Of a DNA stretch of 64,000 nucleotides, positions 1 through 64,000 are shown piece after piece. The translations under genes and the position numbers were made by a program. Source of the DNA: an uncultured Dysgonomonas sp. (GTDB lineage Bacteria > Bacteroidota > Bacteroidia > Bacteroidales > Dysgonomonadaceae); assembly GCF_900079725.1 (NCBI RefSeq), contig NZ_LT599032.1:3778054-3842053 (forward strand), read 5' to 3'. The stretch's first letter is position 1, and every line of letters starts with the position of its first letter. The notes below the pieces were generated by a model that was not told where the DNA came from, made no database searches, and worked only from the letters and a program-made list of their open reading frames with translations.

Positions 1-425
1 AATTTGTTATTTACGTTGCTTTGGTCGTTGAAATTATAATCATTCTGGTTGTATCCTATTACCAGTATTTTATAAGTAGAGTTGGCTGACAGGCTCAGCA
101 TTGTCATATATGAAGTCAGAGCGCTTACATTAACCTGTCTGGCTGCTGTATAGTCAGGTGCAAAATTGCTCTCGTTGTTGGCAGATATACTCTCATCTAT
201 TTTTTTGAAAGGGAGCAGTAATACTCTATTGACTGTATATGGCTGTGTCTCTATCGATTTTTCCTTATTAGTTTGCAAGCCGGTTATTTCGACAGGTACA
301 GATATTATCTGTCGGTCTGGTTCTTCAGCAATTTCATTCTGAGAGCATCCTGAGAGCATTAAAATTGCAATGCTACACAGTAAGCACTGCCATTTTGCAT
401 ATTTGAAACAGATATTATTATTCAT
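1..425 (-). CDS. Fimbrillin-like lipoprotein (partial, 3' end outside window)
   Basis: Reading from 425 down to base 1 there is an uninterrupted frame of about 141 codons that runs off the window edge. The N-terminus is a lipoprotein signal ending in the lipobox LSGC, so the mature protein should be anchored by Cys27. The segment YKILVIGYNQNDY near the edge resembles the conserved core strand of FimA/Mfa-type fimbrillins (compare YKFLAIGRD in the next gene). It is the third gene of the minus-strand fimbrial operon, 73 bases after the stop of its neighbour. It is probably an accessory or tip fimbrillin; the C-terminus is not visible, so major versus minor subunit cannot be decided. Confidence 0.7.
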   Translation of the reverse strand, partial: MNNNICFKYAKWQCLLCSIAILMLSGCSQNEIAEEPDRQIISVPVEITGLQTNKEKSIETQPYTVNRVLLLPFKKIDESISANNESNFAPDYTAARQVNVSALTSYMTMLSLSANSTYKILVIGYNQNDYNFNDQSNVNNK

Positions 426-498
426 AACGGCTTTGTCGTTTTTATGGGGCTGCCCAAAAAGCAGATGTTCCTTTCGGGCAGCCTCATTTATTTATTGT

Positions 499-1557
499 TT
501 ATTGTATTGTTAACGGATGTATTGTATTCCAAGCTGGATCTATAGTGATTGTTATAGTCTGGTCTTGTAATAAGTCAATAGCATCGTCGTCATCTCCCGG
601 ATCGCCAGGGTCTGATCCTGTTGTGGTTCCCGGTTTATGTTTTACTCCTAATGAATAGAAGTGGTTGGCTGTAATGTTAAATGTGCTGGAAGCACCATCT
701 CTTACCGACCATGTTTTGATCACGGCATTGGCGGCATCATACAAACCAAGGGTTAATGTAACTCCACTTACCGGGATCATGTATGCTCCGCTTAATTGAG
801 AATTTGGCAATTTGACAATTCCGGCAGAAGATAAATCGTTTCCGGAATACATTTCATTTGCAACACTTTGGGTGCTTAGGTCAATATTGATAATATTGTA
901 GGTGGTTGCTGCTGTAGAACCGATTCCAGATCCCAGATTTACGACTTTATTTCCTGCGCTGGCAGACAGACGGAGGTATCTTACTGTTTTACCATCCAGC
1001 ATCTGTGGTACATTTTTGAAGTATCCCAAAATACCAGCTATTTTGCGGGTCATAGTGAGGCTGACGCGTGTACCTTGTGATAATACTTGTGCCTGAACCA
1101 TTCCTGCAAAAATTTCGGATTCGTCGCCTGATGCTGCGATAGTTGCTGTTACATCTTCTATTTTGGTGGTGGAGCTCAATGTTGGCAACTGGTATAAATC
1201 TGATGCATCGCGTCCTATTGCAAGGAACTTGTAATCGCCGGCGTCTAATTTGTCCCCGATCGGCACAGCGTAGCGTTTGAATGTAGAACCTACAGTCCAG
1301 TCGGAGATATCGTATGTTTTTACATAGAGATAGTCTGTACCATTACTTTTGAAGGCGTGAACAGATACACGTGTAACACTTTGTGATGCATCCTGGCTAT
1401 ATACAGGGGTTCCGGCTTTTGTTGTAGTAAGCTGTGTCTTTGCAGCAATTTCAAACACTAAGCCTTCGGGGTCTTGCCCATTGTCTATAGCTTGTTCGTC
1501 ACTAGAGCAAGCAAAAAAAGCGATGCTTGCAAAAAGCAGAAAAAAAGTCTTTTTCAT
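499..1557 (-). CDS. FimA/Mfa1-type fimbrillin (fimbrial subunit lipoprotein)
   Basis: 352 residues. The signal peptide ends in lipobox FFAC (Cys17), as in Bacteroidales pilins that are exported as lipoproteins and matured by gingipain-like proteases. The N-terminal half carries the fimbrillin signature around residues 75-115 (YLYVKTYDISDW then DAGDYKFLAIGRDA). The C-terminus ends ITITIDPAWNTIHPLTIQ, a strand typical of the polymerising FimA/Mfa families. An acidic linker with Asp and Gly repeats lies near residue 320. The gene sits 59 bases downstream of the frameshifted anchor gene and is presumably co-transcribed with it. Structural subunit of a surface fimbria is well supported; whether it is the major or a tip subunit is not. 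Confidence 0.8.
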   Translation of the reverse strand: MKKTFFLLFASIAFFACSSDEQAIDNGQDPEGLVFEIAAKTQLTTTKAGTPVYSQDASQSVTRVSVHAFKSNGTDYLYVKTYDISDWTVGSTFKRYAVPIGDKLDAGDYKFLAIGRDASDLYQLPTLSSTTKIEDVTATIAASGDESEIFAGMVQAQVLSQGTRVSLTMTRKIAGILGYFKNVPQMLDGKTVRYLRLSASAGNKVVNLGSGIGSTAATTYNIINIDLSTQSVANEMYSGNDLSSAGIVKLPNSQLSGAYMIPVSGVTLTLGLYDAANAVIKTWSVRDGASSTFNITANHFYSLGVKHKPGTTTGSDPGDPGDDDDAIDLLQDQTITITIDPAWNTIHPLTIQ

Positions 1558-1616
1558 AACAATAAAAAATTAAAAATTAAAAATTAAACCTAATAAATAA
1601 CTAATTGTATGTGATC

Positions 1617-2494
1617 TTATATTTCGATTTCACTTATATTCAGTCTTTTTACAAGGGTCCATTCACTATCAATGTAGACCCATATTTCGATTTCGTCTTG
1701 TGTGGAATTATAATTGACTGTGACTTCTGTTATTTCATTTCTGTTGATTTCCAGATCTATAGATGGCAGAGTCAGTGTTGGAGAGGAATTTTCTGTTGTA
1801 TAAAAAGAGATGGTTAATTTTGATGTTTCGCCGTTAACCGTAGGGGCCAGATATGAAGATATTTTATCTAATACTTGTGTGCTTTTCCTAAATGTGCTTT
1901 TCACATCGGCCATATCCCGATATAATCGCTGCGCATTTATATATTTGTATATATTTGAAATATTTTGATCGATTTTAATAATCGATTCAGGAAGATTGTT
2001 CATTTTTACTAATAGCTTGCCCTTTGTTCGGTCCATTCCTAAAACAGTGTCCTGTGCTAGTCCGTTTATGATATTCAATGTGGCAGCACCGATATATATA
2101 TATCAGTACTTTCTGTATTATCACTATGTAGAGACAGAGTTTCTATCATAGATTCGTTCACATTCCCCCATACAGTCAGTAGGTATTGCCCGTCGGGCAT
2201 ATGGTCCAGAATTATATTAGTGTTTTTATCATCACCTAATATTTTATTTATAGGCGACTTTTTATCTGTTTTGCCTGTTTTTACATTCTCTAATGTATAG
2301 TATATATTAGATATATACTGATTGAAAGGCAGGTTTTCGTCAACAATATTTCCTTCTGTTCCCGAATTGTTGAGATAATTTTTATCCTTTACAACTAGCT
2401 GTATGCTATACTGATAAGGGCATTCCGGGAGAGACTCTCTGACACATGAAGTAAGAAGTGAAATGGAAAACAGTAAGCATATTGTTATTCTCAT
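1617..2494 (-). pseudogene. FimB/Mfa2-like fimbrial anchor, split by a frameshift at an AT dinucleotide tract
   Basis: Two overlapping minus-strand frames together make one protein. The upstream frame (2494-2075) has a lipoprotein signal with lipobox LTSC and the family-like start CVRESLPECPYQY. The downstream frame (2078-1617) continues with the second beta domain (KGKLLVKMNNLPES). They meet at (AT)6, bases 2092-2103. With six repeats the upstream frame reads TDIYISVLPH-stop; with five it reads through as TDIYIGAATLNIINGLAQDT and joins the downstream frame, giving about 290 residues, normal for FimB/Mfa2 anchors. These proteins terminate and anchor the fimbria at the outer membrane. The locus is off in this sequence, by genuine phase variation, a fixed mutation or a sequencing error. 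Confidence 0.8.
2092..2103. repeat. (AT)6 tract in the fimbrial anchor gene
   Basis: Six perfect AT dinucleotides lie exactly at the reading-frame break of the anchor gene. Loss of one unit, or gain of two, restores the full-length frame. Short dinucleotide tracts can slip during replication, so this could act as an on/off switch for fimbrial anchoring. Confidence 0.75.
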
Positions 2495-3002
2495 CGTACA
2501 AGTTTTTAGGTTGTGAATATCTTATACTTTTTATTACCTATTAACATCAATTGTGTTTAATTTGTTTATTTATAAATATATAAAAAAATGTGACTATTGT
2601 GTTCTAATATTACGTGAATATATAATTGTATATATATTATATTATCTACAGATATCTGTAGAACCATTTTGTTGTTATAATATGTTATAAAACAGTTGTT
2701 TGATTTTTTTATTTAAAATGTATATTTTGAGGATGGATATTAGTATTGGAATATTGTAGATAGTATTATATATATAATTGATTATATATAATTTTATTCT
2801 ATTTATTCGATAGCCAATAGATGAATTTAGTTGAAAGGATTTTTTTTCTAGAATGTAAGATTTTTATCCATTTGTGTTAATGGATTTATGGAGATGAAGA
2901 TACAGTTTGTTGAAGGAAGCTTATTTTTGAATTTTCTACAGCTGACTAAACTGATACATACATAGTTTTGTGATATGTGGTTTCTGTGTAGGAAGTGATA
3001 GT
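2495..3002. other. AT-rich upstream region of the fimbrial operon
   Basis: About 500 bases between the fimbrial operon start and the end of the TetR-type gene, without a credible reading frame. It is rich in TATATA runs (2620-2645, 2765-2795) and contains the 18-bp palindrome listed separately. The fimbrial promoter should be here, but I could not place a clear TAnnTTTG box on the minus strand. Confidence 0.5.
2645..2662. promoter_or_regulatory. 18-bp perfect palindrome, candidate operator
   Basis: TCTACAGATATCTGTAGA is a perfect 9+9 inverted repeat with no spacer, in otherwise low-complexity AT-rich DNA. It lies 151 bases upstream of the fimbrial anchor start codon and 341 bases beyond the stop of the TetR-type gene. 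Its length and symmetry suit a homodimeric helix-turn-helix regulator, and the neighbouring TetR protein is the obvious candidate. The assignment is inference. Confidence 0.45.
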
Positions 3003-3794
3003 CTAATGATTCTTATAAAGTTTTTCTAATATATTATCACTTAAGCCTGTCGATGCTTTTATAATATCATATTCGACATTATTTTTTATTAGTTTTTTTG
3101 CAATGCTTACAGCTTGTTGTTTTGATGGAGGAATATCTGCAGATGGTAATTCCTCTTCATAATCATCAAATATTTTGAGTATTATTTTTTCTATATTTAA
3201 TTTTAGCTCTGCAATATTCTTTTGTTCGGTATAATCTATAGAATTAAATGTACCTGCTTCTCTATGTAATATCAGAAATATTACTCCACCTATAATAAGT
3301 GAGGATGCATGTGAGAAATTAATGTCGCAGTTCTTAAACTTTTCGTCAAAAAAACTCATAATATGCTTAGAGCTAATATCCCTGTTTTGTGCAGTTCGCT
3401 GGGTGATATAATTTTTTTCACTTATTTCCCATGCTATTAGTCTTTGCATACAAGTATCATTTAATAGCGATTCAGTAATCGCATTTATGGTCGCGTGGGC
3501 GTTTGCTACCGGATGAAGATTATCCTGATTGAAATTTATATTATCATTTAGCCAATAGTCATAGTTACGAACAAATTTTTCCAGAAAGTCGTTCATATCT
3601 TTGTACCTGTTGTAAAATACAGGTGGATCAATTTTGGCTTCCTGGGTAAGAGCCTTGACTGTTAGGTTGTTAAAACCTATGTTTTCTATTGATGTAATAG
3701 CAGCATCGAACAAGGATTGTTCAATGTCTTTTTTAGTTCTACGGTACCTTTTCTGTACAGAGTCAGCTACGTTCTCTCTTGCCTTATTGCTCAT
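3003..3794 (-). CDS. TetR/AcrR-family transcriptional regulator
   Basis: 263 residues. The N-terminal 65 residues form a TetR helix-turn-helix: KKDIEQSLFDAAITSIENIG, then LTVKALTQEAKIDPPVFYNRYKD, with the usual T-x-x-x-ALTxEAxI and FYxRYKD pattern. The middle is a helical ligand/dimer domain of no recognisable subfamily. An extension from about residue 215 (PSKQQAVSIAKKLIKN and onward) is unusual for the family and looks like an added helical element. The gene stands alone between the fimbrial operon and the hybrid two-component gene, all on the minus strand. Its target is probably the fimbrial operon or itself; no ligand can be predicted. Confidence 0.85.
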   Translation of the reverse strand: MSNKARENVADSVQKRYRRTKKDIEQSLFDAAITSIENIGFNNLTVKALTQEAKIDPPVFYNRYKDMNDFLEKFVRNYDYWLNDNINFNQDNLHPVANAHATINAITESLLNDTCMQRLIAWEISEKNYITQRTAQNRDISSKHIMSFFDEKFKNCDINFSHASSLIIGGVIFLILHREAGTFNSIDYTEQKNIAELKLNIEKIILKIFDDYEEELPSADIPPSKQQAVSIAKKLIKNNVEYDIIKASTGLSDNILEKLYKNH

Positions 3795-3934
3795 ACGTGC
3801 AGTATTATGACAATCTAAATTAGTATAACATTAAATTGTAAATGCTACGGAAACAGTATTGCAGCATTTGTTCTTCGTACAAATGCCAAAAGGTAAATTA
3901 TTTAATGGGTCGTCTTATTTACAATATACAGTTG

Positions 3935-3963
3935 CAAAAATAGTATTAATTTTGATAAGTCAA
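3935..3963 (-). promoter_or_regulatory. Candidate promoter of the TetR-type gene
   Basis: On the minus strand TATTTTTG (3942-3935) matches the Bacteroidota -7 consensus TAnnTTTG, with TTG at 3963-3961 separated by 18 bases, in the position of the -33 element. It lies about 140 bases upstream of the start codon at 3794. The rest of the 330-base gap 3795-4124 shows nothing else recognisable. Confidence 0.4.
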
Positions 3964-4124
3964 TAATTACACAATGGTAGATTTTCGTAATAATATGTAT
4001 ACTAACTTTTATTTTGTTAAATTATCAGCTAAAATACTCCTACGATAAGCATCAGGCGTATTCCTGCAATCCGGCTTTTAGATAATATTAGGTTGTAGAG
4101 TTTATCTTCTTGTATTATAGTGTA

Positions 4125-7100
4125 TTATATCTTTTCCCTATCTTCATTCAAATGTTTATTTACAAATTCTTTAGGTAACATATTGTAATTTTTCTGAAAG
4201 ACTTTCGTAAAATAAGATGGAGAGTTGAAACCTATGCTATAAGCAACCTCATTGATTCGCATATCTGTTTCAATCAGTAACTTGCAAGCCTTTCTTAGGC
4301 GGTAGTTTCGTAGATAATCGCCGGGAGTTACACCACTTATTGTTTTCAGTTTTCGTTGCAGGTTGGAACGGCTGATATTGAGTATACCAGTCAGTGATTC
4401 CACAGAAAAATTTTCTTCCGATATGTGTTTCTCTATTTCTTCATTTAGTTTGTTGAGGAATATTTCGTCATTTTTGTTGGAGACAAGAACTGAATATGAC
4501 GTTAATGGAGAACGGTTGAACGCTTCCAGCATTGCTTTGCGATTTTCGAGCAGGCTTAGAATTTGAGCCTTGAGGTAAGAGGTAGAGAACGGCTTCTCTA
4601 TAAATACATCAGCTCCGGAAAGCAAACCTTCTATCTTTACTGCATTTTCCGTTTTGGCAGATAATAATATTAGAGGAATATGGCTGTAGCTAATATCTGA
4701 TTTCAGTTTCTTTGTAAAAGAAATTCCATCGATGCCCGGCATCATTATATCTGAAATAATGATATCGTAACTTTTTTCTTCAAGTAGAGATAATGCTACT
4801 GTGGCATCTGGAGCAGAATCGACTATGTACTCACTAAGTAAGGTCTTCTTTATAAATAAGGCCATCTCGGGATTATCTTCAACAATCAGGATTGAATATT
4901 GAAATCCTACTTCTGTATGTGGTGTGTTTTCAGTCGTAAGAGTTATGGATTGATCAGGTAATAGAGTTGGTGTTTTGTCGAATGATGGTTCTATATCGGA
5001 AAATTGGAAAATGAATACCGTTCCACCATCCTTCCTGTCGGCTACATCGATAGTTCCCCCCAGAATATCAGTCAGATTTTTTACTAAAGCCAATCCCAGG
5101 CCCGTCCCTATATTACGATCGTCCGTCTGTACTTGGAAAAACGGATCGAATATCAGCGATTTATGGTCGTCAGATATTCCTCTTCCGTTATCTTCGACAG
5201 TTATGATATATGATTTATCACTGTTGCAGGCTAAAGATAATATAATTTGGTTCTTGGTGTACTTCAATGCATTTGTCAGTAGGTTACCGATTATTTTTGT
5301 CAAAGCATCGACATCGGAATTTATCCTGATTTCTTTATCCTGAGGTAAATTTAATATAAAGTCTATTTCTTTTCGCTGAGCTGTTTTTTTGAAGCGTTCG
5401 TATAGTTCATAAACAAATTCTTTGAGGTTTATGTCTCCCGGATTTACAACATATACAGTTGAGTCCATCTTTCTGAAATCGAGCAATTGATTGATAAGAA
5501 CGGTCAACCGGTTACAGTTTTTTTCTATTATGAGAAGGTTTTGTTTTGTCTCACTATTATCTTCGTTTGTATTAATAACTTCCTCCAATGGCGCTGTAAT
5601 AAGGCTTAGCGGAGTTCTTACCTCATGAGCTATGGTTGTAAAGAAGTCTATTTTCGACTTGAAGGCCAGAGTTTCCTGCTCTGTTTTATATGCTTCCAGT
5701 TGTTGTTGCCGTTTCTTTCTGTCTTTCGCCCAATAATAAGACATAATAACGTATACTAAAGATATAAGTATTATGAAGTATAATGCCTTTGCAGGTAATG
5801 AAAGCCAGAATGGGGGTAGTATTTCTATTTCTATTTTAGCCCCGGTTTCGTTCCATAAACCATCATTATTTGTTGCTTTTATCCAGAAGCAATATTTCCC
5901 GTAAGGCAGATTGACGTATGTCACACTCTTATTGTTCCCTGTGTAATTCCAATCTGTATCTGCACCTTCTAATTTATATGCATATTGATTTTTTGTTTGA
6001 GTGACATAACTCAGGCTTACGTATGATATCGTAAAGGATGACTTATTGTATGGAAGTGTAATTTTTTGTCCCTTGTTTAATTTGATCTGTATCTCGTCTT
6101 CTATTTCGGTATCAGAATTACTGAATAGGCTTATTCCGGTAATCTCTACAGGTGGTACTACTATATTCTTGTTTGCATTGAGGTCTTGGGGATAAAAGGA
6201 ATTAAAACCGTTTATACCGCCAAAATAGAATTTTCCGTTCTTGGTCTTGTAGCTTGACTTATAATTAAACTGATTGCTCTGTAGTCCATCCTCTTTGTTG
6301 TATAGTATTGAATTCTGAGGTGCTGACAGGTTGAAACAAGCTAATCCTTTGTTACAGCTGATCCATAGATTTCCAAAAGGGTCATCGAGAATGCCGTAAA
6401 CGACGTTGTTAGGCAAGCCATCGGATTCAGATATATTTGTGAAATTGTCTTTTTTTGCATCATAAATAAAAAGGCCCTTTCCTTCGCTAGAGAAAAGAAT
6501 TCTTCTCTGGCTATCTATATACACACTGGTCAACTTACTTTTTACGATGGGATTCTTGCTATCTAGTATGGCGTCATAATATATCCATTTGTTTGTTTTA
6601 ATGTCCAGCTTTATAGCACCGTTGCCATATGTTGCCAGCCACAAGTTTCCGGAATGATCTTCTTTTATGTCGTAGATAAAACCGTCAATGGCTTCTATAG
6701 GTGTAAAACTATTGGTCGTCTTATTATATTTATTTAATCCTACCGGGGTGCCGGCATAAATATCTCCGTTACTGGTTTTATATAATGAAAAAACACAATT
6801 GTCATTTAATGTATTTTTGTTTCCGCTTATACTATTATAGTTAGTCAAAGATCTGGTTTTGGTATTATATACATCTATGCCTCTCGAAAATGTACCTATC
6901 CATAAATTATCTCCATCTAATAGCAATGCATGCGTGTTGTGATAGGATGTTGTTATTGGCTGGCTGATACTTTTGGTTACAGAGTTGAAATAATTGATGC
7001 CTCCGTCTTCGGTCGCAATCCATAAATTTCCGAACCGATCTTCACAAAACTGACTGATCGCTTTCCCCGATAAAGTTCCGGGACGACGGTCCGGATAATA

Positions 7101-8150
7101 AGTCTCAATATTCAATTGAGATGGATTCAGATAGTTTACGCCTCCGAAATAGGTTCCTATCCATATTCCGTTTTCTTTGTCCTTATAGATCGAATATACA
7201 TTCTGATCGCTGAGGCTATGCTGTAGTTGGGGCATATCTACTCTCTTGGCTTTTTTTGTCTCCAAATCGAATAGGTACAATCCGTCATCCGATCCAATAT
7301 ATAGGGATCTGTCATCATATTGGAAAATAGCTCTGATATGTGTTACGTACTGAAATATATCGTTCCGGCCCAGGTACGATATGTGGCTGTTCGATTGTTT
7401 GTCGTACAGGCAAAGCCCGTTGGACCAGGTGCCCAACCACAAGTTGCCTTTATTGTCTTCCATGATGGATAAGGTTTCATAAGAGAAGTTTTCAGAGAAA
7501 CCAAACATGGACTCTATAGGATCTAGTTTGTTTGTTTCCTTGTTATATCTAAGTAAGCCAAGACGGGTTCCCACCCAAATATTACCCGATAAGTCTCCAT
7601 ATATCGCCCAGCTGGCATTGTTATCCAAATTGTATCTTGAAAGTTCTATTCTCGAAAGTTTCTTTTGTTTAGGGTTATATTTGAATATGCCCTGATTCAT
7701 AGATGCTATCCAGATATCACCGGATTGATCCTGGTAGAGGGCATTGATAGCAGATGTCAAATAAATTTTTTCACTATTTGTTGTTCCGGTAACTTTTTTA
7801 AATGTTTCTTCCATCGGATCCATTATATATAGTCCTGCATCGGTGCCAATATAAAGATTCCGGTCATTTCCTTCTATGAGGCATCGAATGAAATTATTTC
7901 CTATTGAATTTATCTTTTCTTCACTATGACGAAAAACACGAAAGTTATTACCATCAAACCGATTCAGCCCGTCTTTTGTCCCAAACCACATAAATCCTTT
8001 CGAATCTTGTAGTATACAATAAACCGCATTCTCAGACAATCCTTCATCAACTTGTATTTTTTTGAAATGAAAATCCGATTCTATCTGGGAGTACAAATAT
8101 AAATTGGTTATGAGAAATAGTGATAGTACGATATATTTAACGATGCTCAT
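4125..8150 (-). CDS. Hybrid two-component system regulator (HTCS) of polysaccharide-utilisation locus 1
   Basis: 1341 residues, normal length for an HTCS, a one-protein sensor and transcription factor spanning the inner membrane. Order: signal sequence (1-22), periplasmic propeller repeats with recurring GNLWIGT/DGLxxF motifs to about 680, Y_Y_Y domain around 690-765, a membrane helix near 785-806, HisKA with AHEVRTPLS (phospho-acceptor His), HATPase with NALKYT, DNGRGIS and GTGLGLAL boxes, a receiver domain (LIVEDNPEM, SDIMMPGIDG with the acceptor Asp, LLSAKT) and a C-terminal AraC-type HTH ending near residue 1335. It is divergent from the GH43/susCD cluster that starts at 8426 and most likely activates it on binding a released oligosaccharide. 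All catalytic motifs look intact. Confidence 0.95.
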   Translation of the reverse strand: MSIVKYIVLSLFLITNLYLYSQIESDFHFKKIQVDEGLSENAVYCILQDSKGFMWFGTKDGLNRFDGNNFRVFRHSEEKINSIGNNFIRCLIEGNDRNLYIGTDAGLYIMDPMEETFKKVTGTTNSEKIYLTSAINALYQDQSGDIWIASMNQGIFKYNPKQKKLSRIELSRYNLDNNASWAIYGDLSGNIWVGTRLGLLRYNKETNKLDPIESMFGFSENFSYETLSIMEDNKGNLWLGTWSNGLCLYDKQSNSHISYLGRNDIFQYVTHIRAIFQYDDRSLYIGSDDGLYLFDLETKKAKRVDMPQLQHSLSDQNVYSIYKDKENGIWIGTYFGGVNYLNPSQLNIETYYPDRRPGTLSGKAISQFCEDRFGNLWIATEDGGINYFNSVTKSISQPITTSYHNTHALLLDGDNLWIGTFSRGIDVYNTKTRSLTNYNSISGNKNTLNDNCVFSLYKTSNGDIYAGTPVGLNKYNKTTNSFTPIEAIDGFIYDIKEDHSGNLWLATYGNGAIKLDIKTNKWIYYDAILDSKNPIVKSKLTSVYIDSQRRILFSSEGKGLFIYDAKKDNFTNISESDGLPNNVVYGILDDPFGNLWISCNKGLACFNLSAPQNSILYNKEDGLQSNQFNYKSSYKTKNGKFYFGGINGFNSFYPQDLNANKNIVVPPVEITGISLFSNSDTEIEDEIQIKLNKGQKITLPYNKSSFTISYVSLSYVTQTKNQYAYKLEGADTDWNYTGNNKSVTYVNLPYGKYCFWIKATNNDGLWNETGAKIEIEILPPFWLSLPAKALYFIILISLVYVIMSYYWAKDRKKRQQQLEAYKTEQETLAFKSKIDFFTTIAHEVRTPLSLITAPLEEVINTNEDNSETKQNLLIIEKNCNRLTVLINQLLDFRKMDSTVYVVNPGDINLKEFVYELYERFKKTAQRKEIDFILNLPQDKEIRINSDVDALTKIIGNLLTNALKYTKNQIILSLACNSDKSYIITVEDNGRGISDDHKSLIFDPFFQVQTDDRNIGTGLGLALVKNLTDILGGTIDVADRKDGGTVFIFQFSDIEPSFDKTPTLLPDQSITLTTENTPHTEVGFQYSILIVEDNPEMALFIKKTLLSEYIVDSAPDATVALSLLEEKSYDIIISDIMMPGIDGISFTKKLKSDISYSHIPLILLSAKTENAVKIEGLLSGADVFIEKPFSTSYLKAQILSLLENRKAMLEAFNRSPLTSYSVLVSNKNDEIFLNKLNEEIEKHISEENFSVESLTGILNISRSNLQRKLKTISGVTPGDYLRNYRLRKACKLLIETDMRINEVAYSIGFNSPSYFTKVFQKNYNMLPKEFVNKHLNEDREKI

Positions 8151-8331
8151 ATGTATGCAAACATTTTTTGATAAGTAAAATTACTTTATATATGAATCGG
8201 TAATATAAGTGGCCGAGCATATTTGTGATAAAAAATAACCAATGTATGATAATTTTCGGTCAAACGGGCTTTGTTGACCGATTTTTACTCTTTTTATTTT
8301 AAAAGTGTTCTCAGGCATATTTTGCTCTTAC

Positions 8332-8339
8332 TAAATTTG
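8332..8339 (+). promoter_or_regulatory. Candidate promoter -7 box for the GH43 gene
   Basis: TAAATTTG matches TAnnTTTG and lies 86 bases upstream of the GH43 start. Only a partial -33 element (GTTC at 8307-8310) is seen 21 bases upstream, which would fit a promoter needing the HTCS as activator. The divergent 275-base gap 8151-8425 should hold the HTCS binding site, which I cannot identify by eye. Confidence 0.4.
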
Positions 8340-8425
8340 TGTATAGTTTTTTCTACCTGAATTAAAGATATCTGCAAAGAGAAAATTATTAAACAATATT
8401 GAAAAACGAAGAAAGATCTGATAAA

Positions 8426-9382
8426 ATGAAAATACTCAATTTTCTAATAGCCGCATTGTTTAGCTTTGGTTTTGCATCTTGCCAAAATAATGGAAATGTC
8501 AAACAAGATAAGATAGAGGCAATCTCTCTAGGAGACCCATTTATTATGTTACATGAAAACATTTACTATGCATATGGTACACAAGCCAAAGAAGGTATAG
8601 AGGTGTATACATCTGCCGATTTGGTACATTGGAAAAAAGCTGGATCACTGGCTTTGCATCAGAAGGATTCCTGGGGTGAACGTTGGTTTTGGGCACCTGA
8701 GGTATATTATATAAAAGAAAAGAATAAGTTTTTCATGTATTACTCGGCTGACGAACATATTTGTGTGGCTGTAGCCGATTCTCCTTTTGGTCCTTTTGTA
8801 CAGGATGAGAAACAACCGATGATTGCTGATGAAAAATGTATAGATAATTCCTTGTTTATCGACGATGATGGCAAGCCTTATTTGTATTTCGACCGCTTTA
8901 ACGACGGACTTAATATCTGGGTGGCTGAATTAGAGGATGATCTTAAAACTATCAAGCTCCCAACTTTAACAAAATGTATTAATGTTTCTCAATCATGGGA
9001 GGAAGTACATCCACGTGTCAATGAAGGTGCTTTTGTTACCAAACATGAGGGTGTATATTATCTGACTTATTCGGGAAATAGTTACGAAAGTCCTTTCTAC
9101 GGAGTAGGTTATGCTACGGCCACTTCTCCGATGGGGCCTTGGACGAAATATGACAAAAATCCAATTCTTCAAAAGCCGGACAGTCTTGTTGGTGTAGGAC
9201 ATAGTGCTATGTTTAAAGATAAAGAAGGGCAGTTGAGAATTGTATTTCATGCCCATAACAATCAGGAAAAGATCCACCCAAGACACATGTATATTGCTTC
9301 TGTTCGGTTTACAAATGAAGCAACGCCGGTTATGCAGGTGTACGGTGATATTTTAAAGCCGGTAGTAGTGACCTTAGAATGA
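8426..9382 (+). CDS. Glycoside hydrolase family 43 lipoprotein
   Basis: 318 residues from the ATG at 8426. An upstream in-frame TTG at 8399 is rejected because the signal peptide (MKILNFLIAALFSFGFASC) begins at the ATG. The lipobox FASC places the enzyme on a membrane surface. It is a five-bladed propeller of GH43 type with the expected acids: Asp37 in GDPF (general base), Asp140 in IDNSLF (pKa modulator) and Glu200 in NEGAF (general acid). Such enzymes remove arabinose or xylose, less often galactose, from plant polysaccharides; the exact specificity cannot be read. First gene of the cluster controlled by the divergent HTCS. Confidence 0.9.
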   Translation: MKILNFLIAALFSFGFASCQNNGNVKQDKIEAISLGDPFIMLHENIYYAYGTQAKEGIEVYTSADLVHWKKAGSLALHQKDSWGERWFWAPEVYYIKEKNKFFMYYSADEHICVAVADSPFGPFVQDEKQPMIADEKCIDNSLFIDDDGKPYLYFDRFNDGLNIWVAELEDDLKTIKLPTLTKCINVSQSWEEVHPRVNEGAFVTKHEGVYYLTYSGNSYESPFYGVGYATATSPMGPWTKYDKNPILQKPDSLVGVGHSAMFKDKEGQLRIVFHAHNNQEKIHPRHMYIASVRFTNEATPVMQVYGDILKPVVVTLE

Positions 9383-10047
9383 TCTGTCTATATCAGGAAT
9401 GTAAAAAATAAAATAAAAAATGGTGTTTTTTAGTCAACGAGGATGTGTTGACCGGAATTTCTCTTTTAATGCACAGGTTATTTTGCTTGTTTGATACAGA
9501 ATTCTTTTCCTTTGAAACTTCATTTAAAGAATACCAAAAAGAAGAACCTTTATACTTATAATATATGCTCCATATAATACAAAATACAATGATTGTGAAT
9601 GACATTTTTTTGCTTGAAAATTTGTCTGTTAACAGTATTTTGTTAGAGAGAGAGAATGTTATAATCTTAATAAAAAAAGGGCGAAAAAACAACAGACCGG
9701 ATGTCGTAAATACAATCCGGCCAGTTATTTCAGTTTTAAGAAAACCTTCTTCCGTGGAACAAGTCTGTTCCCGGAAGAAGGTTTTTGTGTTTACTGGTAA
9801 TCATAGTATCATGAAATAAAGATGAAAATCATCTATTTATATACTTAAAAATTAATTAGATAACCCCAAAGTTTATGCCTATGGAAAATCAATGAAATGA
9901 CAGGGATTAATGAATTCGTTCAATTAATCTTTCTGATAATTTGAGGATTAATAATTAGAGATAAATCTATTATACCTAACGAAACCCAATTATTTATACC
10001 TATGAAATATATCAATTGTAAATAGTTAAACCATAAATCTGTATTGT
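9383..10047. other. Intergenic region between GH43 and susC
   Basis: About 665 bases with no credible gene; two short frames here have no protein-like features. It holds a strong hairpin at 9741-9785 (listed), a short AG run at 9645-9655 whose left flank resembles that of the long (AG) tract at 24.5 kb, and the leader of the susC gene. No unambiguous TAnnTTTG promoter was found before 10048. Confidence 0.5.
9741..9785 (+). terminator. Strong bipartite hairpin, probable intrinsic terminator
   Basis: AAAACCTTCTTCCG (9741-9754) pairs perfectly with CGGAAGAAGGTTTT (9772-9785). Inside it GGAAC (9756-9760) pairs with GTTCC (9766-9770) around the loop AAGTCT. The T-rich 3' arm fits an intrinsic terminator. 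It could end the GH43 transcript or attenuate read-through into susC. Confidence 0.65.
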
Positions 10048-13000
10048 ATGATTTCAAAAATTAGATTTTGTATGCTGATTCTATACAGCATGTTTTTATG
10101 CATTCATCTGAATGCGCAGACGAGTAATAAAAATATTACAGGGAAAGTGCTGGATGATCAGCGAGAGCCTGTAATTGGAGCCACAGTTGCGGTAAAAGGC
10201 ACTACTCTGGGAACTATGACGGATGTGGACGGTAAGTTTAAGCTGAGTGTCCCTTCTAAAGGTACGCTTGTAATTTCTTATATTGGATATACTACTCAGG
10301 AGCTGGAAATAACAGAGAGTTCCAATTATGAAATAGTAATGAGTGAAGGTGCTCTTAATCTTGAAGAAGTTGTAGTAGTAGGATATGGTACTATGAGAAA
10401 AAAGGACCTGACGGGGTCCGTCATCCAAATCCGACCTGATAATCTTGCTATGGAAAACCCTAAAACTGTTCAGGATATCTTACGCGGTACACCGGGGTTG
10501 CAGGTCGGCTATGACGCGTCAGCCAAAGGTGGAGGCAATATGGAAATCCGTGGACAGCGTTCTCTTTATACAGATGGAGGGCATAATAATCCTCTACTTA
10601 TTCTGGATGGAATGCAATTCTATGGTGAATTATCTGAAATTAATCCTGATGATATTGCTCAGATAGATATACTCAAAGATGCTTCAGCCGCCGCCGTTTA
10701 TGGTTCTAAAGCGGCAAGTGGAGTAATTATTATTACTACCAAAAAAGGGAAGCAAGGAAAGCCTGTTATAAACGTCAGCGCTAACTTTGGCCTTTCGGAC
10801 AGAAGTGACTATCGTGAACGATTTGGTACAGGAGATTATATGCAACATCGTCAGGATTGGTATACAAAGAATACTTACGGAGTGAATCCTCAAACTGGAG
10901 ACTATGAAGCATACCAGTCAGGTGTTTATGCTGATAAATCAGGATATTTCACTCGTCCTGATCAGCTCCCATCAGGTGTTTCTCTAGATAGCTGGAGAGG
11001 CTATACATCTAACGATGATGGAGAGTCTGATCTGAGTATATGGGCTAAACGATTAGGATTTTCAGGTAATGCGTTAGAAAATTATCTTGCAGGTAGAACT
11101 GTAGATTGGGCTAAACATACCTTTCGTACAGGATTCAATCAAGACTATAATGCTAGTGTAAGTGGAGCCGGAGAAAAGGCAAACTATTATTTTTCAATGG
11201 GATATCTGAAGAATGAGGGAATAATACGAAGTGATGGATATACGTCTGTACGAGCTAATATGAAGGTTGATACGAAGATAACTAACTGGTTCGAAATCGG
11301 AGCTAATGTGAATTTTCAGGATCGTTCTGATGGGAATATTGATATGGATCAAGATCAAACATTACGAAATAGCCCTTATGCTGATTATGCTGACGAGTAT
11401 GGAAATCCTGTGCAGTATCCTCTCAGTTCGGAATATAGCCAAAGGGGGTACAATTATGACTTTCAGAAACAATATTTAGAATTGGAGAAAGGTTATACTA
11501 CTCTCAACAGTATTTTCAATGCAAAAATAAAGTTACCTTTTAATATTACTTATTCGTTCAATGCTTCGCCGCGCTATCAGTTTTTTTACGATCGTTATTT
11601 TATGTCGGCAGATCTGCCGGGTTCGGATCCTAAGTCGCGCGGTGCAAACCGTGAGCAGACCAAACGTTTCGACTGGTCACTCAATAATAACATTACTTGG
11701 GATTACACTTTTAATCAAAAACATCATGTGATACTCACACTCGTACAAGAAGCTGAAGAACAACAATCATGGAAAGACCGTATCGAAGCCCGCAATATTC
11801 TGCCTTCAGATGCCTTGGGATTCCACAATACTAAGAATGGTACCAAAGAGAACAGCAGTTATTCGTCTAGTGATGGACACCAAACGGCTGACGCATTGTT
11901 TGCGCGTTTGTTTTATTCCTATGATGACCGCTATATGCTCACCGGAACTGTTCGCAGAGATGGGTATTCAGGATTTGGTGCCTCTAATAAGTATGCTACT
12001 TTTCCATCTATAGGAACAGCCTGGACATTCACAAACGAAAAGTTCTTCAAATGGAGCAACATTATGAATAACGGTAAGTTGCGTATGTCTTATGGTAAAA
12101 ATGGTAACCGATCGCTGAGCGACCCTTATCAGGCACTGGCCAATCTTTATGAAGGAGCCGGAAAAACGCAAGGTTATATCAACGCTAATGGAGAGCTGGA
12201 TCAATTACGTTACCTGATGGCTGACCGCATGGCAAATCCGAATCTACAATGGGAAAAAACCGCATCGTGGAACTTTGGACTTGATTTTGGATTCCTGAAT
12301 GATCGGATATCAGGTACTCTCGAATATTATAACATGCAAACCACTGATATGATTATGAGGCAACGCCTTTTGGTACTTACCGCATTTCCTTATATTACAA
12401 CCAATCTAGGACAGGTAGACAATAGCGGAGTCGAGATTTCGGTTAACACCCTTAATATTGATAATGAAAATTTTAAGTGGACCACTACACTGGGCTTTTC
12501 GTATAATAAGAATGTTATTAAGCATACCGACTACCGACGTGAAGACGTCTTGGATGCGGAAGGAAATGTGATAGGATCGAAGGAAGCAGATGATAAAACA
12601 AACAAATGGTTTATAGGAAAGGCTATTAGTGAAATTTGGGATTATCGCGTTACCGGAATCTGGCAGAAAGATGAGGTAGAAGAGGCTGCAAGATATGGAC
12701 AAAAGCCGGGCGATCCCAAAGTGGCAAACAGCTATACTGCCGACGATATAGTAAATGCTGATGGCTCTGTTACGCCTGTATATAACGATAACGATAAAGA
12801 ATTTCTCGGACAAACTTCCCCCCCGTTCCACTGGTCTTTACGCAACGAGTTTACATTATGGAAAGACTTTAGTGTTTCTTTCAACATCTATTCTTATATG
12901 GGACACAAAAGTTTGTCAGGTAACTACCTTAACAATGATGATGATGGTGGACGTATGGCTTACGCTTTGGCAAATTTACCTGCGAAAAAATACTGGACTT

Positions 13001-13284
13001 TAGACAATCCAACTAACAAATATGGACGTATTGAAGCTAAAGGACCTACAGGCGCTGAAGGTGCGCAAATGCTGTACGATCGTTCTTTTATCCGCCTCGA
13101 AAATATTTCAGTCGGATATACTATCCCTAAAAAATGGACTTCTAAATATGCTTTAGAACGTGTAAAGGTTTATGCATCTGTTCGCAACGTAGCCACATGG
13201 GCTAAAGATTGGGAGTACGGCGATCCTGAAACAGGAAGTTGGGCTTCGCGTGTTTACACTTTGGGATTGAATTTTACGTTTTAA
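10048..13284 (+). CDS. SusC/RagA-family TonB-dependent transporter (locus 1)
   Basis: 1078 residues. Signal peptide to about residue 24, then a CarboxypepD_reg-like beta-sandwich (ITGKVLDD to YIGYTTQEL), the SusC TonB-box region EEVVVVGYGT near 112, a plug domain (LILDGMQF, ILKDASAAAVYGSKAASGV) and a long beta-barrel ending in the aromatic strand YTLGLNFTF. It imports an oligosaccharide across the outer membrane with its SusD partner 19 bases downstream. By hand count it has 25 Met and 2 Cys, a useful reference for the sulfur-poor SusC proteins later in the window. Transcription probably depends on the HTCS at 4.1-8.2 kb. Confidence 0.97.
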   Translation: MISKIRFCMLILYSMFLCIHLNAQTSNKNITGKVLDDQREPVIGATVAVKGTTLGTMTDVDGKFKLSVPSKGTLVISYIGYTTQELEITESSNYEIVMSEGALNLEEVVVVGYGTMRKKDLTGSVIQIRPDNLAMENPKTVQDILRGTPGLQVGYDASAKGGGNMEIRGQRSLYTDGGHNNPLLILDGMQFYGELSEINPDDIAQIDILKDASAAAVYGSKAASGVIIITTKKGKQGKPVINVSANFGLSDRSDYRERFGTGDYMQHRQDWYTKNTYGVNPQTGDYEAYQSGVYADKSGYFTRPDQLPSGVSLDSWRGYTSNDDGESDLSIWAKRLGFSGNALENYLAGRTVDWAKHTFRTGFNQDYNASVSGAGEKANYYFSMGYLKNEGIIRSDGYTSVRANMKVDTKITNWFEIGANVNFQDRSDGNIDMDQDQTLRNSPYADYADEYGNPVQYPLSSEYSQRGYNYDFQKQYLELEKGYTTLNSIFNAKIKLPFNITYSFNASPRYQFFYDRYFMSADLPGSDPKSRGANREQTKRFDWSLNNNITWDYTFNQKHHVILTLVQEAEEQQSWKDRIEARNILPSDALGFHNTKNGTKENSSYSSSDGHQTADALFARLFYSYDDRYMLTGTVRRDGYSGFGASNKYATFPSIGTAWTFTNEKFFKWSNIMNNGKLRMSYGKNGNRSLSDPYQALANLYEGAGKTQGYINANGELDQLRYLMADRMANPNLQWEKTASWNFGLDFGFLNDRISGTLEYYNMQTTDMIMRQRLLVLTAFPYITTNLGQVDNSGVEISVNTLNIDNENFKWTTTLGFSYNKNVIKHTDYRREDVLDAEGNVIGSKEADDKTNKWFIGKAISEIWDYRVTGIWQKDEVEEAARYGQKPGDPKVANSYTADDIVNADGSVTPVYNDNDKEFLGQTSPPFHWSLRNEFTLWKDFSVSFNIYSYMGHKSLSGNYLNNDDDGGRMAYALANLPAKKYWTLDNPTNKYGRIEAKGPTGAEGAQMLYDRSFIRLENISVGYTIPKKWTSKYALERVKVYASVRNVATWAKDWEYGDPETGSWASRVYTLGLNFTF

Positions 13285-13303
13285 CCTCTAATAGCAGAAA
13301 AAA

Positions 13304-15307
13304 ATGAAAAAAATAATTCATAAAATAAATCATATATATATTGCCATATTTATGGGTGGTATGATCTTATTTAACGGATGTTCAAAAGACTTCTTGGATT
13401 CCGATCCACTGTCGTTTTACGAGCCCGGAGCCACTTTTACTACCGAGTCGGGTCTGAAATCGGCAATGGCCATATGCGACCGCCATCTCAAATTATACTG
13501 GATGACTGACCATAACGAAATGCTTACACTGGGAACAGAGTATATTTTTTCCGACATGATGGTTGCTGCAGCTACAGACAAACGATCTATGCTGTGTGAT
13601 GTTGCCAATATGCTTACACCTATCAGTGATGAAAATACTACGAATAATCTTGACAGGACGAATAGTATCTATTCCTTTTGGGAAGACACATATAAGGGTG
13701 TCATGTATGCTAATACCGTTATTCAGTATGTAGACGGAGTTGAATCTTTGGACGAAAAAACAAAGAATATGTATAAAGGTAGAGGATATTTCCATCGTGC
13801 CTTTCGTTACATGGCGTTGATATTTCAATACGGTGATGTACCTCTTGTTACAAGAGTAGTGGAAGTACCAAAACAGAATTATCGCAGTACTAAACGCGAT
13901 GCCATATTGGAAATGATAACTAAGGATATGGAATTTGCTGTGGAATGGGTACCTGATCAAAAAGATATGTCCCTGATCGGCATGGTAAATAAAGGAGCTT
14001 GCCGTATGTTGCTAGCCAAATGCTATTTGGCATTAGGCGAATTTAAAAAGGCCAAAGATCAGACAGATATATTAATTGAAAGTTCCGGCTATTCGCTTAT
14101 GCAGGATAATTTTGGTACATTCAACGATGGCGGAGAACCTTTGACCTGGCCTATTACCCGTAATGTAATCTGGGATATGCATCGCCCGGAAAATAAACTT
14201 ATCGGAGCTAATAAAGAAGTTATTATGGGGATGCCTAATCGCGGTTCTGATGCAGAGTCATTTGTGAAGATGCTTACTATGCGTATTTTGTATCCGTTCC
14301 TTTTCGATGGCCGTGTAAAAACAAAAGATGGGAAACAGGCATTGATGAACATAAGACGTAATAGCGGTGATTATAATTCAAAGTATGATTATATGCGCGC
14401 ATTTGGTCGCGGTATTGCCACATTTCGCCCTACTTATTTTTCTACGCATACCCTCTGGAAGGTTAACGGAAAAATGGATGCAACAGACTTGCGTCATAGT
14501 TCGGAAGTAGGCAACTGGGTACGCATGGAAGATTATCGTGTCAATAATAAAGCGTCCTCCGAGTTTGGAAACCCTGTTACACTTTTCGATGATGCCGGAA
14601 AACTCTTATGCAGTGACACTATTCGTCGCTGGTTCGATGTTCCTCACTACAAACTATATTTGGATGACCCTGTGAATGATGCTAACGTTAGTGGTTCTGA
14701 CGGGTTGAGAGGTGCTACTAATGGCGGTAATGCAGATTGGTATCTTTATCGCTTGGCAGAAGCATATTTACTGCGTGCAGAAGCTAAGTTCTACTTAGGT
14801 GATGCAACAGCAAAAGATGACGTGAATGAAGTGAGAAAAAGAGCAAAATGTTCCGAACTTTACAATAGTGCTGTTACTATCGGGGACATTATAAACGAAC
14901 GTGCCCGCGAATTGTATTGGGAAGAATGGCGCAACGTGGAGTTGACCCGTGTGTCCCTATGCCTTGCCCGCAGTGGTAAACCTGACGAATGGGGTAACAC
15001 ATATAAGTTGGATACCTTCGACAAGCAAAGTGGTACGGATGCTAGCGGTGGTAGCTATTGGTATCAACGTATCAATCACTACAGTATGTATAATAAGGGT
15101 CCTATATCTATTGATGCCACAGGCAATAGCAATCCTAACTATACCATGGATAAGAAAAATATTTATTGGCCGATTCCTAATAAGGAAATTACTGCCAACA
15201 ATAAAGGGCAACTGGCACAAAATTATGGCTATAGCGGCTATGATCCTAATGCGCCTAAATGGGATAACTGGGAAGATGCTGTAGCAGACGAATATAAAAC
15301 AGAGTAA
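13304..15307 (+). CDS. SusD/RagB-family outer-membrane lipoprotein (locus 1)
   Basis: 667 residues, at the long end for SusD. The signal peptide ends in lipobox FNGC (Cys26). The N-terminal TPR-like region contains YKGRGYFHRAFRYMALIFQYGDVPLV, and the C-terminal part carries the SusD hallmark YRLAEAYLLRAEA, followed by VNEVRKRA and ERARELYWEEWRNVEL. It forms the lid of the SusC transporter and captures the glycan at the cell surface. It is rich in sulfur residues (about 34 Met and 8 Cys by hand count). Confidence 0.96.
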   Translation: MKKIIHKINHIYIAIFMGGMILFNGCSKDFLDSDPLSFYEPGATFTTESGLKSAMAICDRHLKLYWMTDHNEMLTLGTEYIFSDMMVAAATDKRSMLCDVANMLTPISDENTTNNLDRTNSIYSFWEDTYKGVMYANTVIQYVDGVESLDEKTKNMYKGRGYFHRAFRYMALIFQYGDVPLVTRVVEVPKQNYRSTKRDAILEMITKDMEFAVEWVPDQKDMSLIGMVNKGACRMLLAKCYLALGEFKKAKDQTDILIESSGYSLMQDNFGTFNDGGEPLTWPITRNVIWDMHRPENKLIGANKEVIMGMPNRGSDAESFVKMLTMRILYPFLFDGRVKTKDGKQALMNIRRNSGDYNSKYDYMRAFGRGIATFRPTYFSTHTLWKVNGKMDATDLRHSSEVGNWVRMEDYRVNNKASSEFGNPVTLFDDAGKLLCSDTIRRWFDVPHYKLYLDDPVNDANVSGSDGLRGATNGGNADWYLYRLAEAYLLRAEAKFYLGDATAKDDVNEVRKRAKCSELYNSAVTIGDIINERARELYWEEWRNVELTRVSLCLARSGKPDEWGNTYKLDTFDKQSGTDASGGSYWYQRINHYSMYNKGPISIDATGNSNPNYTMDKKNIYWPIPNKEITANNKGQLAQNYGYSGYDPNAPKWDNWEDAVADEYKTE

Positions 15308-15330
15308 ATTAGAGTCTGTGTACCTAAATG

Positions 15331-15368
15331 CTATTAACCGGTGAAATTGCAATTTAGCCGGTTAATAG
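15331..15368 (+). terminator. Perfect 11-bp hairpin between susD and GH105
   Basis: CTATTAACCGG (15331-15341) pairs with CCGGTTAATAG (15358-15368). The loop itself contains the palindrome AAATTGCAATTT. Only a weak T-rich stretch follows, so it may be a partial terminator or an RNA-processing/stability element that lowers expression of the downstream enzymes relative to susCD. Confidence 0.55.
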
Positions 15369-15401
15369 TATTAGTTTATTTAAAAAACAAAAAAGAGCTT
15401 T

Positions 15402-16556
15402 ATGTATAAAAAAATATTTGTATTATTATTTGTTTTCTCTACTCAACTATCATTTGCCCAAAGCTATGATTTGAAAAATTTTCCTGAAGGGTGTGAACCT
15501 GAATTTATCGGTAAAAAGCTTACAGAGAGATACCTGCAGACACCGCATTCACATTGGGGTAACATCAATTCTGAACATAAAGTAACATTTGTGACCTATC
15601 CTGATGTGTGCGCATGGCTTGGGGCTTTATGGTTTACCCAATCTGTAAAAGATGAAAACCTGTACAACAAACTGGTCGACAGATTCGATCCGTTATTCAC
15701 CACCGAAAAGGATTTTTTACCCACTCTGCGCCCTACCGCGCATAATGTTGTAGACTGGTATGTATTTGGGGCTGTACCGCTAGAGATATATAAGAAGAAA
15801 AAAGAACAGAAATACTTCGATCTTGGGATGAAATATGCAGACGGTCAATGGATATTGCCGGAGAATCCTAAAGATTATGAAAAAGAATGGCACGATAAAG
15901 GTTACTCTTGGCAAACCCGCCTCTGGATCGACGACATGTTTATGATAACAGCAGTTCAGGATCAGGCGTATCTGGTTACAGGAGATAAAAAATATATAGA
16001 TAGATCAGCCAATGAGATGGTTTTATATCTTGATCGTATACAACGCGAAAACGGACTGTTCTATCATGCACCGGAAGCTCCTTTCTTCTGGGGACGCGGG
16101 AATGGCTGGATGGCTGTGGGAATGGCAGAGTTGTTAAGGATACTTCCCAAGGATAATCCTCATAATGAGAAAATAAAAGAAGCTTATAAAAAGATGATGA
16201 AAACCCTATTGCGATACCAGGGATATGATGGTATGTGGGGACAACTTATCGACGATCCTAACTCGTGGAGAGAAACATCCGGTACGGCAATGTTTACATA
16301 TGCAATGATTGTAGGTGTAAAAAATGGCTGGCTGGATAAGAAAACATATGGGGCAGCAGCACGTAAAGGCTGGCTAGCATTACTTACATACCTGAATGAA
16401 GATTATAACCTAAGGAATGTATGTGAAGGTACCGGCACAAAAAATGACTATAATCATTATATCAATCGCAAACGCCTGATCGGAGATATGCATGGACAAG
16501 CTGCGCTTATGTGGTGCGCATATGGCTTAGCCAGTGATGATGTAAAAAGAAAATGA
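15402..16556 (+). CDS. GH105-like unsaturated uronyl hydrolase
   Basis: 384 residues with a signal peptide ending near QLSFAQ. The body matches the (alpha/alpha)6 barrel of GH88/GH105: RPTAHNVVDWYVFGAVPLEI, WQTRLWIDDMFM with the candidate catalytic Asp177/Asp178, HAPEAPFFWGRGNGWMAVGMAELL, and SGTAMFTYAM. GH105 enzymes remove the unsaturated uronic acid left by a polysaccharide lyase from rhamnogalacturonan or related glycans. No polysaccharide lyase is in the window, so the lyase product must come from elsewhere. The gene follows susD, separated by the 15331 hairpin. GH88 is the alternative assignment. Confidence 0.85.
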   Translation: MYKKIFVLLFVFSTQLSFAQSYDLKNFPEGCEPEFIGKKLTERYLQTPHSHWGNINSEHKVTFVTYPDVCAWLGALWFTQSVKDENLYNKLVDRFDPLFTTEKDFLPTLRPTAHNVVDWYVFGAVPLEIYKKKKEQKYFDLGMKYADGQWILPENPKDYEKEWHDKGYSWQTRLWIDDMFMITAVQDQAYLVTGDKKYIDRSANEMVLYLDRIQRENGLFYHAPEAPFFWGRGNGWMAVGMAELLRILPKDNPHNEKIKEAYKKMMKTLLRYQGYDGMWGQLIDDPNSWRETSGTAMFTYAMIVGVKNGWLDKKTYGAAARKGWLALLTYLNEDYNLRNVCEGTGTKNDYNHYINRKRLIGDMHGQAALMWCAYGLASDDVKRK

Positions 16557-16639
16557 TTTAGTTATTGATATAGAAATCATTAATGGTAATAGGCAGGCAT
16601 CGGAATATTGTCTGTCTATTACTGATTAAAATAAATCTT

Positions 16640-17920
16640 ATGGAAGATATTTCTTTAGACAGGCGATATTTCTTAAAAAAGATGGGTATGGCAGGAGCAT
16701 CAGCTTTGTTTGTATCCAGTCCCTGGCTCTCTGTATTCTCAGAGGTGAAACATACTGAAAAGTCTGTTATAAAGGTGGGGATAGTAGGGCCTGGTTCGCG
16801 CGGACGCCATCTGATGAGTTTTTTGGTCAATAATCCGAAAGCAGATATAGTCGCTTTATGTGATATATATCAGCCATCGCTGGATGAGGCTTTAAAAATG
16901 GTGCCTAAAGCCAAAACTTATACAGATTATCGCCGTATGCTCGAAGATAAGAGTATAGATGCCATTGTTATTGCTACACCACTCAATACCCATTGCCAGA
17001 TAGCACTGGATGCATTTGATGCGGGGAAACATGTTTTCTGCGAAAAGTCCATCGGCTTTACAATAGAAGAATGTCTGGCGATGTATGATAGACATAAGTC
17101 TTCCGGCAGGATATTTTTCTCCGGTCAGCAGCGACTTTTCGACCCACGGTATATAAAGGCGATGGAAATGGTGCATGCCGGTACTTTTGGAGAAATAGAG
17201 GCTATCAGGACATTCTGGTTCCGCAATGGCGACTGGCGAAGAAATGTACCGTCCCCGGAGCTGGAACGGCAGATTAACTGGCGTCTTTACCGTGAATACT
17301 CGAAAGGTTTGATGACTGAATTGGCCTGCCACCAACTGCAGATAGGTAGCTGGGCTTTACAGTCCATACCCAATAAAGTAATGGGGCATGGTGCTATCAC
17401 TTATTGGAAAGACGGGAGGGAAGTTTATGACAATGTAAGTTGCATTTATGTTTTTGACAATGGAGTTAAACTGACATTCGATTCGGTTATTTCAAACCAG
17501 TTTTACGGACTGGAAGAGCAGATACTCGGGCATCTGGGGACTATTGAGCCGGAAAAAGGTAAATATTATTTCGAAAGTGTTGCTCCTGCACCGGGTTTCC
17601 TCCGGATGATAAATGATATTGAAAATAGTTTGTTCGATACATTACCGTTTGCCGGAACAAGCTGGGCTCCTGAGACAGCAAAAGAAAATACAGGTGAATA
17701 TATACTGGGAGATAAACCCAAGGGAGACGGCACAGACCTTATGATGAATGCCTTTGTGGAAGCTGTAATAACAGAAAAACAGCCGGCCCGCGTTGCTGAG
17801 GAAGGATATTATGCAAGTGCCCTTACGCTATTGGGTGATATGGCTCTCGAAAGAGGTGAAATGCTGACTTTTCCGGATGAATTCAAACTCGATTATTTAA
17901 ATCATCGCCGCAATAAGTAA
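16640..17920 (+). CDS. Gfo/Idh/MocA-family oxidoreductase, Tat-exported
   Basis: 426 residues from the ATG at 16640; a start at 16583 is rejected because it would bury the Tat signal. The N-terminus reads SLDRRYFLKKMGMAGASALF, a twin-arginine signal, so the cofactor-loaded enzyme is exported folded. A Rossmann motif follows (VGIVGPGSRGRHL), then the conserved Glu135-Lys136 pair in CEKSIGFTIEE (Ser replaces the usual Pro of EKP). The family oxidises or epimerises sugar hydroxyls with NAD(P). Together with the second family member at 19064 and the DUF1080 gene this suggests oxidation of a glycoside at C3. Confidence 0.88.
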   Translation: MEDISLDRRYFLKKMGMAGASALFVSSPWLSVFSEVKHTEKSVIKVGIVGPGSRGRHLMSFLVNNPKADIVALCDIYQPSLDEALKMVPKAKTYTDYRRMLEDKSIDAIVIATPLNTHCQIALDAFDAGKHVFCEKSIGFTIEECLAMYDRHKSSGRIFFSGQQRLFDPRYIKAMEMVHAGTFGEIEAIRTFWFRNGDWRRNVPSPELERQINWRLYREYSKGLMTELACHQLQIGSWALQSIPNKVMGHGAITYWKDGREVYDNVSCIYVFDNGVKLTFDSVISNQFYGLEEQILGHLGTIEPEKGKYYFESVAPAPGFLRMINDIENSLFDTLPFAGTSWAPETAKENTGEYILGDKPKGDGTDLMMNAFVEAVITEKQPARVAEEGYYASALTLLGDMALERGEMLTFPDEFKLDYLNHRRNK

Positions 17921-17939
17921 ATATTTAATGCCATACATC

Positions 17940-18182
17940 ATGAAGAATACTACTATAACAGCAAAGCGAAAAGAAACAGAAATAATTACGTGGCTGGTTT
18001 GCTTCCTTATAGCTAATCTGGCAAATCTGTATGCCGTTATCACGTATGATAATACATCTTTTATGGAACTTCTGACATCGTTGGGATATGTATTTATAGC
18101 ATCTCTGGCTTTATATTTTTCGTGGAGTGCTGTCCGTATCCTATTTTATGTATTAAGGAGTTTATTTAATTCGAAAAAATAA
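17940..18182 (+). CDS. Small inner-membrane protein with two predicted helices
   Basis: 80 residues from the ATG at 17940 (an ATG at 17928 would add four). Helix one is roughly ITWLVCFLIANLANLYAVI, helix two SLGYVFIASLALYF continuing to LFYVL, joined by a short polar loop; the C-terminus is basic. I do not recognise a family. It lies 19 bases after the oxidoreductase and 10 bases before the ApbE-like gene, so it is part of the operon and may link the exported flavin or oxidoreductase chemistry to the membrane. Confidence 0.65.
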   Translation: MKNTTITAKRKETEIITWLVCFLIANLANLYAVITYDNTSFMELLTSLGYVFIASLALYFSWSAVRILFYVLRSLFNSKK

Positions 18183-18192
18183 TATTAAGAAT

Positions 18193-19023
18193 ATGCTGCC
18201 TGTACAATTCATATCTAAACAAATCGGGATAGACAAGGATGTTGTCTACTCCTGGTTTAGTTGTATGAATACAAGGGTAGATATTATACTTTGCGACAAA
18301 AAGGAAGGGAAATCGAAAGAAATAATAGAAACTATATACTGGCGGTTGAAGGACTTTGAAAAAATGGGTAATTATTTTGACCCATTGAGTGAATTAGCTG
18401 CAATAAATACGTCCGGTTGCAATGCACCGGTAATCGTAAATAAGGATTTGTTTAGGATGATAAAGATGTGCGTCGGTTATCATAAGCTATCAGGAGGTTA
18501 CTTCGATATTTCTGTGAATTCCGATAAACATACAATAGATACTCTTCAATATGTCCACTTTTCGGAAGAGGATTCGGCAATAACTCTGGGAAAGGAGGGT
18601 GTAAGATTAGACCTTTCAGGTTTTATTAAAGGATATTCCTTAGATAAGATAAGGGATATACTTCAGGAAAACGGTGTGGAAAATGCCCTTGTAAATATGG
18701 GAAACAGTTCTGTGCTGGCATTAGGTAATCATCCTGTAGGAGAAGGTTGGAAAATCGGTATCGACTTTCCGGCAATACCGGAGCATCTGAAAGAAATAGT
18801 GCTCAGGGACAAGTGTCTTACAACATCAGGAAATCAGTATTACGGACGTAAACATATAAAGTCTCCATACACGGGACAATATATAGAGGGAATAAAGGGT
18901 GTTTCCGTAATAACGGATACTGCCACTGAGGGGGAGGCTTTATCTACGGCATTATTTGCTGCAGAACCTGAAAATAAACATGAAATTTTGAAGCACTTTG
19001 AAGCAACAACATATACTTTCTGA
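18193..19023 (+). CDS. apbE: ApbE-like FAD:protein FMN transferase
   Basis: 276 residues. ApbE features are visible: the N-terminal MNTRVDIILCDKK strand, EKMGNYFDPLSELAAIN (position of the family's Y/F-x-P-x-SE-x-x-x-N motif), GYFDISVNS, LDLSGFIKGYSLDKI (the G-x-I-K-GY motif), ALVNMGNSS and the C-terminal TDTATEGEALSTALF. The family transfers FMN from FAD to a Thr in a target protein using a divalent metal. Unlike classical ApbE there is no lipobox or clear signal peptide. No obvious flavinylation target (NqrC/RnfG or FMN-binding domain) is nearby; the small membrane gene just upstream is a weak candidate partner. Confidence 0.82.
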   Translation: MLPVQFISKQIGIDKDVVYSWFSCMNTRVDIILCDKKEGKSKEIIETIYWRLKDFEKMGNYFDPLSELAAINTSGCNAPVIVNKDLFRMIKMCVGYHKLSGGYFDISVNSDKHTIDTLQYVHFSEEDSAITLGKEGVRLDLSGFIKGYSLDKIRDILQENGVENALVNMGNSSVLALGNHPVGEGWKIGIDFPAIPEHLKEIVLRDKCLTTSGNQYYGRKHIKSPYTGQYIEGIKGVSVITDTATEGEALSTALFAAEPENKHEILKHFEATTYTF

Positions 19024-19063
19024 TAATTATTATTGAAAAGAAATATAAGAAAATAAGATAAAA

Positions 19064-20491
19064 ATGGTAACACGAAGAAATTTTCTAAAGAAGGCGGGAA
19101 TAGCCACCGCAGGACTTGCTATAAGCAGTATCGGTTCTGTGAGCGCTTTGAGCGAGGATAGCCTGAAACGGGTGAATGGTGCGAACGGAAAAATCAATCT
19201 TGCCTGCGTCGGTATCGGATATCGTGGCAGCGATATAATCAAGGAATTTGAGAAAACAGGTTTGGCAAATGTAGTCGCCCTGTGTGATGTGGATATGGGG
19301 GCTAAACATACTCAGGAAATCATGGGTAAGTTTCCTAAAGCGAAACGGTTCAAAGATTTCCGGGAAATGTTCGACAAGATGGGTAATGAGATAGAGGCAG
19401 TATCGGTAGGTACTCCGGATCACTCCCATTTTCCTATCTGTATGATGGCTATGGCCTACGGAAAGCATGTATATGTAGAGAAACCGATGGGACGTACCTT
19501 CTACGAAGCTGAATTGATGATGCAGGCCGCTAAGAAATATCCGAATGTAGTTACGCAGGTAGGTAATCAGGGACATTCCGAAGCAAATTATTTCCAGTTT
19601 AAGGCTTGGAAAGAAGCAGGTATCATAAAGGATGTGACTGAAGTGGTGGCTCATATGAATTCTCCCCGCAGATGGCACGGCTGGGATACAAATATTTATA
19701 AATTACCTGAAGGGCAGCCGATACCGCAAGGTATGGACTGGAATACATGGCTGATGGCTATCCCTTATCACGACTACAGCGATAAGTATCATTATGGGAA
19801 CTGGCGCTGCTGGTACGATTTCGGTATGGGTGCGTTAGGCGACTGGGGTGCACATATCTTAGATACGGTACATGAATTTCTTGATCTCGGATTGCCTTAC
19901 GAAATCAATCCGGTGATGCTGGAAGGACATAACGATTATTTCTTCCCGATGTCTTCCACCATACAGTTCCGTTTTCCACGACGTGGCGATATGCCGCCGT
20001 TAGATATTACATGGTACGATGGTATAAATAATCAGCCAAAATTACCGAATGGATATGGGGCCTCCGAATTAGACCCTAATATACCGACTGTAGCCGGTGG
20101 TAAAATGGAAGCGAGAAAACTGAATCCCGGAAAAATAATCTATTCGAAAGACTTGATTTTCAAAGGGGGTTCGCACGGTAGTACATTATCTATCATACCC
20201 GAAGAGAAGGCTAAAGAAATGGCTTCGAGATTGCCTGAAGTACCTGAGAGTACATCGAATCACTTTGCTAATTTCCTTTTGGCCTGTCAGGGTAAAGAGA
20301 AAACACGCTCACCATTCGAAGTATTCGGTCCGCTTAGCCAGGTATTCTCATTAGGGGTAATGGCTCAGAGGCTGAATGTTCCGATCAAATTTGACCGGAA
20401 TACGAAAGTTGTCACCAATAATGCGTTCGCAAATGATATGCTGGCAGGAGTGCCGCCTCGTAAGGGTTGGGAGGACTTTTATAAAGTATAA
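19064..20491 (+). CDS. Second Gfo/Idh/MocA-family oxidoreductase, Tat-exported
   Basis: 475 residues starting with a twin-arginine signal, TRRNFLKKAGIATAGLAISS. The Rossmann motif is LACVGIGYRGSDII, the conserved catalytic EKP is Glu139-Lys140-Pro141 (VEKPMGRT), and the C-terminal half has the extended form common in Bacteroidota (WRCWYDFGMGALGDWGAHI, then SFEV-like segments). It differs clearly from the copy at 16640, so the two probably act on different steps. In gut Bacteroides such pairs oxidise glycosides to 3-keto-glycosides that DUF1080 proteins then split; that precedent supports a similar role here. It lies 40 bases after the ApbE-like gene in the same operon. Confidence 0.88.
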   Translation: MVTRRNFLKKAGIATAGLAISSIGSVSALSEDSLKRVNGANGKINLACVGIGYRGSDIIKEFEKTGLANVVALCDVDMGAKHTQEIMGKFPKAKRFKDFREMFDKMGNEIEAVSVGTPDHSHFPICMMAMAYGKHVYVEKPMGRTFYEAELMMQAAKKYPNVVTQVGNQGHSEANYFQFKAWKEAGIIKDVTEVVAHMNSPRRWHGWDTNIYKLPEGQPIPQGMDWNTWLMAIPYHDYSDKYHYGNWRCWYDFGMGALGDWGAHILDTVHEFLDLGLPYEINPVMLEGHNDYFFPMSSTIQFRFPRRGDMPPLDITWYDGINNQPKLPNGYGASELDPNIPTVAGGKMEARKLNPGKIIYSKDLIFKGGSHGSTLSIIPEEKAKEMASRLPEVPESTSNHFANFLLACQGKEKTRSPFEVFGPLSQVFSLGVMAQRLNVPIKFDRNTKVVTNNAFANDMLAGVPPRKGWEDFYKV

Positions 20492-20596
20492 TCAGGGTTT
20501 CAGACTTGTTTATTACTTAAGTAAGCAAAACAACAAGACTTAATTATAATACGAATACATCATTAAATTCTATCTATTATTTAAAATATTAAAGAC

Positions 20597-21337
20597 ATGA
20601 AAAAATTATTATTACTGATATCAGTCTCTTTATTTACTATTAGCCTGTTGGCTCAGAATGAGAAACCGAATGTACTGACCGAAACAGAAATACGCGAAGG
20701 ATGGAAATTGCTATGGGATGGAAAAACCACCGATGGCTGGAGAGGAGCTAAACTCGATGCTTTTCCTCAAAAAGGATGGAGTATAAAAGATGGCGTACTC
20801 CGGGTTCATAAGAGTGGCGGTGCTGAGGCTGCTAATGGAGGGGATATCGTTACTGTAAGAAAATATAAGAATTTTATACTGAAAGTTGATTTCAAGATTA
20901 CCAAGGGGGCAAACAGCGGCGTAAAATATTTTGTTGATTCTGACCTGAATAAAGGTGAAGGGTCTGCTATTGGTTGTGAATTCCAGATATTAGATGACGA
21001 TAATCATCCGGATGCTAAGCTAGGGGTAAAAGGTAACAGAACACTGGGTTCATTGTATGACCTTATACCATCGCAAAGAGGCGCTTCATTTAAGTTTGAT
21101 ATAAATGACTTTAATACGGCAACAGTAATTGTGAAAGGTAATAAAGTAGAACATTGGTTAAACGGGGTGAAGGTCGTGGAATATGAACGCAATAGCCAGA
21201 TGTTTAATGCTCTTGTTGCTTATAGTAAATATAAGAACTGGCCGAATTTCGGAAATCTTACCGAAGGCAATATCTTATTGCAGGATCATGGCGATGAGGT
21301 ATTCTTTAAGAATATAAAAATAAAAGAACTGGAATAA
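20597..21337 (+). CDS. DUF1080 (3-keto-disaccharide hydrolase family) secreted protein
   Basis: 246 residues, signal peptide ending SLLAQ. It contains the DUF1080 jelly-roll core: [75 protein letters not shown], and [14 protein letters not shown]. The family, structurally like concanavalin-type glucanases, has been linked to cleavage of 3-keto-glycosides produced by Gfo/Idh/MocA dehydrogenases. Position immediately after such a dehydrogenase fits. Secreted or periplasmic location is expected because the dehydrogenases carry Tat signals. Confidence 0.85.
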
Positions 21338-21999
21338 GAAGTTAAAAGTTGAGAAGTATTTAATGTGAATCAATAGTTGAGAATAACTGTAACTTTTTTA
21401 TGTGATTTTATCTATACATAGCAGATAACAAGCGTGTGTCGGATGAAAAGGTAACAACGAAGATAACATGCAAAAGGTGTTACCTTTGTTACCTTTTAAC
21501 AAGTAGTAAGTTTTAAGTAATAAGTAAAGAGGTACGAGATACAAGTTGTTAACTGACGACTATTCACTGACGGGATATTTCGCTCTGCTCTGTATGACAA
21601 GTTAATTGTTAATTTTTTATTCTTAATTATTAATTGTTTTCCGTGTTACTTTTGTTACCTTTTTTACTTGATAGCTCAAAACAGGAGGCAATTAGGTTAT
21701 GAAATATCGTTGTTGACTAATAACTGCTAGCTGTTGACCAATAAGTGCTAATTGCTAACTGAAATAACTGTTACATTTACATACTAGAACTTGTGCAGAT
21801 TTCCAGCCTGTGTGTTGCGTGGTAAGGCCTTTAGCTCTATTGGGCAAGGCACAGATTCAAGTCTGCACCAGCGGGTGAAATAACTGTTACTTTTGTTACT
21901 TTTTTGAAAAAGTTACAACTAAACGAGGTTTTATTGTTAGCTGAAAATTGTTAACTGTTTTAACCGCTGATTCACTTTACAAATAAATTATACTAAAAT
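21338..21999. repeat. Repeat-rich intergenic region
   Basis: About 660 bases without a gene. A 19-20 base element occurs three times in direct orientation with small changes: GTTACCTTTGTTACCTTTT (21479-21497), GTTACTTTTGTTACCTTTT (21645-21663) and a third at 21886-21905. The first copy also forms an inverted repeat with AAAAGGTAAC at 21446-21455. Between them are low-complexity tracts such as TTAATTGTTAATTTTTTATT. A 7-bp inverted repeat GTGCAGA/TCTGCAC spans 21793-21868. It looks like degenerate, expanded non-coding DNA separating the DUF1080 gene from the next enzyme. Confidence 0.6.
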
Positions 22000-24015
22000 A
22001 TGAAGAAGAAAGTATTATTGTTTATTACTGCTATAGCATCTGTTCTTTGCCTAAATGCGAATTCTATAGACAAACAGTTGTCAAGTAATATTTCGATAAA
22101 GGTTCCCGGCAATAAATCAGTAACATATAAGCTGACTGCCGATAATAATGGTAATTTGGAGTCGGAATCGGATTTGCCTTTGCAGATAAGTAGGAAACTA
22201 ACATCAGATGGCGATATGGTCCGTATCACAGTTAGCATTAAAGCAAAAGAAAGGGCTTATTACAATTTTAGCCAGGCATATCTGCTCCCTGAAATGAAAC
22301 ATAGCGATTGCCAGTTCTATATGCCGGGATTCTGGTATCACCGCAATATGCGCTCCCCTAAGGAAGCCCCGTCTTTCCATACGAGCGATAGCTGGCAGGT
22401 AAGGGAGGATCGGCTGAGTACTCCTCTAACAGGAATCTATAATGAAAAATCAGGCGATTACTATACTATATTGAGGATCGATGAGTTTGCGGACGAGACT
22501 ATTGCTCAACATGCTTCGGGAGAGGTCATCTTGTCAGGGAAAACTTCAATTGGTTATACAGGTTTCCGGAATATTGACGAGAATTCGACTTTGGTATTTG
22601 GCTTTCCTTATCACGAAGCGCCAAAGGCATATGTCCGCAAACTCACATTGATCCCACCTGTACAGGCTTTCGAAAAACTGGAAAAAGGTGAAACGCGCGA
22701 TCTTGTATGGGAAGTAAGAAAAGGAAATGTGAAAGATTATTCTGCTTTCGTCTCCGATGTATGGGCGTATTCATATGACAGATTCAAGCCTCAGACAGTT
22801 GAAACCGGTTATAATGCGGAGTCGGCAAAAAAGGTAATGACCAATTTCTTTTCAGAGAGTTACGTGGATAAGTATGACCTGAAATATTTTTCCGGTGTAC
22901 ATCTACGTACCGATGATTGCAAAAGCACAGGGTCTGCAGAAGTCGGATTTGTGGGACGTGTTCTGATTAATGCATTCAATGCATTGGAATATGGAGAACA
23001 GAATAATCGCCCCGATTTAGTACAGAAGGCGAATGCAGTACTTAATAGTTATTTGACAAACGGGTTTACTCCCAATGGGTTCTTCCGCGAATTTGTAGAC
23101 TATACACATAATGACGAGCCTAATGTTTACAGTATTCGCCGCCAGTCGGAAGGAGTGTTCTCTATTCTGAACTATCTCCGATACGAGAAGAAAAAAGGAC
23201 GTTCGCACCCTGAGTGGGAGAGCCGGATTAAAAACATACTGGGGAATTTCCTTAAACTGCAAGGAGCAGACGGAAGTTTTCCGCGTAAGTTTAATGATAA
23301 TTTTAATATTACAGATGCCTCGGGAGGGAGTACACCATCGGCAACATTGCCACTGACTATGGCTTATAGCTATTTCAAGGATAACAACTATCTGGAAAGT
23401 GCGCGGAAAACCGCTGTCTATCTCGAAAAAGAATTAATCTCCAAATCGGATTATTTTTCATCCACACTCGATGCTAACTGTGAAGATAAAGAAGCCTCGC
23501 TTTATGCTTCTACAGCTATGTATTATCTGTCTTTTGTAACTAAAGGGAAAGAGCGCGAACACTATATCGACCTGTGTAAGGAGTCGGCTTACTTCTGCCT
23601 TTCGTGGTACTACATGTGGGATGTGCCGTTTGCCCAGGGACAAATGCTGGGTGATGTAGGTTTCAAGTCGAGAGGCTGGGGTAATGTTTCAGTAGAGAAT
23701 AACCATATCGATGTATTTATCTTTGAATTTGCCACTATTCTCGATTGGCTGGCAGTGGAACGGAAAGAGCCTCGTTTCTCTGAATTTTCGTCTGTTATAA
23801 AAAGCTCTATGCTGCAATTAATGCCTGTAGAGGGACATATGTTCGATATAGGTAAGGTTGGCTATTATCCCGAAGTTGTACAACATACTCATTGGGATTA
23901 CGGGAAAAATGGCAAAGGTTTTTACAATGATATTTTTGCTCCCGGCTGGACTGTTGCATCTCTTTGGCAGATGCTGAGTCCGGAGAGAGTTTCTGGTTAT
24001 TTTGATAAGAAATAA
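22000..24015 (+). CDS. Secreted helical-barrel enzyme of unrecognised family
   Basis: 671 residues with signal peptide MKKKVLLFITAIASVLCLNA. I do not recognise the family by name. Residues about 25-270 look like a beta-sandwich; from about 280 to the end the sequence is alpha-helical with the rhythm of an (alpha/alpha) toroid: EVGFVGRVLINAFNALEYG, RRQSEGVFSILNYLRYE, LKLQGADGSFPRKF, ATLPLTMAYSYF, and a C-terminal VEGHMFDIGKVGYYPEVVQ. A beta-sandwich plus helical barrel is the architecture of several polysaccharide lyases and glycosidases. It may supply the missing depolymerase that makes the substrate for the GH105 enzyme. It follows the repeat region and is probably the last gene of locus 1. 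Confidence 0.6.
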   Translation: MKKKVLLFITAIASVLCLNANSIDKQLSSNISIKVPGNKSVTYKLTADNNGNLESESDLPLQISRKLTSDGDMVRITVSIKAKERAYYNFSQAYLLPEMKHSDCQFYMPGFWYHRNMRSPKEAPSFHTSDSWQVREDRLSTPLTGIYNEKSGDYYTILRIDEFADETIAQHASGEVILSGKTSIGYTGFRNIDENSTLVFGFPYHEAPKAYVRKLTLIPPVQAFEKLEKGETRDLVWEVRKGNVKDYSAFVSDVWAYSYDRFKPQTVETGYNAESAKKVMTNFFSESYVDKYDLKYFSGVHLRTDDCKSTGSAEVGFVGRVLINAFNALEYGEQNNRPDLVQKANAVLNSYLTNGFTPNGFFREFVDYTHNDEPNVYSIRRQSEGVFSILNYLRYEKKKGRSHPEWESRIKNILGNFLKLQGADGSFPRKFNDNFNITDASGGSTPSATLPLTMAYSYFKDNNYLESARKTAVYLEKELISKSDYFSSTLDANCEDKEASLYASTAMYYLSFVTKGKEREHYIDLCKESAYFCLSWYYMWDVPFAQGQMLGDVGFKSRGWGNVSVENNHIDVFIFEFATILDWLAVERKEPRFSEFSSVIKSSMLQLMPVEGHMFDIGKVGYYPEVVQHTHWDYGKNGKGFYNDIFAPGWTVASLWQMLSPERVSGYFDKK

Positions 24016-24033
24016 TCGTCAATAAAGGGTATT

Positions 24034-24067
24034 AGGAGGTAATTGGCAATTTGGCTATTTACCTCCT
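24034..24067 (+). terminator. Hairpin after the last gene of locus 1
   Basis: AGGAGGTAA (24034-24042) pairs perfectly with TTACCTCCT (24059-24067), 16-base loop, 18 bases after the stop codon at 24015. Only a moderately T-rich sequence follows, so termination efficiency is uncertain. Confidence 0.55.
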
Positions 24068-25065
<998 letters not shown>

Positions 25066-25782
25066 ATGATTAAGACTTTTATTCTGACAGCCACACTTCT
25101 GATATCTTTATTCCCTTTATCCATATTGGCACAGGTTTCTATAGGGGATATTACTCTGCCTGAGAAAGCGATGCTGCTTGAAGTTAAAAGTAATCCGGCT
25201 AATGCGGACAATGTAACTTCCGACAAGGGAGGTCTGTTGTTGCCACGTGTAATGCTCCAATACAATAATACCCTGCAGCCTTTTATCAATCCCATGGATG
25301 AAGCGTGGAATAGTACTAATCAGTCGATGACTAAGACTAAGCATACAGGACTTATGGTGTACAACCTATCCACTACTGCCGATGGCTTGAAGCCTGGAGT
25401 CTATATTTGGAACGGTAGTTTGTGGAATCCTGCCGGTTCGGGAGAGAGTATTCGTTATTTCTACCCTCCTGCATTCAATCTACCACTTGATATAACACAG
25501 GAGCCAAATACCTTCGATTTGTATGGTGAATACGAACAACAGTACCTCGAGACAAAGAATACCTCAAACTGGGTTACGACTAATAGCAGTCTTGCGGGTG
25601 TCCCTTCACCCGAATCCGGAATACTTTATCAACGGAAGGAACTCGATTATGTAGTGGTATATTATGACACCGAAATTATCGAGATAACAGACATTGATGA
25701 GGAGGGTGTGATGACCTACAAGGTAAAAACTGACAGACCTGCAGCATCATCGTTCCTAAACCTTGTATTTGTTATAAAATAA
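25066..25782 (+). CDS. Secreted protein, first copy of a duplicated pair (small partner A)
   Basis: 238 residues with signal peptide ending SILAQ. I do not know a function. After the signal it starts VSIGDITLPEKAMLLEVKSN, then TSDKGGLLLPRVML and GLMVYNLSTTADGLKPGVYIWNGSLW, a pattern common in Bacteroidota surface proteins annotated with Fibrobacter-paralogous-type repeats, where a predicted beta-rich stalk precedes a variable C-terminus. The paralogue at 27359 keeps the same plan, including the motifs LQPFI and KHTGLMVYNL. It is followed after 27 bases by a PKD-domain protein, and this pair order is repeated once. Confidence 0.75.
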   Translation: MIKTFILTATLLISLFPLSILAQVSIGDITLPEKAMLLEVKSNPANADNVTSDKGGLLLPRVMLQYNNTLQPFINPMDEAWNSTNQSMTKTKHTGLMVYNLSTTADGLKPGVYIWNGSLWNPAGSGESIRYFYPPAFNLPLDITQEPNTFDLYGEYEQQYLETKNTSNWVTTNSSLAGVPSPESGILYQRKELDYVVVYYDTEIIEITDIDEEGVMTYKVKTDRPAASSFLNLVFVIK

Positions 25783-25809
25783 GATACATAAACGCAGACA
25801 TACAAACAT

Positions 25810-27345
25810 ATGAAAAAGATATTTATTATAATGTTCTTGCTTGCCTGTTGGCAATGCATGTCGGCACAGAAAGAAACTTATTGGTGGACGTTCGGTAATC
25901 AGAACAGCTTCAACTTTAATCTTCCTGTTACGGTGAATGACAGTAAGGGAAAGGAAACTACAGGTATGCCTACAGTCGGCACCTCTGAGCTGACTAATAC
26001 GGAAGGATGTTTTACCTTATCTAACTCAAAAGGCGAATTGATGATGTATGGCAATGGCAGAACAATATGGGATAGAACACATACTCCAATGCCAAACGGT
26101 ATTACCGGAATTGATTTCGAAACTTATACTGAAGGAACTCAATCCGGTATTATCGTACCTTATCCGGGAAGTCCCGGAAAGTACTATGTACTTTCTATCG
26201 GGCATAAAGGTGTAACCGAATCCTGGAATATAGAAGAGGGGTTAATTTCTTATTCAGTTGTAGATATGAGTCTGAACGGAGGTACTGGAGATGTGATACC
26301 TGCCCTTAAAGATCAGATATTATGGACTACAGAAAATGATGAGTTTAACAATAATATTGCAGCTATCAAAAAAAAAGGATCAGATAATTATTGGATAATA
26401 CACAGGCATCTTGCAGCACCCGCTTATACTAATGCTATTATGACAATGACCGTATGGGAACTAACACCTGCCGGATTCTCAGCACCTGTCACATACGATC
26501 TGGATACGGGTGATTGGGGGCAACGTTCTAGTTTAGGTTATTTAAAATTTTCATCGGATGGCCGACGTTTTATAAGTCTCGGAACTGATAATTCGTCCAT
26601 AACGTATGTTTTCTCCGGAGAGTTTGACCCTGAAACGGGGTTGGTGTCTGATATGAAAGCGACTTATATGTATAAGTGCCTTCCTTATGGTATCGAGTTT
26701 TCTTTATCTGGAGAGGAGTTATTCATTTCTTATCTTCCAAGTGCAGCTATTGCAACTAAAAGATACCTCGGACATTTCACATGGGATAAACTCCGCAGTC
26801 TTGGTACTGTTTCCGATGAGCTCGTACCAACTCCATTTGCCAGTAACCATTATGTTGTCTGTATCCAGATGCATTCCGACGGTCGGATATATGGGATAGA
26901 AGCAAATACAAGGAATGTCTATGTCATTATGGATCCTGAAGAAGGAGCCGCAGCAGAAATCAGGGTGTTTAAAAACTATCTACTGAAAGATCATGTAGCC
27001 AATTATGGCTTACCTACTTTTGCTGCTACATTTATGGCTATGGAAGGGGATCTTCTCTTTTGTACAAATACCTCCGGTGAATTTACAATGGCTATTTCTT
27101 CTTATATAGGCGCTATGGAGGTAGCTTATACTCAATGGGATTTTGGTGATGGAAGTGCGCCTATAAGAGTAACAGGTAGTGGAACCCAAAAACAGTCGCA
27201 TGTTTATACCCACCCGGGAAAATATACTGTCACGGTATCAGCATTTAGTGCTGCTGATAATCTCTTACAGTCGAAAACGCTCGATCTAAAAGTGCATCCT
27301 TGCATACTGCCGGTCAACCCCAATGTACATCTGAGTAATAACTAA
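25810..27345 (+). CDS. Secreted PKD-domain protein, first copy of a duplicated pair (large partner B)
   Basis: 511 residues with signal peptide (to about MSAQ). The mature protein opens with KETYWWTFGNQNSFNFN. Residues about 30-400 contain repeated beta-propeller-like segments (GYLKFSSDGRRFISLG, GIEFSLSGEELFISYL, IQMHSDGRIYGIEAN). A PKD domain follows near residues 430-500 with the signature WDFGDGSAP and HVYTHPGKYTVTVSAF. PKD domains mediate protein or glycan contact at cell surfaces. No type IX sorting domain is visible at the C-terminus (ends in CILPVNPNVHLSNN). The second copy at 28150 shares the order of all segments. Confidence 0.8.
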   Translation: MKKIFIIMFLLACWQCMSAQKETYWWTFGNQNSFNFNLPVTVNDSKGKETTGMPTVGTSELTNTEGCFTLSNSKGELMMYGNGRTIWDRTHTPMPNGITGIDFETYTEGTQSGIIVPYPGSPGKYYVLSIGHKGVTESWNIEEGLISYSVVDMSLNGGTGDVIPALKDQILWTTENDEFNNNIAAIKKKGSDNYWIIHRHLAAPAYTNAIMTMTVWELTPAGFSAPVTYDLDTGDWGQRSSLGYLKFSSDGRRFISLGTDNSSITYVFSGEFDPETGLVSDMKATYMYKCLPYGIEFSLSGEELFISYLPSAAIATKRYLGHFTWDKLRSLGTVSDELVPTPFASNHYVVCIQMHSDGRIYGIEANTRNVYVIMDPEEGAAAEIRVFKNYLLKDHVANYGLPTFAATFMAMEGDLLFCTNTSGEFTMAISSYIGAMEVAYTQWDFGDGSAPIRVTGSGTQKQSHVYTHPGKYTVTVSAFSAADNLLQSKTLDLKVHPCILPVNPNVHLSNN

Positions 27346-27358
27346 AAAACTTTATGAT

Positions 27359-28147
27359 ATGAAACTACAAACATTAAGAGTGCTGCATTCTGGCTTCCTG
27401 GCTATTTTAGCGGGCTTCTTTTTCACAATGCAGGCACAGGTAACCATAGGCTCGGGACTTCCTCCGGCTAAAGCAGCTCTGCTGGAACTGAAGGATACAG
27501 AACAAACGCCGTCGGGGATAACCGATGCTACTAATGTAACAGCAGACCGTGGCGGGCTGGGGCTTCCCAGAGTAGAACTGGAGAATGAAGCCACCCTGCA
27601 ACCCTTTATCAAACTCATGGATGAAGAATGGGACAGTAGTAATCAAGATTTAACCAAAATCAGACATACCGGATTAATGGTCTATAACCTTGCCACTACT
27701 TCCGATGGATTGGAACCGGGAGTCTATGTATGGGACGGAGATAAATGGACTACAATGGGAGGAGGTAGTGCCCAACGATACTTTCATATCCCTTCATTTA
27801 ATATCCCTCTGGCGGGTAAAACTATCGGAGACGAAATAGAAACTGATCTATATCAGGAATACGCCGGACAATTTTCGAGTCTGGGTAATTCATCTTTCGT
27901 TAGTAGCAACAGCTCTTTAACTATTATACCCTCTACACCTGACGGTACTCTCTATGGCCGTGGCGACCTCGACTATGTAATTACCTATTACGATCCATTG
28001 ATAATAGATGCCTCTAGTATAAGTATCAACGATGGTAGTGTAACAGCGGCAGATCGTGGCAAGCTCACCTTCAGACTATTGGCAGACCCTGTCGAAATTT
28101 CGTCATCCTCGTTTATCAATATTGTTTTTGTAATTAAAGAGAATTGA
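27359..28147 (+). CDS. Secreted protein, second copy of the duplicated pair (small partner A')
   Basis: 262 residues, signal peptide ending TMQAQ. Paralogue of the protein at 25066: TADRGGLGLPRVELENEATL, LQPFIKLMDEEWDSSNQ and HTGLMVYNLATTSDGLEPGV align with the first copy, while the region after residue 130 (AGKTIGDEIETDLYQEYAG) and the insert before TADRGG are divergent. Both proteins end with the same segment (NLVFVIK or NIVFVIK). The gene starts 13 bases after the first PKD gene, so all four genes form one transcription unit. Confidence 0.75.
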   Translation: MKLQTLRVLHSGFLAILAGFFFTMQAQVTIGSGLPPAKAALLELKDTEQTPSGITDATNVTADRGGLGLPRVELENEATLQPFIKLMDEEWDSSNQDLTKIRHTGLMVYNLATTSDGLEPGVYVWDGDKWTTMGGGSAQRYFHIPSFNIPLAGKTIGDEIETDLYQEYAGQFSSLGNSSFVSSNSSLTIIPSTPDGTLYGRGDLDYVITYYDPLIIDASSISINDGSVTAADRGKLTFRLLADPVEISSSSFINIVFVIKEN

Positions 28148-28149
28148 TT

Positions 28150-29631
28150 ATGAAAAGAGTTATATTGATAGCAGGTCTGTTAATGGCCTTAGCTTTACAT
28201 GTGTTGGCGCAGAAAGAAACTTATTGGTGGCACTTACCTCCTCAGAATAGTCTGGATTTCAATATTCCCCTGACAGTAAAAGACAGCCAAGGGCGTGAAA
28301 CTAAAGGTATGCCCACAGTGGGTACAGGAGAATTGACAAATATGGCGGGATGTTTTACTCTTTCCTCCCCACAAGGTGAGTTAATGATGTATTTCGATGG
28401 AAAAACCATATGGGATCGTACCGGAAATCCGATGCCCAACGGTACGGGGCTCCTTGGATCTGAGACTTCTACTCTGTCTGGTATTGTGATCCCTTATCCC
28501 GGTAGTCCAGGGAAATATTATGCCATATCGAAGAAATTTCCGGTAGATGTCGAACCCATCGGAATTACCTATTCGGTTGTAGATATGAGTTTGAGAAACG
28601 GTTTAGGTGACGTCGTGGCTGGAGAGAAAAACAAGCCTCTGCTATTACAGGAATGGTCTGATGAAAATATAGCAGCCGTAAAAAAAACAAATTCGGATAA
28701 TTATTGGCTGATACACAGGACTATGTCGTTGGATTATACTGAAGATAAAATGAGGTTTTATGTATGGGAGCTGACTCCCTCAGGATTTTCGGCTCCGGTT
28801 GTCTACGAATATGATTTTGAGCATCCTGGTGATGATATGTCTACGGGATATCTGAAGTTTTCATCCGATGGTACACGTTTTGTTGCATGTGTAGGTATTG
28901 AAGAAAGTGTTACTTTATGTTTTGGCGATTTTGATCCTAAGACCGGAGAAATATCAAATATGCAAGTTAGACATGATTATTATACCCCGCGCATCGGCGG
29001 TATATACGGTATGGAATTCTCTATGTCAGGAGAAAATCTTTTCTTTTCAACTAATAATACATCTAATTCAAAGCTCTATCATATCACTTGGGCCGATTTG
29101 CGTGATCCGGCAAAACGTCCCGCTTTAGTTCCCGGCATATCTTTGACTAACATTCAGATGCATTCAGATGGACGTATCTATGGAATTGAATGGGGGAGTC
29201 GAAAACTGGTAGTAATAATGGATCCCGAAAATGGATTATCTGTCGATATTAGAACATTTAACGATTATCTGAAAAATTCGGTGCAATTGGGTTTGGCCAC
29301 TTTCGCGGCTACTTTTATGGACTTGGAAGGCAATACGGATTTCTGCATGGGTTTTCCCCAGAAATTTTCGACATCCGTATCTGATTATTTAGCAACTAAG
29401 CAGGTAGGGTACACCTTATGGGATTTTGGCGATGGTAGCACTCCTGTACAGGTGATGGGGAGCGGTTTACAGGAAGTCTATCATACTTATATCCGTAGAG
29501 GAGATTATACTATTGCAATCTCGGCATACGATGCTACAGATAATCTTTTACAGTCGAATACGATGAAAATACGGGTTAACTCATGCAGTTTGCCTGTTAA
29601 TCATAATATGAGTCATATGGGGATCGATTAA
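28150..29631 (+). CDS. Secreted PKD-domain protein, second copy of the duplicated pair (large partner B')
   Basis: 493 residues from the ATG at 28150; a TTG start six bases earlier is rejected. Signal peptide MKRVILIAGLLMALALHVLAQ. It keeps the opening KETYWWHLPPQNSLDFN, the repeats GYLKFSSDGTRFVACV and IQMHSDGRIYGIEWG, and the PKD signature WDFGDGSTPVQV with HTYIRRGDYTIAISAYDA. The start lies 2 bases after the preceding stop, consistent with translational coupling. Function unknown; its partner relation to the small protein is preserved through the duplication, which suggests the two act as a complex. Confidence 0.8.
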   Translation: MKRVILIAGLLMALALHVLAQKETYWWHLPPQNSLDFNIPLTVKDSQGRETKGMPTVGTGELTNMAGCFTLSSPQGELMMYFDGKTIWDRTGNPMPNGTGLLGSETSTLSGIVIPYPGSPGKYYAISKKFPVDVEPIGITYSVVDMSLRNGLGDVVAGEKNKPLLLQEWSDENIAAVKKTNSDNYWLIHRTMSLDYTEDKMRFYVWELTPSGFSAPVVYEYDFEHPGDDMSTGYLKFSSDGTRFVACVGIEESVTLCFGDFDPKTGEISNMQVRHDYYTPRIGGIYGMEFSMSGENLFFSTNNTSNSKLYHITWADLRDPAKRPALVPGISLTNIQMHSDGRIYGIEWGSRKLVVIMDPENGLSVDIRTFNDYLKNSVQLGLATFAATFMDLEGNTDFCMGFPQKFSTSVSDYLATKQVGYTLWDFGDGSTPVQVMGSGLQEVYHTYIRRGDYTIAISAYDATDNLLQSNTMKIRVNSCSLPVNHNMSHMGID

Positions 29632-29652
29632 AATGTGAGAGATAAGAAATAC

Positions 29653-29690
29653 AACCTCTCCGAAAGTAAGATAACAGCTTAGGAGAGGTT
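29653..29690. terminator. Bidirectional terminator between convergent genes
   Basis: AACCTCTCC (29653-29661) and GGAGAGGTT (29682-29690) form a perfect 9-bp stem in the 89-base gap between the second PKD gene and the convergent FecR gene. It can serve both strands. Confidence 0.65.
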
Positions 29691-29720
29691 GTTCTATTAT
29701 AATCTGTATATACAAATTGC

Positions 29721-30740
29721 TTATTTCTGAAATACTTCAATCTTTTGTTTCTCGTAGTAATCGTCCTTATTTCTTCTGTCGCTCACTTCTTTATATTTGA
29801 TAGGAGCACTCATCTCCAGCAGACGGAGAATTTCATCAAGTGACTCACCCTCGAATGTTGCCCTATAAAGATACCCCGCCGTTTTATGGTCTTTGATTAT
29901 GAAATCGACATTGTATACTTGTCCCAGACGTTTAAATACATATTCGAGAGGGTCGTCCCTGAATACCATTACACCGTCTTTCCATGCACACCATTTATAT
30001 GTATTCGTATCGTATATGTTATATACTGCTTTTTGTTTATTATAATCCAACTTCTGTTCAGGTGCCAGTTTTACTGATCTGTTATCAACTGTAAGTATAT
30101 TGACAATACCTTCTACCAGAGTAACAGCTGCCATACTGTCTTTCTCATATGCTTCAACATTGAAAGCAGTACCTGTCGCTTTAACTTCAAGCGAAGACGT
30201 TTTTACAATGAAAGGATTCTTTTTATCCGATTCTACTTCAAAATATGCTTCTCCCGACAATGAGACTTTCCTCTCATTATCACTGAATATCGCGGGAAAC
30301 TTGATAGAACTTCCTGCATTGAGCCAAACTTTCGATCCATCAGGCAGATCGACAATGGAACGAGTGCCATATGGTGCTATAACTTCTTGTTCGGCTATTT
30401 TTATCTCCTGCTGAGGCTTAAGATACAGATATATGGAGATTGCCAGCAAAGGTATGATCAGGATGGCGGCAATGCGTTGCCAGTAATAGAATAGCGAATG
30501 CTGTGCTTTTTCCTGTTTTATTTGTTGCATAACCAGACTACGTGCACCTTCCATATCCAGTTCATCAGGATCGAACGCAGGATTAGACACCTCCCATATA
30601 TTCCTCATTTGCATGAAGTGTCGGGAATTCTCATCACTTAGTTTTATCCATGCCGAAAGTTGCTCCACTTCTTCCTGCGTAGCTTCCCCCTCCAGATATT
30701 TGGTAATGATGGTATCTATATATTCGCTGTCGTATGTCAT
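29721..30740 (-). CDS. FecR-family anti-sigma factor
   Basis: 339 residues. The cytoplasmic N-terminus (1-80) has the anti-sigma motif ITKYLEGEATQEEVEQLSAW. One membrane helix lies near residues 88-107 (IAAILIIPLLAISIYLYL), then a periplasmic FecR domain (APYGTRSIVDLPDGSKVWLN, VSLSGEAYFEV, LVEGIVNI) and a C-terminal DUF4974-like STN-interacting domain (MVFRDDPLEYVFKRLGQVYN). It receives the signal from the STN domain of the SusC at 31802 and releases the ECF sigma factor encoded just upstream. The gap to the sigma gene is 75 bases. Confidence 0.93.
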   Translation of the reverse strand: MTYDSEYIDTIITKYLEGEATQEEVEQLSAWIKLSDENSRHFMQMRNIWEVSNPAFDPDELDMEGARSLVMQQIKQEKAQHSLFYYWQRIAAILIIPLLAISIYLYLKPQQEIKIAEQEVIAPYGTRSIVDLPDGSKVWLNAGSSIKFPAIFSDNERKVSLSGEAYFEVESDKKNPFIVKTSSLEVKATGTAFNVEAYEKDSMAAVTLVEGIVNILTVDNRSVKLAPEQKLDYNKQKAVYNIYDTNTYKWCAWKDGVMVFRDDPLEYVFKRLGQVYNVDFIIKDHKTAGYLYRATFEGESLDEILRLLEMSAPIKYKEVSDRRNKDDYYEKQKIEVFQK

Positions 30741-30815
30741 AATAAAATGTTTATGGCTTGTTTACCATATTATATATATAAGACGTTTATCTCAAAAAAA
30801 GTCACATTATTAATT

Positions 30816-31394
30816 TCAGAAAAATGTAAGAAATATAATAAAATAATCTTTTAATAATACCTTCAACTGTTTCACAGCCTTGCTTACACGTACCTCTACG
30901 GTCCTTTCCGAAACATCCAGTTTTTTTGCTATCTCATAGTATTTCAGTTTCTCGAACCTGCTCAACTCGAAGGCTTCCCTGTCTTTTTCGGGAAGTTTGG
31001 ATAGTGCCAATTGAAGGTTATCATACAAATCGGAATACAGAATATAATTTTCCGTGTCATAATTATCCAATACGTTCGACCTATAGGAATAAGCAACATG
31101 TTCCCCGACTACATTCTGATGGCGGATTTCATCCAGACAGCTATTCCGTACCGATTTTAGTAAGTAAGATTTTAATGATGTTCCTATTTCGAGGTTACTT
31201 CTGTTATCCCATAGTTTGAGGAAGATATTTTGCACTGTATCTTCACAGGCCGCTTTATCTTTAATAAAGTTACCGGCAAACAAAACGAGGTCTTTATAAT
31301 AAATAGCGAAAATGGAAGAAAAAGCGTTCTCTTTTCCTTTCCTTAATCCGGCTAATAGCTCTTGCTCGTTTATGCTTTTATCGTTTTTAGACAT
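30816..31394 (-). CDS. ECF sigma-70 factor (FecI-type)
   Basis: 192 residues from the ATG at 31394 (MSKNDKSINEQELL). A far-upstream start at 31643 would add 83 residues of Phe/Tyr/Ile-rich non-protein-like sequence and is rejected. Region 2 spans about residues 20-90 (FSSIFAIYYKDLVLFAGNFI, AEDTVQN-like CEDTVQNIFLKLWDN), region 4 about 125-185 (LPEKDREAFELSRFEKLKYYEIAKKLDVSERTVEVRVSKA). It should direct transcription of the divergent susCD operon at 31802 after release from FecR. Confidence 0.93.
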   Translation of the reverse strand: MSKNDKSINEQELLAGLRKGKENAFSSIFAIYYKDLVLFAGNFIKDKAACEDTVQNIFLKLWDNRSNLEIGTSLKSYLLKSVRNSCLDEIRHQNVVGEHVAYSYRSNVLDNYDTENYILYSDLYDNLQLALSKLPEKDREAFELSRFEKLKYYEIAKKLDVSERTVEVRVSKAVKQLKVLLKDYFIIFLTFF

Positions 31395-31801
31395 CACGAA
31401 AAATCGATCTGTGAAGAAATTATTTAGCTTACCTGTAATGCAAATATATATGATTGAATGATAAGAATAGCAAATATTTCTGAGATAATAGAAACTTGAA
31501 AAGTTAAAAACGATTTCTGAAACACTTATTAGGAAAGGATTTAAGAAAAAGAATCGGTTATAAGTAAAAATAAAATGTAAATTGGATGTGTTTTTTTTTT
31601 CGAGAAACGTCATTAATATAAACACTCCAAAGTTATTAACCATTTAAATATGATACTATGCCATAAACAACATGAATAAATCAGTACTCTAATAAAGACT
31701 AAAAAGGGAAAGTCTGGTCCACTTCCCCTTTGTTTCTAGCTTAGTCAAATCAATTAAAGTGTTATCAATCACTCAGTAAAATAACTAAACCATGTAAAAG
31801 T
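31395..31801. other. Divergent regulatory region with leader hairpin
   Basis: About 400 bases between the sigma gene and susC2. It holds the sigma-gene promoter (listed) and, toward susC2, an 11-bp stem with one mismatch (31703-31713 with 31721-31731, 7-base loop) in the presumed 5' leader. The susC2 promoter is not recognisable as TAnnTTTG, as expected for an ECF-dependent promoter. Confidence 0.5.
31441..31474 (-). promoter_or_regulatory. Candidate promoter of the ECF sigma gene
   Basis: On the minus strand TATATTTG (31448-31441) matches TAnnTTTG, with TTTG at 31474-31471 upstream. Spacing is 22 bases, slightly long. It lies 47 bases before the chosen start codon, which supports that start over the longer alternative. 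Confidence 0.5.
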
Positions 31802-34800
31802 ATGAAACCTATTTCATTTGGAAAAGTTAAACGGCGAATATTTTCGTCAAAAATATTTATTACCATGAAGATCTGTTTTTTGCTACTCTTTTGCTTTGCG
31901 GTACAGGCTTTCAGTTCCAATTCTTACTCACAGACGACGAACCTGACGCTCAATATGGAGAATGTTTCTGTAGAAGAGGTGTTAAATCAAATTGAGAGAC
32001 AAACCGAATTTCGCTTTCTTTACAATAAGAACCTTGTTGATGTTAACCGGAAAGTCAGTGTCTCTCTCAACAGGAAGAATATAACTGAAGTATTGTCACA
32101 ACTGTTTCGTAACTCGAATACCAGCTATACGATCAAAGATCGTCAGATAGTACTGTCTCATTCCGATACGGTAAATGATTTCCCTCAACAGGATGTAATT
32201 CCTGTTACCGGGATAATTCATGACCAGGACGGCATGCCGCTTCCCGGTGTTAGTATTGTTCTCAAAGGTACTACCAACGGTACTATGAGTGACCCTGACG
32301 GCAGGTTCTCTATAAATGCACCGGCAAATAGTACTTTGCTTATTACATATGTAGGGTTTGTTCCTCAGGAGATAAAAGTGAACAATAAAAAAGAGATCAA
32401 TATTGTATTGAATGAGGATACAAAACTGCTCGAAGAGGTAGTCGTTGTGGGATATGGTACAGTTCTGCGCAAGAATCTGACTACATCTATCTCTTCTGTA
32501 AAAACGGATGATATATCGAAAGCTGCGAATAGCAATATGTCGCAGCTATTGCTTGGGCGCGCTGCGGGATTGCAGGCTACTATAGCCAGTCCTCAGCCGG
32601 GGGGGAATGTTAATCTTTCTATTCGCGGAGCCGGTGATCCTATCTATATAGTAGACGGGGTAATGATGCCGGCAGGCTCCCTTGAAGTAGGTGCAGGAAA
32701 GACAGGCCTACCCAGTTCGGTTAACCGTGCCGGATTAGCAGGTCTCAATCCGAGTGATATAGAATCTGTGGAAATACTGAAAGATGCATCGGCATCAATT
32801 TATGGTATAGGGGCGTCTAATGGGGTTGTATTGATCACTACCAAAAAAGGAAAAGAGGGAAAACCTAGGATTGTATATGAAGGTAATTTCTCCGTTGTGA
32901 AAAATCGTTCTTATCTGAATGTTCTCGATGCACAGGAATATATGAATCTGGCTAATGTATTCAATAAGGAGAATTATCTGTACAATAAAAATATGTATCC
33001 GTACGGAGAGAATACTTTCGATAATAATTGGACTCCGGTATTTACTCCTCAACAAATACAAGCGGCCCAGACCACCGATTGGAAAGATTATGTGTTGAAA
33101 ACAGGAAGTATATGGAATCAGAATATTACTATAAATGGGGGTACGGATGCCCTAAGGTACTATCTGGGCGGTAATTATTATAAATATGATGGATCGGTGG
33201 CAAATGCAGGTATGGAAAGATATGCGCTGAGGACAAATATTTCGTCTCAGCTTCTGCCATTCTTAAAACTGACAGCCATTGTGAATGTCAATCAGAATAA
33301 TTATACCAACTCCTCGGTAGGAGCAGATAGTGGTAATCAGGGAGATCATGGTTCGGGGGCTTTACAGGCAGCATTGTCGTACCCGTCTAATATGCCATTG
33401 AAGGATGAAAACGGAAAATATTCTATTTATCAGAATATTCCTAATCCTCAGGCAATGCTCGATATAAACGACCGTACTAAAACAAATGGGTTCTATACAA
33501 ACTTTGCCATTGATGTGGATGTCATTAAGAATATGCTGGCTGTCAAATTACTATACGGTATAAACAAAGAAAATGCCGATCGTTCTACTTATATCCCTTC
33601 CGATCTCTATTTTGGACAAATGTATAAATCACGGGGACATCTGGGATATAGTAAAAGACAAAACGAGACATTGGAAGCAACTTTATCTTTCCAAAAACAA
33701 TTTGGAGAACTCATGCGGGTCGATGCGGTTGTGGGTATGGGAAAATATCTCGAAAACTTTAGTGGTATGGATATTTCTTATGAAAATGCGAACGACCAGA
33801 TTAACAATGATAATATAGGTGCTGCCGACGGCCCGTTTTATCCAAGTTCATTCAGAGGAAAAAATGAGAAGCGTTCTCAATTTGCCCGAGCCAGTGTCGA
33901 TTTATTAGACAGATATGTTCTTGCCGGGACATTGCGACGCGACGGAACCGATAAGTTCTTTCCGGATAAGAAGTACTCTTATTTCCCATCTGTTTCTTTG
34001 GCTTGGAAGCTCTCGAACGAATCGTTTATGAAAGGGCTTTCGTTTGTCAATCTCTTAAAAATAAGGGGTAGCTATGGGCAAACCGGTAGTGATAATCTCG
34101 GTACGGCATTATATGGCCTTTTCAGCCCTTCTGAGAATCATATCAAGTTTGGAGGCAACTCTATCACTTATATACCTTACTTAATGATCGGTGCAGACTA
34201 TCCGGATGTAAGTTGGGAAAAAACAAAGATGAAGAATATAGGACTAGACTTTTCTCTTTTCAGAGATCGGGTATGGGGAAGTTTCGATATCTTTCGCAAC
34301 GATGTTACACGCCTCTTGGGTGAAGCTCCTACTGCACCGCTTGGTATGCTGGGTGTGAGGCCGATAAATGGAGGCCATTATAAAAGGGTAGGCTGGGATG
34401 CTTCTGTCAATACAAATAATATGCAGACGCCTCAATTTAAATGGACATCATTGATTACTCTATCCAAATATAATATTCTGTGGGTAGAACGTATGCCTAA
34501 CTACGATTATCAGGTATATCAGAAAAGAAAGAACGAGCCGATGAATGCTTATTACTACTATAATGTAACAGGCATTATCAATATGGATAGAAGTAATATG
34601 CCTGAGTCTCAAAAAACATTGCCGCTGGATGCCCAAAAGCCCGGATATCCAATCATTGAAGACCGTAATGGCGATGGGCGTATAACTACCGAAGACATTC
34701 ATATGGAAAATGCAGTACCTGATATTTATGTGGGATTCGGGAATACATTTACTTATAAGGATTTCGATCTCGATATATTCATGTACGGACAGTTTGGACT

Positions 34801-35233
34801 AAAAAAATACAATTATGCTTATGCCTGGGCTTTACCCGGAGAGTTATCGAAACTGAATCCGCCAAATTCGAATGAATATGCATATACCATATGGAACTCC
34901 CAGACAAATCCTAATGGAGCACGTGCCGGTATAGCTTCGATGAAAACCGTATCATTGCCGGGAAATGCCCAGACAAACACTGATATACAGAATGCATCAT
35001 TTCTGCGGGTGAGGAATATAACATTCGGCTACAATCTGAATGGACGCAAACTGGGCGATCTGGGTAAATATGTAACTAATATCAGGCTGTTTGCCGATGT
35101 GCAAAATCCCTTCCTGTTCACCAATTATGATGGTTTCGACCCGGAAATCAACACAGGAGGAGGTTCTTCTAAAGCAAAAGCTGAATATCCCCAGACTGTA
35201 ACCTATTCTTTTGGGGCAAAAATCACTTTTTAA
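31802..35233 (+). CDS. SusC/RagA transporter with N-terminal STN signalling domain (locus 2)
   Basis: 1143 residues. After a long basic N-terminus and signal (to about residue 45, SYSQ) comes an STN domain (TNLTLNMENVSVEEVLNQIE, FLYNKNLVDVNRKVSVSL), then a carboxypeptidase-regulatory-like domain (VTGIIHDQDGMPLPGVSIVL), TonB-box region EEVVVVGYGT, plug (PIYIVDGVMMP, ILKDASASIYGIGASNGV) and barrel. STN-bearing SusC proteins signal to FecR/ECF pairs, which are encoded just upstream and divergent, so the operon is probably autoregulated by its substrate. It contains roughly 30 Met. A second in-frame ATG at 31865 could be the real start of the signal peptide. Confidence 0.95.
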   Translation: MKPISFGKVKRRIFSSKIFITMKICFLLLFCFAVQAFSSNSYSQTTNLTLNMENVSVEEVLNQIERQTEFRFLYNKNLVDVNRKVSVSLNRKNITEVLSQLFRNSNTSYTIKDRQIVLSHSDTVNDFPQQDVIPVTGIIHDQDGMPLPGVSIVLKGTTNGTMSDPDGRFSINAPANSTLLITYVGFVPQEIKVNNKKEINIVLNEDTKLLEEVVVVGYGTVLRKNLTTSISSVKTDDISKAANSNMSQLLLGRAAGLQATIASPQPGGNVNLSIRGAGDPIYIVDGVMMPAGSLEVGAGKTGLPSSVNRAGLAGLNPSDIESVEILKDASASIYGIGASNGVVLITTKKGKEGKPRIVYEGNFSVVKNRSYLNVLDAQEYMNLANVFNKENYLYNKNMYPYGENTFDNNWTPVFTPQQIQAAQTTDWKDYVLKTGSIWNQNITINGGTDALRYYLGGNYYKYDGSVANAGMERYALRTNISSQLLPFLKLTAIVNVNQNNYTNSSVGADSGNQGDHGSGALQAALSYPSNMPLKDENGKYSIYQNIPNPQAMLDINDRTKTNGFYTNFAIDVDVIKNMLAVKLLYGINKENADRSTYIPSDLYFGQMYKSRGHLGYSKRQNETLEATLSFQKQFGELMRVDAVVGMGKYLENFSGMDISYENANDQINNDNIGAADGPFYPSSFRGKNEKRSQFARASVDLLDRYVLAGTLRRDGTDKFFPDKKYSYFPSVSLAWKLSNESFMKGLSFVNLLKIRGSYGQTGSDNLGTALYGLFSPSENHIKFGGNSITYIPYLMIGADYPDVSWEKTKMKNIGLDFSLFRDRVWGSFDIFRNDVTRLLGEAPTAPLGMLGVRPINGGHYKRVGWDASVNTNNMQTPQFKWTSLITLSKYNILWVERMPNYDYQVYQKRKNEPMNAYYYYNVTGIINMDRSNMPESQKTLPLDAQKPGYPIIEDRNGDGRITTEDIHMENAVPDIYVGFGNTFTYKDFDLDIFMYGQFGLKKYNYAYAWALPGELSKLNPPNSNEYAYTIWNSQTNPNGARAGIASMKTVSLPGNAQTNTDIQNASFLRVRNITFGYNLNGRKLGDLGKYVTNIRLFADVQNPFLFTNYDGFDPEINTGGGSSKAKAEYPQTVTYSFGAKITF

Positions 35234-35257
35234 ATCACTCACATCAATTAAACAGAT

Positions 35258-36901
35258 ATGAAAAAGAACAAAATATTTCAGATATTGATTGGGGTAACAC
35301 TCCTTTTTAGCAGTTGTGAGAACGACTTCGACCCACATATTTATGGTGCGCTCATTCCCGAAAATTACCCTTCCACCGAGGCTGAGTACGAGTCATATGC
35401 AATGACTTGTTACACACCTTTCACCACCACATGGGTATATAATATCGGGTCGGGAGGGAATCAGCATGGCTTCTATATTCCCGAAGGTGGGGTATTAAGA
35501 ATGTTTGAAGCTACCAGTGATGCTATGGCCCCCTGGAAAACGGGCTGGGGTGGACAGTGGCTGCAATTATCGATGGCTAATTTTACCGATTGTGTGTATT
35601 ATTGGCGAGGCGGAGTAGGGGATAATAACCCGAATCATTTTCAAAAACTGGCTGAGATAACCCGATTTACCCAGATAATAGGAACATTGGAAAAGGCTGC
35701 CGAAGATGTAATGACAGAAACCAAAAAAAATAACCTGCTCGGAGAAGCTCGACTATGCCGAGGACTGATGATGTACTACATGCTTCATATTTATGGGCCT
35801 CTGCCTGCAATATTAAATCCTGACGATGTATTCGATGATAGCAAGCTCGAGGGGATGGAGCGTCCTACTTTGCAGCAAATGACAGAGTGGATTACTTCCG
35901 ATATGGAATTTGCAGTAGCCAATATGGCTGAAAGTACAGCTGAAAAAGGCCGCTATACAAGAGATTATGCCCGTGTGTGTCTGATGAGGCATTATTTGAA
36001 CGAAGGCAGTTACATGCAAGGATATTACCAGAAAGCACTGGACCTTTACCAGCAACTGAAAGGTGGGGGATATAAATTATATACACAGGGGGATATTCCT
36101 TACATCGATTTGTTTAAAAATGCCAATAAATTCAACTCAGAGATTATAATGGCTGTTAGTTGTAGCGAAACTGCCGACGGTTCGCCAAAAAGCGGAAACT
36201 TCAACCCTTTGATGATGCTTGCCGTACCGAGTGATGCTGCCAGGCTAGACGAGAATGGACAGTCAACCCCATTCAACCTCCAAGGCGGAGGCTGGGGACA
36301 GAACTTCAATGTTGCACCTAAATTCTATGATACATATGATTCTGCTGATGACCGGAAGAAGGTGATCCTTGCAGACTATTGGTCTACAAAAGGCTATCGT
36401 GTCAGCGCTTCCAATCTGGGTAGCAACTGGGATGGATATATTATCAATAAATTTCCGGTAGAAACGGCTACTCCGTTTCAGGGGACAGATATTCCGTTAG
36501 CGAGGTGGGCAGATGTATTACTTATGTTTGCCGAAGCGGAAGTTCGGAATTCGAATGGGGTACCATCTACAGATGCAGTAGCGGCAGTGAATGAAGTTCG
36601 CCATCGTGCCGGATTGGGAGATTTGCCAGCTGCATCGATTTCAAGTGCAGAAGCTTTTTTGGATGCTATTCTTATCGAACGCGGCCACGAGTTCTTATAC
36701 GAAGGATTGCGTAAGATAGATTTGATACGTTTCAATAAATATGCCCGTATGACTTTCAAATCGAAGGGCGTATCTCCCAGCCATCAATATATGCCATTAC
36801 CTAATTATGCAATTGATCAGGCAAAAACATATGGTAAAAATCTGGTTCAGACTTTCGAACGTGAAGGCTGGAAGACCGATCTCAATTCGGTAGGAATGTA
36901 A
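35258..36901 (+). CDS. SusD/RagB lipoprotein (locus 2)
   Basis: 547 residues. Signal peptide ends in lipobox FSSC (Cys21). Segments typical of SusD: NLLGEARLCRGLMMYYMLHIYGPLP in the TPR region, WADVLLMFAEAEVRNSNGVP as the C-terminal hallmark, VNEVRHRAGL and ILIERGHEFLYEGLRKIDLIRF. It partners the STN-type SusC 24 bases upstream. Glycan capture at the surface, presumably a galactose-rich polymer from the enzymes downstream. Confidence 0.95.
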   Translation: MKKNKIFQILIGVTLLFSSCENDFDPHIYGALIPENYPSTEAEYESYAMTCYTPFTTTWVYNIGSGGNQHGFYIPEGGVLRMFEATSDAMAPWKTGWGGQWLQLSMANFTDCVYYWRGGVGDNNPNHFQKLAEITRFTQIIGTLEKAAEDVMTETKKNNLLGEARLCRGLMMYYMLHIYGPLPAILNPDDVFDDSKLEGMERPTLQQMTEWITSDMEFAVANMAESTAEKGRYTRDYARVCLMRHYLNEGSYMQGYYQKALDLYQQLKGGGYKLYTQGDIPYIDLFKNANKFNSEIIMAVSCSETADGSPKSGNFNPLMMLAVPSDAARLDENGQSTPFNLQGGGWGQNFNVAPKFYDTYDSADDRKKVILADYWSTKGYRVSASNLGSNWDGYIINKFPVETATPFQGTDIPLARWADVLLMFAEAEVRNSNGVPSTDAVAAVNEVRHRAGLGDLPAASISSAEAFLDAILIERGHEFLYEGLRKIDLIRFNKYARMTFKSKGVSPSHQYMPLPNYAIDQAKTYGKNLVQTFEREGWKTDLNSVGM

Positions 36902-36946
36902 TTTTTTAATAACGGGATTCTTTATAGAATTAAAATATAGAATATT

Positions 36947-37939
36947 ATGAAACATTTTCTCAATTATATTATACTATTAGTCTTATTTGTCAACTGTAAT
37001 GGTTGTTCTTCAAATGATGATAATATAGAAAATCCAGGCAAAGGAGGGTATTTATTTGCCCATATGAAAGATGCTGATTACGGAGGTTTTTATTATTCCG
37101 TAAGTGAAGATGGCATAAACTGGACAACACTCAATTCAGGGAGCAAAATAAATGAATACCGTGGACATCCCGATTTTTGTCTTGGTCGCGACGGCAGATA
37201 TTATATGATTGGAATAGAAGCCGGTACAGGACAGCCCCTGTTGTGGGAAACCCGCAATCTTATCGGATGGGGAGTAGAAAAACAAATACCGAAATCGGCT
37301 TTCGATCTGAGTGCATTGGGACATAGTACAGAACAGGTATGGTACGGTGCACCTAAAATGTATTACGATAAAGATTCCGACCAGTATATCATAACATGGC
37401 ATGCAGCTAAAGAAGGGCTGACAACCAATGGAAATGAAGAACATGATAAACCATATTGGAGAAGTATCCGCACATTTTATATACTGACATCCGATTTCAA
37501 AACATATACCGAGCCTAAACGCCTGTTTAATTTCACGGGTGAACACGAAGATATGCCCACAATGGATGCTATTATTCGTAAGATAGACGGGAAATATTAT
37601 TCATTCATCAAAGACGAGCGTTGGCCCGAAGATATATCTGAAGGATCGAAAGCAATCCGTATGACAAAAGCGGATAACCTCACAGGACCGTATGAAAATC
37701 CGGGTGCGGCAATCACTACTAACTGGCGCGAAGCTCAGACATTAGTACCTAAACCTGAAAATAACGGCTGGTATCTTTTTGTAGAACATTATCCGCTCGA
37801 ATATGATCTTTACGAGGCATCTTCCATAGAAGGACCATGGACTCATAAAGAGATAAAATCTCCCGATGCGCGCCATGGTTCTATGATATGGGTAGATGGA
37901 GCTACTTATCAGGCGATAGTAAGAGCGTATAAAAATTAA
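36947..37939 (+). CDS. GH43-like five-bladed propeller lipoprotein
   Basis: 330 residues with lipoprotein signal (Cys20 in CNGCSSN region). Repeated blades end in segments such as YYSVSEDGINW, PDFCLGRDGRYYMIGIEA, WYGAPKMYYDKDSDQYIITWH, FYILTSDFKTYTEPK and DEDMPTMDA-like EHEDMPTMDAIIRKIDGKYY, the pattern of GH43 and related clans. Candidate acids are visible but I could not place all three with confidence, so subfamily and substrate stay open (arabinofuranosidase or galactanase are possible). It lies 13 bases before the GH42 gene. Confidence 0.7.
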   Translation: MKHFLNYIILLVLFVNCNGCSSNDDNIENPGKGGYLFAHMKDADYGGFYYSVSEDGINWTTLNSGSKINEYRGHPDFCLGRDGRYYMIGIEAGTGQPLLWETRNLIGWGVEKQIPKSAFDLSALGHSTEQVWYGAPKMYYDKDSDQYIITWHAAKEGLTTNGNEEHDKPYWRSIRTFYILTSDFKTYTEPKRLFNFTGEHEDMPTMDAIIRKIDGKYYSFIKDERWPEDISEGSKAIRMTKADNLTGPYENPGAAITTNWREAQTLVPKPENNGWYLFVEHYPLEYDLYEASSIEGPWTHKEIKSPDARHGSMIWVDGATYQAIVRAYKN

Positions 37940-37952
37940 AAAAGGAAGGATT

Positions 37953-40055
37953 ATGCAATCATATAAAATTAAAAGTATTCTTTTTCTGCTTATATTATTC
38001 GTATCACTGAATGGTTTCTCCCAAACGGCTGAACGCTTTTTTGAAAAGAAGGATCTGATGCTTTTCGGAACATATTATTATCCTGAGCAATGGCCGGAAG
38101 AGCAATGGGAACGCGATATAAAGAACATGGCGGATATAGGGTTCGATTTTACCCATTATGCTGAATTTGCTTGGAGCAGCCTCGAACCGGAAGAAGGTAA
38201 ATATGACTTCAGCTGGTTGGACAAATCTGTGGCGCTGGCCCAAGAGTATGGTTTAAAAGTAGTTATGTGTACACCTACCCCCACACCTCCGGCATGGCTT
38301 ACAGCCAAGCATCCCGATATATTGATTGTGAACGATATGGGGACAACTATTCAGCACGGGACACGCCAGCATGCATCGTGGTCAAGCGATATTTACTGGC
38401 AATACATAGAGAAAATAATTACCCAACTGGCAAAACGGTATGGAAATAATGAAACAGTTATCGGTTGGCAGATAGACAACGAGCCGTCTCATTATGGAAT
38501 TTACGATTATAGTAAAAATGCACAAGAGAAGTTCAGACGTTGGCTGGAGAATAAATATAAATCGATAGATAGCCTGAACTCTACTTGGGGCAATGCATTC
38601 TGGAGTCAGAGTTACAACGATTTCGGACAAATCCTGATTCCCAATCAACGGGAACTCCCAGTGAAAGCCAATCCCCATGCGATACTTGATTTTCAGCGGT
38701 TCTGCGCCGATGAAGTAGCATCCTTCGTGAATGGGCAGAACGATATCTTGCGTAAATACATCTCAAAGGGGCAGTGGATTACGACTAATACGATGCCAAA
38801 TCATCACCCTGTGGATCCATACCGTATGGATAAACTCGATTTTCACACTTATACACGCTATCTGGTTACAGGTATGGATGACGGACATGGTGAACAAGGT
38901 TTCAGAATGGGGTCGAGTCATATTCTTGGATTCAATAACGATACTTATCGCAACTATCCTGGCAAGGTATATGGTGTGATGGAGTTACAGCCCGGACAAG
39001 TAAACTGGGGGAATTACGATCCGCAAACATACCCGGGAGCTATTCGTCTGTGGCTGTATCATGTCCTGGCAGGAGGAAGTAAATTTGTGTGTAATTATCG
39101 TTTCCGCCAGCCATTGAAAGGCAGTGAGCAATATCATTACGGGATGATTCAGACCGATGGAGTTACGCCAAGTGTCGGTGGAGAGCAATATAAGCAGACT
39201 ATAAAGGAAATGGATATTCTGAAAGCAAATTATGATAAAAATGCAAGAATGCCGGGAGATGTTGCGAAAAAACGCACGGCTATCCTTTATGGGATAGATA
39301 ATGACTGGGAAATGCAGTTTCAGCCTCAGACCATTCAATGGAATACACAGCAGCATATACTGCGTTATTATAAGCCGCTGAAATCTTTTGGTGCATCAGT
39401 AGATATCATTGATGAAAGTTCCGACTTTTTTGATTTTCCTGTACTCATAGCTCCTGCATACGAATTGCTTGATTATTCATTGATTGACAGATGGAAAACC
39501 TATGCAGAACAAGGCGGGCATCTGATACTCACATGCAGGACAGGGCAGAAAAACAGAGAGGCTCAGCTATGGGAAGATAAGTTTGCAAGGCCTGTTTATG
39601 ACCTTATTGGTGCAGAGTTTCTATACTTCGATCATTTGCCGCCAAACAAGTGGGCAACCGTAAAAGTAGACGGTCAATCATATAAGTGGAACAACTGGGG
39701 AGATATCGTTACCCCCAAACAGGATACCGAACTGTGGGGGATTTACGACGATCAGTTCTATAATGGGAAAGCGGCAGTCCTGCACCGGAAAACAGGAAAA
39801 GGCTCAGTTACCTATATCGGGGTAGACTCAGATGACGGAAAGCTGGAAGAAGCCGTACTCAGAAAGGTGTATTCTGAGGCTGGGATTGATATAATGAATT
39901 TGCCGGAAGGCGTAAGCATAGAATGGCGTGATGGCTTCTATATCGGATTGAACTATTCGTCCGAAAGGCAGACTATACCAGTGAAAAGTGACGCAAAAGT
40001 ATTGATTGGTTCATCAGAACTGCCTCCTGCCGGAGTTATTGTCTGGAAACAATAA
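37953..40055 (+). CDS. GH42 beta-galactosidase
   Basis: 700 residues, exported (signal to NGFSQ). N-terminal TIM barrel: FGTYYYPEQWPEEQWERDI, HYAEFAWSSLEPEEGKYDF, the acid/base Glu177 in QIDNEPSHYG, and the nucleophile Glu344 in VMELQPGQVNWG. The trimerisation domain and C-terminal beta domain follow. GH42 enzymes release galactose from beta-galactosides; export and the neighbouring SusCD point to a plant galactan or arabinogalactan fragment. Intact motifs and normal length. Confidence 0.93.
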   Translation: MQSYKIKSILFLLILFVSLNGFSQTAERFFEKKDLMLFGTYYYPEQWPEEQWERDIKNMADIGFDFTHYAEFAWSSLEPEEGKYDFSWLDKSVALAQEYGLKVVMCTPTPTPPAWLTAKHPDILIVNDMGTTIQHGTRQHASWSSDIYWQYIEKIITQLAKRYGNNETVIGWQIDNEPSHYGIYDYSKNAQEKFRRWLENKYKSIDSLNSTWGNAFWSQSYNDFGQILIPNQRELPVKANPHAILDFQRFCADEVASFVNGQNDILRKYISKGQWITTNTMPNHHPVDPYRMDKLDFHTYTRYLVTGMDDGHGEQGFRMGSSHILGFNNDTYRNYPGKVYGVMELQPGQVNWGNYDPQTYPGAIRLWLYHVLAGGSKFVCNYRFRQPLKGSEQYHYGMIQTDGVTPSVGGEQYKQTIKEMDILKANYDKNARMPGDVAKKRTAILYGIDNDWEMQFQPQTIQWNTQQHILRYYKPLKSFGASVDIIDESSDFFDFPVLIAPAYELLDYSLIDRWKTYAEQGGHLILTCRTGQKNREAQLWEDKFARPVYDLIGAEFLYFDHLPPNKWATVKVDGQSYKWNNWGDIVTPKQDTELWGIYDDQFYNGKAAVLHRKTGKGSVTYIGVDSDDGKLEEAVLRKVYSEAGIDIMNLPEGVSIEWRDGFYIGLNYSSERQTIPVKSDAKVLIGSSELPPAGVIVWKQ

Positions 40056-40087
40056 TTGTTTGTTTGAATCATTAAAATTTAGAAAAC

Positions 40088-41473
40088 ATGAAAACATCGA
40101 ATAAATATATCATAACACTTCTTTTATCTGTACTCATCTTTGTTTCGTGTACAGATGATATTGACAAACCCGGTTCGTGGCCTGAATGGCCAACGCCATC
40201 GCAACCCAAAATTGAGAATGCAAGATTAACTGGTCTTAAAGGGGAAAATACGATAATGGCCGGAGATTTAGTAAAGTTTGTGGCAAAGGCGAGTGATGAA
40301 TTTAATAATCTGACTTCTTATGAGTTGACTATAACCATTGCCGGGCAAACAGTTTTTAGCAAAAATGAAAAGCTGGAAGGCAAAACGGGAGATATCAATA
40401 TTGAGACAAAGATTCCTTTTGTAGCTAACTTTGAAGGCAATACTTATCCTGAAGTAATACTGAAAGTAGTAAATGATTTAGCAGCCGGGACATCGGAAGT
40501 GAAGTTGGAAGAAGCGAGTAATATACTTATTAATCGCCCTGCAACCCCGGACAAACTCTATATAGTGGATAATGCCGGTCAGGTATTCGAACTGAATACT
40601 TTGGATGATGTAGATTATGGCTTCCAAACAATGGGAGACCTCTCTGCTATCGGTATGAGTTACAAAATAGCGGAAAAGCTAACTGTTGACAATCAGATTG
40701 ATTACAGTGGTTTGGTATGGGGTACTAAAGATAACAAAGTCACTGTAATAGAAAAAGAAAGCGATGCATCTATCTCGATATCCGTACCCGAAGGAGATAT
40801 GCTGGAAAGCATATCCTTCAATATGTTCACTTTTGCGGCAAACCCACTTTTGGCAAATCCAGTCGATGTGGTATTCGTTTCATCGTCATTGCCTGGCTAT
40901 ATGGAAGCTACGGTTTCTATATCAGAAGGGCAGGTCGTTGAATTTAAGAATATAGAAAATGGTATAGAGAATCTGTTAAGACCAGACTTCTTTACCAATG
41001 CTTCGGGAAACAAAGCCAAATTTGCAGGTCCGGCTGGTCTGTATAAATTATACTATAATACCTCTGACAAGTTTATTTATATAGAAAATACAAACCTTGT
41101 CTATCCTGATGGTCTGTGGATATGTGGATTAGGATTGGGATTCCCGCAAGAGCCTTTCAAAGCTACTTTGCAATGGAACTGGTGGTTGCCTCACGAATAT
41201 ATTTTCTGTAAGAAAACGGCTGATAATATATTTGAAACAACAGCTTATTTCGAAAAAGGTTTCTTATTCAAATTCTTCCGCCAACGGAATTGGGGCGCAG
41301 AGGAAACAGCGCATAGTTATACGATGGAACCGGCCAATTGGCTTGTAAATGCCAAGAACGAGTGGGGCGACCTTGCCGGAGACTTTGGCTCTGGAGAGCA
41401 GTTTACTTCAGGAGTATATAAAATTGAGATTAATATGAATACGAAAATTGTAAGGTTAACCAAAGTCAATTGA
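40088..41473 (+). CDS. SusE/F-type surface glycan-binding lipoprotein
   Basis: 461 residues with lipobox VSC (Cys21). Residues about 35-140 look like an Ig-like domain (ARLTGLKGENTIMAGDLVKF), a second domain covers about 150-310, and a C-terminal domain starts near 340 (YPDGLWICGLGLGFPQEPF) and is rich in Trp (LQWNWWLPHEYIF, NWLVNAKNEWGD), suitable for sugar stacking. Position after SusCD and GH42 is that of a surface glycan-binding protein. The domain families resemble the DUF5016/DUF5125/DUF5121-type of Bacteroides galactan loci, but I cannot verify this. Confidence 0.75.
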   Translation: MKTSNKYIITLLLSVLIFVSCTDDIDKPGSWPEWPTPSQPKIENARLTGLKGENTIMAGDLVKFVAKASDEFNNLTSYELTITIAGQTVFSKNEKLEGKTGDINIETKIPFVANFEGNTYPEVILKVVNDLAAGTSEVKLEEASNILINRPATPDKLYIVDNAGQVFELNTLDDVDYGFQTMGDLSAIGMSYKIAEKLTVDNQIDYSGLVWGTKDNKVTVIEKESDASISISVPEGDMLESISFNMFTFAANPLLANPVDVVFVSSSLPGYMEATVSISEGQVVEFKNIENGIENLLRPDFFTNASGNKAKFAGPAGLYKLYYNTSDKFIYIENTNLVYPDGLWICGLGLGFPQEPFKATLQWNWWLPHEYIFCKKTADNIFETTAYFEKGFLFKFFRQRNWGAEETAHSYTMEPANWLVNAKNEWGDLAGDFGSGEQFTSGVYKIEINMNTKIVRLTKVN

Positions 41474-41603
41474 TTTGAATCAATAGCATCAATGGGAAAT
41501 CTGCGAAAACAGAAGAGGACGTAAGGAAAATAATGGATAAAGAAATTTTAAAATGAGTAAGTTCTGTCGATTTTTCTAACTACGGATTCGTATTATTTAT
41601 AAG

Positions 41604-41650
41604 CAAGTAAGTATACTTTATCTTTGTATGAAGATTTGTATACTTACTTG
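41604..41650. promoter_or_regulatory. Perfect 13-bp inverted repeat bracketing a promoter-like box
   Basis: CAAGTAAGTATAC (41604-41616) and GTATACTTACTTG (41638-41650) are perfectly complementary. The 21-base loop contains TATCTTTG (41619-41626), a match to the -7 box TAnnTTTG. No TTG is found at the -33 spacing, so the site may need an activator or be an operator covering a promoter. No known gene begins just after it; the small gene at 41859 has its own promoter. Confidence 0.55.
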
Positions 41651-41805
41651 TTCGCTTTCTGACGGATTAAGATCCAGGTATTGCAATTGATTCTTTTGAT
41701 TAATACCTTATGTGAAATTGCACCTTTATTTCGTGGTTTATATTATTTATTATAAGCTAGTTATGTTGTTTTGTTCCAAATGTTCATAACTCTATCGATT
41801 ACAAT

Positions 41806-41836
41806 TTGATAAACAATTACAATAGTCTTATTTTTG
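41806..41836 (+). promoter_or_regulatory. Promoter of the small gene at 41859
   Basis: TTG (41806-41808), 20-base spacer, TATTTTTG (41829-41836): a full match to the Bacteroidota -33/-7 pattern. The predicted start site is a few bases before the ATG, giving a leader of only about 15 bases. Confidence 0.65.
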
Positions 41837-41858
41837 TGTATTGTAAGTTTATAGCATA

Positions 41859-42062
41859 ATGACCTCAAAACATTTTATAAAAGATCACTGGTATTCAGCC
41901 CGGTATGAAAGCGGATTTAGTATAATATTTCAAGTTGTTGACTCCGATATAGAGAACTTCACCTTACGCCGTAAAGATGGAGTGATTGTAAATTCGATAC
42001 CAAACGGCTATGATGAAATCATTTCATATGGTATTATTGAACCGGAATATGAATATCTCTGA
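41859..42062 (+). CDS. Small hypothetical protein, 67 residues
   Basis: An open frame with a dedicated promoter (41806-41836). Its composition is that of a soluble protein: charged, beta-rich, with FSIIFQVVDSDIENFTLRRK and ending ISYGIIEPEYEYL. No signal, no membrane segment, no family recognised. It stands alone in the 1.2 kb gap between locus 2 and the peptide/sulfur region, 185 bases before the palindromic hairpin at 42247. Confidence 0.55.
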   Translation: MTSKHFIKDHWYSARYESGFSIIFQVVDSDIENFTLRRKDGVIVNSIPNGYDEIISYGIIEPEYEYL

Positions 42063-42246
42063 ATTTTATAACAATTAATGGCTATTGATTATCAGATACG
42101 GACTTAAAATAATTTGCATCTTTAAATATTTTATAGCAGCTGAAATGATCTTTTTTTGCCACTCTTCCCAATATATACTTCTTATAACATAAAAAATATG
42201 GTCTTTTCATTTGCTGTTTTGTGATATATACCTAATGCATGGTATG

Positions 42247-42270
42247 AAAATACCATCATCATGGTATTTT
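42247..42270. terminator. 10-bp perfect hairpin AAAATACCAT/ATGGTATTTT
   Basis: Bases 42247-42256 pair with 42261-42270 around a 4-base loop (CATC). It lies between the small gene and the leader-peptide promoter and may terminate the former. The same stem core (AAAATACCA/TGGTATTTT) recurs at 63294-63317 after the S9 peptidase gene. Confidence 0.5.
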
Positions 42271-42289
42271 ATATAATGCGAGTGAATCA

Positions 42290-42297
42290 TAATTTTG
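42290..42297 (+). promoter_or_regulatory. Candidate promoter of the leader-peptide/PBP/susCD transcript
   Basis: TAATTTTG matches TAnnTTTG, 52 bases before the ATG of the first leader peptide. No clear TTG lies at -33, so the promoter may need an activator. It would give a leader RNA of about 350 bases before the gene at 42655. Confidence 0.45.
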
Positions 42298-42349
42298 TTT
42301 CATGAAAATCAAATAACAAAAAGATTTTAAATTTCTAAAAAATAACAAA

Positions 42350-42493
42350 ATGAAAAGATTTACTAAGCGACAGAAAGGTTGGAAGTTTGATTCTTCTGCG
42401 ATATATAACCTTCTGACTATTATTTCTACTTATTCTGCACCTTCTACACCTTTTACTATCTCTGGCATGCGAATGTCTATGTGTTGTTGCTAA
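42350..42493 (+). CDS. Short leader peptide ending in three Cys codons
   Basis: 47 codons plus stop. It begins MKRFTKRQKGWKF (basic) and ends FTISGMRMSMCCC-stop; the last codons before the TAA are TGT TGT TGC. The second short frame at 54808 has an unrelated body but ends HMRMCC-stop, with the same nucleotides CATGCGAATGT at the start of the motif. A U-rich hairpin begins 9 bases after the stop. It has a promoter-like box upstream and precedes a PBP/SusCD/thioredoxin operon of sulfur-poor proteins. I interpret it as a cysteine-sensing attenuator peptide, as in polycysteine leaders described in mycobacteria; the role is inference. Confidence 0.72.
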   Translation: MKRFTKRQKGWKFDSSAIYNLLTIISTYSAPSTPFTISGMRMSMCCC

Positions 42494-42501
42494 CCCTTCA
42501 T

Positions 42502-42540
42502 TATAGCTCCCGCTATATCTTTTAGTTTTTCTTTATTTTC
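42502..42540 (+). terminator. Attenuator-like hairpin and T-tract after leader peptide 1
   Basis: TATAGC (42502-42507), loop TCCC, GCTATA (42512-42517), then a T-rich run (TCTTTTAGTTTTTCTTTATTTT). It starts 9 bases after the leader stop codon, close enough to be controlled by a ribosome paused on the Cys codons or the stop. A second small hairpin TTGCC/GGCAA follows at 42560-42572. Confidence 0.5.
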
Positions 42541-42654
42541 AAAAATTAAAATCTTCCTATTGCCCCGGGCAACCCAATAATATAACCTAGATTAAGGTAC
42601 AGGATTTTATATATTCTGGTATAAAAGCATATAAAACAATAATATATAATAAAT

Positions 42655-43590
42655 ATGAAAACAATAAAGCTTTTCAAATCAATATTGGTCGTTCTCCTGA
42701 TCTCCTCCCCAATATTTGCTCAAAATGATGTAGACGAAACCATATATATCAAAAGCTCCCGCTTTGCATCTCCCCTGATTGAAAAATGGATTAGCGAATA
42801 TACCAAAGTGAATCCTCAGGCACAGATCAGGTTGGCAGATAATAGTGTAAAGGCAGAAAATATTTCCCTGAAAGTAGTGGTGTCTGACAATAGTAAAAAC
42901 GGATTACAGATTGGAGAACAAGTACTGTTCTTCGGTCGGTATGCGATCTTACCTGTCATTGGAAAGGATAATCCTTTACTCGCTGAATTTTCTAAGAAGA
43001 AGTTAAATGATAAAAGGATTAAAGATCTGTTCTTTGAAAAGGATATACTTAGCGAAGATACAAATTCTTCAAAACCTGATTATGATGTAACTGTATATTC
43101 GGGAAATAACAATGAATCTGTAGCACATAGCTTCGCTTCATATTTCGGTTATACTTCTTCAAGCCTGAAAGGTAAAAAAATATCCGGAGATGATGCCTTT
43201 CTTATAAATGCCATACAGAAAGATAAAACAGGTATCACATTCAATGCGTTGGGTAATATATTCGATATTAATACCCGTGGGTTAAAAGACAAAATCACCA
43301 TTCTTCCGTTGGATGTAAAGAAAGAATACCGCGACTATTTTACAGAATCTGTCAATATAGATAACGTGATTCAGTTATTGGAGTCGGAGCCTATCGATTT
43401 GATTCCTGTAGATAATATCGGGTTTGCATATTCTCCCGGAAATAAGGCGGTGAAAGAGTTTCTTGTATGGGTTTTGACAGAAGGTAAAACATTCAACCAT
43501 AGTTATGGTATTCTAAATCCCGATGAGAAAGTACTTACATACCAGAAAAAAGAACTGGAAAAAGTGCTATATACGATGAATCTGAAATAA
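42655..43590 (+). CDS. PstS-like periplasmic binding protein (orphan)
   Basis: 311 residues with signal peptide ending PIFAQ. The fold signature is that of a type-2 periplasmic binding protein of the phosphate/oxyanion group: IYIKSSRFASPLIEKWISEY at the start, LFFGRYAILPVIGKDNP, TVYSGNNNESVAHSFASYF, and IPVDNIGFAYSPGNKAVKEFLVWVL. No ABC permease or ATPase is nearby. It contains only 2 Met (one the start) and no Cys. The next gene is susC. It may capture a small ligand released by the TonB system, or serve as a sensor; the ligand is unknown. Confidence 0.75.
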   Translation: MKTIKLFKSILVVLLISSPIFAQNDVDETIYIKSSRFASPLIEKWISEYTKVNPQAQIRLADNSVKAENISLKVVVSDNSKNGLQIGEQVLFFGRYAILPVIGKDNPLLAEFSKKKLNDKRIKDLFFEKDILSEDTNSSKPDYDVTVYSGNNNESVAHSFASYFGYTSSSLKGKKISGDDAFLINAIQKDKTGITFNALGNIFDINTRGLKDKITILPLDVKKEYRDYFTESVNIDNVIQLLESEPIDLIPVDNIGFAYSPGNKAVKEFLVWVLTEGKTFNHSYGILNPDEKVLTYQKKELEKVLYTMNLK

Positions 43591-43608
43591 TAGTTTAAAT
43601 GTAAGAGA

Positions 43609-43650
43609 AAGTGCTTCTCCTTCCAATTGCAGCCGGATAAAGAAGCACTT
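43609..43650 (+). terminator. 10-bp hairpin between the binding-protein gene and susC3
   Basis: AAGTGCTTCT (43609-43618) pairs perfectly with AGAAGCACTT (43641-43650), 22-base loop. It lies in the 85-base gap before susC3. It could be a partial terminator or an mRNA processing site separating the two genes. Confidence 0.5.
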
Positions 43651-43675
43651 AATATTCTAAAATAGGTATTAGAAC

Positions 43676-46600
43676 ATGACAAATATACAATTTAATAAGG
43701 GTAAAAGATTACTCTTACAGGAGAAAAAATATCTCTTTCTATCTTTGTTTTTCCTGCTTTTCTTTTCTTTCTCGGTAAAGGGACAAACAGTAATTAGAGG
43801 AAAAGTATTGGATGAGCGCAGCGGAATTCCCGTATCAGGGGCTCTGATAAAAGTGAAGTCGACGAATAATGCTGTTCAGGCAGATTATGATGGTAAATTT
43901 CAGTTATCGGAGAATAAGCCGTTCCCAATCACCCTTCTTGTTTCATTTCTGGGCTTTAAAACGCAGGAAATAGATGTCTATGAATCCGGTGAAGAAATTA
44001 CAATCTCACTCTCGGAAAATAGAAATGTGCTGGATGAAGTTGTAGTTGTCGGTTACGGAACAGCTAAAAAATCCAGTTATACTGGGGCTGTTGCTGTTAT
44101 TGGTAACAAAGATATAGGGAAATTACAGATAACGAATATCAGTAAGGCTTTGCAAGGGTCTATTCCCGGACTTCAATCCGTATCGTCGGCCGGACAGCCC
44201 GGAAGCGATGCAGCTATCTTTTTGCGGGGAGTAGGATCCGTTAATGCATCCAGTACCCCATTGTATGTAGTGGACGGGGCGCCGTTTGCAGGTAGTATAA
44301 GTGCTATTAATGCAAATGATATACAGTCTATATCGGTACTGAAGGATGCTACGGCGAGTGCGTTATATGGTTCCCGTGGGGCAAATGGTGTCATTATCAT
44401 AAGTACTAAACAAGGTGCATCTAACCAGAAGCCGACGGTTGCATTCTCATCCTCTATCGGATTTACCTCAAGGGCGATTAAGGATTACAAAACGCTTACA
44501 ACTAAAGAATACTATGAACTGCAATGGGAGGCTATTCGCAATAACCAGTTGGATCAAGGCAAGTCGGCAGAAAATGCAGCTATATACGCATCAGCCGAAC
44601 TGGTAGGTTCATTGAAGATAAACCCCTTCGGCTCACAATATTCGCAGCCGGTAGGTACGGATGGGAAAATAGTGGCCGGGGCTGAACCATTATGGAACGA
44701 TAGTTGGGCTGACGCTTTGTCCCGTACAGGTATACGTCAGCAGTATGATTTGAGTGTGAACGGTGGGAGCGATAATTCTAAATACTTCGTTTCGGGAGGC
44801 TATCTGAATGAAAAAGGTTTTATAATAGGCTCCGATTTCGAGCGGTTCAATACCCGCGCAAATGTAACATCTACAGTAAACAAATGGTTGGAGACCGGCT
44901 TCGGAATTTCTGCTTCTACCAGTAAACAGAGTGCTCCTCCCCAAACAGATAGCAGTCAGGGTAACTTTGCCAATTTTCAACGCTTAGTAGCGGATATATA
45001 TCCGATCTATGAACGCAATGCAGATGGGTCGTATGTCCTTGATGCGAAGGGCGATAAAATATACGATTATGGAAACTATCGTCCAAGTTCGGCCGCTACA
45101 GGAAACAATCTTTTAGGCAGCTCCAAATATAATAAATATGACAACAAACAGGATATAGTTTCAGTCAGGGCAAATGCAACTATTACATTTCTGGAAGGTT
45201 TAAAGTGGAAAAATAGTGTTAATGCTGATTACAATGCACGTACCAATCATTCATATACCAATCCCGCTTATGGCTCCGGCATCAGTAACGGAGGTTCTGT
45301 AAGCAAAGGTTCCAGCAGGGCTATCGGCTATACGGTGAATAGTTTTCTGGATTATACATTCAATGTCAAAGACAAACATTTTATAAATATACTTGCCGGC
45401 CCCGAAGTATATGTTTATAACGTATCCTCTTTGTCGGGAAGCCGTAGTAACTTCGGTTTTCTCGATAAGGAAGAACCTGCAGCCGCTTCATTATTGAACA
45501 GCTTTACGGGTGCAGCGGATAATTATAAATTAGCCAGTTATTTAGGTAAAATAGATTATGATTATCTGCATCGTTACTATTTATCAGCCAGCTTTCGCCG
45601 CGATGGTTCGTCCAGATTTAGCGAAGATTCGCGCTGGGGTAACTTCTGGTCGGTAGGTGCTTCGTGGAACGCAAAATCAGAAGATTTCCTGGCTCCTGTA
45701 AAATGGATAGACAATCTGACTCTCCGTACCAGTTATGGAGCTCAAGGGAATGATAATCTCGGAACCTATTACGCCTATCAGGATTTATATTCTATTTACA
45801 ATAGTTTAGGACAAGCGGGGTTGATCAGCTCGAGACTTCCAACTCCGAACTTGAAATGGGAAACAAACCTAAATCTCAATTTTGGTGTTGATTTTGCTGC
45901 GTTTGATAACAGGCTGGTGGCATCAGTAGATGTATATGAACGCAAGTCGAAGGATCTTTTATTTAGCCGGCCGCTTGCTCCATCGCAGGGATTTGGACAA
46001 ATAGATGCAAATATCGGAGCATTACGCAATAGGGGGATTGAGGGGCAAATACAAGTTGTTCCTGTACGAAACAAAGATCTCAGATGGGACGTGAGCCTTA
46101 ATCTCGCACATTATAAGAATAAAATAACAGAACTTCCTCAAAAAGAAATTATTGCAGGAACTGTCGGACAGTTGGGATCTACCAAAAAGATGGTTGTCGG
46201 TGGCTCTGTCTATGATTTCTTTATCCGCGAATGGGCAGGTGTTAATCCCGAAAATGGCGATGCACTGTGGTATAAGAATGAATATACAAAGGATGCGAAT
46301 GGGAATGAGGTGATATCGGGACGTACTACAACGAATGTGTATGCGGATGCCGATCAATATTTTCAGGGAAGTTCATTGCCGGATATATATGGCGGTATAA
46401 CGAATACATTGACATACAAACAATTCGAACTGTCTTTCCTTCTTTCATACAGCATTGGAGGTAAAGTACTCGATCTCGACGAAGTGATGATTGCCCATAC
46501 AGGGAACAATCAGGGCCGGACATGGACACAAGAAGCTTTGACCAGATGGACGCCTGAGAACCGAAATACCAATTACCCCCGTCTTACGACTACGACTACA

Positions 46601-46861
46601 AACTGGAACTCGATTTCCTCACGCTTCTTATATGATGCTACATATGCACGTCTGAAGAATCTGAATCTTACTTACAATCTTCCTGCATCTGTGTTGTCAC
46701 ATGCAAAACTGAAACAGGTGAAACTGAGAGCTAATGCAGAGAACCTTCTGACATTTTTCGGACATAAAGGAATGGACCCGGAACAGGCCGTAGATGGTGT
46801 TACATTTTACCGTTATCCTGCTCAAAAATCATTTTCGTTCGGGATAGATATAACGTTTTAA
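43676..46861 (+). CDS. SusC/RagA transporter, sulfur-poor (peptide/sulfur locus A)
   Basis: 1061 residues. Signal peptide to VKGQ, regulatory-like sandwich (VIRGKVLDERSGIPVSGALI), TonB-box region DEVVVVGYGT, plug (PLYVVDGAPFAG, SVLKDATASALYGSRGANGV), barrel to the C-terminal FSFGIDITF. By hand count there are 4 Met (including the start) and no Cys, against 25 Met and 2 Cys in the similar-sized SusC at 10048. The companions are a thioredoxin, a carboxypeptidase and an amidohydrolase rather than glycosidases, so a peptide or amino-acid conjugate is the likely cargo. RagAB-type transporters import peptides in this phylum. Confidence 0.94.
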   Translation: MTNIQFNKGKRLLLQEKKYLFLSLFFLLFFSFSVKGQTVIRGKVLDERSGIPVSGALIKVKSTNNAVQADYDGKFQLSENKPFPITLLVSFLGFKTQEIDVYESGEEITISLSENRNVLDEVVVVGYGTAKKSSYTGAVAVIGNKDIGKLQITNISKALQGSIPGLQSVSSAGQPGSDAAIFLRGVGSVNASSTPLYVVDGAPFAGSISAINANDIQSISVLKDATASALYGSRGANGVIIISTKQGASNQKPTVAFSSSIGFTSRAIKDYKTLTTKEYYELQWEAIRNNQLDQGKSAENAAIYASAELVGSLKINPFGSQYSQPVGTDGKIVAGAEPLWNDSWADALSRTGIRQQYDLSVNGGSDNSKYFVSGGYLNEKGFIIGSDFERFNTRANVTSTVNKWLETGFGISASTSKQSAPPQTDSSQGNFANFQRLVADIYPIYERNADGSYVLDAKGDKIYDYGNYRPSSAATGNNLLGSSKYNKYDNKQDIVSVRANATITFLEGLKWKNSVNADYNARTNHSYTNPAYGSGISNGGSVSKGSSRAIGYTVNSFLDYTFNVKDKHFINILAGPEVYVYNVSSLSGSRSNFGFLDKEEPAAASLLNSFTGAADNYKLASYLGKIDYDYLHRYYLSASFRRDGSSRFSEDSRWGNFWSVGASWNAKSEDFLAPVKWIDNLTLRTSYGAQGNDNLGTYYAYQDLYSIYNSLGQAGLISSRLPTPNLKWETNLNLNFGVDFAAFDNRLVASVDVYERKSKDLLFSRPLAPSQGFGQIDANIGALRNRGIEGQIQVVPVRNKDLRWDVSLNLAHYKNKITELPQKEIIAGTVGQLGSTKKMVVGGSVYDFFIREWAGVNPENGDALWYKNEYTKDANGNEVISGRTTTNVYADADQYFQGSSLPDIYGGITNTLTYKQFELSFLLSYSIGGKVLDLDEVMIAHTGNNQGRTWTQEALTRWTPENRNTNYPRLTTTTTNWNSISSRFLYDATYARLKNLNLTYNLPASVLSHAKLKQVKLRANAENLLTFFGHKGMDPEQAVDGVTFYRYPAQKSFSFGIDITF

Positions 46862-46989
46862 TGCATAACAATAATAAGTAACAGAAGATATTTAAAGATA
46901 GATTTTAGAACGGTAACTTACATTATTTGTTATACTTACCACAGTGACAAATAGGTCTGAGACCTTAATCAGTAAAATAAAGGACAATT

Positions 46990-48471
46990 ATGAAATCAAA
47001 ATTGATTATATATATATTATCTGTTTCATCGGTACTATTTGTTTCCTGCAGCGACAGTTTTTTTGAAACTTCGCCGTCGGGAGACCTCACCGGGAGTGAA
47101 GCCTATTCTACAACCTCTAATATTAATGCAGTTGTCAATGGTACTTTGCGTTATCTGATGGAGAATGCCACATCGCAGGATAATCCGGGGTATGGCGCAA
47201 TTCTGCTCACACAGGAAGTAATGGGTGAAGATGCTATAGCGCGTGACGGAGTTTACGGATACAGGGATTCTTATCCTTATCGCGATCCGTATGATAATAC
47301 GACACGCCGTGCCCTTTTCTTCTGGACATTGCAATATAAAATAATTGATAATGCAAACAATATTATTGCAAAAGTAGATGCAGCACAAGGTACGGATGAA
47401 GAGAAGAAGTATTTGAAGGGACAAGCTTACGCACTGCGTGCTTTTGTTTACCTCAACCTCGTTCGTCAGTATCAGTTCACATACTTGAAGGATAAGAACG
47501 CTAAAGCAGTCCCTATATATACAGAACCGACTGTGCCAAGTTCCGTTCCTAATCCTAAATCTACGGTAGAGCAGGTTTACGAACGTGTAATTTCCGATCT
47601 CACAGAAGCAGAGAAATTACTCACCGGATTCAAGCGTTCGGTAAAAAACCGCCCTGATATTAATGTAGTAAAAGGTCTTTTTGCAAGAACCTATCTCACG
47701 ACAGGGCAATGGGAGCTGGCTGCCAAATATGCGGCTGAAGCCCGAAACGGCTATCCGGTAATGGAAGCGGGCCAATATACCCAGGGTTTCAATGATGTAA
47801 GTAATGTGGAATGGATATGGGGACATCCCCAAACAGCCGATCAGAATTTGGGAGGAGCCTCATATTTTGCATATCTCGATGTGACGCCTACTACCGGCTA
47901 CCGGAGTATTATGCCTGATCCTAATTTCAGGAAACTGTTTAGCCCCCAAGATATACGATTCTCGTTGTTTGAACTGGTTACAAAAGAAACAGATCCGATG
48001 TATCGCTGGTATAAATACAAGAAATTTATCAATAAATCAGATCAGTCCGGTCATATTCCTTTAATGCGTTCATCGGAAATGGTACTTGTAGAAGCCGAAG
48101 GGAAAGCCCGTAACCATGATCTTACCGGAGCTGCAAAAGCATTGAACGAATTACGCGTGAAAAGAAATCTGGAAGAGGTTTCCGCTTCGGATTATACAGA
48201 GAGTCAATTGATAGACGAGATTCTGGTCGAACGTCGCCGCGAACTTTGGGGCGAAGGATTTCGTCTACCTGATATTCTACGCCTACAGATAGCTCCCGAT
48301 AGAAAAGAATCAACGGAAACATATACGTTGCCTTCAGGACAAACAATAACCATAAAGGGACACTACGTGTGGACATTCCCTGATAAGACGGCATTGGTTC
48401 CGAATAGTCTGTATTATCTGTTTCCTGTTCCCGTAAATGAAATAAACAATAATCCCAACTTAAATAATTGA
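46990..48471 (+). CDS. SusD/RagB lipoprotein (peptide/sulfur locus A)
   Basis: 493 residues, lipobox FVSC (Cys20). SusD hallmarks: YLKGQAYALRAFVYLNLVRQYQ, PLMRSSEMVLVEAEGKARN, LNELRVKRNLEEV and ILVERRRELWGEGFRLPDILRL. Eight Met and one Cys (the lipid anchor) by hand count. It lies 128 bases after susC3 and its stop is 2 bases before the thioredoxin start. Partner of SusC3 for surface capture of a probably peptidic substrate. Confidence 0.94.
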   Translation: MKSKLIIYILSVSSVLFVSCSDSFFETSPSGDLTGSEAYSTTSNINAVVNGTLRYLMENATSQDNPGYGAILLTQEVMGEDAIARDGVYGYRDSYPYRDPYDNTTRRALFFWTLQYKIIDNANNIIAKVDAAQGTDEEKKYLKGQAYALRAFVYLNLVRQYQFTYLKDKNAKAVPIYTEPTVPSSVPNPKSTVEQVYERVISDLTEAEKLLTGFKRSVKNRPDINVVKGLFARTYLTTGQWELAAKYAAEARNGYPVMEAGQYTQGFNDVSNVEWIWGHPQTADQNLGGASYFAYLDVTPTTGYRSIMPDPNFRKLFSPQDIRFSLFELVTKETDPMYRWYKYKKFINKSDQSGHIPLMRSSEMVLVEAEGKARNHDLTGAAKALNELRVKRNLEEVSASDYTESQLIDEILVERRRELWGEGFRLPDILRLQIAPDRKESTETYTLPSGQTITIKGHYVWTFPDKTALVPNSLYYLFPVPVNEINNNPNLNN

Positions 48472-48473
48472 AA

Positions 48474-49460
48474 ATGAAAAAGTATATTCTATCAATATTA
48501 ATATCTCTGGTTGTATTCTCTTGTGGAACCCGAGAGCCAGAGGGACTATCCTTGAACGGTAGTGTAGAAGGGATTTCGGAGGGAAAAGTATATTTGCAGA
48601 AGTTTGAAAATAAAATGTATCGTGTAATAGATTCTGCTGAAGTTATAAATGGACAATTCAGCTTTTCTAAAAATGTACAATTACCGGAAATATATGGATT
48701 GACATTAGATACGGCCAAAGGCTCATTACTCCTGTTCCTCGACAAAGATCCTGTGGTTGTAAAATTGGATTCATCATCCTATTATCGTAATAGTGTAGTC
48801 ACGGGTTCCGCACTTCAGGACTTGTTTGTCGCTTATAAAAAAGAGAGAGGGGTAAAGATAGATGAATTTATTAAAGCGAATCCTAAATCGCTGGTTTCAG
48901 CTTATGCTCTGTATCGGGATTTTTCGTACAGATTATCTCCTGATGAGATCAAGGCGAATATCCAGTTGCTCGATTCTTCATTGTGGAAAACTCCGTATGT
49001 GCAAGTGCTCGAAGAGCTGACGAAAACATTGGAGACAGTTTCTGTCGGAAAACAGGCTCCGGACTTTACAGCTAAAGATCCTGATGGGAATTCGGTAAAA
49101 CTATCCGATCATTTGGGAAAAGGATATCTTCTTATCGATTTTTGGGCATCTTGGTGCGGCCCTTGCCGGAGAGAAAACCCGAATATTGTAAAAGTGTATA
49201 ATGAATATAAGGGTAAAGGCTTTGATGTTTTTGCCGTTTCACTGGATAAAAGTAAAGAAGCTTGGGTAGCAGCTATAAAAAAAGATAACCTGACATGGAC
49301 ACATGTTTCAGACCTTCTGTATTGGGATAGTGAGCCCGCTAAGTTGTACGGTGTAAGGGCAATCCCATCTAATCTGCTTGTAGATAAGGATGGGGTGATA
49401 GTAGCTAAAAATATAAGAGGTGAAGAATTGGGACAGACATTAAAAGATTTACTGAATTAA
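48474..49460 (+). CDS. TlpA/ResA-like thioredoxin lipoprotein with DUF4369-type N-domain
   Basis: 328 residues from the ATG at 48474 (a TTG six bases earlier is rejected). Lipobox FSCG (Cys17). The N-terminal beta domain (about 25-105, SVEGISEGKVYLQKFE) resembles DUF4369, which often precedes thioredoxin domains in Bacteroidota. The thioredoxin domain starts near 190 (VGKQAPDFTAKDPDG) with the active site WCGPC at residues 227-231 and the cis-Pro in RAIPSN. Only Cys17, 228 and 231 are Cys, so every Cys is functional. It may reduce disulfides such as cystine or mixed disulfides in imported thiol compounds. Confidence 0.92.
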   Translation: MKKYILSILISLVVFSCGTREPEGLSLNGSVEGISEGKVYLQKFENKMYRVIDSAEVINGQFSFSKNVQLPEIYGLTLDTAKGSLLLFLDKDPVVVKLDSSSYYRNSVVTGSALQDLFVAYKKERGVKIDEFIKANPKSLVSAYALYRDFSYRLSPDEIKANIQLLDSSLWKTPYVQVLEELTKTLETVSVGKQAPDFTAKDPDGNSVKLSDHLGKGYLLIDFWASWCGPCRRENPNIVKVYNEYKGKGFDVFAVSLDKSKEAWVAAIKKDNLTWTHVSDLLYWDSEPAKLYGVRAIPSNLLVDKDGVIVAKNIRGEELGQTLKDLLN

Positions 49461-49478
49461 TCAGAATAAAGGAGTATT

Positions 49479-52022
49479 ATGAAGACCATTATAATCAGTT
49501 TTTTTTCTTTATTTTTATTTGCTGTAACAAGTGTCAAAGCTGAAAAAATCACATATTTTTTCGATCCGTCCATTCAGTTCGATAGCAAAATACCTTCTCC
49601 TGAAGAATTTCTCGGATATGAAATAGGTAGTCGTATAACAGAGCATTATAAGATAAATGCTTATTTTGAGAAACTCGCTTCTCTTTCCGACCGTGTTTCG
49701 CTGGTGGAGATAGGCCGGACACACGAAAACCGCAAATTGTATGTTTTGATTGTTTCTTCTCCTGAGAATATCCGGAATATAGACAAATACAAAGAGACGC
49801 GTCAGCAAGCCCGAAAAGGGGAGAAGCCGGATACTCCGTTAATTGTTTTTCTGGGAAGTACCGTTCATGGGAATGAGGCTTCGGGCTCGGAGGCAGCTTT
49901 GTTGTCTGCATATTATTATGTGGCTGCTCAAAACGATTTTGTAAAAGAACAGCTCGAAAATGGAATTTACTTTATTGATCCGGTGCGCAATCCTGACGGA
50001 CAGGAGCGTTTTGTATCTTGGGTAAATTCGAATACAAGTATAACCAATTATAATACATCGCAGTATGACAGGGAACATACTGAAGGATGGCCACGCGGAA
50101 GAGGGAACCACTATTGGTTCGACCTGAACCGCGACTGGGTTAATATTGTCCATCCCGAAAGCAAAGCCCGGGTTGCACATTATCAGGATTGGTTACCGCA
50201 TATACAGGCCGATCATCATGAGATGGGTACAAACAGTACATTCTTTTTCGAACCCACTGATCCGGACGGAAATGAGAGCCGCTTTGTTCCGCAGACCACT
50301 TATAAGTTGAACCGTTTATTTGCTGATTATTACTCAAAGGCTTTGGATAAAATCGGTTCGTTTTACTATACGAAAGAGTCTTACGATAATAAGAATCCAA
50401 CCTTCGGGTCTACATACCCTGATTACAACGGTGCAGTGGGCATTTTATTCGAACAAGGTTCTTCGAGAGGTATACATCAGGAATCTGAAAATGGGATCGT
50501 TACATTTGCTTTTACTGTACGCAACCAACTGGTATCGAGTATTGCTACAGTGGATGCCGCTAATGCTAACAAAAACGGCTTATTCGACTTGCAGAAAGAA
50601 TTTTTCGATGTGTCGCGTACAGGAAAAGACAGTTCCAAGTCATTTATAGTAGGAGATGCTTATGATATTTCGCGTTTGCGTAAGTTTGTTCAGTTGTTAC
50701 TTGACCATCGTATCGAAGTATATGAAAATCAGGAGGGCATAACGGTGGATAAGGTAAAATACGAAAAAGGGAAATCATACATTGTTCCACTCGGACAACC
50801 CAACAGTACGTTGGTCAATATCATATTTGACGAAACCAAAGATTATACCGATCCGTCCAAACTGGGTTATGGCGCGGGATTTTCGGTTGCTTACTCATCC
50901 GGCCTGTCGCATGCTTCCATAACAAAAGCTGTTCGCGGAGCCAGGGTTGAGAAACTGGAGAAATCTGCAAATAGATCATTCTCTACATCACAGTATGCCT
51001 ATATAGTAGATTACAGGGATTCGCATAGTCAGCATCTGCTTTTCCAATTATTAGCAAAAAACATTCTCGTAAAGACATCATTCAGTCCTTTTTCCGTACA
51101 AACTGAGAATGGAACTAAAGACTTCTCCTATGGAAGCCTGCTTATTCCTGTCAGCAACCAGACTATAAGCCCGGATGAATTATATGCCACATTACAGAAA
51201 TTGGCGGTTGCTTCAGACGTGGAAATAATACCCGTCTCTACCGGCTATAGTGTAAAAGGAGTGGATCTGGGCAGTAGTGCTTTCCGCACAGTGGAACAAC
51301 CGAAGGTACTGGTTATCACCGGAGGCAATATATCTTCTACCGAAGCCGGAGAAGTATGGCATCTCTTCGACCAGAAACTGAATTATCAGTTAACCCGTGC
51401 TGATTACAACGTATTTCCCAGAATTCCATTGAACAGCTTTAACCGGATTGTATTGGCAGGTGGCGATTATTCATTTCTCGGGAAACAGGGAATTCAGGAT
51501 TTGCAAAACTGGGTGCGCAACGGAGGAACATTGATTACAATCAACTCTGCTTCGAGATGGGCGGTAAATAATGGAATAAGTGCAGCACAATTACAGAAAT
51601 TGAAGACCGATTCTCTCCAGCAAAAACAATCAGAACAACAATTTCCACAGGAGAGAGACAGAATTCCGACATCGGTATTCGAAACAAAGATAAATCTGAA
51701 GCATCCTTTAGCGTTTGGGTTAACGAATGAGTCTTTACCTGTTACCCGCGAGAGTAGCCTCTTTCTGGCTCCGTCGAAGAATCCGTCGGCTACGGTATCA
51801 GCCTATTCAGATAATCCGTTACTGAATGGATATATCTCCGCTTCACAGTTAAGCAATCTGAAAGGATCGGCTTCGATAATAGCGGAAAGACAAGGCTCCG
51901 GAAATATTGTATTATTCGCTGAAGACCCGCTTTTCAGAGGTATTTGGGATGCCACTACCCGTACTTTTGTTAACGCTGTTGTTTTCGGGAATAATATAAA
52001 CGCATACAATAGCTTCAGATAA
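49479..52022 (+). CDS. M14-family zinc carboxypeptidase, secreted, sulfur-poor
   Basis: 847 residues, signal peptide to VKAE. Zinc and catalytic residues of M14: His130 and Glu133 in VHGNEASG, Arg in NRDW (217-219), a His of HHEMG (around 246-247) and Glu325 in GILFEQGSS. The catalytic domain occupies about 40-370; the C-terminal 450 residues have unknown fold and include a glutamine-amidotransferase-like segment (VLVITGGNISSTEAGEVWHL, VLAGGDYSFLGKQGIQDL). Only 2 Met and no Cys in 847 residues. It removes C-terminal residues from peptides; with the neighbouring amidohydrolase it could liberate amino acids for the adjacent symporter. Confidence 0.88.
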   Translation: MKTIIISFFSLFLFAVTSVKAEKITYFFDPSIQFDSKIPSPEEFLGYEIGSRITEHYKINAYFEKLASLSDRVSLVEIGRTHENRKLYVLIVSSPENIRNIDKYKETRQQARKGEKPDTPLIVFLGSTVHGNEASGSEAALLSAYYYVAAQNDFVKEQLENGIYFIDPVRNPDGQERFVSWVNSNTSITNYNTSQYDREHTEGWPRGRGNHYWFDLNRDWVNIVHPESKARVAHYQDWLPHIQADHHEMGTNSTFFFEPTDPDGNESRFVPQTTYKLNRLFADYYSKALDKIGSFYYTKESYDNKNPTFGSTYPDYNGAVGILFEQGSSRGIHQESENGIVTFAFTVRNQLVSSIATVDAANANKNGLFDLQKEFFDVSRTGKDSSKSFIVGDAYDISRLRKFVQLLLDHRIEVYENQEGITVDKVKYEKGKSYIVPLGQPNSTLVNIIFDETKDYTDPSKLGYGAGFSVAYSSGLSHASITKAVRGARVEKLEKSANRSFSTSQYAYIVDYRDSHSQHLLFQLLAKNILVKTSFSPFSVQTENGTKDFSYGSLLIPVSNQTISPDELYATLQKLAVASDVEIIPVSTGYSVKGVDLGSSAFRTVEQPKVLVITGGNISSTEAGEVWHLFDQKLNYQLTRADYNVFPRIPLNSFNRIVLAGGDYSFLGKQGIQDLQNWVRNGGTLITINSASRWAVNNGISAAQLQKLKTDSLQQKQSEQQFPQERDRIPTSVFETKINLKHPLAFGLTNESLPVTRESSLFLAPSKNPSATVSAYSDNPLLNGYISASQLSNLKGSASIIAERQGSGNIVLFAEDPLFRGIWDATTRTFVNAVVFGNNINAYNSFR

Positions 52023-52063
52023 AACAGATCAGACCTATATTGATATAAAACGAAAGAAATAAA

Positions 52064-53521
52064 ATGAAAAAAGTATTGTTGGTAATCGCTCTGACAACAT
52101 TAGCTGTCACTGTATCTGCACAGAAAAATAAAAAGAATATCCCATTAAACAATGTGTCCATCAACTATCTGGACAAGTCTTTCTCTGTATATGATAAATT
52201 ACAGAAAACGATATGGCGTAATCCTGAACTGGGTTTTCTCGAAACGGAGAGTTCTGCTTTGCTCCAAAACCATCTCAAAGAAAATGAATTTACAGTTGAG
52301 GCGGGAGTTGCGGGCATGCCTACCGCATTTGTCGCCACTTACGGATCAGGGCATCCTGTGATAGCTGTACTGGCCGAATTCGATGCTTTGCCCGGTTTAT
52401 CGCAGGATACAGTCCCCTATCGTAAACCTTTGGTTGAAGGAGGGAGCGGCCACGGTTGCGGTCACAATACATTTGGAGTAGGAGCAGTGGCAGGGGCTGT
52501 CGCTATAAAACAATGGCTCGATACGGAAAAACACACAGGTACAATCAAAGTATTCGGTACACCTGCTGAAGAAGGAGGAGGCGGTAAAGTTTATATGGTA
52601 CGGGACGGGCTATTTAATGACGTAGATGTCGTCCTTGACTGGCATCCTTCTACCGGGAATGGTGTTACAACCGATACAGGAACAGCCATAGAAATGATAG
52701 ACTACAGCTTCTTTGGAGTGGCGGCCCATGCCGCGGCAAGTCCTGATAAGGGCCGGTCTGCCTTAGACGGCGTAGAAGCACTCAATTATATGGTCAATCT
52801 TTTGCGCGAACATGTACCGATGTCGTCCCGTATACATTACGTTATAGCCGATGGGGGTGAAGCGCCGAATGTAGTGCCCGATTATGCAAGGGTTTCCTAT
52901 TACATACGGAGTCCGAAAAGGGAGATTCTCAAAGACCTTGTGGAATGGATAGGGCAGGCAGCCGAAGGTGCAGCCTTAGGGACACAGACAAAAGTTAAGT
53001 CTGAAATTGTATCCGGTTTTTATGAGCGTCTGAATAACCGCAAGCTGTCGGAACTGGTACAGCGTAAACTCGAAATAGTGGGTGGCGTGCATTATGACGC
53101 ACGTGAAAAGGCCTTTGCCGAGGAAATAGTAAAGGGACTGAATAAAGATATCAGCATACTGAAAGATGCCGGATCGGTGAAGCCTCTGGAAGAAGAAAAA
53201 CCTTCGCTGGGAGGTGGCTCGTCGGATGTGGGTGACGTTAGCTGGGTAGTACCTACCGTAAGTTTCAATACGGCGACCTTTGTACCGGGAAGTGCAGGGC
53301 ATAGCTGGCAAAATGTAGCGGCAGGAGGTTCTACTATAGGAACAAAATCGCTGATAAATACAGCTAAAGTATTCAGCCTTTCGGCTATAGAATTATACAC
53401 AAATCCGGGATTGGTAAAGGAGATAAAAGATGAATTCGATACCCGCAGGGGAGCTGGCTTCAAGTATGTACCACTACTTGGAGACCGGAAGCCGGCACTC
53501 GATTACAGAGTGAAGAAATAA
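52064..53521 (+). CDS. M20D amidohydrolase (AbgB/N-acyl amino-acid hydrolase type), secreted
   Basis: 485 residues, signal peptide to VSAQ. M20D features: FLETESSALLQNHL, VIAVLAEFDALPG, the metal-binding HGCGHN near 130, GTPAEEGGGGKVYM, and LDWHPSTGN, with a lid domain HAAASPDKGRSALDG. The family cleaves p-aminobenzoyl-glutamate and other N-acyl amino acids; in Bacillus related M20D enzymes deacylate N-acyl-cysteines in sulfur salvage. The signal peptide places it outside the cytoplasm. One Cys (metal site) and six Met. It lies 41 bases after the M14 gene. Confidence 0.88.
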   Translation: MKKVLLVIALTTLAVTVSAQKNKKNIPLNNVSINYLDKSFSVYDKLQKTIWRNPELGFLETESSALLQNHLKENEFTVEAGVAGMPTAFVATYGSGHPVIAVLAEFDALPGLSQDTVPYRKPLVEGGSGHGCGHNTFGVGAVAGAVAIKQWLDTEKHTGTIKVFGTPAEEGGGGKVYMVRDGLFNDVDVVLDWHPSTGNGVTTDTGTAIEMIDYSFFGVAAHAAASPDKGRSALDGVEALNYMVNLLREHVPMSSRIHYVIADGGEAPNVVPDYARVSYYIRSPKREILKDLVEWIGQAAEGAALGTQTKVKSEIVSGFYERLNNRKLSELVQRKLEIVGGVHYDAREKAFAEEIVKGLNKDISILKDAGSVKPLEEEKPSLGGGSSDVGDVSWVVPTVSFNTATFVPGSAGHSWQNVAAGGSTIGTKSLINTAKVFSLSAIELYTNPGLVKEIKDEFDTRRGAGFKYVPLLGDRKPALDYRVKK

Positions 53522-53570
53522 TTATGATCTGTAATATTTTAAAAGAATAAATTACTCAAACTGTATCTGC

Positions 53571-54752
53571 ATGAGAAAATTATTGTCAAACACCACCCTG
53601 AGACTTTTGCTGGGTGTTCTGGGGGGTGTAGTACTCGGACTCTTTGCTTCTGAATCTTTAATCGCGGTTGTATTACCAGTCAAACATATTCTTGGGCAAG
53701 TTATCTTCTTCCTTATACCTCTTATCATTTTCGGATTTATTACCCCATCTATAACTCGTCTCAAGAAGAACGCGTCGAGGTTACTCGGGAGTTCTTTGTT
53801 GCTGGCCTATGTGTCGTGTATCGGAAGTGCTTCACTGGCTGCCTTTGTGGGGTATAAGATAATTCCGCTACTCGATATAGTTCCGGTTAAAGAAGCGACA
53901 AACAGCCTTCCCGAGATGCTTTTTCGCCTGGATATACCTCCTTTGATGCCCGTATTAAGCGCTTTGGTATTTGCTTTTTTATTGGGGTTGTCTGTCATAT
54001 GGACCAAAGCTGTGAAAATAGAAGCGGCCTTATACGAATTTCAGGATCTGATCTTTGCGATGGTCAAGAAAATCCTGATTCCGATACTACCTTTCTTTAT
54101 TGCCGCTAATTTCAGTATTCTGGCATACGAAGGTGCATTGGCATCCAGACTGCCTGTATTCCTTGCTATATTGGTGATAACTGTGCTTTGTCACCTGATA
54201 TGGATAAGTTTTCTTTATATTTCTTCGGGGCTGTATGCCCGTGTAAATCCCTGGAAAGTACTCAAATATTACGGACCGGTGGCATTGACTGCATTGGGTA
54301 CACAGTCATCGGCGGCCAGTCTGGGAGTCGCCATAGAGCAAACAAAGAAATGTCCAGAGTTGAAACCGGAGATAAGAGATTTTGCCATACCACTGTTTGG
54401 TAATATCCACTTTCCGGGTTCTATACTGGATGTTGTATTCCTGTCCCTTGCTGTTTCTCAATTATTATACGGAACTATGCCGGATATAACTCAGATACTC
54501 ATTTTTATTCCGCTACTTGGCATTTTCGCGATAGCTGCTCCGGGGTTGCCCGGAGGAACACTTATCACTTCTTTAGGTCTGATACATGCAGTCTTAGGGA
54601 TAGATGATGCCGGAGCCGCTCTGATGATAACGATTTTTGCTCTTCTCGATAGTTTCGGGACTACCCATAATATAACCAGCGACGGAGCTCTTACACTTGC
54701 CTTATCAACTTACACCGATAAAAAGAATCTTAGTCCGGATTTACCGGAATAA
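53571..54752 (+). CDS. Dicarboxylate/amino-acid:cation symporter (DAACS family)
   Basis: 393 residues, largely hydrophobic. It has the eight-helix-plus-hairpins pattern of GltP/SstT-type carriers: LRLLLGVLGGVVLGLF, IFFLIPLIIFGFITPSI, the re-entrant Ser-rich segment GTQSSAASLGVAIEQ (family SSxATLP region), GSILDVVF, and TTHNITSDGALTLAL. It imports glutamate, aspartate, serine or, as TcyP of Bacillus, cystine. Given the preceding peptidase and amidohydrolase, it most likely carries the amino acid they release; cystine versus glutamate cannot be decided by eye. Separated by 49 bases from the M20D gene. Confidence 0.88.
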   Translation: MRKLLSNTTLRLLLGVLGGVVLGLFASESLIAVVLPVKHILGQVIFFLIPLIIFGFITPSITRLKKNASRLLGSSLLLAYVSCIGSASLAAFVGYKIIPLLDIVPVKEATNSLPEMLFRLDIPPLMPVLSALVFAFLLGLSVIWTKAVKIEAALYEFQDLIFAMVKKILIPILPFFIAANFSILAYEGALASRLPVFLAILVITVLCHLIWISFLYISSGLYARVNPWKVLKYYGPVALTALGTQSSAASLGVAIEQTKKCPELKPEIRDFAIPLFGNIHFPGSILDVVFLSLAVSQLLYGTMPDITQILIFIPLLGIFAIAAPGLPGGTLITSLGLIHAVLGIDDAGAALMITIFALLDSFGTTHNITSDGALTLALSTYTDKKNLSPDLPE

Positions 54753-54807
54753 GCACCTCTATATAAGAATGAGGTTATTCAAGTATTAACTAATATAAAA
54801 AGACTCT

Positions 54808-54957
54808 ATGAAAAATTTTATTACCATTAAGGCCTCCTCCATACCCGGAGGAGAACATGAGGAACAAAGAAATTTGTCCCGGTTTTATTCTCTACACATA
54901 TCATCATCCATAGATCAATGCCCAACTTCTTGTTTTCACATGCGAATGTGTTGTTAA
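54808..54957 (+). CDS. Second short leader peptide ending in two Cys codons
   Basis: 49 codons plus stop: it begins MKNFITIKASSIPGGEHEEQ and ends DQCPTSCFHMRMCC-stop, with Cys also at positions 38 and 42. The final codons are TGT TGT TAA. The 3' nucleotides CATGCGAATGT, TGTTGTTAACC recur in leader 1 (42466-42495). Within it, CTCCTCC (54834-54840) and GGAGGAG (54847-54853) form a perfect hairpin. It lies between the DAACS symporter (55 bases upstream) and susC4 (211 bases downstream), so it may be read from either transcript. Same interpretation as leader 1. Confidence 0.7.
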   Translation: MKNFITIKASSIPGGEHEEQRNLSRFYSLHISSSIDQCPTSCFHMRMCC

Positions 54958-54977
54958 CCTATATTTAACTATTCCGA

Positions 54978-54999
54978 AAATAAACCCGTCGGTTTATTT
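54978..54999 (+). terminator. Attenuator-like hairpin after leader peptide 2
   Basis: AAATAAACC (54978-54986), loop CGTC, GGTTTATTT (54991-54999): a perfect 9-bp stem whose 3' arm ends in TTT, 20 bases after the leader stop codon. Downstream of it about 170 bases of untranslated leader precede susC4. Confidence 0.5.
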
Positions 55000-55168
55000 C
55001 CCCTGATTGATATCCGCATATTCCGGGGTAGTCCGAACTGTACTATAGAGGTTCTGAACCCCTGAACTAATAAATGTGCAAGATATTATCCTTCAATTAA
55101 GCAATCTATAAACAAACACTTCTTGTAGCCTTCTATGCATGGCTATAATAGATATTCATTAAAAAATT

Positions 55169-58100
55169 ATGGCAAAAACAATTAGCTCTTTTAGCGATAA
55201 GAGAGACCGGCATCGTGTAAATAAGTATTATTACATTTTCGTATTCTTTCTATTGCTATCAGGTAGTATGATAGGGCAAACAGTAATAAAAGGTACAGTT
55301 GTAGACGAAAAAAACAGGGAGCCTCTGGTGGGAGCCTCTGTCGCATTGGTTTCTACCACACAGGGTAGTCTCACTGATATAGACGGGTCCTTTTCTCTCC
55401 CTGTTTCGGGACAACTGCCTGTTACTATCAAGGTGGCTCTTGTGGGTTTCAAATCACAGGAATTGGATGTATATGAAAATAACGGGCCGATCATTATTCC
55501 CTTAACGGAAGATTTAAATTATCTGAATGAAGTAATCGTGGTCGGATATGGTACCCAAAAGCGTAAAGAACTTACCGGGGCTATTTCTTCGGTTTCAAAA
55601 GATGCGTTATCGCAATTATCTACTTCATTCGATGGATTACTGGGGGGAGCCGTTTCCGGCTTGAATGTATCCCAAAACTCCGGTCAGCCCGGAACTACTT
55701 CCAACATTCGCATACGTGGAGGAAACTCTATAAACGGAGGGAATGAGCCTTTGTATGTGATAGACGGGGTTATAATATATAACGACAATTCGTCGGCCAA
55801 TATCGGGATAAGCCGTGCTGCCGGGGCATTGAATCCGTTAGCTGCATTGAATCCCGGTGATATTGAATCCATAGAGGTGCTGAAAGATGTGTCCGCTTCG
55901 GCCATCTATGGTTCGCGTGGAGCAAATGGTGTAATTATTATTACTACCAAGAGTGGGAAAAAAGGGAAGACGAATATTGAATATCAATATTCTATCGGCT
56001 GGCAGCAAGCCCGTAAAAAGCTCGATCTGATGAATGCGCGCGAATGGGGTGAGCTTTATCTGGAAATCGCATCTGCCGAAAATATCAGTGAAACCGGTCT
56101 TACTGCTGAAAAAGTGGCGCAATTGGGTGAAGGTACAAACTGGCAGGATGCAGCCCTGCGCACAGCGACAACCCAGAACCATCAGCTTTCGATAAGCGGC
56201 GGAGATGATAAGACGAGGTTTCTCTTATCTGGTAATTACAGCGATCAGGATGGTATCTTGCTGAACACGGGCTTTAAGCGTTATAGCGGACGGTTCAACT
56301 TTGAAAGGGATTTATTCTCTAATCTGACCGTAGGTTTGAACGTTACAGCCAGTAAAATGGATCAAAGCGGATTGAGCAGCTATAACGGACTGTATGTGAA
56401 CGGTGTTTCAAACTCGCTCGATTATGTATTGAGGATACCGCAGGTAGTTTCTATATATAATCAGGATGGAAGCTATAATTACAATAACCTTTTCGAAAAA
56501 GGGGATTTACGATTTGGCGACCGTACCGTAAATGCCATATCGGATCTGGTTAATACGACATCGCAGACAAAAAATAATACTCTCATCGGAAACTTTTTCG
56601 CTAAATATACTATCATCCCCTCGTTGGTGGCTAAGGTTAGTGCAGGAACCAATCTGAGTAATACGACCCTCAATTTTTTCGCGCCTTCCAGCGCTGCGGC
56701 AGGTTTTCTGGCTAAAGGGTATGGAAGTATCGGAAACAAGCGGTTCGATTCGTGGCAATATGAATATACGCTCAATTACACAAAGAAGCTGAATAAAGAC
56801 CATTATGTGGATATATTGGCCGGTTATACGACCCAGACCACCGATATAGAATACTCGATAGCATCGGCCAGTAATTTCGCTAACGAACAATTGTCTTACC
56901 ATAACCTGCAGGGAGGCGCCACTCTCTTGTCTCCAAGTTCGGGCGGTTCGGAATCTATCCTCAATTCGGTACTGGGAAGGGTCAACTATTCTTTCCTCGG
57001 CAGGTACAATCTTACCGGGACATTCAGGGCGGATGGTTCTTCCCGGTTTGCAAAAAATCATAAATGGGGTTATTTTCCGTCCATCGGTTTGTCATGGAAC
57101 GTTAGCGAAGAACCTTTCCTGAAAAATAATAAGGTCATCAATGATCTTAAACTGAGGGGAAGTTTCGGGGTTGTCGGCAATCAGGAGATAGGCGACTACC
57201 GATATGAAGCGACATACGCTACAAAGGTATATTCTTTCAATAACCAGCTCGTTACGGCTTACGGCAGGGCTAATGCTGAAAACCCCGACCTGAAATGGGA
57301 AGAAACATCGCAATATAATCTGGGTTTTGATCTGAATCTGCTTAACCGCAGACTAGGCATTATAGCCGATGTTTATTATAAAAAGACAAGCGACCTGCTG
57401 CTGGATGTGCCTGTGGAAATAACAACAGGATTCAGCACCATGCTTATGAATGTGGGCAATGTTACAAATAAAGGAGTGGAATTCGCATTGACAGGCAGCA
57501 TTATAGATCAGAAAGACCTGCAATGGAATCTGTCTGCCAATATTGCTAAAAATGTAAATGAAGTCACCAATATCGGTAATCTGGATTATTTCCTGTCCGG
57601 TAATACGATCATAAAGAAAGGAGAATCTTTAGGCTCTTTTTATGGTGTTGTCTTCGATGGAATAGTACAAACCGGAACAGATATTTCGAAAGTACCTGCG
57701 CCGAGCTGGAAAACGAGTGTTGAGCCCGGTGATGTAAAATATGTCGATCAAAACAACGACGGCAAAGTTACTCAGGATGAGGACAGAGTTGTCTTAGGTT
57801 CTATTCAGCCTGATTTCACTTACGGATTTTCTACCACACTGAGATATAAATCATTGAGCTTATTTGCAGCTTTTCAGGGTAGTAAAGGTAATCAGCTATA
57901 CAATCAGCTCCGGCAGGAGCTGGAATCACCATCCACCAGCTACAATGTATTAGCTACACTCCGTGACAGATGGACGCCGCAGAATCCGTCCAACACAATT
58001 GCTAAAGCATCTGTAACTTCTGCCACATGGCTCGATAGCCGCTATATCGAAGATGCCTCTTTTCTACGTCTGAAAAATATAACTCTGAGTTATGTCCTTC

Positions 58101-58273
58101 CTGTGAAAATAACAAAGGCTCCTCAGACAAAATTCAGAATTTTTGCAACGGGACAAAACTTATTGACCTTTACCAAATATAAAGGATACGACCCTGAAGT
58201 TTCCAGCGGTATAGATTCCGGAGCATACCCCACAGCGAAGACAATATCTTTTGGTGTGAATATATCTTATTAA
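55169..58273 (+). CDS. SusC/RagA transporter, sulfur-poor (peptide/sulfur locus B)
   Basis: 1034 residues. Basic N-terminus then signal (to MIGQ), sandwich domain (VIKGTVVDEKNREPLVGASV), TonB-box region NEVIVVGYGT, plug (PLYVIDGVIIYND, VLKDVSASAIYGSRGANGV) and barrel ending TISFGVNISY. Six Met and no Cys by hand count, again strongly depleted compared with the two polysaccharide SusC proteins. It is preceded by leader peptide 2. Cargo is probably a peptide or thiol conjugate, from its companions (OsmC-type protein, S9 peptidase). Confidence 0.94.
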   Translation: MAKTISSFSDKRDRHRVNKYYYIFVFFLLLSGSMIGQTVIKGTVVDEKNREPLVGASVALVSTTQGSLTDIDGSFSLPVSGQLPVTIKVALVGFKSQELDVYENNGPIIIPLTEDLNYLNEVIVVGYGTQKRKELTGAISSVSKDALSQLSTSFDGLLGGAVSGLNVSQNSGQPGTTSNIRIRGGNSINGGNEPLYVIDGVIIYNDNSSANIGISRAAGALNPLAALNPGDIESIEVLKDVSASAIYGSRGANGVIIITTKSGKKGKTNIEYQYSIGWQQARKKLDLMNAREWGELYLEIASAENISETGLTAEKVAQLGEGTNWQDAALRTATTQNHQLSISGGDDKTRFLLSGNYSDQDGILLNTGFKRYSGRFNFERDLFSNLTVGLNVTASKMDQSGLSSYNGLYVNGVSNSLDYVLRIPQVVSIYNQDGSYNYNNLFEKGDLRFGDRTVNAISDLVNTTSQTKNNTLIGNFFAKYTIIPSLVAKVSAGTNLSNTTLNFFAPSSAAAGFLAKGYGSIGNKRFDSWQYEYTLNYTKKLNKDHYVDILAGYTTQTTDIEYSIASASNFANEQLSYHNLQGGATLLSPSSGGSESILNSVLGRVNYSFLGRYNLTGTFRADGSSRFAKNHKWGYFPSIGLSWNVSEEPFLKNNKVINDLKLRGSFGVVGNQEIGDYRYEATYATKVYSFNNQLVTAYGRANAENPDLKWEETSQYNLGFDLNLLNRRLGIIADVYYKKTSDLLLDVPVEITTGFSTMLMNVGNVTNKGVEFALTGSIIDQKDLQWNLSANIAKNVNEVTNIGNLDYFLSGNTIIKKGESLGSFYGVVFDGIVQTGTDISKVPAPSWKTSVEPGDVKYVDQNNDGKVTQDEDRVVLGSIQPDFTYGFSTTLRYKSLSLFAAFQGSKGNQLYNQLRQELESPSTSYNVLATLRDRWTPQNPSNTIAKASVTSATWLDSRYIEDASFLRLKNITLSYVLPVKITKAPQTKFRIFATGQNLLTFTKYKGYDPEVSSGIDSGAYPTAKTISFGVNISY

Positions 58274-58307
58274 ACAGTTTACTATAAAATAATTAAATCA
58301 GAAAGAG

Positions 58308-59855
58308 ATGAAGAAGTTATTATATACCTTAATATTATCGGTGACAATTCTTTCATGCAGCGATAGTCTTGATGTGACGCCCATAGGCAAACTGATGGGC
58401 GGAAACTTTCCCGTAACGGATGAGGACGCCATAGCCCTTACCAACGGGATTTATGCGCCTAACGTTGGTATTAGCACTTCGCTGGCGTATATGATAGATC
58501 TTACCACCGAAACCACTGTTTCGGGGGAGAATCCGAATAGTGGCGGAGGATTATTGGGTTTGATACAGTGGGAGCCGACCAATAGTTATGTGACATCGGT
58601 ATGGACCGCGTTTTATGTAGGTATTACAAGCGCAAACGATGTTATCGATAAATTATCGGAATCCAAAACCGTTTCCGAATCCATTAAGAAACGCTCTATC
58701 GGCGAAGCCAGATTCCTGCGGGCATATTACTATTATTATGCAGTGCAGTTTTGGGGAGAAGTGCCGTTAGTCTTACATAATGTTGATGGAAAAAACACGA
58801 CCCGCGCGTCGATAGATGAGGTGTATGCACAGATCGAAGACGACCTGAAAAGTGCCGCAGATAATTTACCCAATGCGAGCAGTTACGCAGACAGCGATAA
58901 AGGCAGGGCAAGCAAAGGCGCCGCTTATGCATTATTGTCAAAAGTATATCTGGTATGGGCGCAAACATCTGAAAGCGGAGGCGACACAGCCCGCAAAGAC
59001 AGATTCCGGAAATCTGTAGACGCAGCTAATAGTGTAACAGGATACGAACTGGAAGAAGTTTTTTTGGATAACTGGAACGTAAACCATAAAAACGGTAAAG
59101 AAAATATTTTCTCTACCCAACATGCCTCTGGTACTGCAACAGATGGTAGTGGAGGTAATCACTTAGCACACTGTGCTTTTTCGAGTGGTTTCAGCAATAC
59201 TACCCCTCATGTACTAGTCTCGGATAATAAATACTATGACGCTTTCGACGACCGTGACCAAAGAAAAAGCGGAACATATGCCAAAGAGTTATATAATCCT
59301 GCTACAAATTCGGTCTTTACATTCACGCGGCCACGCTTTCGCAAATATATTGACGCCAGCGACCCGTTGGGTTCGGCCAGTAACCGCAATATCAACAGGT
59401 CTATCATACGCTATGCCGATATTTTGCTGGTAAAAGCCGAAGCAATCAATGAACTGAATAACGGACCGACAACAGATGCTTATGACGCAATAAACCAGGT
59501 GCGGAGAAGAGCTTTCGAACATTTCCCTCTAAATCAAACATCTCCGGACGATTTGCCGGCAGGACTTGATTACAACGGCTTCAAAAAAGCGGTTCAGCAG
59601 GAAAGGATGTTTGAACTTACCTATGAGCAAAGCCACTGGCTCGATCTGGTAAGATGGAGAGTTTATGTTAAGACCTTAAAGGAATCGGGATTAGACGAGA
59701 GTTACAAGAAAAGTTCCGTAAGCCTCAAAAACTACCGTTTTCCTATACCTCAATCCCAACGGAATATAAATCCCGAAGGTTTATGGCAGAACTGGGGATA
59801 TGACGGTTATAACGAATCGAAGACCGGTGCAAATCCTTATGCCGGCTTCGAATAA
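58308..59855 (+). CDS. SusD/RagB lipoprotein (peptide/sulfur locus B)
   Basis: 515 residues, lipobox LSC (Cys17). SusD hallmarks: KKRSIGEARFLRAYYYYYAVQFWGEVPLV, IIRYADILLVKAEAINELNNG, INQVRRRAFEHF and QQERMFELTYEQSHWLDLVRW. Four Met and two Cys by hand count. It starts 34 bases after susC4. Partner of SusC4. Confidence 0.94.
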   Translation: MKKLLYTLILSVTILSCSDSLDVTPIGKLMGGNFPVTDEDAIALTNGIYAPNVGISTSLAYMIDLTTETTVSGENPNSGGGLLGLIQWEPTNSYVTSVWTAFYVGITSANDVIDKLSESKTVSESIKKRSIGEARFLRAYYYYYAVQFWGEVPLVLHNVDGKNTTRASIDEVYAQIEDDLKSAADNLPNASSYADSDKGRASKGAAYALLSKVYLVWAQTSESGGDTARKDRFRKSVDAANSVTGYELEEVFLDNWNVNHKNGKENIFSTQHASGTATDGSGGNHLAHCAFSSGFSNTTPHVLVSDNKYYDAFDDRDQRKSGTYAKELYNPATNSVFTFTRPRFRKYIDASDPLGSASNRNINRSIIRYADILLVKAEAINELNNGPTTDAYDAINQVRRRAFEHFPLNQTSPDDLPAGLDYNGFKKAVQQERMFELTYEQSHWLDLVRWRVYVKTLKESGLDESYKKSSVSLKNYRFPIPQSQRNINPEGLWQNWGYDGYNESKTGANPYAGFE

Positions 59856-59892
59856 ATAAATTATATAATAGAAACCCATTAAAAAGAGCAAT

Positions 59893-61149
59893 ATGAAAAT
59901 CTATTCACAGGATACAAAAAAACGGATAAGTATATTGGCTATTATTATACTTTCCGTATTTGGAACAACATCAGTTGATGCACAGACCGATAATGCTAAT
60001 ACAGGCCCCAATTCTGTATTTGTAAAAGATGCGGTTAAAAAGGCATTTGAACAGAATGCCAGTCCATTGCGCAACTATCTTTTCAGCAGGCGGGAAGCAC
60101 TCATTAAATTGCAAAGCCTGCCAAGTGAGGAATTACAGGCTGTAACATTAGAAGCCCGTACCACAGCAGAGCAGAGGTCGGGCTTACGGAGAATGCGTAT
60201 CCGCGGCTTCCAGATCATAAGCGATAGCGGAACGGACTTTGCGGGTTACAATGTAGGACCGGGTTCACCCGAATCGCAGGTTGCGATCATAGCCAGTGAT
60301 TTAGCGGATAGCTATCTTAATCAGGCAGCTCTGAGAAATATACCTATCGATTCATTAAGAATCGAAATCATAAATCGTCCGGATGCCGCTCCTACAAATA
60401 AGGTGAGTTATCCCCGTAACTTCCTCTATACTGCATATATAAAATCGTCAGCGGATGATAAGCAACTGGAAGAATTACGGAAGGCCGCGGAAGCAAATTC
60501 TCCGATATTCAATTTTATCCTAAAGCCGCAGGTAGTGACCGGGGAAATTGATTATACCCGGACTCCCGATAAGCTGGTGATACCGGAAGGAGGGCAGCCC
60601 GGACTCCGAGAATATCTGAAATATAAGCGTGCCGCGTACTTACATCTTCAGGAAGAAGGCAAGAAACGGGAAGAAGAGAGAAAGAAGAATCCATCGCTGG
60701 CGAATAACGAGAACCGTAATCCTCTGGTGGTTACGGTAAACAATAACGGTGTCCGCCAGCTTCAAATCCGCCAGTTCCGTATATTGCACGACAATCCTGC
60801 ATATCTGGGAGGAAGCGACCTCGGACCTACCTCTCAGGAACATCAGTTAGGTGTGTTGACAAGCTGCCTTACTCATATTTTCCTGATTCAGGCTGCTGCC
60901 CGCCAGGTTCCGCTCGATTCGCTGGAAGTGAATGTAAAAGCCACCTCCGATATTCGTGCCGGGCGCAGTGGTTTTGAGACTGTCCCCGGCTATCCGTATG
61001 ATATTCATTATACCGTGCATGTGAAATCTCCGGCAACATACGAACAAATCGAAGTGTTGCGGGATGCCGTAGAAGCAGTTTGTCCGATATATAACTTATT
61101 GAAGGATGAACAAACAATAGAAGGCCGTATAGTTAAAATAGGTAATTAG
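59893..61149 (+). CDS. Exported tandem OsmC-domain protein, first domain without cysteines
   Basis: 418 residues with signal peptide (to about SVDAQ, residue 31). Two OsmC-like halves are visible: about 95-220 (VGPGSPESQVAIIASDLADSY then IDSLRIEI) and about 285-418 (LGPTSQEHQLGVLTSCLTHI then LDSLEVNV). The second half has the OsmC/Ohr Cys pair, Cys325 and Cys397 (VCPIYNLL). In the first half the same positions are Asp136 and Ser203 (NSPIFNFIL), so it cannot be a thiol peroxidase. OsmC proteins are normally cytoplasmic, so export is unusual. These two are the only Cys in the protein. Confidence 0.82.
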   Translation: MKIYSQDTKKRISILAIIILSVFGTTSVDAQTDNANTGPNSVFVKDAVKKAFEQNASPLRNYLFSRREALIKLQSLPSEELQAVTLEARTTAEQRSGLRRMRIRGFQIISDSGTDFAGYNVGPGSPESQVAIIASDLADSYLNQAALRNIPIDSLRIEIINRPDAAPTNKVSYPRNFLYTAYIKSSADDKQLEELRKAAEANSPIFNFILKPQVVTGEIDYTRTPDKLVIPEGGQPGLREYLKYKRAAYLHLQEEGKKREEERKKNPSLANNENRNPLVVTVNNNGVRQLQIRQFRILHDNPAYLGGSDLGPTSQEHQLGVLTSCLTHIFLIQAAARQVPLDSLEVNVKATSDIRAGRSGFETVPGYPYDIHYTVHVKSPATYEQIEVLRDAVEAVCPIYNLLKDEQTIEGRIVKIGN

Positions 61150-61171
61150 GTAAATCCAGATTGTGGATTTG

Positions 61172-61205
61172 TTGGAAGTGCTTCTTGCAGGCACTTCCAA
61201 TTTTT
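61172..61205 (+). terminator. Strong intrinsic terminator before the S9 gene
   Basis: TTGGAAGTGC (61172-61181), 9-base loop, GCACTTCCAA (61191-61200), then TTTTTA: a perfect 10-bp stem with a T-run. A smaller hairpin AAATCCA/TGGATTT (61152-61170) precedes it. It ends the susC4 transcript, or attenuates it into the S9 peptidase gene. Confidence 0.8.
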
Positions 61206-61223
61206 ATAGTTAATTCGAAAAAT

Positions 61224-63269
61224 ATGAATAGAATTTATACCATTATATTACTGACTGTTTTTCTTTTTCCTATTTATACAGGTTACGGATATTCAGCCTA
61301 TGGCAAAGAGCCGGTTGGTATCGACTTTTTTACGAAAGTTAGGAGCATTTCTAATCTGAAAGAAAATAAAGGGGATATATTCTTTATCCTTCGACAGCCC
61401 GATTTAGAGGGAGACACATACCGAAGTGACTTATATCAGCTGGTGGATGGAAGGGAGTTAAGACTGACATCTTCAGAAAATGTCTCCGATTACTTTTTTC
61501 TTGACGATACTATTATTTTCAAAAGTATACGCGATGAAAAGGACAAAGAAAGACTAAAGAAAGGAGAGCGGCTTACAATATTTCAGAAATTGACCAAAGG
61601 TTATCAGGAAGCAACAGAATGGTTGCGGTTGCCTTATGCTGTAAAAGATATCCGGCTAATAGACGGAAACCGTTTCTTTTTTACAGCTTCTTATCGGTTG
61701 GCTCCGAAAGAAGAATCCCGGACGGAGGTGCTGAAAGACATAAAAGAAAATGGAAGGTATCGTATCTTCGATGAATTACCCTTTTGGTCGAATGGTCAGG
61801 GTGATATCAGTGGAACCCGTACCCACCTTTATTATTATGATAAAGGAAAAATCACCGACCTTTCAGATTCTCTGGAAACGGTTTCCGACATAGAACTTAG
61901 TCCCGATAAGAAGCATCTGGCTTATATCCGTAAAACATACCGGAGGAAGGCTTCACAAGATAACAGTCTGGTATCATTGAATACCGGAACATTGGAGAAA
62001 AAAGAATGGAATTTGTTCAATAAAGCCGTTTACTCCCAAATCCAGTTTGCGGATAACAATGAATTTGTTGTTCTGGTCAATCGCAGCTTAGAACGCAATA
62101 AACAGGAGAATCCTGAATTTTATCGTCTGAATTTGTCATCAGGGAATATTAAAGGAATATATGATGGAGATTTGTATGCGATAGGCAATAGTATCGGTTC
62201 TGATATCAAGTCGGGGGGCCGTAGCAAAATTACATTTGATAAAGATGGGTTTAATTTTGTTTCAACTGTGATAGATCAGGCTCCACTTATCCACATAAAT
62301 TACAAAGGCACCTCTATATCTGTTCGTTCGCCGAAAAATATCTCTATAAACGATTATGTACCCTATAAGGATGGCTTTCTGGTTGTAGCCATGGCAGAGC
62401 AACAGGGAGAAGAAGTGTATTTTCTCAACAGTAAAGGAGAGATTTCCCTTTTGAGTTCCATTAATACGGCCCTGTTTGAGAACCATAATGTTGTGAAACC
62501 TATAGAAATAAAATTCAGAAATGAAGATGGACGGGAACTAAACGGCTATATTCTGCCTCCGGCCAATTATAAGAAGAACGAAAAATATCCGGCTATATTA
62601 AATATACATGGAGGCCCGAAAGCAACTTATGGGACAGTATTCTTTCACGAGATGCAGTATTGGGCAAATCAGGGTTATGCCGTTCTATATACCAATCCCA
62701 CAGGCAGTAATGGGAGGGGAAACGCATTTACTGATCTGCGGGGTAAATTCGGCTCTGTAGATTATAATGATCTCATGGCTTTTGTGGATGCAGCGATAGA
62801 ACAGGTTTCGTTTATTGACAGAGGACGTTTGGGGGTTACCGGCGGATCTTACGGCGGATATATGACCAACTGGATAATCGGACATACCAATAGATTTAAA
62901 GCGGCGGCTTCGCAACGGAGCATCTCTTCATGGATTTCCTTCAGCAACACGAGTGATATCGGACATACTTTTACCGAATCATACATCGGTCATAATCTAT
63001 GGACAAACAGTGAGCTGTTATGGGAACAGTCTCCCCTGAAATATGCAGATCAGGTAAATACACCAACGTTGTTCCTCCATAGCGATCAGGACTACAGATG
63101 CTGGTTGGTTGAAGGTGTGCAGATGTATTACGCCCTTCAATATTTTGAAGTCCCGACCCGCCTGATAATATTCAACAATGAAAACCATGAATTATCCCGG
63201 TCAGGGAAACCTAGAAACCGGATCAAACGCTTGGACGAAATTACCCGGTGGTTTCAGAAATATTTATAG
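61224..63269 (+). CDS. S9-family (prolyl oligopeptidase-like) peptidase, exported
   Basis: 681 residues from the ATG at 61224; a longer frame starting at 61161 would run through the terminator and is rejected. Signal peptide MNRIYTIILLTVFLFPIYT. An N-terminal propeller domain (to about 430) precedes an alpha/beta-hydrolase domain: HGGPKATYG, catalytic Ser542 in GGSYGGYM, Asp623 in HSDQDYRCW, His655 in NENHELS. It cleaves short peptides, possibly releasing dipeptides. Six Met and one Cys, again sulfur-poor for its size. Confidence 0.92.
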   Translation: MNRIYTIILLTVFLFPIYTGYGYSAYGKEPVGIDFFTKVRSISNLKENKGDIFFILRQPDLEGDTYRSDLYQLVDGRELRLTSSENVSDYFFLDDTIIFKSIRDEKDKERLKKGERLTIFQKLTKGYQEATEWLRLPYAVKDIRLIDGNRFFFTASYRLAPKEESRTEVLKDIKENGRYRIFDELPFWSNGQGDISGTRTHLYYYDKGKITDLSDSLETVSDIELSPDKKHLAYIRKTYRRKASQDNSLVSLNTGTLEKKEWNLFNKAVYSQIQFADNNEFVVLVNRSLERNKQENPEFYRLNLSSGNIKGIYDGDLYAIGNSIGSDIKSGGRSKITFDKDGFNFVSTVIDQAPLIHINYKGTSISVRSPKNISINDYVPYKDGFLVVAMAEQQGEEVYFLNSKGEISLLSSINTALFENHNVVKPIEIKFRNEDGRELNGYILPPANYKKNEKYPAILNIHGGPKATYGTVFFHEMQYWANQGYAVLYTNPTGSNGRGNAFTDLRGKFGSVDYNDLMAFVDAAIEQVSFIDRGRLGVTGGSYGGYMTNWIIGHTNRFKAAASQRSISSWISFSNTSDIGHTFTESYIGHNLWTNSELLWEQSPLKYADQVNTPTLFLHSDQDYRCWLVEGVQMYYALQYFEVPTRLIIFNNENHELSRSGKPRNRIKRLDEITRWFQKYL

Positions 63270-63293
63270 ACAGAGATTTTTGTTCTCATTTGG

Positions 63294-63325
63294 AAAATAC
63301 CATGTTAGTGGTATTTTTCTTTTTT
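63294..63325 (+). terminator. Intrinsic terminator after the S9 gene
   Basis: AAAATACCA (63294-63302), loop TGTTAG, TGGTATTTT (63309-63317), followed by a long T-rich run (TTCTTTTTTT). The stem core is identical to the hairpin at 42247. Confidence 0.8.
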
Positions 63326-63401
63326 TATAAAGGATATAACTTCGCTGGTATTAAAGTCATCCGGAAAATAGAGTACGGAGTAACATAAAAGAGAAGAAAA
63401 T

Positions 63402-64000
63402 ATGTCTAAAGAATCTGATTTTTTACTGAATGCGGGAGAGCAAACCAAAGCAATTCATGGAGGGGAATTTCCCGATCCTGTGACTAAAGCTTCTTCCCCG
63501 AATCTAATAATGTCCACAACTTTTATTACAGATGCCGACGCCGGATTTTCCGTTGAAGGTCTTGACGAAAATGATTCATGGCTTTATTCCCGTTGGGGTA
63601 ATCCTACCGTTCATCAGCTGGAGGAAAAACTGGCTATTTGCGAGGGAGCCGAAACGGCTGTTGCCTTTGCAAGCGGGATGGGTGCTATCGTCGCATTACT
63701 TTTCCATTTACTGAAGGCCGGAGACCATGCGATTGTAAGTGATGTAGCCTATGCAGCCCTTGCTGAATTGACGAATGAAATGATTCCCGGGTTAGACATT
63801 GAAATCACAAAAGTGAATACCTCCGACCTGAAGTCTCTGAAAGAGGCTGTCAAATCAAATACCCGCCTGATATATATAGAGACTCCCTGCAATCCCCTGC
63901 TACGCCTTACAGATATCGCCGCCGTGGCGGAAATTGCACAGGAAGCGGGTGCGAAGTTGGCTGTAGATTCAACATTCGCGACACCTGCCGCTACGAAACC
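63402..64000 (+). CDS. Cys/Met-metabolism PLP enzyme (cystathionine gamma-synthase/methionine gamma-lyase family), partial
   Basis: 199 complete codons visible; the gene runs off the window. Family motifs: TKAIHGGEFPDPVTKASSPN, YSRWGNPTVHQLEEKLA with the phosphate-contacting YSRxxNPT, AFASGMGAI (PLP loop), and VDSTFATP with the Asp that binds the pyridine nitrogen; the active-site Lys is beyond the edge. Members cleave or form C-S bonds (cystathionine, homocysteine, methionine). Its place directly downstream of the sulfur-poor operons supports a sulfur-metabolism theme. The exact reaction cannot be decided from this half. Confidence 0.9.
   Translation, partial: MSKESDFLLNAGEQTKAIHGGEFPDPVTKASSPNLIMSTTFITDADAGFSVEGLDENDSWLYSRWGNPTVHQLEEKLAICEGAETAVAFASGMGAIVALLFHLLKAGDHAIVSDVAYAALAELTNEMIPGLDIEITKVNTSDLKSLKEAVKSNTRLIYIETPCNPLLRLTDIAAVAEIAQEAGAKLAVDSTFATPAATK

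Follow-up and report, generated by a model that had tools for sequence, protein, structure and literature searches.

The 11 proteins encoded at 42655–63269 of the window (the whole 64,000-nucleotide stretch of Dysgonomonas DNA that was analysed) are depleted of methionine and cysteine, and their genes are very probably a string of uptake genes belonging to a sulfur-assimilation regulon, with products purged of these two residues. Observed are the composition, its coding-frame specificity, the leader ORFs, the palindrome, the neighbouring genes, and the recurrence in other genomes. The reading of this block as a gene set for sulfur acquisition was drawn from the partners of the palindrome and from neighbouring genes. 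According to a passage of PMC2940859, which cites Baudouin-Cornu et al. 2001 and Mazel and Marliere 1989, proteins needed in sulfur shortage have few Cys and Met. Sulfur sparing is a known principle, and the block is a new variation on it that ties together protein composition, leader ORFs, and an operator-like DNA site, each of which can be tested. The features are as follows.

42249..42268, no strand: operator-like palindrome AATACC-N8-GGTATT, upstream of leader ORF 1
42290..42297, + strand: TAATTTTG, candidate promoter element, fits TAnnTTTG
42350..42493, + strand: leader ORF 1, 47 aa, ends GMRMSMCCC*; precedes the first half of the block
42655..43590, + strand: periplasmic binding protein, 2 Met and 0 Cys in 311 residues
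43676..46861, + strand: SusC3 TonB-dependent receptor, 4 Met and 0 Cys in 1061
46990..48471, + strand: SusD3 lipoprotein, 8 Met and 1 Cys (lipobox-like) in 493
48474..49460, + strand: DUF4369 + AhpC/TSA thioredoxin-like lipoprotein, 2 Met and 3 Cys in 328
49479..52022, + strand: M14 zinc carboxypeptidase, 2 Met and 0 Cys in 847
52064..53521, + strand: M20-family amidohydrolase, 6 Met and 1 Cys in 485
53571..54752, + strand: SDF-family (PF00375) symporter, 6 Met and 3 Cys in 393; least depleted
54808..54957, + strand: leader ORF 2, 49 aa, ends HMRMCC*; within the gene string, before the second half
55169..58273, + strand: SusC4 TonB-dependent receptor, 6 Met and 0 Cys in 1034
58308..59855, + strand: SusD4 lipoprotein, 4 Met and 2 Cys in 515
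59893..61149, + strand: protein with C-terminal OsmC domain, 2 Met and 2 Cys in 418
61224..63269, + strand: S9 prolyl-oligopeptidase-family peptidase, start shifted from TTG at 61161 to ATG at 61224, 6 Met and 1 Cys in 681
63296..63315, no strand: second palindrome AATACC-N8-GGTATT, at the block end; also scores as terminator (stem + T run)
63402..64000, + strand, continuing beyond the window end: Cys/Met-metabolism PLP enzyme, 404 aa, 1.74% Met+Cys

Together the 11 proteins contain 52 Met+Cys among 6558 residues, or 0.79% (initiator Met excluded; two Met at uncertain starts remain within the 52, which becomes 50 with revised starts). The background of the same genome is 3.26%, pooled from 253 automatically picked ORFs of at least 150 aa in 19 evenly spaced 20-kb stretches. 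Low Met/Cys content is thus not a genome-wide trait. The block as a whole, a larger set than the six of its proteins counted in the original prediction, lies far under the genome's own proteins, as is the mark of sulfur-starvation-type proteins. Recomputation reproduced the earlier counts for SusC3, SusC4, the M14 peptidase, the binding protein, the OsmC protein, SusD4, and SusC1 (25 Met and 2 Cys in 1078 residues), but gave 30 Met and 8 Cys for SusD1 instead of about 34 and 8. The depletion is uneven. The background ORFs as low or lower number 0 of the 253 for the M14 peptidase, 1 each for the binding protein, SusC3, and SusC4, 4 for the OsmC protein, 5 for SusD4, 6 for the S9 peptidase, 11 for the M20 protein, 19 for the thioredoxin-like protein, 21 for SusD3, and 37 for the SDF symporter. 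Six of the 11 proteins therefore fall in the lowest 2% and eight in the lowest 5%; the expectation that all would belong to the lowest few percent does not extend to SusD3, the thioredoxin-like protein, and the SDF symporter, which are in the lowest 8–15% only. The remaining cysteines had been described as lipid anchors or catalytic residues. With positions computed and roles judged by eye, this applies to SusD3, the thioredoxin-like protein (a lipobox-like Cys plus CxxC), and one of the two SusD4 cysteines, but not to SusD4 C289 or the three cysteines of the symporter; it may or may not apply to S9 C626, M20 C132, and the OsmC pair. ATG occurs in the coding frame 7.3 times per 1000 codons in the block versus 31.1 in four SusC/D genes at 10–37 kb, and in the other two frames 39.8 versus 50.9 and 6.4 versus 7.3 times. 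As the loss is mainly confined to the coding frame, base composition does not explain the depletion.

The SusC and M14 proteins of the block are also below homologues of their own families. SusC3 (0.32%) and SusC4 (0.43%) have the lowest Met+Cys among 55 SusC of the genome, the other 53 ranging from 1.17 to 3.09%, so that a low content is not shared by all its SusC. Both refuting tests named in the original prediction were thus run without overturning it. (The SusC of the genome, 55 or 56 in number, suggest that the lineage belongs to Bacteroidota.) The missing residue is Met: the SusC of this genome are nearly Cys-free anyway, with a mean of 0.05% Cys, so the absence of Cys from SusC3 and SusC4 means little and was dropped as evidence of sulfur sparing. 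Among M14 proteins, the eight copies nearest to that of the block (38–100% identity) have 0.12–0.46% Met+Cys, the next three (34–36%) 1.98–2.22%, and six distant ones 3.76–4.61%. Surface and periplasmic proteins might instead shed Met and Cys to withstand oxidants. Most depleted members do look exported, and the OsmC and AhpC/TSA (thioredoxin-like) domains hint at oxidative stress; yet the other 53 SusC are not depleted, a cytosolic O-acetylhomoserine (OAH) sulfhydrylase is, and the partners of the palindrome are sulfur genes (see below), which makes oxidation avoidance highly improbable.

SusC and SusD family matches stand in tandem in the block. Like SusCD uptake systems (TIGR04056 / PF07980, PF14322), it strings together receptor–lipoprotein pairs and enzymes, but its composition and regulation point to sulfur, not glycans. 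The binding protein has no Pfam or NCBIfam family (one profile hit is far below the cut-off), and a PDB sequence search gave no identity. Its predicted model has a pLDDT of 65.5 and phosphate-binding proteins as best PDB matches at a TM of only 0.4–0.5, so a PstS-like fold is proposed tentatively. PF01053 was assigned to the PLP enzyme via a 98.5% identical copy in genome G019, all NCBIfam names being below cut-off.

The two leaders are short ORFs with Cys codons next to the stop that recur across species, which qualifies them as cysteine leaders, although their endings carry Met codons as well. The ending of leader ORF 1 recurs at locus L277 of G015. Leaders with Met/Cys endings precede SusC of 0.32–0.85% Met+Cys in 11 relatives of this order. 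A twelfth, G058, has a one-Cys ending missed by the detection rule and a SusC of 0.84%; from its near twin G054 it differs at the leader end by a 3-nt in-frame gap. Leaders of the Met/Cys type were further found at five Flavobacterium/Mucilaginibacter loci, with SusC at 0.11–0.21%. Leader-bearing SusC only 39% identical to SusC4 (G010, G014) are low in sulfur too, and a TonB receptor behind a palindrome and leader in G048 is, apart from its start residue, free of Met and Cys over 926 aa. The Cys codons persist while the wording varies: MRMSMCCC, MRMCC, RMRMYCC, MRMCMCR, RMRMCCL, TRMCCC, SMRMHCC, QTCCCK, and TRCCCC. It is rather unlikely that the leader end is an RNA or DNA signal and no peptide sensor, with a palindrome-binding regulator alone providing sulfur control. 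At the DNA level, CGAATGCGAATGTGTTG is alike in several genomes, a further hairpin precedes SusC in eight leader regions, and the leaders of G048 and G058 have one Cys only. Nevertheless, the Cys codons are kept where the DNA differs, codons have been inserted, or the leader body is a different one (G035, G044, G010, Flavobacterium, Mucilaginibacter), mostly just ahead of an in-frame stop, and the gap between G054 and G058 is in frame. Exact leader DNA was a poor marker, matching in 4 of 101 genomes, in G045 and G051 inside a SusD-like gene; a looser pattern picked out 6 genomes among 393 of the order, and outside this genome all five matches fall within longer ORFs.

The coincidence of low sulfur with leaders recurs in other genomes, but SusC low in sulfur are also found where no Cys leader is detectable, so the leader is no obligatory mark. 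The claim in its phylum-wide form holds only in part. In the contig-derived set, 27 of 80 SusC are at or below 0.84%, only 5 of the 27 having a Cys leader within 700 nt and 22 having none (at L122 it lies one gene upstream); in the set of 166 SusC, 12 below 0.6% had no leader after hand inspection. Conversely, the leader-bearing SusC at G010 L245 has 1.17% and its SusD 1.96%, and a doubtful leader (L093) accompanies a SusC of 1.49%. A loose leader rule flags 22 of 166 SusC, and 10 of 166 when applied to their antisense strand, so that single cases rest on the conserved ending.

Comparison of the leader regions revealed no shared terminator or antiterminator 3' of the leaders. Over the 40 nt that follow each of 14 leaders, the excess of C over G averages 0.14, versus −0.01 upstream of leaderless SusC. 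The hairpin common to eight leader regions is conserved in 10 of 101 genomes and absent from the block of this genome. At the gathering score, no Rfam family matched the leaders or the hairpin in four sources (the window, L110, L118, and L113); the only matches elsewhere were cobalamin and TPP riboswitches.

We infer a regulator, induction, leader stalling, a substrate, and selection, and propose that they act as follows. A putative regulator would act at AATACC-N8-GGTATT, and transcripts would traverse one or two leader ORFs with Met and Cys final codons. A shortage of charged Cys- or Met-tRNA would stall the ribosome in the leader and thereby allow expression of the genes downstream, either by attenuation or because stalling shields the C-rich, G-poor stretch from Rho. 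The products, which comprise two SusCD receptors, the binding protein, peptidases, the thioredoxin-like protein, and the symporter, would capture and process a nutrient that carries sulfur, the likeliest being disulfides or peptides with Cys/Met, for use by the adjacent PLP enzyme. The block proteins are large and probably abundant, and would be made during sulfur starvation; needed just when Cys and Met run out, they could have been purged of both by selection.

In mycobacteria, polycysteine leader ORFs are cysteine-responsive attenuators. The leaders described here are likewise short ORFs with Cys codons before the stop upstream of sulfur genes, but they belong to another phylum, have mixed Met and Cys endings such as MRMCC and bodies of 41–87 aa (loci of Bacteroidales type), and the second one lies inside the gene string. 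An excerpt of PMC9723704 mentions attenuation by leader peptides ahead of amino-acid operons in a Flavobacterium, with no link to SusC in that excerpt. Our literature search turned up neither Cys/Met leaders nor sulfur-sparing SusCD for Bacteroidota, though its coverage was partial, so that absence weighs little. Known sulfur-depleted assimilation and starvation proteins share with the block few Cys and Met when sulfur is short; here, the pattern covers peptidases and SusC/TonB receptors some 1000 aa long from a lineage of Bacteroidota, joined by the 926-aa receptor without internal Met/Cys, leader ORFs, and a shared palindrome. Many SusCD pairs of Bacteroidota are unassigned, and the block offers a sequence-only lead to uptake loci among them that respond to sulfur.

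A further common denominator of this family is the palindrome upstream, which often marks sulfur-metabolism genes. The window has two copies where 0.02 are expected, and the whole genome four, versus none for a reversed-pattern control. The role of the copy at 63296..63315 is ambiguous because of its terminator score. Downstream of the first, TAATTTTG is a candidate −7 element, as it fits the Bacteroidetes consensus TAnnTTTG; no TAnnTTTG is present in the 250 nt before leader ORF 2. Read by eye, the palindrome lies upstream of leaders in nine other genomes, and in six of these and G048 the site is also among the matches listed. We then inspected 40 stretches around palindromes in relatives, fetched with neighbours unseen. 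Seventeen carry sulfur genes (cysK, OAH sulfhydrylase, cysDNH, siroheme or sulfite-reductase genes, metNIQ), an SDF symporter, or leader and receptor operons; in the other 23, the site is accompanied by neither a sulfur gene nor a Cys leader. In a profile scan of one example per kind, cysK, cysD, cysN, CobA/CysG, MetQ, OAH sulfhydrylase, NIR_SIR, and SDF scored above the cut-offs, with CysH (partial) and MetN just under. CysK (0.96–1.27%), MetN, MetI, siroheme, and sulfite-reductase proteins at these stretches are at most mildly depleted.

OAH sulfhydrylase, which we take to be cytosolic from its family, was found at the palindrome in three genomes. All 25 orthologues of at least 74% identity, including that of this genome, have 0–0.47% Met+Cys, versus 2.84–4.73% in 16 of 19 distant homologues; the other three are sulfur-free, one with a 2-mismatch palindrome. 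The palindrome (at most two mismatches, 450 nt directly upstream) is present at only 9 of the 25, this genome's copy not among them, and the 25 are one clade. Such extreme natural proteins, an OAH sulfhydrylase and a TonB receptor without internal Met/Cys, allow the limits of dispensing with sulfur to be studied. Low sulfur follows clades. An independent-pairs test, run on a tree with 120 of the 166 SusC after thinning of our own controls, found about 1 of 10 pairs informative and no significant p, so that correlated evolution of leader and low sulfur is unproven. The SusC, SusD, and M14 subfamilies could then be Met-poor by ancestry only, with nothing maintaining it and the leaders coincidental, and many low SusC of other lineages indeed have no leader. 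We consider this quite unlikely, since several unrelated families in one gene string are all depleted, as are leader-bearing paralogues at 39% identity and the cytosolic enzyme at the palindrome but not most of its distant homologues, and since ATG is lost mainly in the coding frame. As for a sulfur regulon across Bacteroidota, there is about an even chance of a two-layer sulfur-economy programme, in which a palindrome regulator and Met/Cys leaders would gate near or wholly Met/Cys-free SusCD, peptidases, and some assimilation enzymes, and lineages would differ in sulfur source, this one using peptides or disulfides and Flavobacterium sulfate esters. Sulfatases adjoin at Flavobacterium L126 and in G052; the neighbours in G010 are a CBS-type enzyme, MetQ, a NIL-domain ABC ATPase with permease, and two PLP enzymes like that of the block.

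The 11-gene block at 42655-63269 (binding protein, SusC3, SusD3, thioredoxin-like protein, M14, M20, SDF symporter, SusC4, SusD4, OsmC, and S9) had been predicted to be almost free of Met and Cys. Our recount agrees with the residue counts of that prediction, except that SusD1 has 30 rather than about 34 Met; the start of the S9 gene was set later, at 61224. The depletion of the block is real. Met and Cys make up 0.79% of the block versus 3.26% of a background of 253 ORFs (≥150 aa), which were picked automatically in 19 stretches spaced evenly along the genome carrying the window. Sulfur poverty holds for the block as a whole, but is uneven by gene. Six proteins (SusC3, SusC4, SusD4, M14, OsmC, and the binding protein) fall within the lowest 2% of the background, and S9 and M20 within the lowest 5%; depletion is weakest in SusD3, the SDF symporter, and the thioredoxin-like protein, which reach only the lowest 8-15%. 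A lipoprotein-like background ORF elsewhere in the genome (stretch L021, 9361-10704; 447 aa, 0.22%) equals the block's best. The scarcity of ATG in the block mainly concerns the coding frame.

We then compared SusC proteins over their last 940 residues. The genome has 56, of which 55 passed the filters. SusC3 and SusC4 contain 0.32% and 0.43% Met+Cys, and this low content is not shared by the other 53, which are all higher (1.17-3.09%, median 2.13). The most extreme low residue in both is Met, at 3.6-3.8 standard deviations down; Leu is elevated in SusC4, and Ala and Ser in SusC3. Their lack of Cys is uninformative because all SusC proteins are nearly Cys-free.

The two leader ORFs end in GMRMSMCCC* (42350-42493, preceding the block) and HMRMCC* (54808-54957, preceding SusC4). 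A search of this genome and 100 relatives for SusC4 relatives yielded 30 fetched SusC loci. Such a leader lies upstream in twelve, the window's own included; the one at L085 has a single Cys (RMRMCY). The SusC proteins of these twelve loci contain 0.32-0.84% Met+Cys. Three further loci are low yet leaderless at first sight: L079 (genome G058, 0.84%) has a leader ending in RMRMRC* that the leader rule overlooked, the operon of L078 (G044, 0.00%) is preceded by Met/Cys-rich frames, and L088 (G052, 0.11%) has no leader found upstream. The other 15 lie at 1.47-2.84%, among them L093 with a doubtful short Cys ORF. In G044, a Met/Cys-rich frame (TCCMTMCCCMAMCM, by eye) lies within a predicted hairpin upstream of the binding-protein gene (L206, about 4850-5108, minus strand).

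A second scan covered the best 80 of at least 596 relatives in named genomes. Four Flavobacterium species and one Mucilaginibacter have short CCC-type leaders before SusC proteins of 0.11-0.21%, with downstream SusD at 0.2-0.6%; in L122 (Bacteroidales UBA3663), an MRMRMCC* leader lies one gene further upstream. As counter-evidence, 27 of the 80 are at or below 0.84%, and in 22 of these 27 the 700 nt upstream show no Cys leader; for some, little upstream DNA is available. Under a loose leader rule, 22 of 166 SusC genes with enough upstream sequence were flagged, and 10 on the antisense strand, so the rule by itself is noisy. It left 15 SusC below 0.6% leaderless; SusC3, L078, and L122 have their leader further upstream, leaving 12. 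A stricter rule found leaders in 18 of 120 SusC on a tree, 17 of them below 1.0%; an independent-pairs test on this tree was uninformative. In the viewed Flavobacterium loci, a sulfatase-like protein (0.31%; PF00884 confirmed for L126) lies downstream of the leader. The leaders of L126 and L129 are ten residues long, end in CCSK or CCCK, and precede a SusCD-sulfatase gene string in which Met+Cys amounts to 0.2-0.7% of receptors and sulfatase-like proteins; these strings are possibly a sulfate-ester counterpart.

The M14 family was compared as well. The eight members nearest to the block's (own, G019, G044, G033, G056, G066, G010, and G014) contain 0.12-0.46%, and all five of the low-sulfur loci inspected (own, G019, G044, G010, and G014) have leaders nearby. 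The next three (G074, G097, and G081; 34-36% identity) contain 1.98-2.22%, and six distant ones 3.76-4.61%.

Upstream of leader 1, directly before a TAnnTTTG box, lies an operator-like palindrome, AATACC-N8-GGTATT. Inspection by eye shows similar sites ahead of leaders in nine further genomes, six of which are among the matches listed in a 101-genome search. The window's genome has four sites, two of them in the window (42249 and 63296); of the other two, one falls within a gene and one lies ahead of a receptor-like gene. A reversed control pattern has no match in this genome. In the 101-genome search, 60 genomes have a palindrome match, but the control also matches many, and single sites may therefore be chance. 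At least 75 distinct sites were listed: four own, 11 at loci already examined, 43 fetched, and 17 left. The 43 were selected by genome with neighbors unseen, most of the genomes belonging to the same genus and family, and were fetched as 40 stretches. By manual reading, in 17 of the 40 the site lies at sulfur genes or at a receptor operon with a Cys leader: cysK in four (one with OAH sulfhydrylase, one whose site also overlaps a doubtful ORF), OAH sulfhydrylase alone in two, metNIQ in three, leader operons in four, and single cases of an SDF symporter, sulfite reductase, siroheme genes, and cysDNH preceded by a PstS-like protein. One stretch has a sulfur-poor SusCD without leader, seven have the site within a gene, in six it stands ahead of another receptor operon and mostly has a TA..TA core, and nine have other genes or nothing. 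One example per kind of sulfur gene was scanned with HMMs, other copies being named by likeness; CysK, CysD, CysN, CobA/CysG, MetQ, OAH sulfhydrylase, NIR_SIR, and SDF exceeded the cut-offs, and CysH (partial) and MetN were slightly under. The neighbors of the G010 leader operon include two PLP enzymes, MetQ, a permease, an ABC ATPase with a NIL domain, and a CBS-type enzyme (PALP and CBS domains). A recurring operon of receptor, lipoprotein, and third gene (L246, L248, L259, L279, L281, and L282) has a second type of palindrome upstream, mostly AATACCTA-N4-TAGGTATT; in G010 and G006 two sites of this type lie 32 nt apart.

OAH sulfhydrylase, a cytosolic enzyme, was examined in 50 of 83 matches. 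The 25 with at least 74% identity, own included, lack Cys and contain 0-2 internal Met (0-0.47%); among six at 68-74%, five contain 1.16-2.13% and one 0.70%, and among 19 distant ones, 16 contain 2.84-4.73% and three 0.00. Met/Cys poverty therefore extends past exported proteins. It is not set-wide, since CysK (0.96-1.27%), MetQ (1.5-1.9%), MetN, MetI, CysDNH, and sulfite reductase are less depleted or undepleted. Only nine of the 25 close OAH sulfhydrylases are immediately preceded by the palindrome (≤2 mismatches). G054 has the order site, cysK, OAH sulfhydrylase; in G048 the palindrome and a leader ending in FMRCC* precede a 926-aa TonB receptor with no Met or Cys after the start.

The sulfur-sparing interpretation of the original prediction is well supported by this genomic context. 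In the best-supported mechanism, a putative regulator would act at the palindrome, the ribosome is predicted to sense Met/Cys at the leader, and the block's products would spare sulfur while taking up a nutrient that contains sulfur. That assimilation proteins spare sulfur is already known; our literature search found no report that this extends to SusCD receptors that have leaders and share an operator-like site.

In the 40 nt after the leaders, C exceeds G, a hint at most of Rho. In 10 of 101 genomes, a near-invariant hairpin occurs a single time, at leader-SusC operons, no more than about 60 nt ahead of SusC:

L107, 8807-8850 region: AACACTTCCTCCTCCGACGGCA...GGAAGTG hairpin; likewise in L108, L109, L110, L112, L113, L114, L115, L118, and L119

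It is absent from the window's genome, and in L110, L118, and L113 it matched no Rfam family at gathering score. Within the window's gene string, the stretch from the OsmC gene to the S9 gene contains a 13-bp hairpin followed by a T run (61171-61201), which scores as a terminator.
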